A model generated the notes under the pieces. The model saw only the letters and a program-made list of their open reading frames with translations, did no database searches and was not told where the DNA came from. 64,000 bases of DNA from Pocillopora verrucosa. Lineage: Eukaryota; Cnidaria; Anthozoa; Scleractinia; Pocilloporidae. How positions within the stretch are numbered: the first letter of the stretch is position 1; every line of letters starts with the position of its first letter. The stretch spans positions 8,056,744-8,120,743 of the forward strand of contig NC_089324.1 of assembly GCF_036669915.1 (NCBI RefSeq), in the 5' to 3' direction. Below are positions 1 to 64,000 of this stretch, one piece after another. A program made the position numbers and the translations under genes.

Positions 1-3000
1 ACAACCATTCACAGAGGAGGCCACCCATAAGGTGAGATGTTAAAGCCTCTTTTTGATCGTTCCAATTAATTCTTAAAATATTGCAGTATTGAACATATAA
101 AATTCCCGAAAACCCGACCAGAAAATCTTCTTTGCCGCAGTATATAAGTCAGAACGCATAAACTGAAAATATAAGGCTCGAAATTATTTTCTAAAATTAA
201 AACTAATGGAGGTTAATGGCAAAGCTAAAGGTATTTCCGCTGCCTTTTAAAGATTTAAACTGCTGATTCCAATTTGTTTTCTTCATCTGTACTCTCTCGG
301 GTTCGCACCTTCCTCTGATACAATTTTTTCAAGAGAACTCTGATATGTCTCACCGTCTTAACTAGCTGTAATTCTCCTGAGCTAATCTCTGGCAAATTTA
401 GTTTCAAACTTGACAAACCGTTTTTTTTCTGAAACACAAACACGTTTACCTTAATCCATCCGCAAGTCCAACTGCGAGAAATAAAGCTAGGAATTTGAAG
501 AAAGTCACCGGGCGAAATCGCTGTTTTTCACGCATTCTCTAATGAATATTTTCTTTTTGTTGTGCCCCCTTGAGTAAGAAATGTTCTTTTCTTTATCTTT
601 TTTTGGTTTTTAGTTTGAATTTCCTTAGGCCTAGTTCGGGGGCTGAAATCGTACGGCCTGTAATGGTGTTGATGGTTTTTGCTAAAGTAAATTTAACTCC
701 TATTGCTCCCTTGCTCCACCAATGAGGTTTGGGATGTGATCAATAAATGTTTTTCAAAGAATTTCCCTAGTCATGGCGATCAGCAATCTTCGACACCTTG
801 GCTCAAAAACATTAGAAAAAGCACAAAATGAGCGGTAACCGTAGAGATCTTAGCATTGTACTCGTAAATACTGTCATAGAAGCCACTATTCTGGAAGATT
901 TCCACCTCCTTCACGCAGACTTCAAAACATCGATTAAATAAATATAAAGAGTAATTCATTTTGCTAATTAGACTTGGGAGAAAATTTCGAAATAAACACT
1001 CAGAAAATCTAAAATGTAAAAAAATCCGAGTCTGAAAAGCTCTTCTGATGATAAGAACCATCCCCTCAAGAAATTTTATGGGAAGAAAACTTCACAACCT
1101 ACATCACGATCGCAAGAAAGAGTTTAACATCAATGCAACCGTGAAGAAGGTTATGGAAACTCTTTAATTCATCTTTTAAGCCACATTTCCAAATTGTAAG
1201 CCTCTTAAACTTGATTCCTTCAATTTTTCTTCGTAAAACTCAAGGTTCAATATCGGTTTGACCACTGAAAATTCCCAAAACGCCTCGGATTTTATTTTCT
1301 AACATGGATTCTGACTTAATATGGCCGATGAAAAGTTTCCCTTGAAAGAATTGATAGATTTACTCCAACTCTGTAATTGTAATGGAAAGTAAAAGCTTCA
1401 GTTTAGACTAAAAAAATTTTCTACTTATCGTTCGTGGGATTTTATTCGCTTACAGCTGAGTGGAGACACGAGGGGCACGGTAAGGAAAAAGCTCAGTCTG
1501 TTTGTTTAATCAGAACTTTCTTAAAAAAATATCACTTCTAATACCGTTTCTCATAAAAGTATTTTTGTCTTCTCTCTACAAGTAGCTATCAACCTGTACT
1601 TAGAAACAAGCTTTTCACCATGTCAGTTTGGGATAAGTCTCCAAATGTATACAACCTTAAGGAAACACAGACAATTTTGTGATTTTTAAAATATATGTTT
1701 TTTATCGATTAATACGGACAGTCATCATATCTCAAAGAGCACAGCGGAAACATGGATTGAACTAGTATTAGCCAGAAAGATAAAAGTTAGGCTCTGTGTA
1801 AATATTTTGGTCAAATCTAAGTGCCAAGATTAACCACACCGGCGGTGTTTCGGAAATCTCAAGGAGGACTCCATTCTTTATTCACCATTGTTGGTTTCGT
1901 CATATCTTTGAGCAAAACGTTTACGTAAGGGGCAAGCAAACCCGAGACAAGCGAGACATTAGAGTTTTTGGCCCCGAGATGTCATTAATGGGGCTGGTAA
2001 TGTTCGCATATGAACATTTCGTGTCGGTTGCCGAGATAATACTTGAAAATTGCGACTCGTTCATCACGATATACTCTAACTAAAATTTATCTTATGGACA
2101 TTAACGGGGCTGCAATCCATATCCCATTGGAAGAAATCAAAATTTTCCCTCTAACCAAGTTTGTATGAACATGTCCCGAGTTCCTTTTTACAAAACACCG
2201 ATTGGTTGCGAAAAGCAAGACGAAAACTCCCGGGTTACTCTCTCCGAAGTTAGAAGGGGAAGGAAGGTGTGAAGGAAAGAAGCCAGGAAGGAAGGAAGAA
2301 GAAGCGTTTAACAAGGGGAAGAAACCCCTGGATATTTCAATGCTAACTACCTCAAATTTAGTGTCACCAAGACTCAGTAAAAGCGCTACGATGTGAAATG
2401 ATAATCCTTGTGAAAAAAGTTCCTCTTTTAGCCTAAAGGGGTAAAACAAATATTTCGGATAAAAATCTCGTTTCCCCACATACTTGCAAAGAACTCGCTA
2501 CATGTGGGAAGCACGTGCAATCTGTGCTTCATTCACGCGGTCATACTGATCGTTGTCCTTGTTGCTATATAGAACTGCTTAATATGGGTTGGTCCGATCT
2601 TCACGTCGAATACACGTGCAAAGCACTCTTTAGTCATATGACAAGAACTCAGAGTCCGAGCCGAGGCTTTCCGGTCGATGAACCGTGCGTGGGCGCAAAG
2701 CTTGATCTGTTTGACGTAATGTTTTTCCATGCTTTCTAGTCAAGAGCTGTTACATGGTAATCAGACTGATATAATGATGTCATTTCTGGCTGTGCTTCAA
2801 TTAATAATATATTAATCTTACTATGGCACAGAAAGAAAAGCAGCACTCTTGATAGCTTCAAATTGAGAAACCTCAGGCGCCAAGGGGTTTTCAGGTTCGC
2901 AGGCATAGTGGAACCTGTTCATCTTTAACTATTAGCCATTTGATCTGTCGAAAAAGAGTCGACTTCTAACTTTATTTTCAATGTACCTTTGTACTGACTC

Positions 3001-4084
3001 AGAGGCGGCGGAGCGTTTTTAAAACGCGAGGGGGGGGTGGGAATCTTGGCTTTCACCCAGCCATGTGCGCATACCACTACTCAAAATACTCTTTGCGTTG
3101 TTCGTTGGAACAGGCAAACATTTTTGCAATCCTCAAATTTTCGCCTGTGTCCGTGGTCGAATTGTGACTTTCATTTTTTTGGCATAATCTAAAATCGTGC
3201 AGCTCAGCATTCCATTGGGTTCCCACAGACAACATTGACTCTTATATAACTACCTAGACACGTGGTCTAGTTTCATGAAGAATTGCTGCAATTGATAAGC
3301 GAACACAGGCCGGAGCCGTTCAAGAGATAGTTTTACATCATATTTTGCCAAGCGCGATGCTAATATAACAATTTGTGAAAAGATCACGAGATTCAAGATT
3401 TTGCCAATTTTCATGCTGTATTAGCGTTGTTTTCGGCTAACCCCTGCTCTGCCCCCTAGCTGGAATGCTTATCCATTGCACAGAACCAGCGCCTCCGCAT
3501 TTTGTTAGGTTGTCTCGAGAATTCATCTGTACCCAATCGTACCTTATGGCAGTGATAGTAAAGTGACTCGCCTGGAAATCACCAACCAAGACGAACGAGA
3601 TTATTCAACGAGAGAGCTATTATGCCCAGCTTTGTCTACTTACTTTCAATTTTAAACAAGATCACCATAACGAATCATGAAAATTCTACTCACCTCAGTT
3701 TTTTCTCTCTCTTCCCTTTCCATTTAAGCGTAAATCATTACATTCCTAAAGTTTGTGACGTCTTCCAAGAAATCACCGCGCCCTATGATTACAAAAAACT
3801 TGGAAGGAGTCAAATTATGAACCAGATGGACTCACTTAACTTTGAAAATATTCTGAAGAGATTTTTCTTTCATTTCGTTTCAAAACTTGACAACTTTTAA
3901 AAGAACGCAATCAAATAGGAAATTCCGTAAAGAAGGATGTGAAATTCATCTGTCACGAGCGAAGGCAAAGTAAAGTAAGAAACAACTGTTTTCCATTACA
4001 AATACAGTGCGTCTTCAGCCGTTGGCCTCTGATGTTAAGAGAAGTAAAACAAAATGGAAAATTCAATTCGTTTTCCATGTATCA
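1..4084. other. Intergenic, no supported gene
   Basis: I see no open frame with recognisable domains or coding character on either strand. The longest frames here, near 2,087-2,479 (-) and 3,622-3,900 (+), lack motifs and read like chance frames in AT-rich DNA. A purine-rich run of GGAAG-type repeats lies at about 2,250-2,310. A GC-rich patch with a run of eight G lies at about 3,000-3,045. Distal exons of a gene outside the window cannot be excluded. Confidence 0.5.
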
Positions 4085-4215
4085 AGTACGTCTGTGCCAA
4101 TAAGGAACTCAATAACTTTCGTCCATTCGCTCCAGCGATGGGCTAACGCTCGAAACGTCAGCTTTAAAACTCTTTAGAGTGGCCAATTTACGTTATCAAC
4201 TCAGTTGATAATACT
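4085..4215 (+). repeat. Dispersed repeat, retroelement-tail-like
   Basis: This segment holds GGGCTAACGCTCGAAACGTC followed by AGCTTTAAAACTCTTTAGAG and TTATCAACTCAGTTGATAAT. The same sequence, diverged and inverted, occurs inside PCMT1 intron 4 (about 8,750-8,865) and in its copy at about 31,690-31,800, so it is an interspersed family. I recall similar sequence as abundant in coral genomes at the 3' ends of retroelements. That assignment is from memory and unverified. Confidence 0.55.
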
Positions 4216-4454
4216 TAATTACCCTATCGGAGCCAAGGTCGACATCACAGTTAGCAAAGAAAAACTAAAAAAAAAAAAGGCAAACAGCATAAAAGACGGG
4301 AAACGCGAGTGTCCATGTCACGATTGGTTTAATTTTTTAATCTGATTGGTTGAGAAGGTGATGCGAGTTTTTTGGGCCAATCAGGGAGCAAAGCTAAGCA
4401 AACCCAAAGCAATAAATTATTACTTTCCACAATCAGTTGAAATAACTCTAAAAC

Positions 4455-6883
4455 TTAAATTTTATCCATGCCAACACCCTTTTTGTGGACGACATACAAA
4501 TAATGCTGAAAGCTTGAACGTGTGTCCAGTTCTCGCCAGGACAAACGTAACGTCAAAGAGTTAAGCGTTGTAGAGTGCGATTGAGCTAAGTCATTTTTGA
4601 ATTTTTCCAATGCGTCCAAACGCAGTTCCGGTGGTTCATCCGAGAACTGAATCAGCTTTCCACAGGGTTTCAAGACACGCAAACACTCACGTAACACTTC
4701 TGCAAATGCACCCTCTCCTATAGGTCCTTTTAGAACTGCATCGGAAGTACCCTTATCTAGAGCCAAAGAAAATGTTTCATCCGCGAAAGGCATATTCTTT
4801 GCATCAGCTTGATGGCATGCCAGGCCAGTCAAATCAAGACTAGATTCCAGTTTTCCCTCTGTCTCGACAATCTCCTTTGCAACTAAGCCACGTTCTTCAA
4901 CAATTTTTCTTAAAGTTTTTATCGCTTCATGTGAAAAGTCGATGCAATCAATGCGACAGTCACGATTTAAGTGTTCAAATAGCTTCAAGCTGAAATCTGA
5001 GGTTCCACAACCAATCTCCAAGATTCTTGTGACAAAACTGTGACTGACAGGGGGTAGGTAAGGCTTAAGAACTTCAACGGAATCTTCAAAACGCACAAAC
5101 CAATCAAAGTGTTTGTTACCTTGACGGCTGGCATAAAAGTTGTTCCAGTATGATTGATCAGACATGTCTCCAAAACATCGTAATGCAAACAAACCTGCTG
5201 AAAACAAACCACCAATGCAATTAAACTTTCACACAAGTGCTTTCCTCCATTTTAACTAAAATAATTGTACACCTTCAACACATACATGTAAGTAAGATAA
5301 AGTCAGTATTTGAGCCTATTGGCCCACACAGCCAGAGTTTGTACTTGTTTCATGTAGCGTAAAGTATCAAGGAGTATTGCCACTCCCTACTGAATGGGAT
5401 GTTAGTTCATCACAAGGTTACCCCCCCTCCCCCTCCCCCTCCCCCTGGCATTTCATCAGGCTTCCCTGACAATTTGCCAGTTCCCATTTCAACTCCTGAG
5501 TAGAGAGAGGCACCAAGAGAGTAAACTGTCTAGTTCAAGAACACAACACAATGATCTGCCAGGTCTTGAACCCACACCTCTTGAAGCAGAGTCCGGTCCA
5601 CTGACAATCAGGAGAATTTGTCTCTGACACTACATGTAAAGTAAAGTAGGAGACGAGTGACCAAGACAGAATTTCTCCTTACAATATCAATACAATATAT
5701 GCAGACAAGTAATAAGAATAAAGAATAAATATCAATCAGGGGATCATAGGCTGATCCAGTACCAAATTCTCCAAACTAACATCACAAGAACTGTGAGAAA
5801 GACCGTGAGAAAAATTACTAATAAGATCCTGGGAGTTAAAGGGTTAAAGGAAAAAAGACTTTGATGAAAACTTGCCAATATGATAGAAAGACTGCACAGA
5901 AACATGGGAATTAAAACTGACCCAACTAAAAAGTTTTTAATAAAAAAAAAAGAGAGACCTGGCAGTTCCAAGCTTCCTTTCCTGATAGAAAAAGTCAGCA
6001 CAGAGAATGTGGGATCCAAGTTGGAACTGCTCATCAAGAAGATGTCAACTTTGTTTTATTTTGCGTAGGTGTGTGTGTGTTGGCAGTTTCAAGAAAACAG
6101 GAGGCTCTTTAAAGAAATAGGGATTCTACTGTGGCTTTCAAGTTGATCTTGAAAAGGTTTTTGTTGTTAGCATTTCACTTCTTGGATTTCCTGAAAGTCT
6201 AATCTCTTGTCAAAAAAATGTTCGAATCATTTGCATGAGTAAAGTTGGTTTATAGGGAAGGGTCATCAGCATGCTACAAGGAGAACAATCTTTTCCTGAA
6301 AAAATTCACCCAAGTCATAGTCTCCAACATAAAATCTAATGAAATCACTCAAGAAAGTTTAAAGTCACAATATTTAAGAAACTCAATTTCTACATCAGTG
6401 AAAGACTACGCTTATTGAGGCAGCTTCTTCCACAGCTTTTTTTCTGTCACAGTGAGGAAATATGATCGGATTTCACCTATTTTTCAGGCCTGAGGGAAGT
6501 TGACCAGAAGTTGAATTATAAAGACAAATACCTAGGGTCTCCTCTCCCCCTCAAGCTTAACATAGATAGCTACTTAACTATGCAATGTCACAGAGTCAAG
6601 TAACAGCCATTTCCCAGTATTGACCAATGACCATGACTAGTAAGTATCAAACGGTAATTGTTCAAAATAATTTTAAAACACGCCCAGCGTTTTGTCCACT
6701 CCTGCAAATCATTCGTTCATCACAAACGATGTGTCACGTCATTTGGTCACGCCAAGAAATTATATTTTTCATTTTGTTCACCTCCTTTGTAAATTAAGCC
6801 TCACCTTTTTCCATGTCATTTAAATCAATTTTTGTTCTAGTTCCTGAAACAAAAAATCTCCTCCAGTGTGCGAGCAGACTCAT
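4455..6883 (-). CDS. CSKMT: CSKMT/METTL12-like mitochondrial protein-lysine methyltransferase
   Basis: Two exons on the minus strand: exon 1 at 6,883-6,805 (79 nt, donor AAAAAG|GTGAGG) and exon 2 at 5,197-4,455 (acceptor TTTTCAG). The phases join exactly and give 273 residues. Exon 1 encodes MSLLAHWRRFFVSGTRTK, basic with no acidic residue, as in a mitochondrial presequence. The class I SAM-methyltransferase fold follows: FDWF near residue 57, motif I ILEIGCGTSDF at 85-95, an acidic post-I IDCIDFSHEAI, LDKGTSDAV, and LIQFSDEPPELRL. The FDWF and QFSDE..P.(V/L)RL signatures match CSKMT, which methylates citrate synthase in mitochondria. METTL13 and EEF1AKMT4 relatives share LDKGT but not the QFSDE block. 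If exon 1 is wrong, an internal ATG at 5,165 gives a 236-residue protein without a presequence. The intron carries a SINE and a MITE. The gene is head to head with PCMT1. Confidence 0.82.
5300..5635 (-). repeat. tRNA-derived SINE in the CSKMT intron
   Basis: Read on the minus strand, the head resembles a tRNA: GTGGACCGGACTCTG-like sequence, then GGTTCAAGACC, a match to the Pol III B-box consensus GGTTCRANNCC (plus-strand 5,562-5,572). A unique body follows, then a C-rich stretch (G-rich on the element strand) at 5,421-5,446, and a tail ending near 5,300. The A box is degenerate. The ends are approximate and I could not define target-site duplications. Confidence 0.6.
5421..5446. repeat. C-rich simple repeat (CCCCCT)n
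   Basis: Four consecutive CCCCCT-type units form a pyrimidine tract inside the SINE body. The complementary strand is G-rich enough to be a G-quadruplex candidate. It is probably part of the mobile element. Confidence 0.85.
5640..5848. mobile_element. MITE with CCCTTTAACTCCC-type ends
   Basis: The right end is GGGAGTTAAAGGG (5,831-5,843), followed by TTAA. The left part contains GTGACCAAGACAGAATTTCT and CAATATCAATACAATAT. A partial copy at 9,380-9,445 begins with CCCTTTAACTCCC, the reverse complement of this right end, and continues with the same internal sequence, so the family has terminal inverted repeats. The left terminus is degenerate here. It lies within the CSKMT intron. No transposase is encoded. 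Confidence 0.6.
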
Positions 6884-7237
6884 TCCCACCTCCGCAACAA
6901 TAGAGATCTGGGATGAGATCGCGGCGAAGGACGAAAAAACTTGAGCTAGAGGTATTTTACCTCCAAATGGCAATTGAGGTGAGACGCTTTGGAAGGCTCT
7001 TAAAAGAATACCGATGTTTCCTATTGATATATCTGGTTCAGATGCTGTGTTTATGAATAATTTGCCTTTCGATTGCTACCACTTAAATGTTTGCGCTGTT
7101 GGCTGATTCGACCACGTTGTTGACCACATTACGGCGTCACGCATGTCAGCAGTCCAAACCAAATGTTTGTGCGCTGCGCATCTTAACTGTTATGGCGGAT
7201 GGGAGTTTCAAGAAGTAAACTTAAAATTTTGAGGAAC
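6884..7237. promoter_or_regulatory. Probable bidirectional promoter CSKMT / PCMT1
   Basis: Only 354 bp separate the divergent start codons of the two methyltransferase genes. The segment contains a TGCGCTGCGCA motif close to an NRF1 half-site pair (about 7,172) and ATGGCGG, reminiscent of YY1 sites near housekeeping starts. There is no convincing TATA box. A short out-of-frame upstream ORF (7,192-7,218, 8 codons) precedes the chosen PCMT1 start. Another ATG at 7,199 is in frame with PCMT1 and would add 13 residues. Promoter function is inferred from the arrangement. Confidence 0.5.
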
Positions 7238-9731
7238 ATGGCGTGGAGATCGCACGGGGAAAGTAACAGTGACCTGCTCGATCAGCTCAAAAGTACGGAG
7301 ATATATGATTTATCTTGCTTGGTGTTGAATTTAACTTTTTTTCTTCCCTTGATTTTAGTCCATGAAGTGTTGAAAAGCAAAAGGGTCGAAGAGGCTCTGA
7401 GACGAGTTGACAGGAAACATTATTGTCGAAATCGAGCATTTGAAGATTCTCCACAACCAATAGGTTGGTATGATTATTTGCCATGTTAATCGACTGGAAA
7501 GAGATGTGTTTATGAATTCTGATTTTCAACGTATTTGTAACGACGCAAATATAGTAGTGAAACCTGTGGAAAATCATTTGTTTATGTTGTGTTTTACGTG
7601 ACGAGTTGGATAGATTTTCCAACAGTTTGCTAGATTGCATTCGTTTTACACAACTAGAGAGACAGAGAGAGAGAGAGTTAGAGTAGAAAAATGAACACAT
7701 ACACAAAGGGGTTGGATTCTGAACCCTTCTTGATCAGAAAATGAAAAATTTAACGTTGACTGTATGACTCATTTTGCTCTTGTTTTGTAGGTTATCAAGC
7801 AACAATTAGTGCACCACACATGGTAAATAGTGTGTGAATAAAATAGTAATACCAGAGCCTGCAGTGCACTCTGCAACATAAATAGGAGAATATGGTAACC
7901 CATCCACCTGTTGAAATTTGGTTAAGGCATTGTAGCAATGTAGGTCTATATCAATCAAGTAAACCAGACTTTAACACTGGTAAAGTGTCTGAATTCAAAC
8001 CTCAAACTAAATCATTTGAGCTAAGCTATCAACAGCGTGAATTTAAACACTTGAAAGACTGTTAAATTGGACTATCAACTGTAATGTTCTATTTACTGAT
8101 TTTTTTTTTTCTTCCATAAATGCTCTTACAGTTTGATTTATCACTGGCATAGTAGTAGGAAGTTCAGTTTTGTCTGTAATGATACAATATTATTCCAAAA
8201 TGATCAGCAATCATCATGGCTTTGTTTCAAATTTTGCTTCCTTTGGTTTCTGAGTGATCAATAATAACATATATGTAAGAACAATGATCAGAAATTTATG
8301 TAGTTCTGTGAAAAAGGTGTATAGATAGTCATGATCAATAAATGAGATAGCTACTTCTTGGGTATCTAGTGTTTTTAAATCAACTGATAGTTACCAGCCA
8401 GACAAAATCGGAGCTAGGTTTGGTTACTGATATTTCTACTTACTGCAAGTTACATGTAATGTTGTTACAGCATGTGTACGCACTACAACAACTTGAGGGT
8501 CATCTCAAAGAGGGCGCTTGTGCTTTAGATGTTGGTTCAGGGAGTGGCTATCTCACAGCTGCTATGGCTTATATGGTGAGTACCAATTAGTATTAACATG
8601 CTCATGTATAGCAAGAAATTGAGAATTTACTATTGTCCATCATTTTTATTTATTTGTGAAACATTACCTCCATTATTATCTGCATTACTATCATTATTGT
8701 ATCAGTACTCTAGAACTGTGACTGTGGTAGTAAATTGGCAATAGAGACAACAAGACAACTTGGTTTAATCAACTCAGTTAATAATGTAAATTTTCCTCCA
8801 TGAAGAGGTTCTAAAGCTGACGTGTCGGTGTTGGCCCTTGGTTAGATCTCATTCCTTCCCATTTTTTAAATAAGTAAATCAACTTTATTTGACAAGAGTA
8901 TCACTTAACAGTTATTCAACTGAGAAACTAGTGGCCTCAATCCTTTGAAACTTCAGGTTGGAGAAAGTGGAAAGGTTTATGGAATTGATCATATTGATCA
9001 GCTTGTCAAAGATTCTTTGGCTAATATTAAAAGAGGGAATCCTGAACTCCTTGAAAAGGGCAGAGTCAAAATTGTCTGTAAGTGTTTCATTTTCTTGCAT
9101 GAGTGTGGCTGTAGAAAATTGTGTCCAAATCCACAGTTGCTGATGGCTGCATGTCACTCCATTTGAAAATTGCATTTGTTCCATTTACTGCAGCTGGTGA
9201 TGGGCGCAAAGGTTATGAACCTGGGCAACCCTACGATGCAATCCATGTGGGAGCAGCTGCAGCAGAATTACCGTCTGCTGTGAGTAGAAGATAAACTTAA
9301 ATCTTAAATTTAACATGAACCCCTCTTTGGTAAATGTGGATATGTGATTTGTATACCACATTTACAGTAGTTTCCTTGACCCTTTAACTCCCTTTGTGAC
9401 CAAGACAGAATTTTTCTTTGCAATATCAATACAATATCAAGCAGACAACTAACGCACAGCATTACACAGCATTCTTTGAAATAAAATAACTTTTAGTGAA
9501 TGATATTCATTTATTTTCATATGTACATACATTTTTTACCCCAAGCTTCTAGAGCAGCTTAAACCAGGAGGTCGTCTTATTTGTCCTGTGGGAGCAGAAG
9601 GGCGGAATCAGGTTCTTGAACAGCATGATAAACTTGAGGATGGCCAAATTATGAAGAAGAATCTGATGGGTGTCATCTATGTCCCACTCTGTGATAAAAA
9701 ACACCAGTGGCCAGGTTGTAAGTTGTCTTAA
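7238..9731 (+). CDS. PCMT1: Protein-L-isoaspartate (D-aspartate) O-methyltransferase, complete
   Basis: Seven exons with consensus GT/AG junctions and matching phases: 7,238-7,292; 7,359-7,463; 7,791-7,822; 8,471-8,575; 8,957-9,077; 9,194-9,279; 9,546-9,731. They give 229 residues (family about 227). The enzyme transfers methyl from SAM to L-isoaspartyl residues and starts repair of aged proteins in the cytosol. Landmarks in order are MAWRSHG (the family starts MAW), [17 protein letters not shown] with the conserved SAPHM at 60-64, motif [13 protein letters not shown] at 82-93, [39 protein letters not shown] and MGVIYVPL. The last residues (PGCKLS) differ from the vertebrate tail. The start was chosen by homology. 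The tandem array begins inside intron 3, so exons 4-7 belong to unit A and have relatives downstream. Introns 4 and 6 hold repeat fragments. Confidence 0.93.
7655..7677. repeat. GA microsatellite
   Basis: A short (GA)n tract with one CA interruption in PCMT1 intron 2. Confidence 0.8.
8750..8865 (-). repeat. Dispersed repeat, inverted relative of 4,085-4,215
   Basis: It contains CAACTCAGTTAATAATGTAA and, further on, CTAAAGCTGACGTGTCGGTG, the reverse complement of the 4,085-4,215 element with substitutions. It sits in PCMT1 intron 4 and is duplicated in unit C at about 31,690-31,800, so its insertion predates the segmental duplication. Confidence 0.55.
9380..9445 (+). mobile_element. MITE fragment in PCMT1 intron 6
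   Basis: It begins with CCCTTTAACTCCC and continues GTGACCAAGACAGAATTTTT, matching the left half of the MITE at 5,640-5,848. The right half is absent. A copy lies at about 32,321-32,390 in unit C, so it was present before duplication. Confidence 0.55.
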
Positions 9732-10887
9732 AATTTTATGGCTGTTTCTTAAACTGTTTTGATTTTTGTTCAAAGTGGATTGAATATGTCCTTTTGCGTG
9801 TATGTGTTCCAATGGACCTACAATCTTAAGATAAATTGAAAGAAATTACTGTTTTCAGTCACTGAGTTGAAGGGGAGTCAGCTGGCATAGATTTGCAAAC
9901 TGCGTATGCATTTTGACATCCTTGATAGAAAACTAGTGACTTCTGGCTGAAAGGGCCTTAGCCTGTGTTGGTTTGTCAATCAAATATGAAAGTGTATACA
10001 GGCAACACTGGGTTACATGAGAGCTGTTTATTCCAGCACAGTTTATTATGATGTCTCAATTTGCTCTTCTCTTTTTCTATTTTTAGAGTTCTAAATAAAA
10101 GAAATAGGGTACAAGTGGATTTTGAAGAAAGCCAATAGCATATTTCAGGCTTTAATGCTAGTTTTGTCTGTAACTTGTTACTGTTCAAGCATTGTTATCG
10201 ATGACATAAAATCTTAAACAGAAGCTCTCTTCAGTGAAAAGTTCTGCATACTTTAGTATGAAAGGTGAAAAAGAAGAATGAACAATTTCTTCAGGTGGTT
10301 TAAGCGGAGGATCTTTTAAATAGAAACCATACTAAAAAGTGGATTTTTATTACTAAGATATTTGTTATTTGTCTAGTTGTCAAGAAGTAGGTAGACATTA
10401 TCATTAAAAGTTCAACAACAGCTTACACTGGTGTACACGCGTTTGAGGCATCATTGTTCATACCTTCATCTGTCAACTGAGGCTAACTTCCCCCTCTAAT
10501 GTCCAAAGTTGAACCCCATACAGAGTGCTTATTGTGGTTGATAGTCATGCACTGAAGATCGTTGACTTTGCAGCCGAAGTCACGAAATCAAAACACAGGT
10601 CTTGCGATCGATCAAACATATCAGATGGAATATCACACCCTTAATGGTTTCAAAAAAAGAACAGCAGACCTTAGAAATAATGTATGAACAGAACAAAAAG
10701 GTCATATTCAAGACAGCCGTTCTGCTTCTTCGCATAATGATGAAATTAACAAATAGATTTCATGTTGCTATGCGTATGCGCAGTAATAAATAACAAACGA
10801 TGTCAAAATGTGGTTAGACCAATTATTATTTATTATTAAAGAAGGAAAATCTTGTTGATGGTGACGTGATCTATGCGTCCGTCCTCC
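9732..10887. other. Noncoding between PCMT1 and the CRD pseudogene
   Basis: No gene is seen. The sequence is conserved at 32,665-33,798 in unit C and mostly missing from unit B, where a deletion joins PCMT1 exon 4 directly to the TGTATGAATGCATTCAT region. Small indels between A and C break all frames. Confidence 0.6.
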
Positions 10888-11625
10888 TAGAGATCATGAG
10901 AAAGAACCAATCAAAATTGTTCGGCGGACCTGAAGCTCTGCCTCTGTTTTTGTGTATGCCCCTACCTGCCAGCCAAACGTCCAAAAAGAAGCTCCACCAC
11001 GTTGGTCGATTTGTGAACGGGCAAGAGATGGTTGTATGCCTCTAATGCGTCAGCATGGCTTTTCGTAGCCTAAACGCATAAGATGCAAATTGTTTCCTTA
11101 ACTCGTCGGCGATAAACCGTGCATGAAAGGAAACTGAATTGTAGCGAATGGAACGTCAACGACACCTCATTCCTCAGTGCCTATTCTTCCAACGGAAATA
11201 ACCCCAGTTAAGAAATGTGAGAGGATGACGGGTGGCTGTTCTTTCAACGAATAAAACCGCAGAAAAGAAATGTGAAAGGTTAAAAAATACCTCTGTGTGA
11301 AGATGTTGGCTACAACTTCACTTACATGCCAAACATGGCGTAAAAAAAGAAGCAGTGCGTCAAGCTTATCAATTCCTTCCGCCCATCAGCAACCAGTGCT
11401 CCCCAGTCCTGAGGCTCTTTCTCTGCTCCATTTGTGCTCCCACCTGTCAACCAAATGTCACAGACCAAATTTCTCCTTGTCACTCCCTTTTTACTCAAGG
11501 GAAAAGGGGCTGTGCCCCTGTTATTTGCCAGTATGGCTTTCGATGGCCCAAAACGATGAGATGCAGACATTTTCCCAAAGCTAACGGCAACAGACTACGC
11601 GTAGATCGGAACGCAATGGTACGTA
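10888..11625 (+). pseudogene. Frizzled-CRD pseudogene, unit A
   Basis: This is a decayed relative of the triple-CRD genes. It starts inside the first CRD (TTCGGCGGACCTGAAGCTCT at 10,920, matching coding sequence around residues 74-80). It continues through the CRD1 tail, the Thr-rich linker and most of CRD2, ending in AGATGCAGACATTTTCCCAA-like sequence. No single frame stays open. There are stops in place of Trp and other codons (TAGCCTAAACGC for a WPKR-type motif), frameshifts, and ATGGCGTAA where the intact genes read on. The signal-peptide exon and CRD3 are missing. Several lesions recur in the B and C copies, so inactivation came before the segmental duplication. Confidence 0.8.
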
Positions 11626-14600
11626 ATAGTGCATCGATAATAACTCTGCAGCAAAAAATTTCCAAACGCACCAAACTCGCGGAAAAATTGTGAAGAATGG
11701 TATTTCATCCGTTTTGGAGGTTGAGTTACAGTCAAAAGTCATCTTCCAATGTTGCTATGCGTGGTCATATCTATAATAGCGCATGTTTCTTTTTGAAATA
11801 TTTTTTGATTGGCATCTTTGGGAAAGTAGTTAGCATAATGAATAGCGTATTAATTGGTAGTCGAAATATTGTAAACGTATTGAAAGCAAAAGTTATAATT
11901 GTAAGTAATAGTAGTTATAGGCTGTCCACCTGATTGTATATGTAACATACAGTGAGTAGTTGTATTATTCTTGTGTTTTCTAAGTAAAAAATGTAATAAT
12001 TAAAGAGATTTCATGTTTCCAAGGGTCTGTCTAATTATAAGTCACATATGACGTCAAAATGTGGTGAGAACAAAACAGTGGCTAACAGTCGCACACGAGG
12101 CACAGCTGAGTGCGTCGCTTCCACAGATCAAACGCATATGGAACGCAAAGAGATATCTTCGTCAAACACAACATTGCCGATCAGATTTAACAAAAAAATC
12201 ACGTTTTACTGAACTTGCGGGTGAATGGTGAATCGACTATTGCAGATAAACTGACAGTAAACTAACTCCTTTGAAAAAGACTTACCACCCAGATTTTTCT
12301 ACCAAACCAAAACTAATTAAAAGGTGAGGTCAATGTGTTTATTTTCCTTGTCTTCCCCTGCAATTCCGATATTCAAATGGTCCTTTACTCAATAATTTAC
12401 GCGAGAAATTTTCGAAAGAGGAGCATCCGGGAAATTTGTTATTATCTTGTAAAATATATAGAGAAAAGGCGGGATTTAGAGCGTATTTGTTTTCAATTGG
12501 CTTCAATCTTTCATTTAAGTGCTATCAAATTAATAGAATGAGAAATGGGATTAACTTTTGTGCTCGGTAATGAATTAGAGAAATGTTTTTGGTCACGTCA
12601 CGAGCATGGGACACAGGAAAATTTACGAGCCTCTCTTGAGGAATGGAACTTCAGACCTCTTTGCTCTAGCACTAAGCCACCAGCTCACCATAACGAGTCT
12701 CGAAGGATTCACATCGAGGTACGCAATAAGGATCCGCAAATTCATTTTAAACAACTGCAGAAAGTGCACGAGAGAGCGTGACCTCAGCTTTTCCTTGTAA
12801 ATTTGATATACATGTGAAATACACGAGAAAAGCGTTTGAGAAGCATGTCAAAAGTATGGTCCCATGCACACATTGTTTCCTCTATTTTTTGTTTAGTTCT
12901 TGAGCCTGCATGCGAAAAACGTGTTCTCACACTTCGGAGCCTTGCACGTTTTAGAGGTTTGACGACGATTTGTGATTGAGCCTGAACAAGCTGGAATTTT
13001 AACCTCGGGCCTTTTGATCACACGTGTAAATATGATTTCCTTTTTAAGAAAAAATAAAACCCAAACCGCCTTTGATGAAGGTCGCATCGGAAATACCAAA
13101 TATTTGATAAACGCTACGGTGTCACAGTGAATTAATACGGCACCTGCATGAAACAACCATTCTATCTGTTTCACTCTCAGAAATTAATTACTAAAATGTT
13201 TTGAACAAAAAAACTGGAATACTTACCAAAAATCACGTAGAAAAGATATGCTTATAACGTACTTTAACTTGACTTTAATCTTTAATTGTAATTAAATTGA
13301 ATCTAAAGGTTATCTCTCTGAGAGGCATAATTACCGTATTAACTCCAATAAACGTTGCGGCGTTTAATGGTGCTTTGGCTTTTTTTTTCGTTTCCGATGC
13401 GGTGTTTAATCAATGGCTGCGTTTATGCCAAGATCTTCTTCGTTAAGTCTTTGACATCAGTTACAGAGCGTAGCGGCCGACACAAGCGAAGCAAATTTCA
13501 ACGACAACTATGAGTTTCGCTAATGAAGACGCACTATGAAGCGAGGATATATTTTACGGAAAAGACTTGAATCGTTTTATTAGCGTAAAACGAGGTATCC
13601 AAGTACTTATCGTAAAATAACAGTCCCGCTTGTAGGAGTTTGACCAAAACGAACTTCGAGATAAGGTGGGCAAAAGGGCGCTTTTCGATAAACACGTCTT
13701 ATCGTTAGCCCAACGCAAGATAACTAACTAAAATGCGGTTCTGGGTGGAACTTAAAGATCACGTCCCTAATGGACAAACAGTAACGTCACTATTGCGGTT
13801 TGACACGTTTAACACGAAACAAACTAAAACGAATCAATGTCCGGTGGCAAAGGCGTGGCAGCCGTTACACAGAGGATCATCTACAAACATTTTCTAGAGC
13901 AGCAGCATGTTTAAAGCTCCAGTGATTCCCATTTTGGAGATTGATTTGAAGGGAGTTGAAGTTAAATGCATTGTAATGAGCCCGTAATTTTTTTTCCTGT
14001 TGTTTTAATTTTTTTTCGTTGTTTTTGGCTATTTTGGTTTTATTGCTTGTCTTCTTTTATTTTTGTTCTTTTTATCCTGAATAAACGTCGCTTTCTTTGG
14101 ACTGAGTGAAATTCTCATTTAAGGGCAGTGTATCCGATGCCCTAAGCGGTGTAGAAAGGTTTTCATTTGCTCAAGATCCAAATGTTAATCTCCTTCTAAG
14201 TTTTCAAGCACTACAACATTTATATCCGCTTATGTTGCTTAGAAAGCTATTGAATCACACGTAGCGCTATCTCCCGAAGTTTTAGGTATTGTTAATACAA
14301 GGCAAGACCATCAAGATGGATGAAGAGTCCTTGAAAATGTTGATTAAGTACATGAATGTCTCTTAAGTCCCTGCTTGAGTAGAAGAAATCCTTCACTTAA
14401 AATTCATCAGCCCACTTATTTTGCTTTTTTTTTCTGTCCTTGAAAATGTTTTTAAAACATAGCTTGACAAGGTCAAGGATGAAAACAAAGAAGGTATACT
14501 TTTCACGCGACGAGCCTCTTATGCAGGCGGTGATCATCTTCCACCTGTAATCCTTTCAGCTCACGCAATTTTCTCTGTATCCTGATGTAACTTGATAGAA

Positions 14601-15385
14601 AAATAATTTACATGCTGTGTCCACTTCAGTTTTCTTGAAAAGCAAAAAACTTCCAGCTCTGTATGGGCCTCTTTCGTGTCCACGAAAATGTAAACCAACT
14701 GGAGGATAAAAAGAGTTTTATTCTAGTGTAAAGCCCAGATCAGTCTAAGTTATATTTTTGGTACCCAGTTTCGATGAATGAATAAAAATGTTTAGTATCA
14801 AAGAACATAACGTTTCCCGTTAGATTAGAGTATACACAAAAGAACCGGAACAGATGGTTTCCTATTCAAGAATTGGTTAACCTATTTCCTTCGCTAATTC
14901 CTCATTTTAAATGCCATCGAGGTAGAATTTCAGATTCTTTACATGCTTAAACTTTAAAACTGTCACTATGGGTGTGTGTTAAAAACTTTAAGCTCATGCC
15001 GGTCGATTTTGCTTTCGTCATCCCACAAACTTTAAGTAAGGAATCGAGATCAACCCACACCAAGTGAATGAGAAATAAAGAAACAGAAAAGAAACAGAAA
15101 TTGTTAGCAATCACAGAGATATCAGTCTCGAGCTGATTTTGCTGTCTTGCTCATGAAAACGTTTTCCAACTTGGGGAAATGGCAGAGAAAACTTTGCCGG
15201 AGATTGATCAAAAGCCATAATGATTAATGGGCGCTAGATCTTTGTTGACATGAAAAGACTAATCTACAAAAAATTAGGGCTAAACTGATTAAAGTTGCGT
15301 TGCATTTTTCTCGACAAAAATATTTTTTACAGACGTTTGGTGGGGTTCTATCTCACTTTAAGGCAAACCTACTTGAAACAAATTG
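11626..15385. other. Noncoding 5' region of the unit A CRD gene
   Basis: About 3.7 kb without a supported gene. It is alignable by eye to 22,251-25,490 and 34,491-38,320, with scattered indels. It contains a TGACGTCA octamer near 12,049 (kept in B, lost in C) and the unit-specific block at 13,469-13,874. Short frames within it are not conserved. Confidence 0.6.
13469..13874. other. Unit A-specific 400-bp block flanked by short direct repeats
   Basis: In B and C the sequence runs CAATTACAGAGGATCA without interruption. In A about 400 bp lies between TTACAGAG (13,461-13,468) and TTACACAGAG (13,865-13,874). This is either an insertion with a target-site duplication of about 8 bp or a slippage deletion shared by B and C. 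No clear terminal inverted repeats or coding frame are visible. Confidence 0.6.
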
Positions 15386-15616
15386 TAACCAATAAAGATT
15401 TGCGCAAATCTATAAAGCTCAGTAATCAAATCCACTATTTTCGGTAAATCTCGTTTAGCTAATCGTATCATTTGTACAGTCCAGACAAGGTCATTGCCAT
15501 TGACTGGTTAGCGAAACCTTAAGCTAGGATAAACATTTTATCACGATTTTGACAAGAATTACGTACATAAAGGGCTTGAGTCAGATATCGACAACACTCT
15601 CGCAATAACCATTGCA
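15386..15616 (+). promoter_or_regulatory. Conserved proximal promoter, unit A CRD gene
   Basis: The last 230 bp before the ATG are nearly identical in all three units, including GCTAATCGTATCA and GTCCAGACAAGGTCATTGCC. A TATA-like CATAAAGG lies at 15,566-15,573, about 45 bp upstream of the start codon, with TCAGATATCG shortly after it as a possible initiator. The start context is ACCATTGCAATGGC. Matching TATA-like boxes lie at 25,669-25,676 and 38,503-38,510. Activity is inferred. Confidence 0.45.
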
Positions 15617-16894
15617 ATGGCTGAAATTCAGTGCGTTGTTTTCACGACCTTGCTGCTTTTGAGTGCACTCACCTGCGTTTCAGGTAAAATAGGAAAATGT
15701 GAGAAGATCAAAATACCATTGTGCCAAGGCATTGGCTACAACTTCACTTCCATGCCAAACATGTTCAACCACGACACGCAGGAAGAGGCAGCGCTTGAAG
15801 TTCATCAATTTTGGCCATTTGTAGAGATCAAGTGTTCGGCGGACCTGAAGCTCTTCCTCTGTTCCATGTTTGCTCCAAACTGCCAGGCAAACGTCAAAAA
15901 AAGAGTTCCACCATGTCGTTCGATTTGTGAAAGGGCAAGAGATGGTTGTGCACGTTTAATGCGTCAGTATGGCTTTTCTTGGCCCAAACGCATGAGATGC
16001 AAAACGTTTCCTGAACACGGTGGCGATGAGCCGTGCATGGAAGGAAACGGAATTGTAGCGAACGGAACGTCAACGACACCTCATCCTTTAGAGCCTGTTC
16101 CTCTAAAGAAAACAACCCCATTTAAGAAATGTGAGAAGATCAAAGTACCTTTGTGTCAGGGCATCGGCTACAACTTCACCTACATGCCAAACATGTTCAA
16201 CCACGACACACAGGAAGAGGCGGCGCTTGAAGTTCACCAATTCTGGCCGCTAGTCGAGATCAAGTGTTCGGCAGACCTGAAGCTCTTTCTGTGCTCCATT
16301 TATACTCCTATATGTCAGCCGAACTATAGGAAAGAAATTCCCCCATGTCGATCGCTTTGCCAGAAAGCAAGGGAAGGTTGTGCCCCTCTTATGCGCCAGT
16401 ACGGCTTTTCGTGGCCCAAGCGAATGAGATGCGAAAATTTTCCGAAACTCGGCCAAAAGATATGCATAGGACCAAACAGAAATTCAGCTAAAGGATCCGT
16501 AACGACACCTTTACCTTCAGTCACTGTAAAGAAATGTAGAAGGATAAAAATACCTTTCTGCCAAGGTATTGGCTACAACCGTACCTCACTACCAAAGATC
16601 AAGGACGAAGATGCCGTCTATTTCCAACAGCTCAGGCCACTATTTGGATGCAAGTGTTCTCCAAATCTGAAGCTCTTTCTTTGCTCTATGTACGCTCCTG
16701 AATGCCGACCGAATGTCACAGACCCACTTCCTCCTTGTCGCTCGACTTGCAAACAAGCGAAGAGAGGTTGTGCTCCTTTCATGCGCTTGCATCACGTTCG
16801 TTGGCCCAAGAGATTGAGATGCAAAAATTTTCCAAAAGCTGGAGGCAAGAAGTCGTGCATAGACCCGAACGGGATTGTACATAAGGGTGCATAA
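15617..16894 (+). CDS. Secreted triple Frizzled-CRD protein, copy A
   Basis: Single-exon gene, 425 residues. Residues 1-23 form a signal peptide (core TTLLLLSAL). Three Frizzled-type cysteine-rich domains follow, at about 28-140, 172-283 and 307-414. Each has the ten-cysteine pattern; in CRD1 these are C28, 36, 73, 82, 89, 100, 104, 111, 128 and 140. Typical signatures are GIGYNFTSMPNMF, EEAALEVHQFWP, LKLFLCSMFAP, PPCRSICERARDGC and WPKRMRC. CRD3 is shorter before its third cysteine and carries an extra cysteine, C345, where B and C have Gly. N-glycosylation sequons occur at N42, 149, 186, 321 and 366. Thr/Pro-rich linkers join the domains. There is no seven-helix domain (so not a receptor) and no netrin domain (unlike sFRPs). 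The likely role is extracellular binding of Wnt or another lipidated ligand, by family inference only. Confidence 0.9.
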   Translation: MAEIQCVVFTTLLLLSALTCVSGKIGKCEKIKIPLCQGIGYNFTSMPNMFNHDTQEEAALEVHQFWPFVEIKCSADLKLFLCSMFAPNCQANVKKRVPPCRSICERARDGCARLMRQYGFSWPKRMRCKTFPEHGGDEPCMEGNGIVANGTSTTPHPLEPVPLKKTTPFKKCEKIKVPLCQGIGYNFTYMPNMFNHDTQEEAALEVHQFWPLVEIKCSADLKLFLCSIYTPICQPNYRKEIPPCRSLCQKAREGCAPLMRQYGFSWPKRMRCENFPKLGQKICIGPNRNSAKGSVTTPLPSVTVKKCRRIKIPFCQGIGYNRTSLPKIKDEDAVYFQQLRPLFGCKCSPNLKLFLCSMYAPECRPNVTDPLPPCRSTCKQAKRGCAPFMRLHHVRWPKRLRCKNFPKAGGKKSCIDPNGIVHKGA

Positions 16895-18530
16895 ACAATA
16901 CCTCCGCGACAACATCTGCAGCCACTACCAAACACAGCGGAGAACCAAAAAGACTTACTTTTAAACCGCAAAACTTGGGTGCCATTTTCTAATATTGGCC
17001 GTCATTTATATCATCAGTCATATCTCGTCATATATTGCGTTCGATTTGTTATTTGAAAAAACAAGCCATACAGTAATGATGACGTGGATTACCGAAAGCT
17101 GGCGATTTCGAATCTTAAATTTCATAAGCAGTTTTAAGCCTTATTTGAACTTTAAAATTGATCTTTCAAGTTTACTTCAACTCTTCTTCTATTTCCGAGA
17201 AAGATGTGCGCTCTTTTAGTCTAGCGGAGAAAAGTAAATAAATATTAATTTGTTATTGAGGTCAAAGTAATAGTTATATGAAATATAATTTTCAAATGTG
17301 ATGGGCAGGTTGTCTTGTAAAGATCCTTTCCAAGTCAAGTTTAAATTACTCTATAAAAAACAAAAATATCAGTAATCTTTGAAATAAAAGTTATATTCAT
17401 TGTTTTTCTTGGTCGACCAGTGCGCAAAAATCTAAGTTGTGTAAAATAAGTAAATAAAGTCTTCTCTTGCTGTATCACACCCTCCCTCTCGCATTTTTTG
17501 AATTCTTAATAGAAGTGTTTTTTGTTGCCATAGCAGTTGATAACAGGTGCTTTTGTTGATTCACAACAATCACTCTTGTCTAGGGCGGTTTAGCACTAAT
17601 CTTCATGTGTTCGTAAACCCTTCGGTAGACATCATATCCTTGACCCAATGCGGTGGCCCATTTGAACATATCGTGCACAAGGTATGGCTTGAGCTAAGGT
17701 GCCAACTGAAAGTCGTTGTTTGCTACCTCGTGTTGATTAATTCAGCTTTGCTAAGTCTTCTCGCAATCAAAGAATATTCATTGTTCTCTTGAAAATAGCG
17801 TCATAATGTCAACGAAACGTCAACTTTTTGGTAAACTTTCTTCTTTTGTATCTCCAAATTTAAGTTTGTATTCTGGCATTTTCGCCGTTCCCCTGTTAAA
17901 TAAGGCTATTGTGTTTGCGCTTGAGTTGACCCTTAAATTCCAATGATCTAATTCTCCCTGACTGCTACGCATTTCCTTGCAGAATAGTCACGAGAATCTG
18001 GTGTTAAATCAGGATAAAAATCTCTACCTGATAAGTTTGAGTATTCTCATTACCTGTTTGTTAAATAATGTATGAGTGTTATAGTGAGAAGTTACATGTT
18101 AATCCGGCATTACTGGGAGTTAAAGTATGAAGCTGAATGAGTGAAGCAAAATGGCCTGGTTACTAACTTGATCTACACGTTAAGAAGTATTTTTCACATC
18201 TTCTTAGCTGCTTCTAATTAAATCCGTGTAATGATACAGGACTCTTCCAAACACACCTTCCGTGAACTGGGTACATCTTGTGCAAATGCTTGTCCAAGTA
18301 AACAAATAAACGCCTGAGTTGAATTTAATTCCCCTAATTTCTATTTTCATCACTATTAATATTATTATCGAACACTATCTCTGATTTCAATATAATTTAC
18401 TTTTCTTTCTTTTTACTTTGGCTTTGAAGACCGGGAAGAAAATATTTTTGTAGCAATATATCCGTTTGGAATAAAACCAATAAAAATAAGAGCTCGTGTT
18501 TATTCCAAACATTGACAGAGAAGAGTTATC
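16895..18530. other. 3' flank of CRD copy A
   Basis: Noncoding. Candidate polyadenylation signals AATAAA lie at 17,237-17,242 and 17,453-17,458; both are recognisable in B and C. A frame at 17,547-17,792 is not preserved in C and is unlikely to be coding. Confidence 0.5.
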
Positions 18531-18661
18531 AGGAGGTTAAAAAAAAGAACAAAAGTTATGTTCATTCAGAAATAGTGTTTGATCTGCGACACCCTGAAGG
18601 ACTGGACATTATTTCAGCTAAAGTTAGCGAGCCTCTTTTCTTGCCTTTATATGATATTTAA
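18531..18661 (+). pseudogene. Truncated remnant of an unrecognised terminal exon, unit A
   Basis: It keeps the last 131 nt of the open stretch found complete at 41,539-41,812. It encodes KKKNKSYVHSEIVFDL and then RHPEGLDIISAKVS, ending PLYDI and stop. The upstream half is deleted here, together with about 215 bp that B and C retain. No indel separates A from B or C within the shared part. Confidence 0.5.
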
Positions 18662-20759
18662 AACACAATCTTTTAGATCCAGAGTTGGGTGACAAAGTTC
18701 AAACCGCATCATTTTTGCAGTGCCTTGCCTCTCATAAAATAACTAATGGAGTTCTCTTATTTTCTCCGTTGAAAGTTTAATCTAAAAAGAGCGGAGTGAA
18801 GTTATTGAAATAACCTCTTCTTTGTGTCTTCGTTGTCGTGATTAAGAATTTACGAAAAAGAAATAGTCCCTCCTCTGCAGTTGTTTTTTATTTTTTTGTT
18901 AGGCTTATTGTTTTGTTGTTGTTGTGGTTGTTTGAGGAATGATATGGTTAATTCCATTTCTTCGATGTTAACCTGACTAAGAAAGCTAGGAACCATCTGG
19001 TTAAAGGTTGAGGACTGAATCAGAACACAAACGTTACAAATTAATTATTCTGTCTTGCGTGTGATTTACAAGCATTACCACATGCACTTGGCACCTGCAT
19101 TTGCGTGTTTAAGCATGTAATTTGAGGCCTTTTTAACGCGCAAAGCTCAATTTGCTGAGATGACACTGACAAGATTTACTTGCCAAGTGCACATCTGCTA
19201 ACGGATATTCTACAGTGATGTCATTCCATGTGGCGGCTTGTAGGAGCACACGACACGCATTTTTTTCATTTTTTTTCTCAGTTTGATATTTTTAAAGTTC
19301 TGTTTTAACCTTCAAACCGGGCTGGATCTCTTTCAAATCTTTTCTTCCCTCTAAGAAGAGCTCTTTTAACATCAAAGTTGTCGCGAAGACTGGGAACTAG
19401 TAAAACTCGTTTGGCTGTCATTTCGTCATTTCGTCTGGAGTTGGCTATTTTGCGATACGCCTAGCGACTCCGTGGCAAAGACATAATTATGTGGGTTCTA
19501 CAGCGTGTCACAACTTACAATAACATAAAATCACACTATAAAATCCTTTGATGTACTAGCAGCTCAGAGGCTGAAGAGACGTTTTCCATGGATGGTAACG
19601 CTTATTTAGAACTGACTTCAGCTAGTAATTTTATAAGTCCGCGAGAGGTCAACATTAGAATCCACATAACTTGCCTTAATCTGCTGTTCAGTTCACTATT
19701 TGTGTTTTGAGAATCCATTGTATTGGCCATTATATGACGGCTAACTATTAATTTCTTTCTGTTAAAGTTAGAAGAAAAATTTAACGGTTAACCTTTTTAA
19801 ACAGTAACGGATAAAATTCGACAATTTTTACACCTAATTTGCTAAATTATTTTGCCGTCTTAAGGCAAAATAACTGTTAATCTCATTTTTTTCAAATTTA
19901 AAACAGCTTTGGTTTGCGCGCGCCGATCTTCACGTGCGCTTAAAATAATGCAGAAGTTCGGGACACGAATTTATCCTGAGTTCAATAAAATCTCGAATTC
20001 GTGTTAGGAACGACTATACAACGGGCAAAAAATGTTCTACGTCTAAATCAACAAGTCTCTTTCGTCAAATTGGCATGGTGGACACTCGAATAAGTTTCGC
20101 TCATGAAAAGATTAACGTTTCACTCGGGTCTCATTTTCTTACTGTTGCTAATAATCTGTTCTTGTACTGTTTGTTTATTATGCAGTTTTCCAGCCTATCC
20201 ATAACCTTGTTTAACTTCCTTATCTCGAAGCGTCATTTCTAAAATTTCCATTTCAAAGATATGTCATTTCAATTCTCTTTCACCTGCTGGTCAAAGAAGC
20301 TTTCTCATTTATTAATTTTGGCCATTTTACAGCTAACAATTGATTTCTTTGCGTTAAAGTTAGTAGAAGAAAATTTCTCGGTTAACTATTTTCACTGCGA
20401 ACGGATACAATTTAACAATTTTTTAGCCTAACGGCTTAATTTTTTTTCTGTTTTACGGCTAATGGTTAACCTCGTTGAGATCCTCTAGTGCTGAGGTTGA
20501 AAAACTTTCCTGTGGCGAAAAGGTTACGACATTAGAAAAAGAAAGAAGCAGAAAGATATCACGCTCGTTAACTTGAATATAACCCTTAAGTTAATGCCAA
20601 TAATTACAAAATAACCAGGGAAGCAGAATAAGTTTTGTAGAGTTTTAAATATCCCCATCCAGAGCTATCATAGAGCTTAGATCTACTGGCCTGAGTGCAG
20701 CCGTCTCTTCCACCGACACATCGGGTAGCGGGAGCAGAGCACAGGCCTAACCTCTCTTA
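18662..20759. other. Noncoding tail of unit A
   Basis: No gene is seen. It holds two related repeat copies (see 19,712-19,890 and 20,322-20,480) and ends at the unit junction, where GGGAGCAGAGCACAGGCC runs into the PCMT1-intron-derived start of unit B. Confidence 0.6.
19712..20480 (+). repeat. Two-copy internal repeat with TAACGG motifs
   Basis: Copy 1 (about 19,712-19,890) and copy 2 (about 20,322-20,480) share the order GGCCATT...GGCTAAC, ATTTCTTT, GTTAAAGTTAG, AATTT, GGTTAAC, ACGGATA and then a TAACGGC/TTACGGC end. They are about 600 bp apart and imperfect. The same pair recurs in unit B (about 30,028-30,180 and 30,510-30,670) and unit C (about 43,251-43,400 and 43,850-43,995). It is probably an old interspersed repeat that inserted twice. 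Confidence 0.5.
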
Positions 20760-21281
20760 ATCAAAACCTCAAACTAAATAACTTGAGATAAGCTATCAAC
20801 AGCCTGAATTTGAACATTTGAAAGACTGTTTAATTGGACTATCAACTGTAATGTTCTATTTACTGACAGTTTTTTTCTTCCATAAATGCTCTTACAGTTT
20901 GATTTATCACTGGCATAGTAGTAGGAAGTTCAGTTTTGTCTGTAATGATTCAATATCATTCCAAAATGATCAGCAATCATCATGGCTTTGTTTCAAATTT
21001 TGCTTCCTTTGATTTCTGAGTGATCAATAATAACACATATGTAAGAACAATGATCAGAAATTTATGCAGTTTTGTGAAAAAGGTGTATAGATAGTCATGA
21101 CCAACAAATGAGATAGCTACTTCTTGGGTATCTAGTGTTTCTAAATCAACTGATAGTTACCAGCCAGACAAAATCTGGAGCTAGATTCGGTTACCGATAT
21201 TTTTACTTACTGCAAGTTACATGTAATGTTGTTACAGCATGTGTATGCAGTACAACAACTTGAGGGTTATCTCAAAGAGGG
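20760..21281 (+). pseudogene. PCMT1 5' scrap in unit B
   Basis: It contains PCMT1 intron 3 sequence, the intact acceptor GTTGTTACAG, and only the first 44 nt of exon 4 (21,238-21,281, encoding HVYAVQQLEGYLKE). The homology then stops abruptly and jumps to sequence that in unit C lies downstream of PCMT1. It is not functional. Confidence 0.85.
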
Positions 21282-21509
21282 TGTATGAATGCATTCATAT
21301 CATACAGGAAACAGAAAAAAAGTTCATATTCACGACAGGTGTTCTGCTTCTTCGCATAATGATGAAATTAACAAATAGATTCCATGTTGCTATGCGTATG
21401 CGCAGTAATAAATAACAAACGATGTCAAAATGTGGTTAGACCAATTATTATTTATTATTAAAGAAGGAAAATCTTGTTGATGGTGACGTGATCTATGCGT
21501 CCGTCCTCC

Positions 21510-22250
21510 TAGAGATCATAAGAAAGAACCAAGCGAAATTGTTCGGCGAACCTGAAGCTCTTTCTCTGTTTTCATGTATTCCCCTACCTGCCAGCCAAAC
21601 GTCTAAAAAGAAGTTCCACCACGTTGGTCGATTTTTGAACGGGCAAGAGATGGTTGTGCACCTCTTATGCGTCAGCATGGCTTTTCGTGGCCCAAACGCA
21701 TGAGATGCAAATCGTTTCCTGAACTCGTCGGTGATAAGCCGTGCATGGAAGGAAACGGAATTGTAGCGAATGGAACCTCAATGACACCTCATTCCTCAGT
21801 GCCTGTTCATCCAACGGAAATAACCCCAGTTAGGAAATGTGAGAGGATGACAGGTGGCTGTCCTTTCAACGAATAAAACCGCAGAAAAGAAATGTGAAAG
21901 GATGAAAATGCCTTTGTGTGAAGATGTTGGCTACAACTTCACTTACATGTCAAACATGACGTAAAAAGAGGCAGCGCTTGAAGCTTGTCAATTCCTTCCG
22001 CCCATCAGCAACCAGTGCTCCCCAGTCCTGAGGCTCTTTCTCTGCTCCATTTGTGCTCCCACCTGTCAACCAAATGTCACGGACCAAATTTCTCCTTGCC
22101 ACTCCCTTTTTACTCAAGGGAAAAGGGGCTGTGCCCCTGTTATGTGCCAGTATGGCTTTCGATGGCCCAAAACGATGAGATGCAGACATTTTCCCAAAGC
22201 TAACGGCAACAGACTACGCGTAGATCGGAACGCAATGGTACGTAATAGTG
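21510..22250 (+). pseudogene. Frizzled-CRD pseudogene, unit B
   Basis: Orthologous to the unit A pseudogene. The CRD1 tail is still open at 21,667-21,876 (MRQHGFSWPKRMRC, then GDKPCMEGNGIVANG and a Pro/Thr linker), followed by a stop at GAATAAAACC. The CRD2 part is recognisable (CTCTTTCTCTGCTCCATTTG, CGATGGCCCAAAACGATGAG) but frameshifted, with TGACGTAA in the same place as in A and C. CRD3 and the signal peptide are absent. Confidence 0.8.
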
Positions 22251-25200
22251 CATTGACAATAACTCGACAGCAAGAAATTCCCAAACACACCAGCCTCGTG
22301 GAAAAATTGTGAAGAATGGTATTTCATCTTGATTGCTATCACTTCCAGTTTTGGAGGTTGAGTTACAGTCAAAATTCATTTTCCAATGTGGCTATGTGCG
22401 GTCATACCAATAATAGCGCATGTTTCTTTTTGAAATATTTTTGATTGGCATCTTTGGGAAACTAGTCAGCATAATGAATAGTATAATTTTATGAAGTAGA
22501 GTCATATATTGCGAAAATTTCTTCGTGAGCAGTCGTAAGTATTCGTCGGTAGTCGAAGTATTGTAAACGTATTGAAAGCAAAAGATTTAATTGTAAGTAA
22601 TAGTAGTTATAGGCTGTCCACCTGATTGTATTTGCAACATACAGTGAGTAGTTTTATTATTCTTGTGTTTTCTGAGTAAAAAATGTAATTATTAAAGAGA
22701 TTTCATGTTTCCAAGGGTCTGTCTAATAATAAGTCACAGATGACGTCAAATTGTGGTGAGAACAAGACAGTGGCAAAAGAGGCACAGCTGAGTGCGTCGC
22801 TTCTACAGACCAAACGCATATGGAACACAAAGAGATATCTTCGTCAAACACAACACTGCCGATCAGATTAACAAAAAAATCACGTTTTGATAAAATAAGA
22901 GTAAAAAAAAAGACTAATAGTATTTAGTGTCAAATTAGAATTTAGCTATGTCAGCATATTGACATCCGAAGTATAATTTTGTTTGACTTACGGGTGAATG
23001 GTGAATCGACTATTGCAGATAAACTGACAGTAAACTAACTCCTTTGAAAAAGACGTACCACCCGGTTTTTTCAAACAAACCAAAACTAATTAAAAGCTGA
23101 AGTCAATGTGTTTATTTTCCTTGTCTTCCGCTGCAATTCCAATATTCAAATGGTCCTTTACTAAATAATTTAGGCAAGAAATTTTCGAAAGAGGAGCATC
23201 CGGGAAGTTTGTTATTATTTCACAAAATATGTAGAAAGAGGGTAGGATTTAGAGCGTATTTGTTTTGAATTGGCTTCAATCTTTCATTTAAGTGCTATCA
23301 AATTAATAGAATGGGAAATGGATTAAATTTTGAGCTCGGTAATGAATTAGAGAAATATATTTTTGGTCACGTCACGAGCATGGGACACAGGAAAATTTAC
23401 GATTCCCTCTCGAGGAATGGAATATCAGACCTCCTTGCTCTAGCACTAAGCCACTAGCTCACCACAACGAGTCTCGAAGGATTCACATTGAGGTACGCAA
23501 TAAGGATCCGCAAATTCATTTTAAACAACTGCAGAAAGTACACGAGAGAGCGTGACCACAGCTTTTACTTGTAAATTTGATATACATGTGAAATACACGA
23601 GAAAAGCGTTTGAGAAGCATGTCAAAAGTATGGTCCAATGCACACAGTGTTTCCTCTATATTTTGTTTAGTTCTTGAGCCTGCGTGCGAAAAACGTGTTC
23701 TCACACTTCAGAGCCTTGCACGTTTTAGAGGCTTGACGATGATTTGTGATTGAGCCTGAACAAGCTGGAATTTTAACCTTGGGCCTTTGATCACCCGCGT
23801 AAATATGATTTCCTTTTTAAGAAAAAATAAAACCCAAACCGCCTTTGATTAAGGTCGCATCGGAAACACCAAAAATTTGATAAACGCTACGGTGTCACAG
23901 CGAATTAATACGGCATCTGCATGAAACAACCTATCTGTTTCACTCTCAGAAATGAATTACAGAAATTTTTTTTAACAAAAACTGGAATACTTACCAAAAA
24001 TCATGTAGAAAAGATATGCTTATAACATACTTTAACTTTACTTTAATCTTTAATTGCAATTAAATTGAATCTTAAGGTTATGTCTCTGAGAGGTATAATT
24101 ACCGTATTAACTCCAATAAACGTTCCGGCATTTGATGTTGTCTTGGCTTTTTTTTTTTTTGCGTTTCCGATGCGGTGTTTAATCAATGGCAGCGATTATG
24201 CCAAGATCTTCTTTGTTAAGTCTCTGACATCAATTACAGAGGATCATCTACAAATATATTTCAGAACCGCAGCATGTTTAAAGCTCCAGTAGCTCCCATT
24301 TTGAAGATTCGTTTGAAGGGAGTTGAAGTTAAATGCATTGTAATGAGCCCGTAATTTTTTGTTGCTGTCGTTTTAATTTTTTTAGTCTTTGTTTTTGCCT
24401 ATTTTGGTTTTATTGTTTGTCTTCTTTTATTGTTCTTTTTATCCTGAATAAACGTCGCTTTCTTTCGACTGAGTGAAATTCTCATTTGAGGGCGGTGTAT
24501 CCCTAAGTGGTGTAGAAAGGTTTTCATTTGCTGAAGATCCAAATGTTAATCTCCTTCTAAATTTTCAAGTACTACAACATTTATATCCGCTTATGTTGCT
24601 TAGAAAGCTATTGAATCAGACGTAGCGCTATCCCCCGAAGTTTTAGGTATTGTCAATACAAGGCAAGACCATCAAGATGGATGAAGAGTCCTTGAAAATG
24701 TTGATTAAGTACATGAATGTCTCTTAAGTCCCTGCTTGAGTAGAAGAAATCCTTCACTTAAAATTCATCAGCCCACTTATTTTGCTTTTTTTTTCTGTCC
24801 TTGAAAATGTTTTTAAAACATAGCTTGACAAGGGCAACGATGAAAACAAAGAAGGTAGACTTTTTAGGCGACGAGCCTCTTATGCAGGTGATGATCATCT
24901 TCCACCTGTAATCCTTTCAGCTCACGCAATTTTCTCTGTATCCTGGTGTAACTTGATAGTAAAATAATTTACATGCCGTGTCCACTTCAGTTTTCTTGAA
25001 AAGCAAAAAACTTCCTAGCTCTGTATGGGCCTCTTTCGTTCCACGAAAATGTAAAAAAAAAAAACCGGAGGGTAAAAAGAGTCATTCTCTACTGTAAAGC
25101 CCACATCAGTCTAAGTTATATTTTTAGTACCCACTTTCGATGAATGAATAAAAATGTTTAGTATCAAAGAACATAACGTTTCCCGTTAGATTAGAGTATA

Positions 25201-25490
25201 CACAAAAGAACCGGAACAGATGATTTCCTATTCAAGAATTGGCTAACCAATTTCCTTCGCTTTTTCCTCCTTTTAAATGCCATCGGGGTAGAACTTCAGA
25301 TTCTTTAAATGCTTAAACTTTTAAAACTGTCAATATGGGTGTGTGCTAAAAACTTTAAGCTCATGCCGGTCGATTTTGCTTTCATAATTCCACAAACTTT
25401 AGATGCATTTTTCTCGACAAAAAGGTTTTTTACAGACGTTTAGTGGGGTTCTATCTCACTTTAAGGCAAAACTAATCGAAACAAATCGTA
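22251..25490. other. Noncoding 5' region of the unit B CRD gene
   Basis: Aligns to 11,626-15,385 and 34,491-38,320, without the 400-bp block of A. No conserved frame is seen. Confidence 0.6.
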
Positions 25491-25719
25491 GCCAATAAAG
25501 ATTTGCGCAAAGCTATAAAGCTCAGTAATCAAATTCACTATTTTCGGTAAATCTCGTTTAGCTAATCGTATCAGTTGTACAGTCCAGACAAGGTCATTGC
25601 CATTGACTGGTTAACGAAACCTTAAGCTAGGATAAACATTTCATCACCATTTTGACAAGAATTACGTACATAAAGGGCTTGAGTCAGATATCGACAACAC
25701 TCTCGCAATAACCATTGCA
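25491..25719 (+). promoter_or_regulatory. Conserved proximal promoter, unit B CRD gene
   Basis: Near-identical to the unit A region. The TATA-like CATAAAGG is at 25,669-25,676. Sequence further upstream is deleted relative to A and C, so this copy keeps only the proximal part adjoined to more distant DNA. Its expression could differ. Confidence 0.45.
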
Positions 25720-26997
25720 ATGGCTGAAATTCAGTGCGTCGTTTTCACGACCTTGCTGCTTTTGAGTGCGCTCACCTGCGTTTCTGGTAAAATAGGAAAA
25801 TGTGAGAAGATCAAAATACCATTGTGCCAAGGCATTGGCTACAACTTCACTTCCATGCCAAACATGTTCAACCACGACACGCAGGAAGAGGCAGCGCTTG
25901 AAGTTCATCAATTTTGGCCGCTAGTAGAGATCAAGTGTTCGGCGGACCTGAAGCTTTTCCTCTGTTCCATGTTTGCTCCAAACTGCCAGGCAAACGTCAA
26001 AAAAAGAGTTCCACCATGTCGTTCGATTTGTGAAAGGGCAAGAGATGGTTGTGCGCGTTTACTGCGTCAGTATGGCTTTTCTTGGCCCAAACGCATGAGA
26101 TGCAAAACGTTTCCTGAACACGGTGGCGATGAACCGTGCATGGAAGGAAACGGAATTGTAGCGAACGGAACGTCAACGACAGCTCATCCATTAGAGCCTG
26201 TTCTTCCGAAGAAAACAACCCCATTTAAGAAATGTGAGAAGATCAAAGTACCTTTGTGTCAGGGCATCGGCTACAACTTCACCTACATGCCAAACATGTT
26301 CAACCACGACACACAGGAAGAGGCGGCGCTTGAAGTTCATCAATTCTGGCCGCTAGTCGAGATCAAGTGTTCGGTAGACCTGAAGCTCTTTCTGTGCTCC
26401 ATTTATACTCCTATATGTCAGCCGAACTATAGGAAAGAAATTCCCCCATGTCGATCACTTTGCCAACAAGCAAGGGAAGGTTGTGCGCCTCTTATGCGCC
26501 AGTACGGCTTTTCGTGGCCCAAGCGAATGAGATGCGAAAATTTTCCGAAACTCGGCCAAAAGATATGCATAGGACCAAACAGAAATTCAGCTAAAGGATC
26601 CGTAACGACACCTTTACCCTCAGTCGCTGTAAAGAAATGTAAAAGGATAAAAATACCTTTCTGCCAGGGTATTGGCTACAACCGTACATCACTGCCAAAC
26701 ATCAAAGAGGAAGAAGCCGTCTATTTCCAACAGCTCAGGCCACTATTTGGAGGCAAGTGTTCTCCAAATCTGAAGCTCTTTCTTTGCTCTATGTACGCTC
26801 CTGAATGCCGACCGAATGTCACAGACCCACTTCCTCCTTGTCGCTCGACTTGCAAACAAGCGAAGAGAGGTTGTGCTCCTTTCATGCGCCTACATCACGT
26901 TCGCTGGCCAAAGAGAATGAGATGCAAAAATTTTCCAAAAGCTGGCGGCAAGAAGTCGTGCATAGATCCGAACGGGATTGTACATAAGGGTGCATAA
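25720..26997 (+). CDS. Secreted triple Frizzled-CRD protein, copy B
   Basis: Single exon, 425 residues, same architecture as copy A: signal peptide 1-23 and three ten-cysteine CRDs with all thirty cysteines present. Position 345 is Gly, so there is no unpaired cysteine. Differences from A are scattered: WPL for WPF, ARLLRQ for ARLMRQ, SVDLK for SADLK in CRD2, CQQARE for CQKARE, IKEEEA for IKDEDA, RMRC for RLRC in CRD3. The 5' part matches copy C at most variable sites, the middle matches A, and the 3' part is distinct from both. Function is as for copy A, by inference. Confidence 0.9.
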   Translation: MAEIQCVVFTTLLLLSALTCVSGKIGKCEKIKIPLCQGIGYNFTSMPNMFNHDTQEEAALEVHQFWPLVEIKCSADLKLFLCSMFAPNCQANVKKRVPPCRSICERARDGCARLLRQYGFSWPKRMRCKTFPEHGGDEPCMEGNGIVANGTSTTAHPLEPVLPKKTTPFKKCEKIKVPLCQGIGYNFTYMPNMFNHDTQEEAALEVHQFWPLVEIKCSVDLKLFLCSIYTPICQPNYRKEIPPCRSLCQQAREGCAPLMRQYGFSWPKRMRCENFPKLGQKICIGPNRNSAKGSVTTPLPSVAVKKCKRIKIPFCQGIGYNRTSLPNIKEEEAVYFQQLRPLFGGKCSPNLKLFLCSMYAPECRPNVTDPLPPCRSTCKQAKRGCAPFMRLHHVRWPKRMRCKNFPKAGGKKSCIDPNGIVHKGA

Positions 26998-28695
26998 ATA
27001 ATACCTCCACGACAACATCTGCAGCTACTACCAAACACAGCAGAGAACCAAAAAGACTGAGTTTTAAACCGCAACATTTGTGCGCCATTTTCTAATAATG
27101 GCCGTCATTTATATCATCAGTCATATCTCGTTTTGCGTTAGATTTGTTATTTGGAAAAACAAGCCATACGGTAATGATGAAGTGGATTAGCGAAAGCTGG
27201 CGATTTCTAATCTTAAATTTCATAAGCAGTTTAAAGCCTTGTTTGAACTTTAAAATTGATCTTTCAAGTTCACTTCAACTCTTCTTCTATTTCCGAGAAA
27301 GATGTGCGCTCTTTCAGTCTAGCGGAGTAAAGTAAACAAATATTAATTTGTTATTGAAGTCATAGTAAAAGTTATATGAAATATAATTTTCAAATGTGAT
27401 GGGCAGGTAGCCTTGTAAAGATCCTTTCCAAGTCAAGTTTAAATTACTCTATAAAAAACAAAAATATCAGTAATCTTTGAAATAAAAGTTATATTCAATG
27501 TTTTTCTTGGCCGACCAGTGCACATAAATCGAAGTTGTGTGAAATAAATAAATAAAGTCTTCTCATGCTGTATCACACCCTTCCTCTCGCATTTTTTTAA
27601 TTCTTAACAGAAGTGTTTTTTGTTGCCATAGCAGTTGATAACAGGTACTTTTGTTGATTCACAACAATCACTCTTGTCTAAGGCGGTTTAGCACTAATCT
27701 TCATGTGTTCGTAAACCCTTCGGTAGACATCATATCCTTGACCCTATGCGGTGGCCCATTTGAACATATCGTGCACAAGGTATGGCCTGAGCCAAGGTGC
27801 CAACTGAAAGTCGTTGTTTGCTACCTCGTGTTGATTAATTCAGCTCTGCTAAGTCTTCTCGCAATCAAAGAATATTCATTGTTCTCTTGAAAATAGCGTC
27901 ATAATATCAACGAAACGTCAACTTTTGGGTAAACCTTCTTGTTCTGTATTTCCAAATTTAAGTTTGTATTGTGGCGTTTACGCCGTTCCCCTGTTAAATA
28001 AGGCTATTGTGTTTGCGCTTGAGTTGACCCTTAAACTACAAAGATCTGATTAATTCTCTCTGGCTGCTACGCATTTCCTTGCAGAATAGTCACGAGAATC
28101 TGGTGTTAAATCAAGATAGCAATTTCTACCTGATAAGTTTGAGTATTCTCATTACCTGTTTGTTAAATAATGTATGAGTGTTATAGTGAGAAGTTACATG
28201 TTAATCCGGCATTACTGGGAGTTAAAGTGTGAAGCTGAATGAGTGAAGCAAAATGGCCTGGTTACTAACTTAATCTACATGCTAAGAAGTATTTTTCACA
28301 TCTTCTTAGATGCTTCTAATTAAATCGGTGTAATGATACAGGACTCTTCCAAACGCACCTTCCGTGAGCTGGGTACATCTTTTGCAAATGCTTTTCCAAG
28401 TAAACAAATAAACGCCTGAGTTGAATTTAATTCCTCTAATTTCTACTTTCATCACTATTAATATTATTATCGAGTACTATCTCTGATTTAAATGTAATTT
28501 ACTTTTCTTTCTTTTTACTTTGGCTTTGGAGACCGGGAAGAAAAAATTTTTCGTAGCAATATATCCATTTGGAATGAAACCAATAAAAATAAGACCTCGT
28601 GTTTATTCCAAACATTGACAAAGGAGAGTTATCTATAAAAAATTTTCCTTCCTTTGCTGGCTCGTTTTCTTCGTTTTTACAGAGTGAACCTACAG
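26998..28695. other. 3' flank of CRD copy B
   Basis: Noncoding and parallel to 16,895-18,530. It keeps AATAAA signals and a polypyrimidine plus TTTTTACAG acceptor-like site near 28,681, just before the exon-like stretch. Confidence 0.5.
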
Positions 28696-28969
28696 TGAAG
28701 AATCAAAATCAACGCTAACAAAGTACATCAGAGATAAGACGACACAAACAGATTGTCATATATTATTTTTAAGACAGACCGGGTGTAGTCAACGATATCT
28801 GAAGAGTCTGGACTCAGAGAGATGGAATAATACATGACAGGAGGTTAAAAAAAAGAACAAAAGTTATGTTCATTCAGAAATAGTGTTTGATCTGCGTCAC
28901 CCTGAAGGACTGGACATTATTTCAGCTAAAGTTAGCGAGCCTCTTCTCTTTCCTTTATATGATATTTAA
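28696..28969 (+). pseudogene. Unrecognised terminal exon, unit B, with one in-frame stop
   Basis: It is 274 nt, exactly the length of the unit C version, with no indels. The frame begins after a CCTACAG acceptor-like site and reads EESKSTLTKYIRDKTTQTD, then RYLKSLDSERWNNT, a TGA, QEVKKKNKSYVHSEIV, and ends PLYDI and stop. A single TGA replaces the Arg codon seen in C. It resembles a recently inactivated exon of a gene I cannot name. Confidence 0.5.
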
Positions 28970-30959
28970 GACACAATCTCTTAGATCCAGAGTTGGGTGA
29001 CAAAGTTCAAACCGCATCATTTTTGCAGTGCCTTGCCTCTCATAAAATAACTAAAGGAGTTCTCTTATTTTCTCCGTTGAAAGTTTAATCTAAAAAAAGC
29101 GGAGTAAAATTATTGAAATAACCTCTTCTTTGTGTCTTCGTTGTCGCAATTAAGAACTTACGAAAAAGAAATAGTCCCTCCTTTACAGTATTTTTTTATT
29201 TGTTTGTTAGGTTGATTTTTTTGTTGTTGTTGTGGTTGCTTGAGGAATGATATGGTTAATTCCATTTCTTCGATGTTAACCTGACTAAGAAAGCTAGGAA
29301 CCATCTGGTTAAAGGTTAAGGACTGAATCAGAACACAAACGTTACAAATTAATTATTCTGTCTTGCGTGTGACTTACAAGCATTACCACATGCACTTGGC
29401 ACCTGCATTTGCGTGTTTTAGCATGTAATTTGAGGCCTTTTTAGCGCGCAAAGCTCAATTTGCTGAGATGAGACTGACAAGATTTACCTGCCAAGTGCAC
29501 ATCTGCTAACGGAAATTCTACAGTGATGTCATTCCATGTGGCGGCTTGTAGGAGCACACGACACGCATTTTTTTCCATTGTTTTTCTCAGTTTGATATTT
29601 TTCAAAGTTCTATTCTAACCTTCAAGTCGAGCTGGATCTCTTTCAAATCTTTTCTTCCCTCTAAGAAGAGCTCTTTTATCATCAAAGTTGTCGCGAAGAC
29701 AGGGAACTAGTAAAATTCGTCTGACTGTCATTTCGTCTGGAGTTGGCTATTTTGCGATAAGTCTAACGACTCCGTGGCAAAGACATAATTATGTAGGTTC
29801 TAGAGCGTGTCACAACTTACAATAACATAAAATCACACTATAAAATCCTTTGATGTACTAGCAGCTCAGAGGCTGAAGAGACGTCTTCCATGGATGGTAA
29901 CGCTTATTTAGAACTGACTTCAGCTAGTAATTTTATAAGTCCGCGAGAGGTCAACATTGGAATCCACATAACTTGCCTCAATCTGCTGTTCAGTTCACTA
30001 TTTGTGTTTTGAGAATCCATTGTATTGGCCATTATATGACGGCTAACTATTAATTTCTTTCTGTTAAAGTTAGAAGAAAAATTTAACGGTTAACCTTTTT
30101 TAACAGTAACGGATAAAATTCGACAATTTTTACACCTAATTTGCTAAATTATTTTACCGTCTTAAGGCGAAATAACTGTTAGTCCCATTTATTTCAAATT
30201 TAAAACAGCTTTGGTTTGCGCGCGCCGATCTTAGCGTGCGCTTAAAATAATGCAGAAGTTCGTGACACGAATTTATCCCGAGCTCACTAAAATCTCGAAT
30301 TCGTGCTAGGAACGACTATACAACGGTCAAAAAATGTTCTACGTCTAAATCAACATGTCTCTTTCATCAAATTGGCATGGTCGACACTCGAATAAGTTTC
30401 GCTCATGATAAGATTAACGTTTCAGTCGGGTCTCATTTTCTTACTGTTGCTAATAATCTGTTCTTGCACTGTTAGTTTATTATGCAGTCTTGTGCAGGCT
30501 TTCTCATTTGTTAATTTTAGCCATTTTACAACTAACGATTGATTTTTTTTCCGCTAAAGTTAGCAGAGGAAAATTTCTCGGCTAACTATTTCCACTACTA
30601 ACGATACAACTTCACGATTTTTTTTGTCTAACGGCTTCGTCGTTTTTTCTGTTTTACGGCTAATGGTTAACCCCGTTGAGATCCTCTAGTGACGAGGTTG
30701 AAAAACTTTCCTGTGGCGAAAAGGTTACGACATTAGGAAAAGAAAGAAGCAGAAAGATATCACGCTCGTTAACTTGAATATAACCCTTAGGTTAATGCCA
30801 ATAATTACCAAATAACCAGGGAACCAAAATAAGTTTTGTAGAGTTTAAATATCCCCATCCAAAGCTACCATAGGAGCTTAGATTCACTGTCCTGAGTGCA
30901 GCCGTCTCTTCCACCGACACATCGGGTAGCGGGAGCAGAGCACAGGCCTAACCTCTCTT
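28970..30959. other. Noncoding tail of unit B
   Basis: Parallel to the tail of unit A, with the same TAACGG-type repeat pair and the same end junction. No gene is seen. Confidence 0.6.
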
Positions 30960-31412
30960 AATCAAAACCTCAAACTAAATAATTTGAGATAAGCTATCAA
31001 CAGCCTGAATTTGAACACTTGGAAGACTGTTAAATTGAACTATCAACTGTAATGTTCTATTTACTGATGGTTTTTTTTCTTCCATAAATGCTCTTACAGT
31101 TTGATTTATCACTGGCATAGTAGTAGGAAGTTCAGTTTTGTCTGTAATGATACAAAATGATCAGCAATCATCATGGCTTTGTTTCAAATTTCGCTTCCTT
31201 TGATTTCTGAGTGATCAATAGTAACATATATGTAAGAACAATGATCAGAAATTTATGTAGTTTTGTAAAAAAGGTGTATAGATAGTCATGACCAACAAAT
31301 GAGATAGCTACTTCTTGGGTATCTAGTGTTTCTAAATCAACTGATAGTTACCAGCCAGACAAAATCTGCAGCTAGATTCAGTTACTGCAAGTTACATGTA
31401 ATGTTGTTACAG

Positions 31413-32664
31413 CATGTGTATGCACTACAACAACTTGAGGGTCATCTCAAAGAGGGCGCTTGTGCTTTAGATGTTGGTTCAGGGAGTGGCTATCTCACAG
31501 CTGCTATGGCTTATATGGTGAGTACCAATTAGTATTAACATGCTCATGTATAGTAAGAAATTGAGAATTTACTATTGTCCATCATTTTTATCTATTTGTG
31601 AAACATTAACTCCATTATTATCTGTATCACTGTCATTATTGTATCAGTACTCTAGAACTGTGACTGTGGTAGTAAATTGGCAATAAAGACAACAAGACAA
31701 CTTGGTTTAATCAACTCAGTTAATAATGTAAATTTTCCTCCATGAAGAGGTTCTAAAGCTGACGTGTCGGTGTTGGCCCTAGGTTAGATCTCATTCTTTC
31801 CCATTTTTTAAATAAGTAAATCAACTTTATTTGACAAGAGTATCACTTAACAGTTATTCAACTGAAAAACTAGTGGTCTGAATCCTTTGAAACTTCAGGT
31901 TGGAGAAAGTGGAAAGGTTCATGGAATTGATCATATTGATAAGCTTGTCAAAGATTCTTTGGCTAATATTAAAAGAGGGAAGCCTGAACTTCTTGAAAAG
32001 GGCAGAGTCAAAATTGTCTGTAAGTGTTTCATTTTCTTGCATAAGTGTGGCTGTAGAAAAATTTGTCCAAATCAATTGTTGCTGACGGCTGCATGTCACT
32101 CCAATTGAAAATTGCATTTGTTCCATTTACTGCAGCTGGTGATGGGCGCAAAGGTTATGAACCTGGGCAGCCCTACGATGCAATCCATGTGGGAGCAGCT
32201 GCAGCAGAATTACCGTCTGCTGTGAGTAGAAGATAAACTTAAATCTTAAATTTAACATGAACCCTTCTTTGGAAAATGTGGATATGTGATTTGTATACCA
32301 CATTTACAGTAGTTTGCTTAACCTTTTAACTCCCTTTGTGACCAAGGCAGAATTTTTCTTGCAATATCAATACAATATCAAGCAGACAACTAATGCGCAG
32401 CATTAAATAGCATTCTTTGAAATAGAATAATCTTTTAGTGAATAACATTCATTTATTTTCATATGTATATACATTTTTTACCCCAAGCTTCTAGAGCAGC
32501 TTAAACCAGGAGGTCGTCTTATTTTTCCAGTGGGAGCAGAAGCGCGGAATCAGGTTCTTGAACAGCATGATTTACTTGAGGATGGTCAGATTATGAAGAA
32601 GAATCTGATGGGTGTCATCTATATCCCACTCTGTGATAAAAAAAACACCAGTGGTCAGGTTGTA
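31413..32664 (+). pseudogene. PCMT1: PCMT1 partial duplicate, exons 4-7
   Basis: Exons at 31,413-31,517, 31,899-32,019, 32,136-32,221 and 32,488-32,664 have intact GT/AG sites and the same phases as PCMT1. They keep [32 protein letters not shown] and LKPGGRLIF. The frame is open to the end except for one extra A in an A-run near 32,641 (seven A instead of six), which swaps only the last nine or so residues for TPVVRL-type sequence. Exons 1-3 were not included in the duplication, so no local start exists. It could still be spliced from the upstream PCMT1 exons 1-3, but the simplest view is a truncated pseudogene. Confidence 0.82.
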
Positions 32665-33798
32665 AGCTGTCTTAAACTTTTATGGCTGTTTCTTAAACTG
32701 TTTTGATTTTTGTTCAAAGTGGATTGAATATTTCCTTTTGCATGTATGTGTTCCAATGGACCTACAATCTTATGAAGAATTGAAAGAAATTACTGTTTTC
32801 AGTCACTGAGTTGAATGGGAGTCAGCTGGCATAGATTTGGCTGAAAGGGCCTTAGCCTGTGTTGGTTTGTCAATCAAATATGAAAGTGTATACAGGCAAC
32901 ACTGGGTTACATGAGAGCTGTTTATTCCAGCACAGTTTATATGATCTCTCAATTTGCTCCTCTCTTTTTCTATTTTTAGAGTTCTAAATAAAAGAAATAG
33001 GCTACAAGTGGATTTTGAAGAAAGCCAATAGCATATTTCAGGCTTTAATGCTAGTTTTGTCTGTAACTTGTTACTGTTCAAGCATTCTTATCAATGACAT
33101 AAAATCTTAAACAGAAGCTCTCTTCAATGAAAAGTTCTGCATACTTTAGTATGAAAGGTGAAAAGGAAGAATGAACAATTTCTTCAGATGGTTTAAGCGG
33201 AGGATCTTTTAAATGGAAACAATACTAAAAAGTGTGTTTTTATTACTAAGATATTTGTTATTTGTCTAGTTGTCAAGAGGTAGGTAGACATTATCATTAA
33301 AAGTTCAACAACAGCTTACACTGGTGTACACGCGTTTGAGGGATCATTGTTCATACCTTCACCTGTCAACTGAGACTAACTCCCCCCTCTAATGTCCAAA
33401 GTTGAACCCCATACAGAGTGCTTATTGTGGTTGCTAGTCATGCGCAAAAGATCGTTCACATTGCAGCCGAAGTCACGAAACCAGAACAAAGGTCTTGCGA
33501 TCGATCAAACATATCAGATGGAATATCACACCCCTAATGGTTTCAAAAAAAGAACAGCAGACCATAGATATAATGTATGAATGCATTCATATCATACAGG
33601 AACTAGAGAAAAAGTTCATATTCAAGACAGCCGTTCTGCTTCTTCGCATGATGATGAAATTAACAAATAGATTCCATGTTGCTGTGCGTCTTCGCAGTAA
33701 TAAATAACAAACGATGTCAAAATGTGGTTAGACCAATTATTATATATTAAAGAAGGAAAATCTTGTTGATGGTGACGTGATCTATGCGTCTGTCCTCC
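32665..33798. other. Noncoding between PCMT1 copy and CRD pseudogene, unit C
   Basis: Alignable to 9,732-10,887. No conserved frame is seen. Confidence 0.55.
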
Positions 33799-34490
33799 TA
33801 TAGATCATGAGAAAGAACCAATCAAAATTGTTCGGCGGACCAGAAGCTCTTCCTCTGTTTTCATGTATGCCCTTTACCTGCCAGCCAAACGTCTAAAAAG
33901 AAGCTCCACCACGTTGGCCGATTTGTGAACGGGCAAGAGCTAGGAGATGGTTGTGCATGTGTGCCTCTTATGCGTCAGCATGGCTTTTCGTGGCCCAAAC
34001 GCATGAGATGCATGTCGTTTCCTGAACTCGTCGGTGATAAGCCGTGCATGGAAGGAAACAGAATTGTAGCAAATGGAACCTCAAGGACACCTCATTCCTC
34101 AGTGCCTGTTCTCCCAACGGAAACAACCCAGTTAAGAAATGTGAGAGAGTGACGAGTGGCTGTTCTTTCAACGAATAAAACCGCAGAAAAGAAATGTGAA
34201 AGGATAAAAGTACCTTTGGTGAAGATGTTGGCTACAACTTCACTTTCATGTCAAACATGACGTAAAAAGAAGCAGCGCTTGAAGCTCATTAATTCCTTCC
34301 GTCTATCAGCAACCAGTGCTCCCCAGTCCTGAGGCTCTTTCTCTGCTCCATTTGTGTTCCCACCTGTCAACCAAATGTCACAGACCAAATTTCTCCTTGC
34401 CACTCCCTTTTTACTCAAGGGAAAAGGTGTGCACCTGTTATGTGCCAGTATGGCTTTCGATGGCTAGCTAGCGGCAACAGACTACGCGTA
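33799..34490 (+). pseudogene. Frizzled-CRD pseudogene, unit C
   Basis: Same pseudogene as in A and B. The CRD1 tail is open over 33,925-34,152 (MRQHGFSWPKRMRC and GDKPCMEGN visible), then shifted. It shares the TGACGTAA break with A and B. It is shortened at the 3' end: after GGCTTTCGATGG the sequence jumps to AGCTAGCGGCAACAGACTAC and the terminal CRD2 piece is lost. Confidence 0.8.
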
Positions 34491-37020
34491 ATAATTAAAT
34501 AGATTCCATGTTTCCGAGGTTCTGTCTAATAATAAGTCACAGATAACGAAAAATGACAAAATGACAAAATGTGGTGAGAACAAACAGTGGCAAACGAGGC
34601 ACAGCTAAGCGCGTCGCTCCTACAGATCAAACGCATATGAAATACACAGAGATGTCTTCGTCAAACACAACATTGCCGATCAGATTAACAAAAAATCACG
34701 TTTTGATAAAATAAGAGTAAAAAAAAGACTAATAGTATTCTGTGTCAAATTTGAATTTAGCTATGTCAGCTTACTGATCGATATCCGAAATAGAACTTGT
34801 TTGACTTGCGGGTGAATGGTGAATCGACTATTGCAGATAAACTGACAATAAACTAACTCCTTTGAAAAAGACGTACCACCTAGATTTTTCAAACAAACTA
34901 AAACTAATTAAAAGGTGAGGTCAATGTGATTGTTTTCCTTGTCTTCCCCTGCAATTCCGATATTCAAATGGTCCTTTACTCAGTAATTTTTACGCGAGAA
35001 ATTTTCGAAAGAGGGGAATTTGTTATTATCTCGCTAAATATGTAGAAAAAGGGTAGGATTTAGAGCGTATTTGTTTTCAATTGGCTTCAATCTTTCATTT
35101 AAGTGCTATCACATTAATAGAATGAGAAATGGGGTTAAATTTTGAGCTCGGTAATGAATTAGAGAAATATGTTTTTGGTCACATCACGAGCATGGGAAAC
35201 AGGAGAATTTATGAGTCCCTCTTGAGGAATGGAATCTCAGACCTCCTTGCTCTGGCACTAAGCCACTAGCTCACCATAACGAGTTTCGAAGGATTCACAG
35301 TGAGGTACGCGATAAGGATCCGCAAATTCATTTTAAACAACTGCAGAAAGTACACGAGAGAGCGTGACCTCGCCTTTTACTTGTAAATTTGATATACATG
35401 TGAAATACACCAGAAAAGCGTTTGAGAAGCATGTCAAAAGTATGTTACCATGCACACAGTGTTTCCTCGATTTTTTTGTTTAGTTCTTAAGCCTGCATGC
35501 GAAAAACGTGTTCTCAAACTTCAGAGCCTTGCACGTTTTAGAGGCTTGACAACGATTTGTGATTGAGCCTGAACAAGGCGGAATTTTAAACCTTGGGCCT
35601 TTGATCACCCGCGTAAATATGATTTCCTTTTTAAGAAAAAATAAAAACCAAACCGCCCTTGATTAAGGTCGCATCGGAAACACCAAAAATTTGATAAACG
35701 CTTCGGTGTCACAGCGAATTAATACGGTATCTGCATGAAACAACCATTCTATCTGTTTCACTCTCAGAAATGAATTACAAAAATTTTTTGAATAAAAAAC
35801 TGGAATACTTACCAAAAATTACGTAGAAAAGATATGCTTATAACGTACTTTAACTTTACTTTAATCTTTAATTGCAATTAAATTGAATTCAAAGATTATG
35901 TCTCTGAGATGTATAATTACCGCATTAACTCCACTAAACGTTGCGGCATTTGATAGTGTTTTGATTTTTTTTTTTTGCGTTTCCGATGCGGTGTTTAATC
36001 AATGGCTGCGTTTATGCCAAGATCTTCTCTGATAAGTCTCTGACATCAATTACAGAGGATCACCTACAAATATATTTCAGAACCGCAGCATGTTTAAAGC
36101 TCCAGTAGCTCCCATTTTGAAGATTCGTTTGAAGGGAGTTAAAGTTAAATGCATTGTAATGAGCCCGTAATTTTTTGTTGCTGTCGTTTTAATTTTTTTA
36201 GTCTTTGTTTTTGCCTATTTTGGTTTTATTGTTTGTCTTCTTTTATTGTTCTTTTAATCCTGAATAAACGTCGCTTTCTTTCGACTGAGTGAAATTCTCA
36301 TTTGAGGGCGGTGTATCCCTAAGTGGTGTAGAAAGGTTTTCATTTGCTCAAGATCCAAATGTTAATCTCCTTCTAAATTTTCAAGTACTACAACATTTAT
36401 ATCCACTTATGTTGCTTAGAAAGCTATTGAATCAGACGTAGCGCTATCTCCCGAAGTTTTAGGTATTGTTAATACAAGGCAAGACCATCAAGATGGATGA
36501 AGAGTCCTTGAAAATGTTGATTAAGTACATGAATGTCTCTTAAGTCCCTGCTTGAGTAGAAGAAATCCTTCACTCAAAATTAATCAGCTTACTTATTTTG
36601 TTTTTGTTTACAAGGGCAAAGATGAAAACAGAGAAGGTACACTTTTGACGCGACGAGCCTCTTATGCAGGCGGTGATCATCTTCCACCTGTAATCCTTTC
36701 AGCTCACGCAATTTTCTCTTTATCTTAATGTAACTTGATAGTAAAATTATTTACATGCTGTGTCCACTTCAGTTTTCTTGAAAAGCAAAAAACTTCCTAG
36801 CTCTGTATGGGCCTCTTTCGTATCCACGAAAATGTAAGCCAACTGGAGGGTAAAAAAGAGTTATACTCTAATGTAAAGCCCACATCAGTCTAAGTTATAT
36901 TTTTGGCACTCAGTTTCGATGTATGAATAAAAATGTTTAGTATCAAAGAACATAACTTTTCCCGTTAGATTAGGGTATACACAAAAGAACCGGAACAGAT
37001 GATTTCCTATTCAAGAATTG
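34491..37020. other. Noncoding 5' region of the unit C CRD gene
   Basis: Aligns to the A and B upstream regions. No gene is seen. It ends at the transposon target TTG (37,018-37,020). Confidence 0.6.
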
Positions 37021-37819
37021 GGGCCGGGTCGCACTTGAGCCAATTTTGTTTACTTCCAATTTTTGGCGAGGAAAAAATTGGCAAAAATTTCGCGAGGGCC
37101 AAATTTTGGCGGTGGTCGCATTGGACCAACATGTTTGAGCCAAAACTTCGCTGATTGACATATATGTCATGTCACGATATCTACAGTCAAGAAAACATCT
37201 CGTGCATTGCTTGTGCAAGAATGGATCGTCATATACAGGTGACTATTTTCGCGGCTTTCGGGCTTTTGTTGAATTTTGTGTTTCAGTCTCAACAGAACAA
37301 CGCAGCGTTTTTAGTATTGTTGATGCACTATCAGCTGGCTTTTCAACGGTTAGTGTCTGCTGTTAGAAGACGTAGGGTTCGCTTGAATTGGTGCCGATCC
37401 AGGGTAGGAGTCATTGGCATTTCCAAAAAACTGCCGCTCGTATTCCGCGTTTCCATTGTAAAAACCATAGAAAGAAGGGTCAGATAGACCGGGAAAAAAA
37501 TTATTTTGTCCCGACATCGTACGTGCTAACCTGCACTAGCCGAACAAAGTAATTTTTCCCGCCGTAACTTGATCCAAGTATGTTTGAAGAAAAATGGCAG
37601 CTCAATGGTTAAACAAACAAAATTGTTTGCTTTGCCAAAATTTGGAAGCCTTCGAGGCAGCACTTCGGCTTCTCTGAAGACTGGCGAAAATTTGGCAATC
37701 CGCAAAAAATTGGCGAGTTTTTGAAACTGGGGGTCGCACTTATTTTACGTTACTTGGTGACAGATTTATTACTTATACAAACAAAATTGGCTAAAATTCG
37801 CTCTAGTGCGACCCGGCCC
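37021..37819. mobile_element. 799-bp DNA transposon with 15-bp TIRs, 3-bp TSD
   Basis: The left end is GGGCCGGGTCGCACT and the right end is its exact reverse complement, AGTGCGACCCGGCCC. Looser inverted similarity continues inward (AATTTTGTTT). It is flanked by TTG on both sides (37,018-37,020 and 37,820-37,822). Units A (about 14,870) and B (about 25,245) show the uninterrupted site, AAGAATTGGTTAACC and AAGAATTGGCTAACC, so this is a post-duplication insertion. A 3-bp duplication and GGG-type ends fit PIF/Harbinger or CACTA-like non-autonomous elements. One frame (37,155-37,487) contains an Arg-rich run (AVRRRRVRLNW) vaguely like Harbinger transposase N-termini, but this is weak and no catalytic domain is present. 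Confidence 0.85.
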
Positions 37820-37822
37820 TTG

Positions 37823-38319
37823 GTTAACCTATTTCCTTCGCGAATTCCTCATTTTAAATGCCATCGAGGTAGAATTTCACATTCTTTAAATGCTTAAACT
37901 TTTAAAACTGTCACTATGGGAGTGTGTTAAAAACTTGAAGCTCATGCCGATCGATTTTGCTTTCATAATCCCACAAACTTTAACTGAAGAATCGAGATCA
38001 ACTCACACCGAGTAAATGAGAAATAGAGCAACAACAATCGTTATTGACTACTGGGACATCAGTCTCGAGCTGATTTTGCTGTTTTGCTCCTGAAAACGTT
38101 TTCGAACTTGGGGAAATGGCAGAGAAAACTTTGCCGGAGATTGATCAAAAGCCATAATGATTAATGGGCGCTAGATCTTTGTTAACATGAAATGATTAAT
38201 CTACAAGAAATTAGGGCTAAACTGATTAAAGTTGCGTTGCACCTTTCTCGACAAAAAGATTTTTTACAGACGTTTGGTGGAGTTCTATTTCACTTTAAGG
38301 CAAAACTAATTGAAACAAA
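37823..38319. other. Noncoding, between the transposon and the CRD promoter
   Basis: Parallel to 14,875-15,385 of unit A, including a segment deleted in unit B. No gene is seen. Confidence 0.5.
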
Positions 38320-38553
38320 TTGTAGCCAATAAAGATTTGCGCAAAGCTATAAAGCTCAGTAATTAAATCCACTATTTTCGGTAAATCTCGTTTAGCTAAT
38401 CGTATCATTTGTACAGTCCAGACAAGGTCATTGCCATTGACTGGTTAACGAAACCTTAAGCTTGGATAAACATTTTATCACGATTTTGACAAGAATTACG
38501 TACATAAAGGGCTTGAGTCAGATATCAACAACACTCTCACAATAACCATTGCA
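38320..38553 (+). promoter_or_regulatory. Conserved proximal promoter, unit C CRD gene
   Basis: Same layout as A and B, with the TATA-like CATAAAGG at 38,503-38,510. The 799-bp transposon lies about 730 bp upstream of the start codon and could affect more distal control elements. Confidence 0.45.
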
Positions 38554-39858
38554 ATGGCTGAAATTCAGTGCGTCGTTTTCACGACCTTGCTGCTTTTGAG
38601 TGCGCTCACCTGCGTTTCTGGTAAAATAGGAAAATGTGAGAAGATCAAAATACCATTGTGCCAAGGCATTGGCTACAACTTCACTTCCATGCCAAACATG
38701 TTCAACCACGACACGCAGGAAGAGGCAGCGCTTGAAGTTCATCAATTTTGGCCGCTAGTAGAGATCAAGTGTTCGGCGGACCTGAAGCTCTTCCTCTGTT
38801 CCATGTTTGCTCCAAACTGCCAGCCAAACGTCAAAAAAAGAGTTCCACCATGTCGTTCGATTTGTGAAAGGGCAAGAGATGGTTGTGCACGTTTAATGCG
38901 TCAGTATGGCTTTTCTTGGCCCAAACGCATGACATGCAAAACGTTTCCTGAACTCGGTGGCGATAAGCCGTGCATGGAAGGAAACGGAATTGTAGCGAAC
39001 GGAACGTCAACGACAGCTCATCCTTTAGAGACTGTTCTTCCAAAGAAAACAACCCCATTTAAGAAATGTGAGAAGATCAAAATACCTTTGTGTCAGGGCA
39101 TCGGCTACAACTTCACCTACATGCCAAACATGTTCAACCACGACACACAGGAAGAAGCGGCGCTTGAAGTTCACCAATTCTGGCCGCTAGTCGAGATCAA
39201 ATGTTCGGCTGACCTGAAGCTCTTCCTGTGCTCCATTTATACTCCTATATGTCAGTGGAACTATGGGAAAGAAATTCCCCCATGTCGATCGCTTTGCCAA
39301 AAAGCAAGGGAAGGTTGTGCGCCTCTTATGCGCCAGTACGGCTTTTCGTGGCCCAAGCGATTGAGATGCGAAAATTTTCCGAAACTCGGCCATAAGATAT
39401 GCATAGGACCAAACGGAAATTCAGCCAAAGGATCCGTAACGACATCTTTACCTTCAGTCGCTGTTCTTCCAACGAAAACTTTGACCGCTCCAAAGAAATG
39501 TAAAAAGATAAAAATACCTTTCTGCCAAGGTATTGGCTACAACCGTACCTCACTACCAAACATCAAGGAGGAAGATGCCGTCTATTTCCAACAGTTCAGG
39601 CCACTATTTGGAGGCAAGTGTTCTCCAAATCTGAAGCTCTTTCTTTGCTCCATGTACGCTCCTGAATGCCGACCGAATGTCACAGACCCACTTCCTCCTT
39701 GTCGCTCGACTTGCAAACAAGCGAAGAGAGGTTGTGCTCCTTTCATGCGCTTGCATCACGTTCGTTGGCCCAAGAGATTGAGATGCAAAAATTTTCCAAA
39801 AGCTGGAGGCAAGAAGTCGTGCATAGACCCGAACGGGATTGTACATAAGGGTGCATAA
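38554..39858 (+). CDS. Secreted triple Frizzled-CRD protein, copy C
   Basis: Single exon, 434 residues: signal peptide 1-23 and three Frizzled-type CRDs with all canonical cysteines. It is nine residues longer than A and B because linker 2 reads VAVLPTKTLTAPKKC where the others go directly from the Ser-Val stretch to KKC. Distinctive changes are CQPNV for CQANV, RMTC for RMRC at the end of CRD1, CQWNYGKEI for CQPNYRKEI in CRD2, and NGNS for NRNS. The final 120 nt or so are identical to copy A, whereas the 5' end follows copy B. Role and location are as for copy A. The linker extension resembles the linker text in the pseudogenes (PTEITPV), so it may be the ancestral state. Confidence 0.9.
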   Translation: MAEIQCVVFTTLLLLSALTCVSGKIGKCEKIKIPLCQGIGYNFTSMPNMFNHDTQEEAALEVHQFWPLVEIKCSADLKLFLCSMFAPNCQPNVKKRVPPCRSICERARDGCARLMRQYGFSWPKRMTCKTFPELGGDKPCMEGNGIVANGTSTTAHPLETVLPKKTTPFKKCEKIKIPLCQGIGYNFTYMPNMFNHDTQEEAALEVHQFWPLVEIKCSADLKLFLCSIYTPICQWNYGKEIPPCRSLCQKAREGCAPLMRQYGFSWPKRLRCENFPKLGHKICIGPNGNSAKGSVTTSLPSVAVLPTKTLTAPKKCKKIKIPFCQGIGYNRTSLPNIKEEDAVYFQQFRPLFGGKCSPNLKLFLCSMYAPECRPNVTDPLPPCRSTCKQAKRGCAPFMRLHHVRWPKRLRCKNFPKAGGKKSCIDPNGIVHKGA

Positions 39859-41538
39859 ACAATACCTCCATAACAACATCTGCAGCTACTACCAAACAGA
39901 GCGGAGAACCAAAAAGACTGACTTTTAAACCGCAACATTTGGGCGCCATTTTCTAATATTGGATGTCATTTATATCATTAATCATACATCGTCATATTTT
40001 GCGTTAGATGTGTTATTTGAAAAAACAAGCCATACGGTAATGATGACGTGGATTACCGAAAGCTTGCAATTTTGAATCTTAAATTTCATAAGCAGTTTTA
40101 AGCCTTATTTGAACTTTAAAATTGATCGTTCAAGTTCACTTCTACTCTTCTTCTATTTCTGAGAAAGATGTGCGCTAGCGGAGAAAAGTAAATAAATATT
40201 AATTTGTATTGAGGTCAAAGTAAAAGTTATATGAAATATAATTTTCAAATGTGATGGGAAGGTTGTCTTGTAAAGATCCCTTCCATATAACAGTCAAGTT
40301 TTAATTACCCCATAAAAAACAAAAATATCAGTAATCTTTGAAATAAAAGTTATATTCATTGTTTTTCTTGGTCGACCAGTGCACAAAAATCCAATTTGTG
40401 TGAAATAAATAAATAAAGTGTTCTCTTGCTGTATCACAGAATAGAAGTGTGTTTCGGTTGCGTGAGGTTAATTCATGCCATAGCAGTTGATAACGGGTGA
40501 TTTTGTTGATTCACAACAATCACTCTTGTCTAAGGCGGTTTAGCACTAATCTTCATGTGTTCGAACACCATTCAGTAGACATCATATCCTTGACCCTATG
40601 CGGTGGCCCATTTGAACAAATCGTGCACAAGGTATGGCTTGAGCCAAGGTGCCAACCGAAGATCGTTGTTTGATACCTCGTGTTGATTAATTCAGCTCTG
40701 CTAAGTCTTCTCGCAATCAAAGAATATTCATTGTTCTCTTGAAAATAGCGTCATAATGTCAATGAAACGTCAACTTTTTGGTAAACTTTCTTCTTTTGTA
40801 TCTCCAAATTTAAGTTTGTATTCCGGCTTTTACACCGTTCCCCTGTTAAATAAGGCTATTGTGTTTGCGCTTGAGTTGACCCTTAAATTCCAATGATCTA
40901 ATTCTCCCTGACTGCTACGCATTTCCTTGCAGAATAGTCACGAGAATCTGGTGTTAAATCAAGATAACAATCTCTACCTGATAAGTTTGAGTATTCTCAT
41001 TACCTGTTTGTTAAATAATGTATGAGTGTTATAGTGAGAAGTTACATGTTAATCCGGCATTACTGGGAGTTAAAGTGTGAAGCTGAATGAGTGAAGCAAA
41101 ATGGCCTGGTTACTAACTTGATCTACATGCTGTAGTCCAAGAAGTATTAAATCAAAGATTCTAATTAATCGGTGTAATGATACAGGACTCTTTCAAACAC
41201 AGTTTCCGTGAACCGGGTAAATCTTGAGCAAATGCTTGTCCAAGCAAACAAATAAACGCCTGAGTTGAATTTAATTCCCCTAATTTCTATTTTCATCACT
41301 ATTAATATTATTATCGAACACTATCTCTGATTTAAATGTAATTTACTTTTCTTTCTTTTTACTTTGGCTTTGGAGACCTGGAAGAAAATATCTTTGTAGT
41401 AATATATCCGTTTGGAATAAAACCAATAAAAATAAGAGCTCGTGTTTATTCCAAACATTGACAAAGGAGAGTTATGTATAAAAAATTTTCCTTCCTTTGC
41501 TGGCTCGTTTTCTTCGTTTTTACAGAGTGAACCTACAG
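39859..41538. other. 3' flank of CRD copy C
   Basis: Noncoding, parallel to the A and B flanks. AATAAA-type signals are present, and a TTTTTACAG acceptor-like site (41,517-41,525) lies before the exon-like stretch. Confidence 0.5.
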
Positions 41539-41812
41539 TGAAGAATCAAAATCAACGCGAACAAAGTACATCAGAGATAAGACGACACAAACAGATTGTC
41601 ATATAGTATTTTTGAGACAGACCGGGCGTAGTCAACGACATCTGAAGAGTCTGGACCCGGAAAGATGGAAAAATACAAGGGAGGAGGTTAAAAAAAAGAA
41701 CAAAAGTTATGTTCATTCAGAAATAGTGCCTGATCTGCGACACCCTGAAGGACTGGACATTATTTCAGCTAAAGTTAGCGAGCCTCTTCTCTTTCCTTTA
41801 TATGATATTTAA
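41539..41812 (+). CDS. Candidate terminal coding exon, protein not recognised
   Basis: An open frame follows CCTACAG (acceptor-like) and runs 274 nt to a TAA: EESKSTRTKYIRDKTTQTD, then CHIVFLRQTGRSQRHLKS, LDPERWKNTREEVKKKNK, SYVHSEIVPDLRHPEG and LDIISAKVSEPLLFPLYDI. The composition (charged, varied, no low complexity) is protein-like. The B copy has the same length without indels. There is no ATG start in the frame, so this would be the last exon of a multi-exon gene. I found no partner exon upstream in the unit. Alternatives are an exon captured by the duplication or a retroposed fragment. The family is unknown to me. Confidence 0.45.
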
Positions 41813-44242
41813 AACACAATCTCTTAGATCCAGAGTTGGGTGACAAAGTTCAAACCGCATCATTTTTGCAGTGCCTTACCTCTCATAAATTAACTAAAGT
41901 AGTTCTCTTATTTTCTCCCTTGAAAGTTTAATCTAAAAACAGCGGAGTGAAATTATTGAAATAACCTCTTCTTAGGGTCTTCATTGTCGTAATTAAGAAT
42001 TTATAAAAAAGAAATATTCCCACCTCTGCAGTATTTTTTGTTAATTTGTTTGGTTGATTTTTTTGTCGTTGTTGTTGTTTGAGGAATGATATGGTTAATT
42101 CCATTTCTTCGATGTTAACCTGACTAAGAAAGCTATGAACCATCTGGTTAAAGGTTACGGACTGAATCAGAACACAAACGTTGCGAGTTAATCATTCTGT
42201 CTTGCGTGTGATTTAGGGGCATTACCACATGCACTTGTCACATGCATTTGCGTGTTTTAGCATGCAATTTGAGACCTTTTTAACACGCAGAGCTCAATTT
42301 GCTGAGATGAGACTGACAAGATTTACTTGCCAAGTGCACATATGCTAATAGATGTTCTACAGTAATGTCATTCCATGTGGCGGCTTGTAGGGCACACGAC
42401 ACGCATTTTTTCCATCGTTTTTCTCAGTTTGATATTTTTAAAGTTCTGTTTTAACCTTCAAACCGGGCTAGATTTCTTTCAAAACTTTTTCCCTCTAAGA
42501 AGCGCTCTTTTATCATCGAAGTTGTCGCGAAGACTGGTGACTAGTAAAATTCGTCCGACTGTCATTTCGTCTGGAGTCGTGGTGTGATATCTCCAAATTC
42601 TACAATTTCTAGTTGGCTATTTTGCGATAAGTCTAGCGACCCCGTGGGAAAGACATAATTATGCGGGTTCTAGAGCATGTCACAACTTACAATAACATAA
42701 AATCACACCATAAAATCCCTTGATGTACTAGCAGCTCAGAGGCTGAAGGGACGTTTTCCATGAATGGTAACGTTTATCTAGAACTGACTTCAGCAAGTAA
42801 TTTTTTTAAGTCAGCAAGACATTGGAATCCACATCACTTGCCTTAATCTACTGTTCAGTTCACTATTTGTGTTTTGAGAATCCCGAGGAGGCTCATTTTT
42901 ACGAAGTAAGCTGCTTTATTTCATAATGTATACTGAGTTATGGCACTTAGGGGCCACCGTAAAAAAGCTAACAATACAGAATTTTTCGAAAAAAATATAT
43001 AAACTATTTTTCAGCTTACCGCTGTATTAAGTAACAGTCACAAAAAGTATAATACTTTTACATTTTGCCACGAAAAAAACTAATTCAGAAACTTGATTTT
43101 CTGCCGTAATAAACAATCAGAGTTGCCGGAACCTTTTAGTAATTACACAGCAGCACAGAACGCTAAAAGAAAATAAAGAGCAATTAGAAAAGGTTTAACA
43201 AGAGGGTCTCAAAGGGATGATGGCTTTTATGGCTGACGATTCAGATTTCAACCATTATATGACGGCTAACTATTAATTTCTTTCCGTCAAAGTTAGAAGA
43301 AGAAAAATTTAACGGTTAACCTTTTTTTAGCAGTAATGGATACAATTCGTCAATTTTCGTCAATTGCTAAATTACTTTGCCGTCTTAAGGCGAAATAACT
43401 GTTAGTCCCACTTGTTTCGAATTTGAAACAGCTTTGGTTTGCGCGCGCCGACCTTAGCGTGCGCTTAAAACAATTCACAAGTTAATGACTCGAATTTATC
43501 CTGAGTTCAATAAAATCTCGTATTCGTGTTAGGAATGACTACAGGACGGGCACAAAATGTTCGACGTCTAAATCAACATGTCTCTTTCGTCAAATTGGCA
43601 TGGTCGACACTCGAATAAGTTTCGCTCATGAAAAGATTAACGTTTCACTCGGGTCTCATTTTCTTACTGTTGCTAATAATCTGTTCTTGTTTTGTTTGTT
43701 TATTATGCAGTCTTCCAGCCTATCCATAACCTTGTTTAACTTCCTCTATCTCGAAGTGTCATTTTCAAAATTTCCATTTCAAAGATATGTCAATTCATTG
43801 CTCTTTCTCCTGCTGGTCAAAGAAGCTTTCTCATTTATTAATTTTGGCCATTTTACAACTAACGATTGATTTTTTTTCAGTTAAAGTTAGCAGAGGAAAA
43901 TTTCTCGGTTAACTATTTTCACTACTAACGATACAACTTCACGATTTTTTAGTCTAACGGCTTCGTCGTTTTTTCTGTTTTACGGCTATTGGTTAACCCC
44001 GTTGAGATCCTCTAGTGCTGAGGTTGAAAAACTTTCCTGTGGCGAAAAGGTTACGACACGTTACGCTCGTTAACTTGAATATAACCCTTAAGTTAATGCC
44101 AATAATTACCAAATAACCAGTGAACCAGAATAAGTTTTGTGGTGCTTTAAACATCCCCATCTAGAGCTGTTATAGGAGCTGAGATTCACTGGCCTGAGTG
44201 CAGCCGTCTCCTCCATCGAGACATCGGGTAGCGGGAGCAGAG
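41813..44242. other. Noncoding tail of unit C
   Basis: Parallel to the A and B tails. At 42,884-43,251 about 370 bp replaces the 10 bp ATTGTATTGG present in A and B. The block has no terminal inverted repeats or coding frame that I can see. The TAACGG-type repeat pair follows at about 43,251-43,400 and 43,850-43,995. Confidence 0.55.
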
Positions 44243-44353
44243 CTCGGGCTTAATTATTACCATCCCGATTTGAGCACTAATAGGTCTTGGTCTTAATAGT
44301 ACAGTGTACGCGTCATCCTTGTAATAAGACAGTTTAATGCCTGTGTAAGTGGA

Positions 44354-44420
44354 ACACGTCATGTGCGCGCGCTGTTGTCGCGTATTTCGCCAATTTAAAT
44401 GTTGTTTTTTATGAAAACGT
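44354..44420 (+). repeat. Dispersed repeat, copy 1
   Basis: CGTCATGTGCGCGCGCTGTT, then GTCGCGTATTTCGCC and TTTTTTATGAAAACG. The reverse complement of 48,497-48,580 reads almost the same order (TGTGCGCGCTGTTGCCGTGC, ATTTCACC, TTTTTTCATGAAAAACG). The two are inverted copies of one interspersed element. Confidence 0.5.
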
Positions 44421-44606
44421 ATTACCAATGCCTAGTTACTTTCTCAAATTTTGTTGAACTTTTTACAATTGGTAACAGGACTTCGTGTCTTCCAATTCTG
44501 TCTGTAATCTTACTTGCGATTACCATTATTAATCGCCATCTTTCGAAGCAAAAACCATATCTTATTGGCCTTCCAATTAACTGCCTCGCCCCTGATACAA
44601 CTCTTT

Positions 44607-44701
44607 ACATTCCTAATGTTACATAATAAAACTACCTCGTGACATTCCTAATGTTACATAATAAAACTACCTCGTGTGTTACGTAATAAAAATACCTCGT
44701 G
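44607..44701 (+). repeat. 35-bp tandem repeat, 2.7 copies
   Basis: Two exact 35-bp units (44,607-44,641 and 44,642-44,676), each ending in AAAACTACCTCGTG. A third, partial copy (44,677-44,701) reads TGTTACGTAATAAAAATACC. Confidence 0.9.
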
Positions 44702-44897
44702 CAGTTCTTCCTGCTTCAGTTCTTTCATTTTCATCCCCTTACAACTTTGAATTGTTTCTTTCATTGATCCATCTGGTCATAATTTTTCTTTCACAAAGCT
44801 ATTTAACACGACTTATTAAAACATTCATTTACATTTATCATCCAACGAATATCTTTTCTTACGCACGATTGGTCTAAAAACATCACTTGACTCAGCT

Positions 44898-44947
44898 AAA
44901 ACTGGGGAATATCCGAGGATACACCACAAGTAATATTCCCCAGTTTT
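44898..44947. repeat. 15-bp perfect inverted repeat (hairpin) followed by a T run
   Basis: AAAACTGGGGAATAT (44,898-44,912) and ATATTCCCCAGTTTT (44,933-44,947) form a perfect 15-bp stem with a 20-nt loop. A run of T continues to 44,949, as would a Pol III terminator. It could be a foldback mobile-element remnant or a small structured RNA. I see no box motifs nearby that settle it. Confidence 0.7.
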
Positions 44948-45138
44948 TTAACCTTCATTCCACAACAATCAGTCTTAGTTTAGAATTTAATTTAAGTTAA
45001 GGGAGCGTTTTAGAAGAAGGAATTTGTACCAGAGAACATTGAAAAGTGAACATCCCACGCAGTAAAAGACAATCTGTCAGTACACATCTTTTTCCCACGT
45101 GTTGAAGGATGATAAATACATGAGCCCCCCTTCGGCGC

Positions 45139-45250
45139 AAAAACTACATATGCTGGTATATTTGTCCGCGGACATATTCTGTTCCTTGAACTGAACTCTT
45201 CGCATCTCGGAACAGATAATGTTCGCGGACAAACATCCATGCGTACTTTT
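45139..45250. repeat. Foldback element with TCCGCGGA core
   Basis: The left arm (45,139-45,185) contains TTTGTCCGCGGACATATTCT and GTTCC. The right arm (45,209-45,250) is its imperfect reverse complement, GGAACAGATAATGTTCGCGG and ACAAACATCC. The loop is about 23 nt. The arms extend to AAAACTAC/GTACTTTT. I recall longer versions of this palindrome from coral genomes; unverified. Confidence 0.65.
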
Positions 45251-45568
45251 GAGCCAAATAGAAGATGTTTGTTATTCATACCTCAGTGTGGGAAATTTAT
45301 GAAATGGAAAGTGGGAAATTTGGACGATTTTAATTGGAGTGGAAGTCGCTTAAAGGAAATGAAGAACAAAAAAGATCATCCACTTAAAAGGACAGTGACA
45401 TACCTATCCACTTGAAATCACATGAGAAACAGATTCTGTTTACATGGAACTATGCAAAATAAAACAAACTTATGCAAAAAAACAGCTCATAACATTTCTT
45501 GGCTCACTTAGCTCACTTAACAACAGGCAGAAGAAAAATTGTAGATTCGAAGAGAAGGCGGGAAAAAG

Positions 45569-46644
45569 ATGAACCTCACCAACAAACTGCAGAATACCAA
45601 CCTCACAGATTGTTGGTTTCTTCTTTTCGTATCAAATCATTTTTCAGTTCTACCTTACACTTTTTTAGTCGTCCAAATAGTGATCCTCATAATTACCTGT
45701 CCTTTCACCATCGTACTGAACGTTATGGTCATCTTTGCTGTCAAGAAAAGAGACGACTGCAAACCACGTCCAACATAGCCCTTGCATGCCTAGCGACAAC
45801 TGATACGATCGTCGGGATCTTTGCCTACCCAATTATCATATCTTATGAAATATTGATTCTGCAAGGGGAAATCTCTGGAGAAGTATGTCAACTTCAGGAA
45901 GCAGCCAGATATTTAGCGAGCGTTGCCCTCTTCTCTTCGTTCGTTCACTTGGTTTTAATGACCGCAGAACGCTACATAGCCATCAAACATACCCTCACCC
46001 ACCATGGAACCATCACCAAGACACGCGTGCTAATTGCCTCTGTCGTAGCATGGATTGTCAGCGCTGTCTTACAGATCCTTGGGATAATCGACCGTAAAAT
46101 TTCCATTACTGTTAACAATGTGTTCATAGTTGCATTTCTGGCGTACATCATTTTCTGCAACGTAATGGTTTACCGTGAGACTCGTCGACATGAAAGACAA
46201 ATTGCAGACCAACAAGTTTCAGTGGAGGCCAGGCAAAATTTTTTAAAGGACAAAAAAGCCTTTAAAGTTACAAGGACTGTTGTTGTAATAGTAATTTTCG
46301 GTTATTTGCCTTTCATGACTTTTACAGTTTTCAGTAACACTATAGAAGTAGCAATCTCGACAAAAGTACGATATATAATTTTTAACTCAGCAATATTTTT
46401 AGCTCTCGTCAACTCTTTACTTAATCCACTCGTTTATTCAGTCAGGTTACGACAATTTCGTGTTGCTCTCATTGAAATACTTCTGAACAAAAGCCAGGCT
46501 GAAGCCGAAAAGTTTGACGATAGAAGATTTGGGTCAGTTATCGAACAAATAGGAAAGAGAAATAAAGATGTCAACCGCGTGGTGAATGCCGCTGACATCG
46601 AACTAGGAACAAACCAGGCAGGGAGACAAGTGAGGACCAATTGA
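45569..46644 (+). CDS. Class A (rhodopsin-like) GPCR, broken by a one-base frameshift
   Basis: The N-terminus starts at ATG 45,569 (MNLTNKLQNTNLTDC, two N-glycosylation sequons) and carries TM1 (VVQIVILIITCPFTIVLNV). That frame ends at a TAG at 45,776-45,778. TM2-TM7 continue in the neighbouring frame from about 45,752 (RRLQTTSNIALACLATTD) to the stop at 46,644. Landmarks are the TM3 cysteine in GEVCQLQ, TAERYIAIKH (the DRY motif, as ERY), TM5, a loop KDKKAFKVTRT, TM6 with FGYLPF in place of CWxP, and NSLLNPLVYSVR (NPxxY). A cysteine for the usual loop-2 disulfide is not evident. One missing base in the 45,741-45,756 stretch (GTCAAGAAAAGAGACGACTG) explains the break: assembly error, allele or young pseudogene. 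No introns. Ligand unknown; general look of cnidarian amine/adenosine/melatonin-type receptors. Confidence 0.75.
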
Positions 46645-48889
46645 ATGATCCAATGAGAGCAAAATAAGCGATTCTGAGAATAATAAACATAATTAACCTT
46701 CTAACTATATACTACAAAGGCGAATAGTCCCTTTCATGCGCGCTGATTGGCTGGTTCGGAAGTGATTAGCAAGCACTATTCACCTCAGAGCGGAGAAAGA
46801 AACAAAATCGCGTGTCAACAAATTAATTTCCGATTATTTTTTGGTATATCGACAGAATATATATATACTAAGTTCTTTTTGTTTTTGCATGGTGTTTACT
46901 AAAACAGTTGTTGACCTCCGCTTCGGTACATAATTTTTAACTATTTAGGGGCTCGATTTGCCTAGAGTCTCGGACATGGTTCTTTTCATACTTGTAACAT
47001 GTGCAGAACAATAAAAAACCTAATTGGAATAGCGCTGTGGTAGAGAAATTTATAACACGAACCTTAAAAAAAAAGAAAGGCCGAGTATAGAACTTGGTGA
47101 TAAGTTCCTTGCATTTTCTTTGCATCATTTTTGGCAGTAAAATATCAATTTCCATCGCTTTGTGACAAGACTTGCCCTGGAGAGTCGTCTTTTTACAAAA
47201 ACTAAGCGATGAGGAAATGACTTGTAAATTATTTCCTGCCCCAACATCTGCACTTCATACATTTGAACAATGTAAAACAATATGTGCCTAATTGCCTCCT
47301 GTTTGGCTATTTCCGTCTCTGTCATTCCATTTTGCAATTTTCCTCCGATAACTTTATTGCAATTTCGTTCATAATCAACCTTAATTTGGAATTGTTTTGA
47401 AATTATTCGGCTTTGAAATCTTGCATCCTTGGAGTTATTTTCTTTGTAAATTTTCATTCACGGGACAAAATTGTTGAAATTAGGCAATTCAGGAAATAAA
47501 GCTGTTTTTTTTCTCAAGAAAATTCACGTCCTCCTAAGATTTTTCCACAAAAAAATTTTCGGCCAGAGTTCGTCGAAACTGCTCAACGAAAAAAAAAAAA
47601 TAGAAAGAATTCTCATGCATGTTAAAGTTTTTCCAATAACATGACGTGTGAGGCAGTGATCAGTTCCGCATGTGTAAGTTCTCCCTCTTTACAATTGCGT
47701 CAACTCAAAAGGTTTGCGATCACAAAACAAAATTTCACCTTTCAGGAAAGTTCCTCGCTAAGTTACTTTTCGAAGACTGTCGGACTGTGGGACTGACAAA
47801 TTTAATCCTTAGCGACCAGATGAAGAGCATTTTGAAAAGCTGGCTGACTTTTAGTTGGATATACATGATTGTTTACATGTGATGGTACTAGAAATAAAAT
47901 GATATCATATAAATTTTTAAACTACTCAAAAACCCTGAGAAGAGACGCGCCCAGCCTTTGTTTAAAAGAAGAAGAATAATAAAAGATTGCTTACATAGGC
48001 TCAGTTATCAGAGGACTGAAATAAACGTAGAAAGTATCTGTGCCAAACTCTTAATATTCCCGTTAAGGCAAGCGTGCGTCCTGGGAGCGCAGTTGAAGGG
48101 AAGTGTAGGGGAGAGGTTTAAAATGCGAAAAAAATTCAACTAGCTTAGTTATCCTCGAGTTCAAAACAGGCTAAAGCTCTCGTCACGTTAACAAGGTCAG
48201 TTTCTATAACGGCGACGTTTGGAAAGTTTCAAAACGAATGCATTTGTAATTAATGATTAGTCGATAGTGTGAGTCTTAGTTCTAAATTTTTTCATATCAG
48301 TTTTTCACGATGAGAAGTAAATCTTATGTTCTTGTAACTTTATGAATAAACACATTTCTTGTTTCAGTACAATCATTAACACGCTTGTAGCGAATAACCT
48401 GCTGTACCGATTTGTAATGGAAATATAACTACGTGGAGACCGGTTCGGTCTGTAATCATACGAGTATTAAAAAATACGAGAAAAAAAACTAGCCATTGCC
48501 GGGGTAGACGTTTTTCATGAAAAAAACTTTTAACTCGGTGAAATGCACGGCAACAGCGCGCACATAAGACGCGTACTGTCCAATTATACAAGCTCTTCAC
48601 TTACCCTTAAAAAAGCCTGAATTTATTGAGAAGTACATTGTAATAAATAGCTAAATAAATGCAAGGACGTACAGAGGACTTTTTGGCCTACATGAATTGT
48701 GATTCACAATGTTCTAGTGCACCAAAAAAACAAACAATTATATTTACAGTATATTTTACATCCGCCTCCAACAACAACATATTTTTAAATTGATTTTTTA
48801 GAAAATTCAGGGCTGAACTTTGGACAACACAAAGCAGTTAAGAATTCCCCACAGAATTGGGTGGTTGAAAAAATTCTCTTGCCATCAAT
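46645..48889. other. Intergenic, no supported gene
   Basis: Frames here (for example 47,125-47,457 on the minus strand) show no motif. A short AT dinucleotide run lies near 46,860. The second dispersed repeat copy (48,497-48,580) is annotated separately. Confidence 0.5.
48497..48580 (-). repeat. Dispersed repeat, copy 2 (inverted)
   Basis: Minus-strand relative of 44,354-44,420, sharing the GTGCGCGCTGTTG core and TTTTTTCATGAAAAACG. No coding content. Confidence 0.5.
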
Positions 48890-51800
48890 CTAAAACAAAG
48901 CAAGAAAAACACATGAATAAATGAAAATGTTAATGGAAAATTGAAAACTGATACAGGAAAATAAAGATAAATGACAAACAACAAATAGATAAAAACTCGC
49001 ATAAAACCGAAAAAAAATTATAATCAAAATCGAGATAAGTTTACAATAACACGGAATCAAAACATAAATTACGTATAACAGACGACAACCTTACCTACTA
49101 AAAATATACAATAGAAAGAAATGAAATTTACACGACACAGATAAAACAAAAGACACAGATCAGCATATGGTAAAAATGACGCGAATTAACACAACACATG
49201 GTACAAATAACGTCGTTGACACCAAATAACATTGACACGAACAACTAAGGCGAAACAAAAGCACTAACTTTGAATACATGACACGTGATACAAACATCAA
49301 GACAATAGAGAACACAAGCATGATAAGTGTAAGAAAATGTATATAAGGTAGCTGAACTTGACACAAGGTAAACGATAACGCAAAACTGCAACTAAGATAG
49401 AGAGCACAACTGAGAAGATATACGACAACAAACACACCAAACTATCAAAACACCACTAAAGGTAGCAAAATGATGACCCGTCTGAAACAAGCCATTTAAG
49501 GTGAAAAATGCCCAGATGGCAACAAAAGGCAGAGTGTATCCACAAGTTAACATCATAGCAAGATTGAAATCACACACATCGGCCAAGTTACACACCAAAA
49601 TGAACGCAAGCACGATACTTACGATTGCATAGAGCTCAAAAGACAACAGTAACATACAATACCAAAAACATAAGATAACATGGAACACAGAAAAAAGTGA
49701 AAAAACACAGTAATAGAATATGAAAAAGGACATCAGCGGACCCTAAGGACATATTTTTAAATCATGCAAGGTACAAGGACGTCTGATGGGTAAACAAGGA
49801 AGTATTCAGCATTTAGAGCGTCAGAAATAACTGTAGTCGTCTTCCAGTTGCTATTATGGACCAACGAGTCTGTGGTTAAGCTCCTCACTTTCAATAACAC
49901 AAAGAATGCTCATTTTTTAAGGTTCCCGCAAGACTTAACTAACATCATGATATTAACATGTAGGAAAAATCGACACAAGAAGAAAAAGAAACAAATATAT
50001 ACACAACAGCAAAGAACAGAGACTGCTTACTTCGTGGCTTCCATTCGTAACAATTGTAAAACAACTGTTTAACATTAAACCATATTAGAATGTGATGAGA
50101 TGCAGCAAACAAATCAATAAGAAATACATAATTAAGTTGACTGGCCCTAGGCGAAAGAAAAGATAGATAAAAACAGAATTTTCATCACGTGATTACTAGA
50201 ATAGTTCTAATTCCTACTTGAAGAACATAAAGTAATGAAAACTGCGAGTGACCATAGACACAAGGTAATGAATGACACATAACAAACAACCAAACACAAT
50301 GACAACCAAGACAAGACATACGAACAACATGCACAAAAACAACGATAACGACAACGACAACAAAAACATCCAAACGTAACAAAGAACATAAAATTGTTAA
50401 AAAGGTCATTGACACTACAGACACAATACAAGGTACAATTGGAAACCAAGGGGTAAAAGTTAACGCACAGTCAAATAAACATGAATAAAGCCGAGAGAGC
50501 GTGAAAACAAAAGGAGTTTAGTTGACTGACTGAAAATAACACATCATCACAACTAGTACAACGAAGTTAAAACGAAACAACGTGCAGCTGGTGATTACAA
50601 ACACTAAGCGATGAACGACACACAGAACACAGGGATATTAACATATGTAAAATTACTGACACATAACAAGAACAACGTTGAAACGCATTAAAACGAACCC
50701 ATAAGAGCATGGACTTCAGTATAAAATCAACCCATTCATTTGTCAAATATCATCATAATAAAAGCTTAAATATAATAAACAGAGGCTGACACAAATAAAA
50801 GATGACTGACCCAAGCCGTAAACATAACATGACAACAAAAACACGAACACCATTACAATAAAATGAACGCGGAAAACAAGGGACACTTAGGCCAAAGAAG
50901 GCCGTGTGAACGCAACAAGGCGAACACGAAACTCAACAACAACATGAACACTACTACAATAAAATTAACACGGAAAACAATGACAACTAAGGCCAAAGAA
51001 GGCCATGTGAACGTAACACAACAGAGATTCACACAGTTACAACATTACTGTCTACTCACATGAAGTATGACGCTAAAACAAAGCCACAAACATAAACACA
51101 GTAGAAAAGAGACAAGCGATGGTACATGAAGTGTCATGAAAAATTTACAACTTAATGGAATCAGTTCAAACGAATAGAAACAAGTGTAGAGATATGACCT
51201 TGATTCACTCGTAAGGCGAACATGATTAAAGTCTTTAACCAATGGTGCTCAAGACAATGAAAGAACATGAAAATCGACAGTAGACAATGATCGTGGCACA
51301 CTACACATGCGCGCAAAGCAACAAAAAAACAAAACAACCAAAGACAACTGTTGGAGACGAAACACACAAACTACTCATAAAAATCTTGGAGACAAATAGC
51401 TGGTAGACATAAACACAGTAACAGATGGAAAACAGCAGAAACAGTCAGTAAACAATAAAGACTTAGCTTTCACAAATTGAAGCATAAAACCGACATTAAT
51501 TGCAACAACAACAAAAAGTAACACGGGGAGATTATAAACATGGACAGACGTAGGACTAATAAAACATGATAAGGACAAGGCAAAGAGAGAATCACGACAA
51601 ACAGAAAGGAAAATCAACGGATTCAAGGCAACAAAAACTAAGCAAATATTAAGACAAAAGAAAAGCGAATCCGGTGTGAGCAAAATGCAATAGACTGACA
51701 TTGGATACTACGAAGATGTTACACAAACATTCACACGGTATGATATCGCGCACACAATACAATGAGGCGTAACACAAGCATCCAACACGGGACAAAGACA

Positions 51801-52975
51801 ATGTAACCAATACAAAACAAAACAAGTTAACCGTGAACACAGAACACAGAAGTACGAAAACAAAGCAGTAAAGAACATAAAACAACCTTGGAACACAAAA
51901 CAAAGTAACTTCATATGATCTGTGCCAGGAACAAAGTAAAACAATAAAATCACGACCTGTGGCATTTTTTGATCGATTATTGCACACGTTTAGGTCAACA
52001 TGACGTGACATATAAAAAAAACTAACGATAAAATAGACACATGAAGGATACATCAACACAACTTAATAATGAATACAGACGCGCACAAAAATAGTACAAA
52101 CCAATACATTCATAACAGGAGATAGCATTAACAATATAAACACAGAAGCGAAACATGAATATGGAGCACAAAAACATCACTTTAATAGTTTTAATCATGA
52201 CTTCTGACACCAGTAAACACTCGCACAACATAAACACCACGGTGAAAAACACAGCAACGTATATAGGTATATAGGCTGATGGCATAAAACATCAGTAACG
52301 ACATTAACACCATAAAGCGACATGTTTGACAATTATGAAACCCCACGCTTGAAGAAGAAAGGGAGAACTGAGAAATAAGAACAAAAAAAAAAGTTACGAA
52401 ACACAAACGATTGCGGATCAGCATATTAGAAATAGAGGTATAAAACATATACCTCGCAACCAGCTAAAAAACAAATATGGGTAAAACATCACATAAATTG
52501 GGTTAAAGCAGCAACTTGTACAGACGTGAAACTAAAAAATGACACTGGCAAGAGACATGGAAGACACAAGAGACATGGAAGACGTAAGGCCAAGCAACAG
52601 GGCGTGATGACGGAAGAAACAAATACAAAACAACAAGTAGGTAACAGACAAGTACACAATGGATTACAATTATCCTGACAACATAGGATAGGCATAGTAC
52701 ACTGTTGTGGATTGGGCATGAGAAACACAAACATTGACGAAAATCGAGCGTAATGACACACTAATTAAATATGCATTGACACCAAACTGTTTAAAGGGAA
52801 ACACACAATGGAGCATCAAATAGATATAAAACAATCACCCCAACTGACAGACGGTGTTCGTTTACCTACACTTAAATCACAACACAGCCGTGTACACAAA
52901 CACCTACATACACACAGTGATCTTACTGAAGGATACAACACATCACTGACAATACGGAAACAAACAACGCTTTTC
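48890..52975. other. 4.1-kb tract of extreme A-over-T (AC-rich) strand skew
   Basis: The plus strand is dominated by A and C with very little T. Direct counts are A35 C17 G5 T3 at 50,281-50,340 and A35 C11 G9 T5 at 51,841-51,900. The sequence is irregular, made of ACAA, AACA, CATAA and CGACAAC words rather than a clean tandem repeat. A more balanced stretch interrupts it at about 49,735-49,960. The many minus-strand frames of 60-136 codons rich in F, V, C and L follow from the composition, because stop codons need A, which is rare on that strand. I do not regard them as genes. It may be a decayed satellite or a product of strand-biased mutation. Confidence 0.75.
50845..51018 (+). repeat. Direct repeat, period 101 bp, within the AC-rich tract
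   Basis: Two copies, 50,845-50,917 and 50,946-51,018, share ACAATAAAAT, CGGAAAACAA and GGCCAAAGAAGGCC followed by GTGAACG. Divergence is moderate. This is the clearest repeat structure in the skewed tract and supports a decayed tandem origin for at least part of it. Confidence 0.75.
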
Positions 52976-55900
52976 ACTCTTCTACATAAGACAACTTAAC
53001 AAATAACGCCTTCGTATTACACAAGATGGTAAAAACGCATTTAAGTCTATATAGTGGTGAGCTTTGTGTTGAACGCCGTGATCAATTGCCCGAGAAAAAC
53101 TATCTGCATGACTCTGAGTGAGAATCGTGTGCAACATGTAGTATTTGTTAGCAACAGTGGTCATATGATCATATTCTGAACCCTGACCTCAAAATGTAAA
53201 AGTTTTTAAAAGTTTAAATTTAGTTGATGAATGTGGTAGTTATATCAGTTTCAATCTCACAAGTGCTTCTCGCTGCTGGCAAACTGAATTTTTTTTAAGT
53301 GATAGCGTTGCTCGAAGCCTTTTCGACACGAATTATGGCATAGGGTTGTTTCACCCTCTTCGACACCTAAGATCTTCAAAAATCAACATTTTTTGACGAA
53401 GTGTGATTAAAATAAAAATGATCACCATCATTAATTTTTTTTTTTAACCAAATAGGCAAAAACTCCTCCTCAGGCAATTTCTCGCGGGCGTCTCAGTTCG
53501 CGTCAGAATAAGTAAGAAGTGTTATACGTATCTGCGTTTCCACAGCATTTCAGCGTTTTGTCAACTGTACATTAGCCGACCAGACATAACTGTCCGTGTT
53601 TACGTCAGTCGTCCGAGATGTCAAGTTAGTCCAAGCCGTTTGTCAGAGACTGATGAGAAGTCGTCAGGGCTTTGTTCATTGGTTCTTCCCAAGAGTCTTT
53701 GTGGTGAATCTCTGCTATTTGTTTCATCCGTCGGTTACAGTATGTTACGTCATAAGGTTAAAAAAGGTCGTTACCTTCAAAGAAAAGCAAAGGAGTTTAG
53801 AGGTTGAAGAGGTAGTGGTATATCTGTTAAAGCAAAGTCTGAAGTTAGGCGATAAATCGTTACTTGAGCGTGAATTGATGAATTCATCTTGAAATCATAG
53901 ATTTTGGCTGCAATATGGAGTGTAACGGATGTTTCTTTGGATATTCACGGGAAAAGTAAAGAAAAGCACGAATAATTATAAATGTCTTAATAAATAATGA
54001 AGCCTTGACTCTGCTCTGGAAAAGCCAGGGAAAAGTCCCGGAAATGGTCGGACATTGTACAATTTAGCAGATGGCGTGACAGCTTTAGCTCAGCTCTATG
54101 CTTTGTACTCTAACCAATGACGACGCGCGTTGTATTTGAACTTTACTATAATAATTTTTGGCTGAAAAGAAAAAATCCTCATCCGCATTCAGGAACTTCA
54201 ATTAATATTTAGCATACTTCAGAATTTTACTTCACTTTCGTCAGGTTATTCATTTGTTATTTACTTTAAATGGGAAAGTATTGCTGAAATAAAGTCTAGT
54301 GTGATACTTAAGTCTAAGCAAAAGGAATTAGAGCCTTTTGTACGTAATGGTTTCTTTGCAAACCTCCATTTCGAGGGTCCATACAAGCACAATATGAAAG
54401 CCCCGACAAAGAGGAATTAGGGTGATCTATTTTTCCGCCTTATGCCGACCGTCGTCTTCGCAGCTCTGACCACCTTGAAAAGTCCAAAATCTTCTTCTAT
54501 CGTTGTTGGGAATCTGTCTTCTCATCGTGAATGCTCATCCTCAGCCGAAAATGTGAAAAGCGAAAATGATTTCTGTCAAGAAATATGAGCAAAATTCCTT
54601 GAATATAAAATGAAAGACAACAGAGTCTTAAGTGCAACTCGTACGGACAAGATTGTTCCTCTTTTCAATTATATCTAAGTACTTTAATGGTGACCAAGCG
54701 GACTCCGCAGCAGTCAAGGAAAATATTGTAAGAATTTAGATTTATGCCATTCCTTCGTTACATTCTCTTAACCACTTTTCTGTGAAAACTGTCTAAATCG
54801 TTGTATTTATTTTGGTATAGGATGAGTTCGACACATTGAACAAAAGACTCTTCTAACTTTGGGGCTGTTGCAGGTTAGACTTAAGCTTAGCTAAAGTACG
54901 TTCAACTCTCAAGAAGTAAAAATGTATATAATACATCTGCCATATTAGAATTCTATTAGTGCCAAGGCCACTTACCAGTTAAGTCTAAAATTTTAATCGA
55001 GTCTACTCGGCTGCTTGGTTTGTCCTGCTCAATATTTAAATGGAACATAAACCACAGAATATTTTCCATCCCGGTAAATTTTGCGAAGGAATTCTTTACC
55101 ATAATACCAGATTTACGGAGGTCCTAAAATACTTTACACTCCTACAGAAGAAACAAAGCATTACGATTTTCTTTATTAAAGTTTGCCACACCTTTCTGAG
55201 CTAATTTACATACAAAGTTGACGTCACATAAATAAGCCAATCACAGTGTCAATCTATCCAACATAAAACCTAAGTTTATTTCGTGTTCTCTAATAATGAG
55301 AGTGAGATGAACTTCAGGTACATGTCAATGTGCTGTTAATAAAGCTGATGGATATTGATTACCATGGTGACAAGTTCTTTGACATGTACTTGTTCAACCT
55401 GTTCATACCACCAGTTTTTTTTTTTATTGTTTTCGGCACGCTCCAAAAGTCTTTAACCATATAAGTTAACGCCGTTTCACGCTATGAACAAAAAAAATAT
55501 CGTTTAAATAACTCGTCATGTTATGATCCCTTAAAATCAAGGAAAACACTGAGGCACCGCATTATGATAAGCCCGAGATGGTGAAATTAATGGACGACGA
55601 GAAAATTGTAAGTTTAATGTCACCATTTCATGTAAATAAACCCAAAGCACATTTATTTAACTCTTTCCTTCTCTACTCGGAGAAAAACCTACGGCGTGTG
55701 GTATGAGAGAGAGTATATCAATTACTGCCTTAACTCAGAATATTTACAGATGGATGTAGAACGAAACCAAATTTGTGCTTTATGTACAAAATGTATGTTA
55801 ACTTCTAAGAAATTGCATAGCTAAAGCAAAATAAGAGTTCACTGGTAAAATTATCTACATAAAAAAGCATCTATTTAGGATTCAATCGTTCAAATACTTG

Positions 55901-57960
55901 TAAACGATAAATATTCTAGTTACAAAGAGAATTATCATAATGCCTTAACGCACTGTTTTTTTGTTTTTTTTTTGTTACTTTGTTACCCCATCTTGAATCC
56001 TCCAAGTGGAGAAAAGGTTCGTGAAGAAAATAACTTATTCCAGAAGGGAAAATAAAAAAAAATGACAGCCCGAAATGCAAGCAAGTTCCCTTTCGAAAAC
56101 AAAAGCATTGACAGTTGATATCTTTCTTCATTCGAAAACCTTTATTTTAAATTTCCATCTTTCTCGTAATTCAACAGCAGTATCTTCCGACTGTGCTGAT
56201 CCTAGCAGTATGCAAGAGGGGTGATATTTCACTTCCTCTCCGCGTAGAAAACAAATGAGACATCGACCATTTTCCTAAATCCCGCAAAAAAACCAAATGG
56301 TCTGGTCTGTTGCATCTCATTTGTTTATATGGTGTTTCTGAAATTCAAAAATTTGGTCCTTTTCTTCCATTTTCAATGGGAATTGAAACATTGTAACTTT
56401 TGCAATTGCAATCCGGAAATAAAATCTTAGAGTGAAATACTTAGTTTTTAAGAATGATTTCCTATGGCATAATGGGTGCGACTCATTCATACAGTGGATG
56501 TATCACTTGCATCTTACTAAATGCAGACATCAATGTCGTCATGGTAACGGGGTTTCTTGATACTGCATCTCGACGACATTTTTTTCAAAAGGGTTTTTTT
56601 TAAGACCAATTTATGAACATTGCCAAGGTTTAATTCACCCCATTATTTTTTATTTCATCATTTACCTTTTTTTAACAGAGAGAAAAATAGGTTTAACGAG
56701 AAGTTGGTTTTTAATGAAAAAATTTATCGGCATGTTTTTCTGCACGCTTAATTTACGTGCAGACAATCTCTGCATCCAGTGTCTTGATATGTTTCTGAAT
56801 TTTCCTTGATTTAAATATGCAGCTGAAATCTGATGTACGTTAAACAGTTAAATTGCACGTTCGTTTGTAGATACAAATTTATCTCTTCGAGTCGATAATA
56901 TTGTCGACTTAAATCCACGCACGGCCATGTAATATCCTTAACATATTTTTCACAAAAACCTTTACATACGCCTTATGATATCCATATATTCATGTCAAGA
57001 ATGAAAGTATAAGGCTTATCATATAATTTACACGTTTTTCTTGAGCAGCATTTGCTGGATACAAGAAACAATCTCACATATCGTAGTTCTTATTGTGCGA
57101 CAAGCAGCGTTCGTACACAAAAACATTTGTTCTCTCGCCAGCAAGTGGCATCTAATATTCTTGCCTGTACGATGGCAGTGTTTGAGTTGAAGACTCGCTT
57201 ATTGGGGGGGATTTTTTTGTGCAAGTTAACGTGCTTTTGCTTTGGTGGTGTTTTGACCAATTATTTTTTGAAGAGCATTTTTGTAACCACTTGCGAACAT
57301 TTTTCTGTCTGCCACGACAGATAAAAAGAAGGGTCATGCATGTGGTCCACTTGACCAGGTAATGAAATACTTCCTATTATGAAGTCTATAATTACACTTC
57401 GGTCCATTGCAATTGTTTCAAATAACTTCAAGATCTAATAATCATGATAATTAAACATGTCCAAGGCATTTCCCCTTGAACATCTCTAAATGACCATCTG
57501 TACCAGTTCATCTTTGTATTTGTTAATCCGAAAATAGGAAAATACTTTAGAGACAACTTTTGATTACCAAATTAACACACTCAAGAATCAAGTGGAAATG
57601 AAGAAAAAAATCAACAAATATCAAAACAATTCTTAGCCCATCTCACTTTCTTGTCACGCTCATTCTTCGGCTACCATCAAAACTCCATACTAAGTTTTCA
57701 TCGATACACTTAAAAATCTATCAAATCGCAAATGTTATGGCGTTAAAAGGGCAGGTTTGCGTGCATGAAATTCAGTCTGTTAACAGACATTTTTTAGTGA
57801 AAAATTTACCAAAATGTCAAGGGGCATCTCAATTAAAGTCAACAATTTACAACATTAATCATGTTAACGGCGCGCAAGGCATGTTATTACAGACCCTAGT
57901 AAAGGATCACTCAACCGTGAGATGCACGTTTTATTTTTTTTAATTCCGAAATGGTGCCAG
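52976..57960. other. Gene-poor region upstream of JUN
   Basis: No supported gene. A frame at 53,651-53,892 (ATG start, about 80 codons, ending ERELMNSS) has a Lys/Glu-rich second half but no motif I recognise. At 55,219-55,226 a perfect CRE/AP-1 palindrome TGACGTCA is followed within 25 bp by AAATAAG and CCAATCA, a possible distal promoter or enhancer. A short inverted pair AACAAATGAGA / TCTCATTTGTT lies near 56,250-56,325. This may be the regulatory neighbourhood of JUN. Confidence 0.4.
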
Positions 57961-57974
57961 GAACCTCTTTAAAG

Positions 57975-58371
57975 GTTCGCGCCTTTTCTTGACAGGCCGT
58001 GCCTGCCACCGGCGTTTTTCAGGTTTGTGAGTTAGGTCATATTACGCAATTACTAATTATCAGGTGGTACTATTGACTTTCACACAAAACATTAACACCA
58101 GCCAATCAGGCTTCAGTTTCTGTCGCCATGACGATCGCCGAAGGGACCAGATTGAGTCTCAATTATGACATCAATCAAGTGGCATGGGATTACTCACTGA
58201 TCAAGAACGAGGCGTGTGGTAAATCACCTCCCGCCGAAATTCACCCCGACCGCCGAAGATTGGAAGATTTTAAACAAAGTCAGCCATCCATGCCAGTTCC
58301 TTTGGGTGAGTACTTAAAATCCGCAATGTGAAGGAGACAAAGGAGAACGAGGCGCCCGTAGAGTAGTTTAG
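57975..58371 (+). promoter_or_regulatory. JUN promoter / 5' leader with CCAAT and TGACATCA
   Basis: In order: TTCGCGCC (E2F-like, 57,976-57,983), ATTACGCAAT (C/EBP-like, 58,041-58,050), AGCCAATCAGG (CCAAT box, 58,100-58,110) and TGACATCA (58,166-58,173). The last is the octamer of the jun1 AP-1-like element in the vertebrate JUN promoter, which also has a CCAAT-type site just upstream. If the transcription start lies near 58,240 the spacing would be similar. TGACATCA is expected about twice by chance in 64 kb, so its position is suggestive, not proof. No TATA box is evident. Confidence 0.5.
58128..58331 (+). other. Upstream ORF (67 codons) before JUN
   Basis: It starts with ATG in a good context (GTCGCCATGACG), encodes MTIAEGTRLSLNYDINQVAW onward, and stops 40 nt before the JUN ATG. 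No domain is seen. If transcription starts upstream of 58,128 it would act as an uORF limiting JUN translation. If the start lies near 58,240 it is not transcribed whole. It overlaps the TGACATCA element, which argues for the second reading. Confidence 0.35.
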
Positions 58372-59463
58372 ATGGAAGAAACGAGCGACACTCCCTTCTA
58401 TCAGGATGAGGGGATTTCATCACACATTATTTCGCCCTACCTCTTTGACAAGTCAGCCTTGCACTTAAACTTACAGCCTTTGGCGGAGGATCCAAAGATT
58501 GGAGATCTAAAAAAACATGCAACGCCTTCGGAGCTACGGTCACCCGATCTGGGTTTGCTTAAGCTTGGTTCACCCGAACTGGAGAAAATGATCATGTCTT
58601 TGCAGGGAAATGTGACAAGCGTCTCGAATGTTAGCTCGCTCTTTAACTCAAACGTTCACGCACCGGTCAACGCAGATCACGATCACGAACCATATTCACG
58701 TGGGTTCACCGATGCGTTGCAAGACCTACATGATCGACAGATTAGCAGAGAGTCTTCTCTTATAGATTTAGCGGACAACGCTGCGGAGTCTACGGATCCA
58801 TTTTTAGGGCACACTACCGTGAGAAATGCATCCTTTTTGACGACAGTACCGGCGGCTACGATAAGAACTTCAACGGAGTCTGTCGTGTATTCTTCAAACT
58901 CTTCGCGCGTGGATGCTAGTGATTTCTTTGCGAGCAACGGAGGGTCTTTTTCTGCCCCAGTAAAAGGAGGCACAATTTATCCTTATAATGCCTCAGGTGT
59001 ACCGGGCTACACGACGTTGTATTCGTATCCATCAGAAAATCCTCCATATTCCGCTTATCAAGATTTTAATCTTGAGAACACCGCTAATTTGCGTGCTTTT
59101 GCGTCTTATAATAACGCGCTTGCTCAAGAAAAAACGGAATTGTCTGGGTACAAATTGGAAAATCAAGGGCAGATAGTTTCCGATCATGGATCTTTGCAAC
59201 CAATTGATCTGGAAGTTCAAGAGATCGTGAAACGAGAGCGGAAAAAGCAACGGAACAGAATCGCTTCTTCTAAGTGTAGGAAGAGGAAACTGGAACGCGA
59301 GGCGAGGTTGGAAACACGGGTCAAAGAGTTAAAAGAGAGGAATATTGAATTAAACGCGGTAGCCAATGCGCTTAAACAGCAAGTCTGTGATTTGAAGCAA
59401 AGAGTCATGGATCATGTTAATGAAGGCTGCCAAATTATGCTAGCTCACCAATCCCAAATGTAA
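58372..59463 (+). CDS. JUN: JUN-family AP-1 transcription factor
   Basis: Single exon, 363 residues, intronless like vertebrate JUN. The N-terminus [14 protein letters not shown] resembles METTFYDD of human JUN. A JNK-docking-like segment ([19 protein letters not shown], about 30-48) precedes [20 protein letters not shown], where Ser57 and Ser67 correspond to the JNK sites Ser63 and Ser73. A Ser/Asn/Tyr-rich middle part is lineage-specific. The C-terminus begins with PIDLEVQE at 277. The basic region [16 protein letters not shown] (294-309) has the DNA-contact pattern N..A..CR, with Ser for the second Ala of human AASKC. The heptad zipper runs through [19 protein letters not shown], and the tail [13 protein letters not shown] is typical of JUN. 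It binds AP-1/CRE sites as a homodimer or with FOS/ATF partners in the nucleus. Confidence 0.96.
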
Positions 59464-59919
59464 CCAACAGGTATCTTCAGTCATTCCAAGGTACGTGTGT
59501 AAATTAACAATTGTTGATAAGCATGTTTGACAAGCGTAAAATCGCAACCACTTCAACTAAACAAATTGCACGGGTGACTTTGTTACGTTTGGTGTAAGGA
59601 GAGAACAGAGTTGATCTGTATCTATTCGCCTTTTAACACAAAATTTTCAAGATAATTCACATACATCTCTAGTTATATTTGTTCTCGTATCGTAAGTTTG
59701 CCTTGCCAGGTAACGTAGTTAATTTGAGAATTACCTCATCAAAGAAGAATACATAAAACTCATTGTAAATAAGCCACTTTATCAAAAGACCGGTTTAGTT
59801 TTCATCTAAGAACGGTTGAAGACCTCATTTTAATAGAGAAGTTTAGCTTAAACAGATATTTATCCCCGGGATAACTTGTATATAGTTGCGATCCGCAACG
59901 GTTTAAGATTTAACGCTTT
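59464..59919. other. JUN 3' region
   Basis: Presumed 3' UTR and flank. A TTACCTCA octamer at 59,731-59,738 equals the vertebrate jun2 element, but it lies downstream of the gene and is probably chance. No gene is seen. Confidence 0.45.
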
Positions 59920-59931
59920 TGCGCATGCGCA
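59920..59931. promoter_or_regulatory. Perfect NRF1 palindrome TGCGCATGCGCA
   Basis: An exact 12-bp match to the NRF1 consensus YGCGCAYGCGCR, very unlikely by chance in 64 kb of AT-rich sequence. NRF1 sites usually mark promoters of housekeeping genes, so a transcript may start here in either direction. Confidence 0.6.
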
Positions 59932-59961
59932 AAACAGAACATTACAGGCTTCGCTGTCACG

Positions 59962-60036
59962 ATGGCTGGAAGGAGTGGGAATGCTTTCTCAGTCTCAAAT
60001 TTTGACTCATCTCCAAAGGAGTTTGAAGAATATTAA
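59962..60036 (+). other. Short ORF just downstream of the NRF1 site
   Basis: ATG at 59,962, 24 codons: MAGRSGNAFSVSNFDSSPKE and FEEY, then TAA. It begins 31 bp after the NRF1 site. It could be the first coding part of an unannotated gene if a donor lies before the stop, but I see no strong GT donor. An overlapping frame at 59,876-60,139 is longer but lacks motifs. Confidence 0.25.
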
Positions 60037-62410
60037 TGCACGCTCAGTTTCTGTTACAACAGAATTCTCTTCTTCCGATAAAGACATGTTATCTAATACG
60101 GATTTTTTCTCATTCGAAGAGCGCGTAGTCAACCAATAAACAGACTTAATACGTGTTATTTATCACAAGAATCTTTTCCCTTCTTTGAGCCAGGTTGTTG
60201 GAAAAAACTGCCGAGCCATTCTTAGTCTCCGTAGCTTTTTGCAGTTTCCTTTTTGCATTGCGATTCTTTAACTTGTGCGTAACCAAACTAACTCAAGTTT
60301 CGCGTCTCTCTCGACATTGTTTCTTTAATTTTAAGTTTCCAGAAACGCTTCTCTTTGAATTTTGGGATTTGAAGATTCAGGAAAAACTATTATGGTCTTG
60401 ACATGACTAAAATTGAATTCTTGAGATACAAGCTTAATTACCGTAAGTTATGATGTAATCCTCAGCCACTCGAAGAAGAGATTTCACCTGAGAAATTTAC
60501 CAAAAAATTGTCTACTACACAAAATGTTACATAATGGTTTTTCTCCTGGAAACTGCAATATTAGTAGCTCTAGGACTAACAATGCCACGGCAGTTTTTAT
60601 TGTCTGCTGACATTTACTTCATTAAGATTTCACGTGGGCTCAAAAATTTGCACATAATTTATTTTTGCTACGATTGTAAATATATTTCCAAGGTTTATTT
60701 TTTTGTGTTGGTTTAATTATTAGTAAATAGCAAAGCTATTTGAGTATTTTAACTTCTTTTTTGCCGACACTTTCCTTTTTGGGAAAGACTGGTGTTGAAA
60801 CATTGACTCAAGTGAGTTACTAAATGTATAAAAAAACTCTTATGAGCAATAAATCATTGTAACAAAAGTCTAACGTAAGAGAACAAACTATGATAAGGAG
60901 TTCTACATGAACGCCTCATTCCAGAAGTAATCCCTTTCAAGCTATTTTTTGACGAAGGCATCTTTCGATTTGTCTCGAATTTACCATCATGCATTGTTCC
61001 CCACCAAAATTGATCTCGTTTCTTGGTTCTCTCTTCTTTCCGTTTGGTTCGGAAACGAGAAGGGGCCTGGGAACGAGGCTACAACTAAACATTCTAGCTA
61101 ACAGACACTAAGTCTAAAGATAATTTGAAAAGGGATGTATTTCTCCTTATTAAGGAAAATATACAGGGAAATTATTCTCTTAGCTGATTTTCTTTTGCCG
61201 ATTCTAACTTGTTTCATAGGGCAACAAGGCATTTTATTCAAAACTTAGCGAGGTCACCGCAATAAATGAACTGAACACCTACTTTCATGCAAAGCAGTTG
61301 CTATAAATTTGACATTGCAATTGGTGTATAAGCCTGGAAACAAGTGAGAATTGTAAAGGAAATTAAAGTAGACCAGTTATTGCTTAAATCTCGAATTTTG
61401 CTTTATCAATGGCGGAGTCTCTTTGGTAGTTTCTTAAAGGTGCCTACCACAAGTCACTGAGAACTTGCAGGCGAAGACGAAACTGAAGAAATTTCCGTAA
61501 TTTTTAAGAACTGAGTCCAACCAGATCAGTTGTTTTTAATGACAGCCTTCACTTTGATGGAATCGTAAAAAGTCGATCACGGGAATACCGTTAATAAGAA
61601 CGATTTCGATACTCAATGCAAGACTACTCTCAGTTCGTTAACTGAATACACACGTTTAGAGAAGAAGGAATAGTATCATTTACGCATATTTATTCACGAA
61701 TCTTCAACTTATTAAAATTTCCTCCTTGAAATATTAAATATTCGTTAATTCCCATATTAAAGCACAATTGTAAGATTTAAGCTGCAATAAATATCACACA
61801 TTTATCTTTAACTTCCGTTTCTCTGAATGAAGTCGGAGGAGGAAAAGTTCACAGACTGAATCCCTCTAAACAGGGCCTATTGAAAAAAACTCCCTCCCAA
61901 GTAAAAAGTATTTACCGAGGCGGAGGTGGCTAGTGGTGGATATTTAACGAGCCGCGAACCGAAAATAGAGCATCTATTTTGATGTATTAGCGATTACTCC
62001 ATGAAAAGTGCGCCCGAACAACTTTTATTCACGTGTTACGATGCATCAAGAAACGAACGAGTAAACACAGCGAACGAGTGAGTTTTTTAATGTATCACAG
62101 CGAGCGAATAAAAATCGTTCAAACAATTTCCAAGGTAAGATGTTTTTATTTCATACATGCTGAGATTCTGCACATTTCAATTGAAAGATTTGAAGCCACC
62201 GACTGTGAAAATACATCGTTCACCTAATCGAAGACACGAACAACAATACTTCACAGTGTAGTTCGCAGTATGTATTAATTTATAATACGTTTACTCAGAG
62301 GCAACTCCTAAAAGCAACTGCTCTAAGAGAACAGAACCTATGTATCTGTTGGCGCAAAAATTGCTCGCGCTCCGAATATAATCGCAACTCTAGTTGTGAC
62401 CGTAATCTGC
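60037..62410. other. Intergenic, no supported gene
   Basis: Only short frames without motifs. Around 61,918-61,975, GGCGGAGGTGGCTAGTGGTG then GATATTTAACGAGCCGCGAA resembles one arm of a foldback repeat I recall from corals; the second arm is not present. Confidence 0.45.
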
Positions 62411-62925
62411 TACCGCAACAATTTAAAATTGCGCGTGAACTACGCAATCAGACGCAATAAAAAGCTGTGCACGCGGACTGCGCGATGGAAAGCTGCGCGC
62501 GCGGGTTTTACCATTTAAAGCCTGGTTAACAAGTAAGACGTAAAAGCAAACGCAAACCGCGCTAACCACGCAACATAAAGCTGCATGCGCGATATATCCA
62601 ATTAAGGACTGCATGCGTAAATTATGCAATTCAAAACTGTGGCAGGAACTACGTAATGAAATCTACGCGCGCGATTAACGCTGCACGCACAAACCACGCA
62701 ACAATCGCTGCGCACGTGAGCTATGCAATTTAATATTGCAAGCGTAAGCTACGCAACATAAAACTTTGCGCGTGAACTACACAATCTAAACTGCACGCGC
62801 GAACTACGCAACATAAAGCTTTGCATGTGAACTACGTAATTCAGAAGTGCACGAACAAACTACATAATTAAAAGCTCAGCACGCTATTAAGGCTACACAC
62901 GCGATTTACGCAACATTAATCTGCA
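62411..62925. repeat. Degenerate 27-28 bp minisatellite, about 17 units
   Basis: Units run roughly CTGCACGCGCGAACTACGCA followed by ACATAAA. The clearest are 62,764-62,790, 62,791-62,817 and 62,818-62,844; others have substitutions and small indels. Every unit carries alternating purine-pyrimidine GC (CGCGCG, TGCACGCG, GCATGCGC) followed by a TACGCAA-like part and an A-rich part. It has no spacers and no coding signal, so it is not a CRISPR array. Confidence 0.8.
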
Positions 62926-62930
62926 TGCCC

Positions 62931-64000
62931 TTTTTTTTTTACTTAATATATTATTAAAGCTAACTTAAACGAAAGTATCTTCCTGTATTACAAGTTCTTT
63001 AGTAGGTTTGCAGCCAAGTTCTCACGGTGTTATTCGTGATTTAATGCTGTTTACTCGGATTAGTCCACATAAGCAATAGTAAAGTGGACGTGTTTTTGAA
63101 TAAGAGAACACCAAGTCATTAAACCAGAACAAAACCTGGTGGTGGGGGAATAGGAGGTGATTTTAACTTCAACAGAGAGTTATAAAACGAATTTCTACCT
63201 CAACCACAACGACAATTGAACTTATGAAAAAACGATAAAGTAAAGCTAAAACTTGGCGTATATCAGGATCGACCGGACAGCTAGGAAGGGTTATTTTCTC
63301 TAAGTTAGACAGGTCTATATTTCAGAATAGTTGAGCTAAAAAAGGACATATGATTACCAATCGGCTTACGACAAAAATCCTTCTTAAAATATTGATTTAA
63401 TTCTTTTAAAAACTATATTCATATTCATTAATATTTAATATTCAAGATTCTCGTGCTCTTAAGTGAGAGATTTTCTTTCTTAAAAAGTAATATTCTGTCA
63501 AAAAATAGTTTATTTTAAATCCTACTTTAGCTTCAACATCAAGACATTTAACATTAAAGGAGAGAGTACCAGTTATATCTTTAATGACTCATTTGTTTTC
63601 AATGTTAATTTCATAGAGCCACTATAGTTCTTCAACATAGCTATATTGGCCCTGGAAAGTTTTCTTTCTTTTGGTAGAAATTTTGGTTTTAATAGAAATT
63701 AAATGACCCAGTTTACAGCATTTGATTTTTGTGCAATTTTTCACAGCAGAGTATTTCACTACGGTTTTTCCATGGCTATGCCCAAGGTAAATATCCCACT
63801 TACACGAAACTTAAGTTCTATTTCACACCTTTTTAAGCCGCGAAATCGATGGTCGCTTTATCTAATATCACATGTCCAGTTCATCTCACAGCATTCACCT
63901 GGAATACGCTTAACCTTCAGTGAGGGATTGATGCACCCACGCGGCACCGGAGGAGGGCCTGGGCACTGTTTATCGTGAAGGAAGCCATTTCTACATTCCA
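62931..64000. other. Right end, no supported gene
   Basis: AT-rich. The frame at 63,703-63,978 ends in GTGGGPGHCLS but shows no domain. A gene continuing beyond the window cannot be judged. Confidence 0.4.

Follow-up and report, generated by a model that had tools for sequence, protein, structure and literature searches.

The window, a 64,000-nucleotide stretch of the Pocillopora verrucosa genome, contains three genes, referred to here as A, B, and C, each of which encodes a signal-peptide-like N-terminus followed by three Frizzled CRDs (Table 1). An earlier sequence-only reading had described three intact genes within a locally expanded family. Both descriptions held: the open reading frames lie where it had placed them, and self-BLAST of the window locates one intact gene in each of three tandem units. 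Together the units form a 36-kb array (about 7988-44253), and the blocks common to them are about 87-95% identical. Each unit also carries one disrupted multi-CRD pseudogene; the three-unit array and its pseudogenes go beyond what that reading had observed. Gene C encodes nine residues more than A or B, located ahead of CRD3, so that its linker differs in length but remains in frame. In all three genes alike, TATAAA is found at -206, and an AATAAA-type signal lies 484-489 bp beyond the stop. No ATG occurs in the 200 bp ahead of any of the three starts, and a scan limited to the strict consensus donor, GT[AG]AGT, found none in the coding sequence plus 300 bp of any of the genes.

Table 1. Features of the tandem array. 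Positions are those of the window; CRDs run from the first to the tenth cysteine.
Feature	Positions	Strand	Basis or remark
Tandem unit 1 (pseudogene + gene A)	7988..20754	+	self-BLAST blocks; limits read from block edges
Tandem unit 2 (pseudogene + gene B)	20755..30955	+	self-BLAST blocks
Tandem unit 3 (pseudogene + gene C)	30956..44253	+	self-BLAST blocks
Pseudogene 1, truncated CRD1-like + CRD3-like remnants, disrupted	10915..11646	+	
TATAAA, 206 bp before gene A ATG	15411..15416	+	consensus match, candidate promoter element only
Gene A, 425 aa, signal-peptide-like N-terminus + three Fz CRDs	15617..16894	+	
CRD1, gene A	15698..16036	+	cysteine positions
CRD2, gene A	16130..16465	+	cysteine positions; 94.3% aa identity to Fz5/8 CRD
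Receptor-like tract, CRD2 gene A (codons 16-99)	16175..16426	+	dS 0.095 to Fz5/8
CRD3, gene A, altered groove, extra cysteine	16535..16858	+	cysteine positions
Pseudogene 2, disrupted	21537..22273	+	
Gene B, 425 aa, architecture as gene A	25720..26997	+	
CRD1, gene B	25801..26139	+	cysteine positions
CRD2, gene B	26233..26568	+	cysteine positions
Receptor-like tract, CRD2 gene B	26278..26529	+	dS 0.095 to Fz5/8
CRD3, gene B	26638..26961	+	cysteine positions
Pseudogene 3, disrupted	33826..34464	+	
Gene C, 434 aa, architecture as gene A	38554..39858	+	
CRD1, gene C	38635..38973	+	cysteine positions
CRD2, gene C	39067..39402	+	cysteine positions
Receptor-like tract, CRD2 gene C	39112..39363	+	dS 0.137 to Fz5/8
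CRD3, gene C	39499..39822	+	cysteine positions

Pfam assigns three Fz stretches to each protein (cut-off 32.1 bits), with whole-protein E values of 2.4e-93, 1.4e-94, and 1.1e-95 for A, B, and C, and no other family is found in the three frames at E <= 0.001. Every CRD has the ten cysteines, to which CRD3 of gene A adds one more. Over 19 residues, Kyte-Doolittle hydropathy reaches a maximum of 2.03 at residue 4, and its maximum past residue 30 is only 1.19-1.24; consequently, no membrane-length segment is apparent. By hydropathy, then, the proteins are predicted to be secreted, with a signal-peptide-like N-terminus. They are also basic (K+R 63-65 versus D+E 30-31), with a linker of 31 residues between CRD1 and CRD2. 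Thus, the proposed three ten-cysteine CRDs are borne out by the Pfam matches and the cysteine positions, and a signal-peptide-like N-terminus by hydropathy, as is the proposed lack of a transmembrane, netrin, or enzymatic module by Pfam and hydropathy.

It had also been considered that each frame might be one exon of a larger receptor. Neither a Frizzled 7TM region nor a netrin domain accompanies the three frames, and in tblastn the four receptor proteins match the window outside the CRD with an E value of 0.66 at best. Taken with the Pfam and hydropathy results and the strict-donor scan, this disfavors a receptor exon, as evidence from sequence rather than from transcripts. A Frizzled receptor as such was rejected, since the seven-transmembrane region is absent from all three proteins by Pfam, tblastn, and hydropathy.

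The lipid groove was scored at nine Fz8 positions (Q71, F72, P74, I78, M122, Y125, F127, W129, and P130; eight lining residues plus W129), drawn from PMC6873803. All nine residues are kept in CRD1 of genes A and C and in CRD2 of all three genes, and eight in CRD1 of gene B; the same genome's other Frizzled receptors keep 5-7. The three CRD3s keep 5, 5, and 6 of the nine, and five residues near groove positions are deleted. Judged by these residues, CRD1 and CRD2 are groove-bearing and CRD3 is divergent, and a set of three equivalent CRDs is ruled out by CRD3's identity, deletion, and groove count. It should be noted, however, that the CRD3 score falls within the range of the Fz4-like (5) and Fz9/10-like (6) receptors, and CRD3 may therefore still bind lipid. 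The N-glycosylation site six residues past Cys2 that is named in PMC4669655 is present in all nine window CRDs (sequons at 42, 186, and 321 or 330).

Structure models for the full-length protein and for CRD3 were built on shallow alignments (3 and 9 rows). The former is unusable (pLDDT 34.8); the latter is poor (pLDDT 55.3), but its top Foldseek match is still the Fz8 CRD (4f0a, E 8.9e-8, TM 0.52), a partial answer to the question, raised earlier, of whether the CRDs might lack the Frizzled fold. The earlier suggestion of a multivalent Wnt or lipid binder may stand for CRD1 and CRD2, in which the groove is kept, while a trivalent Wnt binder is weakened because CRD3 is altered.

The CRDs had been described only as Frizzled CRDs in general. 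The Frizzled type is upheld, but amino acid identity, tblastn, and a tree indicate a specific source: on this evidence, the family is derived from the CRD of the same genome's Frizzled5/8-type receptor. The gene for this receptor, which has the CRD and the Frizzled 7TM within one frame and FZD5 as its whole-protein top PDB match, lies on the same contig, 1.1 Mb from the array. Amino acid identity to its CRD is 92.5-94.3% for CRD2, 81-82% for CRD1, and 59-60% for CRD3 (computed for genes B and C); at the DNA level, CRD2 matches it at 91-92% (about 356 bp) and CRD1 at 81-82% (321 bp). Gene C, the sole copy searched against the structure database, matches FZD8 and then FZD5 chains best. In a tree of 26 selected CRDs of the genome and 4 human CRDs, the CRD2s fall near Fz5/8 with branches of 0-0.037, at a fork without resolution, and three NTR-linked CRDs form a clade of their own (99/99) that includes none of the nine window CRDs. 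Furthermore, among the NTR matches reported for the genome, at least 12 in number, none is on contig C13. The missing NTR and the separate tree placement rule out sFRP identity. Viral contigs gave 9 pattern matches and prokaryote genomes 97, but tblastn confirmed no relative of gene C in either set, as would be expected for an animal gene.

CRD2 is a mosaic, in which codons 1-15 are CRD1-like and codons 16-99 are receptor-like. A maximum-chi-square break is found at nt 42-53, with permutation p values of 1e-4, 1e-4, and 4e-4 for A, B, and C, and a lowest-divergence-tract test gives p 0.007 for A and B and 0.12 for C; results from the three copies do not count as separate tests. In codons 1-15, which offer only about 9 synonymous sites, dS to Fz5/8 is about 1.5 for CRD2 and for CRD1 of gene A alike; in codons 16-99, it is 0.095-0.137 for CRD2 versus 1.0 for that CRD1. 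Simple divergence of CRD2 is therefore disfavored. Signal for a like tract inside CRD1 is weak (p 0.12, 0.02, and 0.03). The mosaic is consistent with gene conversion between receptor and array; insertion plus crossover is a possible substitute. CRD2 is also nearer to human FZD8 (70.8-72.6% identity) than is the same genome's receptor (67.9%), and its tract holds FZD8-like residues that this receptor lacks. Two explanations would thus fit: change in the receptor subsequent to the exchange, or a transfer in the opposite direction, from the array to the receptor.

Might the genes be recent tandem duplicates that have no present role and have yet to decay? The pseudogenes show that relatives within the same units did decay, and dN/dS is 0.5 for A-C (against 0.16 and 0.23 for the other two pairs), a comparison whose synonymous/nonsynonymous contrast reaches only p 0.048. 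However, all three frames are open, and the difference in linker length in gene C preserves the frame. In addition, the 3' flank (1.6 kb) has diverged by 5.3-8.6% but nonsynonymous sites by 1.4-2.5%, about 3-4 fold less (Fisher p values of 1.3e-7, 1.4e-7, and 4.4e-13), and consequently the copies are probably functional; a lack of role is quite improbable. The 5' flank was rejected as a neutral yardstick because it aligns badly past about 300 bp (over 1000 bp, A and B each differ from C by 18-23%).

Taken together, these observations have led to a model in which each gene encodes a secreted, membrane-free Wnt trap of the Fz5/8 type, in which CRD1 and CRD2 carry the groove and CRD3 has diverged, and this explanation is considered reasonably likely. 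Lipid-modified Wnts in the extracellular space would be bound by CRD1 and CRD2 in competition with Fz5/8, the presence of two such CRDs per chain would add avidity, and the tandem array would raise the dose. Wnt signal would then be lowered (or spread) where Fz5/8 acts. CRD3 might make another contact, as a spacer or by binding a different ligand or matrix, for which the basic nature of the protein may be relevant. The proteins may instead be agonists or carriers, whose CRD1 and CRD2 would bind Wnt lipids and solubilize and transport Wnts without inhibition. The groove evidence is identical for both, trap and carrier being inseparable by sequence, and PMC4669655 leaves room for either an antagonist or an agonist role of CRD-only proteins; nevertheless, the near-identity of CRD2 to one receptor would favor competition with that receptor, and a carrier is thought rather unlikely.

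In the trap model, trap and receptor would have come to share the CRD2 core through gene conversion or through unequal exchange, the receptor being the most likely donor although the reverse may apply, and the trap would in this way stay fitted to the ligands that the receptor binds. A more speculative extension, offered with considerable doubt, is a natural receptor-decoy pair. The Fz5/8 gene, on the same chromosome, would serve time and again as the template for CRD2, which would prevent decoy and receptor from drifting apart in ligand choice, and CRD1 and CRD2, with the 31-residue linker between them, would be a pre-formed pair with a firmer hold on a Wnt and its lipid than one receptor CRD would have. 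A comparable case, by analogy only, is CEACAM3, an immune adhesin decoy with unrelated domains, for which PMC8860441 suggests that gene conversion keeps the decoy binding domain similar to the targets' receptors and so preserves mimicry, although its authors add that mimicry is not all that conversion serves there. Tandem expansion with pseudogenes and a receptor-matched CRD2 recall that system, and might thus hint at a non-Wnt decoy that shields Fz5/8 from a microbe or foreign CRD-binding protein, or that binds another ligand. Yet no such agent is known, lipid-groove residues are kept in CRD1 and CRD2, and the three pairwise dN/dS values give no sign of gene-wide positive selection; such a decoy is very unlikely.

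Of the published kinds found, the FzCRD proteins of Platynereis dumerilii, which are CRD-only, come closest. As described in PMC4669655, FzCRD-1, -2, and -3 have a secretion signal (predicted by hydropathy in A, B, and C) and a Frizzled-like CRD with no NTR or membrane domain, and are read as recent lineage-specific CRD duplications, FzCRD-1 grouping with sFRP3/4 and having a possible NTR remnant. They are described there as CRD only, whereas A, B, and C are tandem genes with three CRDs, an apparent Fz5/8 origin, and a mosaic CRD2. The sFRPs are likewise secreted, CRD-containing, and presumed to bind Wnt, but have an NTR and CRDs set apart from those seen here. The Frizzled5/8 receptor shares the CRD sequence, nearly identical in CRD2, but has a 7TM that is missing here, where the CRD occurs in triplicate. 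The secreted Fz4 variant of vertebrates, mentioned in PMC4669655, also frees a receptor CRD as a soluble Wnt regulator (a role that is predicted for A, B, and C), but as a one-CRD splice form of the receptor gene rather than as separate genes. No multi-CRD secreted protein was recognized in the open-access literature searched, although one may be described elsewhere. What is new here, from the comparisons above, is the Fz5/8 receptor origin of the family and the mosaic CRD2.

If the trap model is correct, evolution would have produced in the array a natural counterpart of the Fz-CRD trap known from engineering: one receptor class copied as a soluble protein with several CRDs, in which trap and receptor carry sequence signs of mutual exchange. 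It would then be simple to test by what route Wnt antagonists come about when the sFRP architecture is absent, and whether decoy and receptor are held in step by gene conversion outside immunity.

Three intact ORFs with three Frizzled cysteine-rich domains (CRDs) each, as proposed in the sequence-only reading, are borne out by the open frames of genes A, B, and C, by the Pfam scan, which places three Fz-domain stretches in every ORF, and by cysteine positions. Each CRD has 10 cysteines, the sole exception being CRD3 of gene A (16526-16891), where an eleventh, not in B or C, lies beside the third one (LFGCKC). The postulated signal peptide agrees with a hydrophobic, signal-peptide-like N-terminal segment in all three ORFs (hydropathy). 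The proposed lack of a membrane segment or other module also held, as no membrane-length hydrophobic stretch follows the N-terminus and no Pfam family other than Fz is found at E ≤ 0.001.

The finding is real, and genes A, B, and C, judging from sequence constraint, are probably functional. Pairwise dN/dS is 0.16 (A-B), 0.50 (A-C), and 0.23 (B-C), and nonsynonymous divergence among the three is 1.4-2.5% versus 5.3-8.6% across 1.6 kb of 3' flank (Fisher p 1.3e-7, 1.4e-7, and 4.4e-13 for the three gene pairs); for A-C, the contrast between synonymous and nonsynonymous change is no more than marginal (p 0.048). All three retain TATAAA at -206 and an AATAAA-type signal 484-489 bp beyond the stop; the 200 bp upstream of the start hold no ATG, and no strict GT[AG]AGT motif occurs in the CDS plus 300 bp.

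Features of the window, with the basis of each assignment
Feature	Position	Strand	Basis
Methyltransferase-like frame	4455-5228	-	Named from reading of translation only
Tandem unit 1	about 7988-20754		Self-comparison of window
Gene A ORF	15617-16894	+	ORF reading of window
Tandem unit 2	about 20755-30955		Self-comparison of window
Gene B ORF	25720-26997	+	ORF reading of window
Tandem unit 3	about 30956-44253		Self-comparison of window
Gene C ORF	38554-39858	+	ORF reading of window
Rhodopsin-like receptor frame	45493-46644	+	Named from reading of translation only
Jun-type bZIP frame	58372-59463	+	Named from reading of translation only

Every tandem unit holds one intact gene and one disrupted relative (pseudogenes 1-3), and the blocks common to the units are about 87-95% identical. 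In 3/3 pseudogenes, the gene-like sequence begins at the identical point within CRD1 and continues as CRD1-like and CRD3-like remnants, separated in pseudogene 2 by a short KCER stub. In our reading, their ancestor had three CRDs and then lost most of CRD2, the truncation being older than the triplication of the units. When gene C with its flanking DNA was searched against all 52 contigs of the 353-Mb genome, at least 10 DNA matches appeared among the best candidates scored; nine fall inside the array, and one hits the CRD of the Fz5/8 receptor, the Frizzled5/8-type gene of this genome. Across the window, AT skew is strong at +0.363 in the 4-kb block 48001-52000 and -0.052 to 0.095 in the remaining 15 blocks.

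Identity to the Fz5/8 CRD on contig C13 is 92.5-94.3% for CRD2, 81.1-82.1% for CRD1, and 59.4-60.4% for CRD3 (genes B and C). In a tree of 30 rows (26 CRDs chosen from the genome's 82 plus four human, pseudogene CRDs left out), the CRD2s sit close to Fz5/8 (branch lengths 0-0.037), in a fork without resolution. CRD1 and CRD3 group together (94/89, slightly short of the tool's starred level), and the branch leading to CRD3 is long. The three NTR-associated CRDs, read as canonical sFRPs, make up a clade of their own (99/99).

CRD2 itself is a mosaic. Its dS to Fz5/8 is 0.22-0.26, that of CRD1 is 0.84-0.96, and the dS between CRD1 and CRD2 within one gene is 0.78-0.92. Sites at which CRD1 and CRD2 agree against the receptor are concentrated in codons 2-14 (A 6/8, B 6/8, C 6/9). 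CRD2 agrees with the receptor against CRD1 at 49 (A), 48 (B), and 45 (C) sites, and those at third positions lie after codon 26 in 29/31, 27/29, and 26/28 cases, respectively. The maximum-chi-square break falls at nt 42-53 in each copy (permutation p 1e-4, 1e-4, and 4e-4 for A, B, and C). The three copies are not independent tests, because the event probably predates the triplication. Over codons 16-99, CRD2 and the receptor are separated by a dS of 0.095-0.137, close to the values between units (A2-B2 0.075, A2-C2 0.115), and a low-divergence tract test gives p 0.007 (A), 0.007 (B), and 0.12 (C). These patterns are read as gene conversion or unequal exchange. A bolder reading is a receptor-decoy pair in which CRD2 has been repeatedly re-copied from the receptor gene; that gene conversion might keep a decoy similar is an analogy from PMC8860441. 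We consider re-copying unlikely, and slightly more so because human FZD8 is more similar to CRD2 (70.8-72.6%) than to the receptor (67.9%); at two positions within the tract, CRD2 matches FZD8 and the receptor differs. These comparisons may also point to an exchange in the opposite direction; our assumption is transfer from receptor to decoy, followed by change in the receptor.

The genome holds at least 82 Fz-domain stretches (E ≤ 0.001). Nine of them belong to genes A, B, and C and five to the pseudogenes, with the other 68 located elsewhere. Among 10 frames scanned with Pfam, four are open across both a CRD and a Frizzled 7TM region. The top whole-protein PDB match is FZD5 for the receptor at C13:9.18 Mb and FZD7 for the second; the third matches FZD4 best overall and FZD10 among CRD-only chains, and the fourth clusters with human FZD4 in the CRD tree (88/87). 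At C3:1305078/1299734, C3:3714111/3711304, and C12:14771375/14773377, a CRD is followed by an NTR domain on the same strand over about 1.7-5.1 kb; these three are likely canonical sFRPs. C5:6356466-6370282 carries 10 reported Fz-domain stretches on one strand in 14 kb, mostly as separate short frames, with an AG no more than about 12 bases upstream of the initial cysteine in 8/8 CRD starts listed; in contrast to the window's single-ORF genes, this locus probably comprises at least one multi-exon gene with several CRDs. Three CRD-bearing frames on one strand within 1.8 kb (C6:25638303-25640116) may form a second three-CRD gene, one that contains introns. In a tandem array at C12:19364550-19384396, single-CRD frames alternate with longer CRD frames, two of which, when scanned, gave nine LDL-receptor class A stretches and one CRD. 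The 74 reported GFP-family stretches are all confined to two C1 clusters (C1:670362-884433 and C1:28361248-28791301); many contain stops, frequently at positions that may mark exon boundaries. One GFP exon has amFP486, a sea anemone protein, as its best match, and the animal is taken to be an anthozoan.

Structure modeling spoke only in part to the proposed Frizzled fold: a CRD3 model (9-row alignment, pLDDT 55.3) has the Fz8 CRD as its best PDB match, but the full-length model (3 rows) was unusable, and given both the fold is assigned by sequence (identity to human FZD8 70-73% for CRD1 and CRD2, 50.5-51.5% for CRD3). According to PMC6873803, the FZD8 acyl channel in 4F0A comprises Q71, F72, P74, I78, M122, Y125, F127, and P130, and W129 sits close to where the acyl begins. 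The Fz5/8 receptor and CRD2 of all three genes keep 9/9 of these residues. In CRD1 the count is 9/9 (A), 8/9 (B), and 9/9 (C), and in CRD3, where five residues are missing ahead of the groove segment, it is 5/9, 5/9, and 6/9. From these residues, CRD1 and CRD2 are expected to bind Wnt lipid as Fz5/8 does, and CRD3 may not do so in the same way, although its score alone is no proof of lost lipid binding, since the genome's three remaining Frizzled receptors keep 7, 6, and 5 of 9.

As described in PMC4669655, three Platynereis genes and one Aplysia gene code for Frizzled-type CRDs only; the interpretation given there is that they arose by lineage-specific duplication and may modulate Wnt. The window genes are of this secreted CRD-only kind but, as far as that account goes, differ in having three CRDs per chain, an Fz5/8 origin, and a mosaic CRD2; no description of multi-CRD proteins was found in the open-access literature searched. 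A soluble three-CRD protein of this type would compete with Fz5/8, and the outcome may be inhibition or transport.
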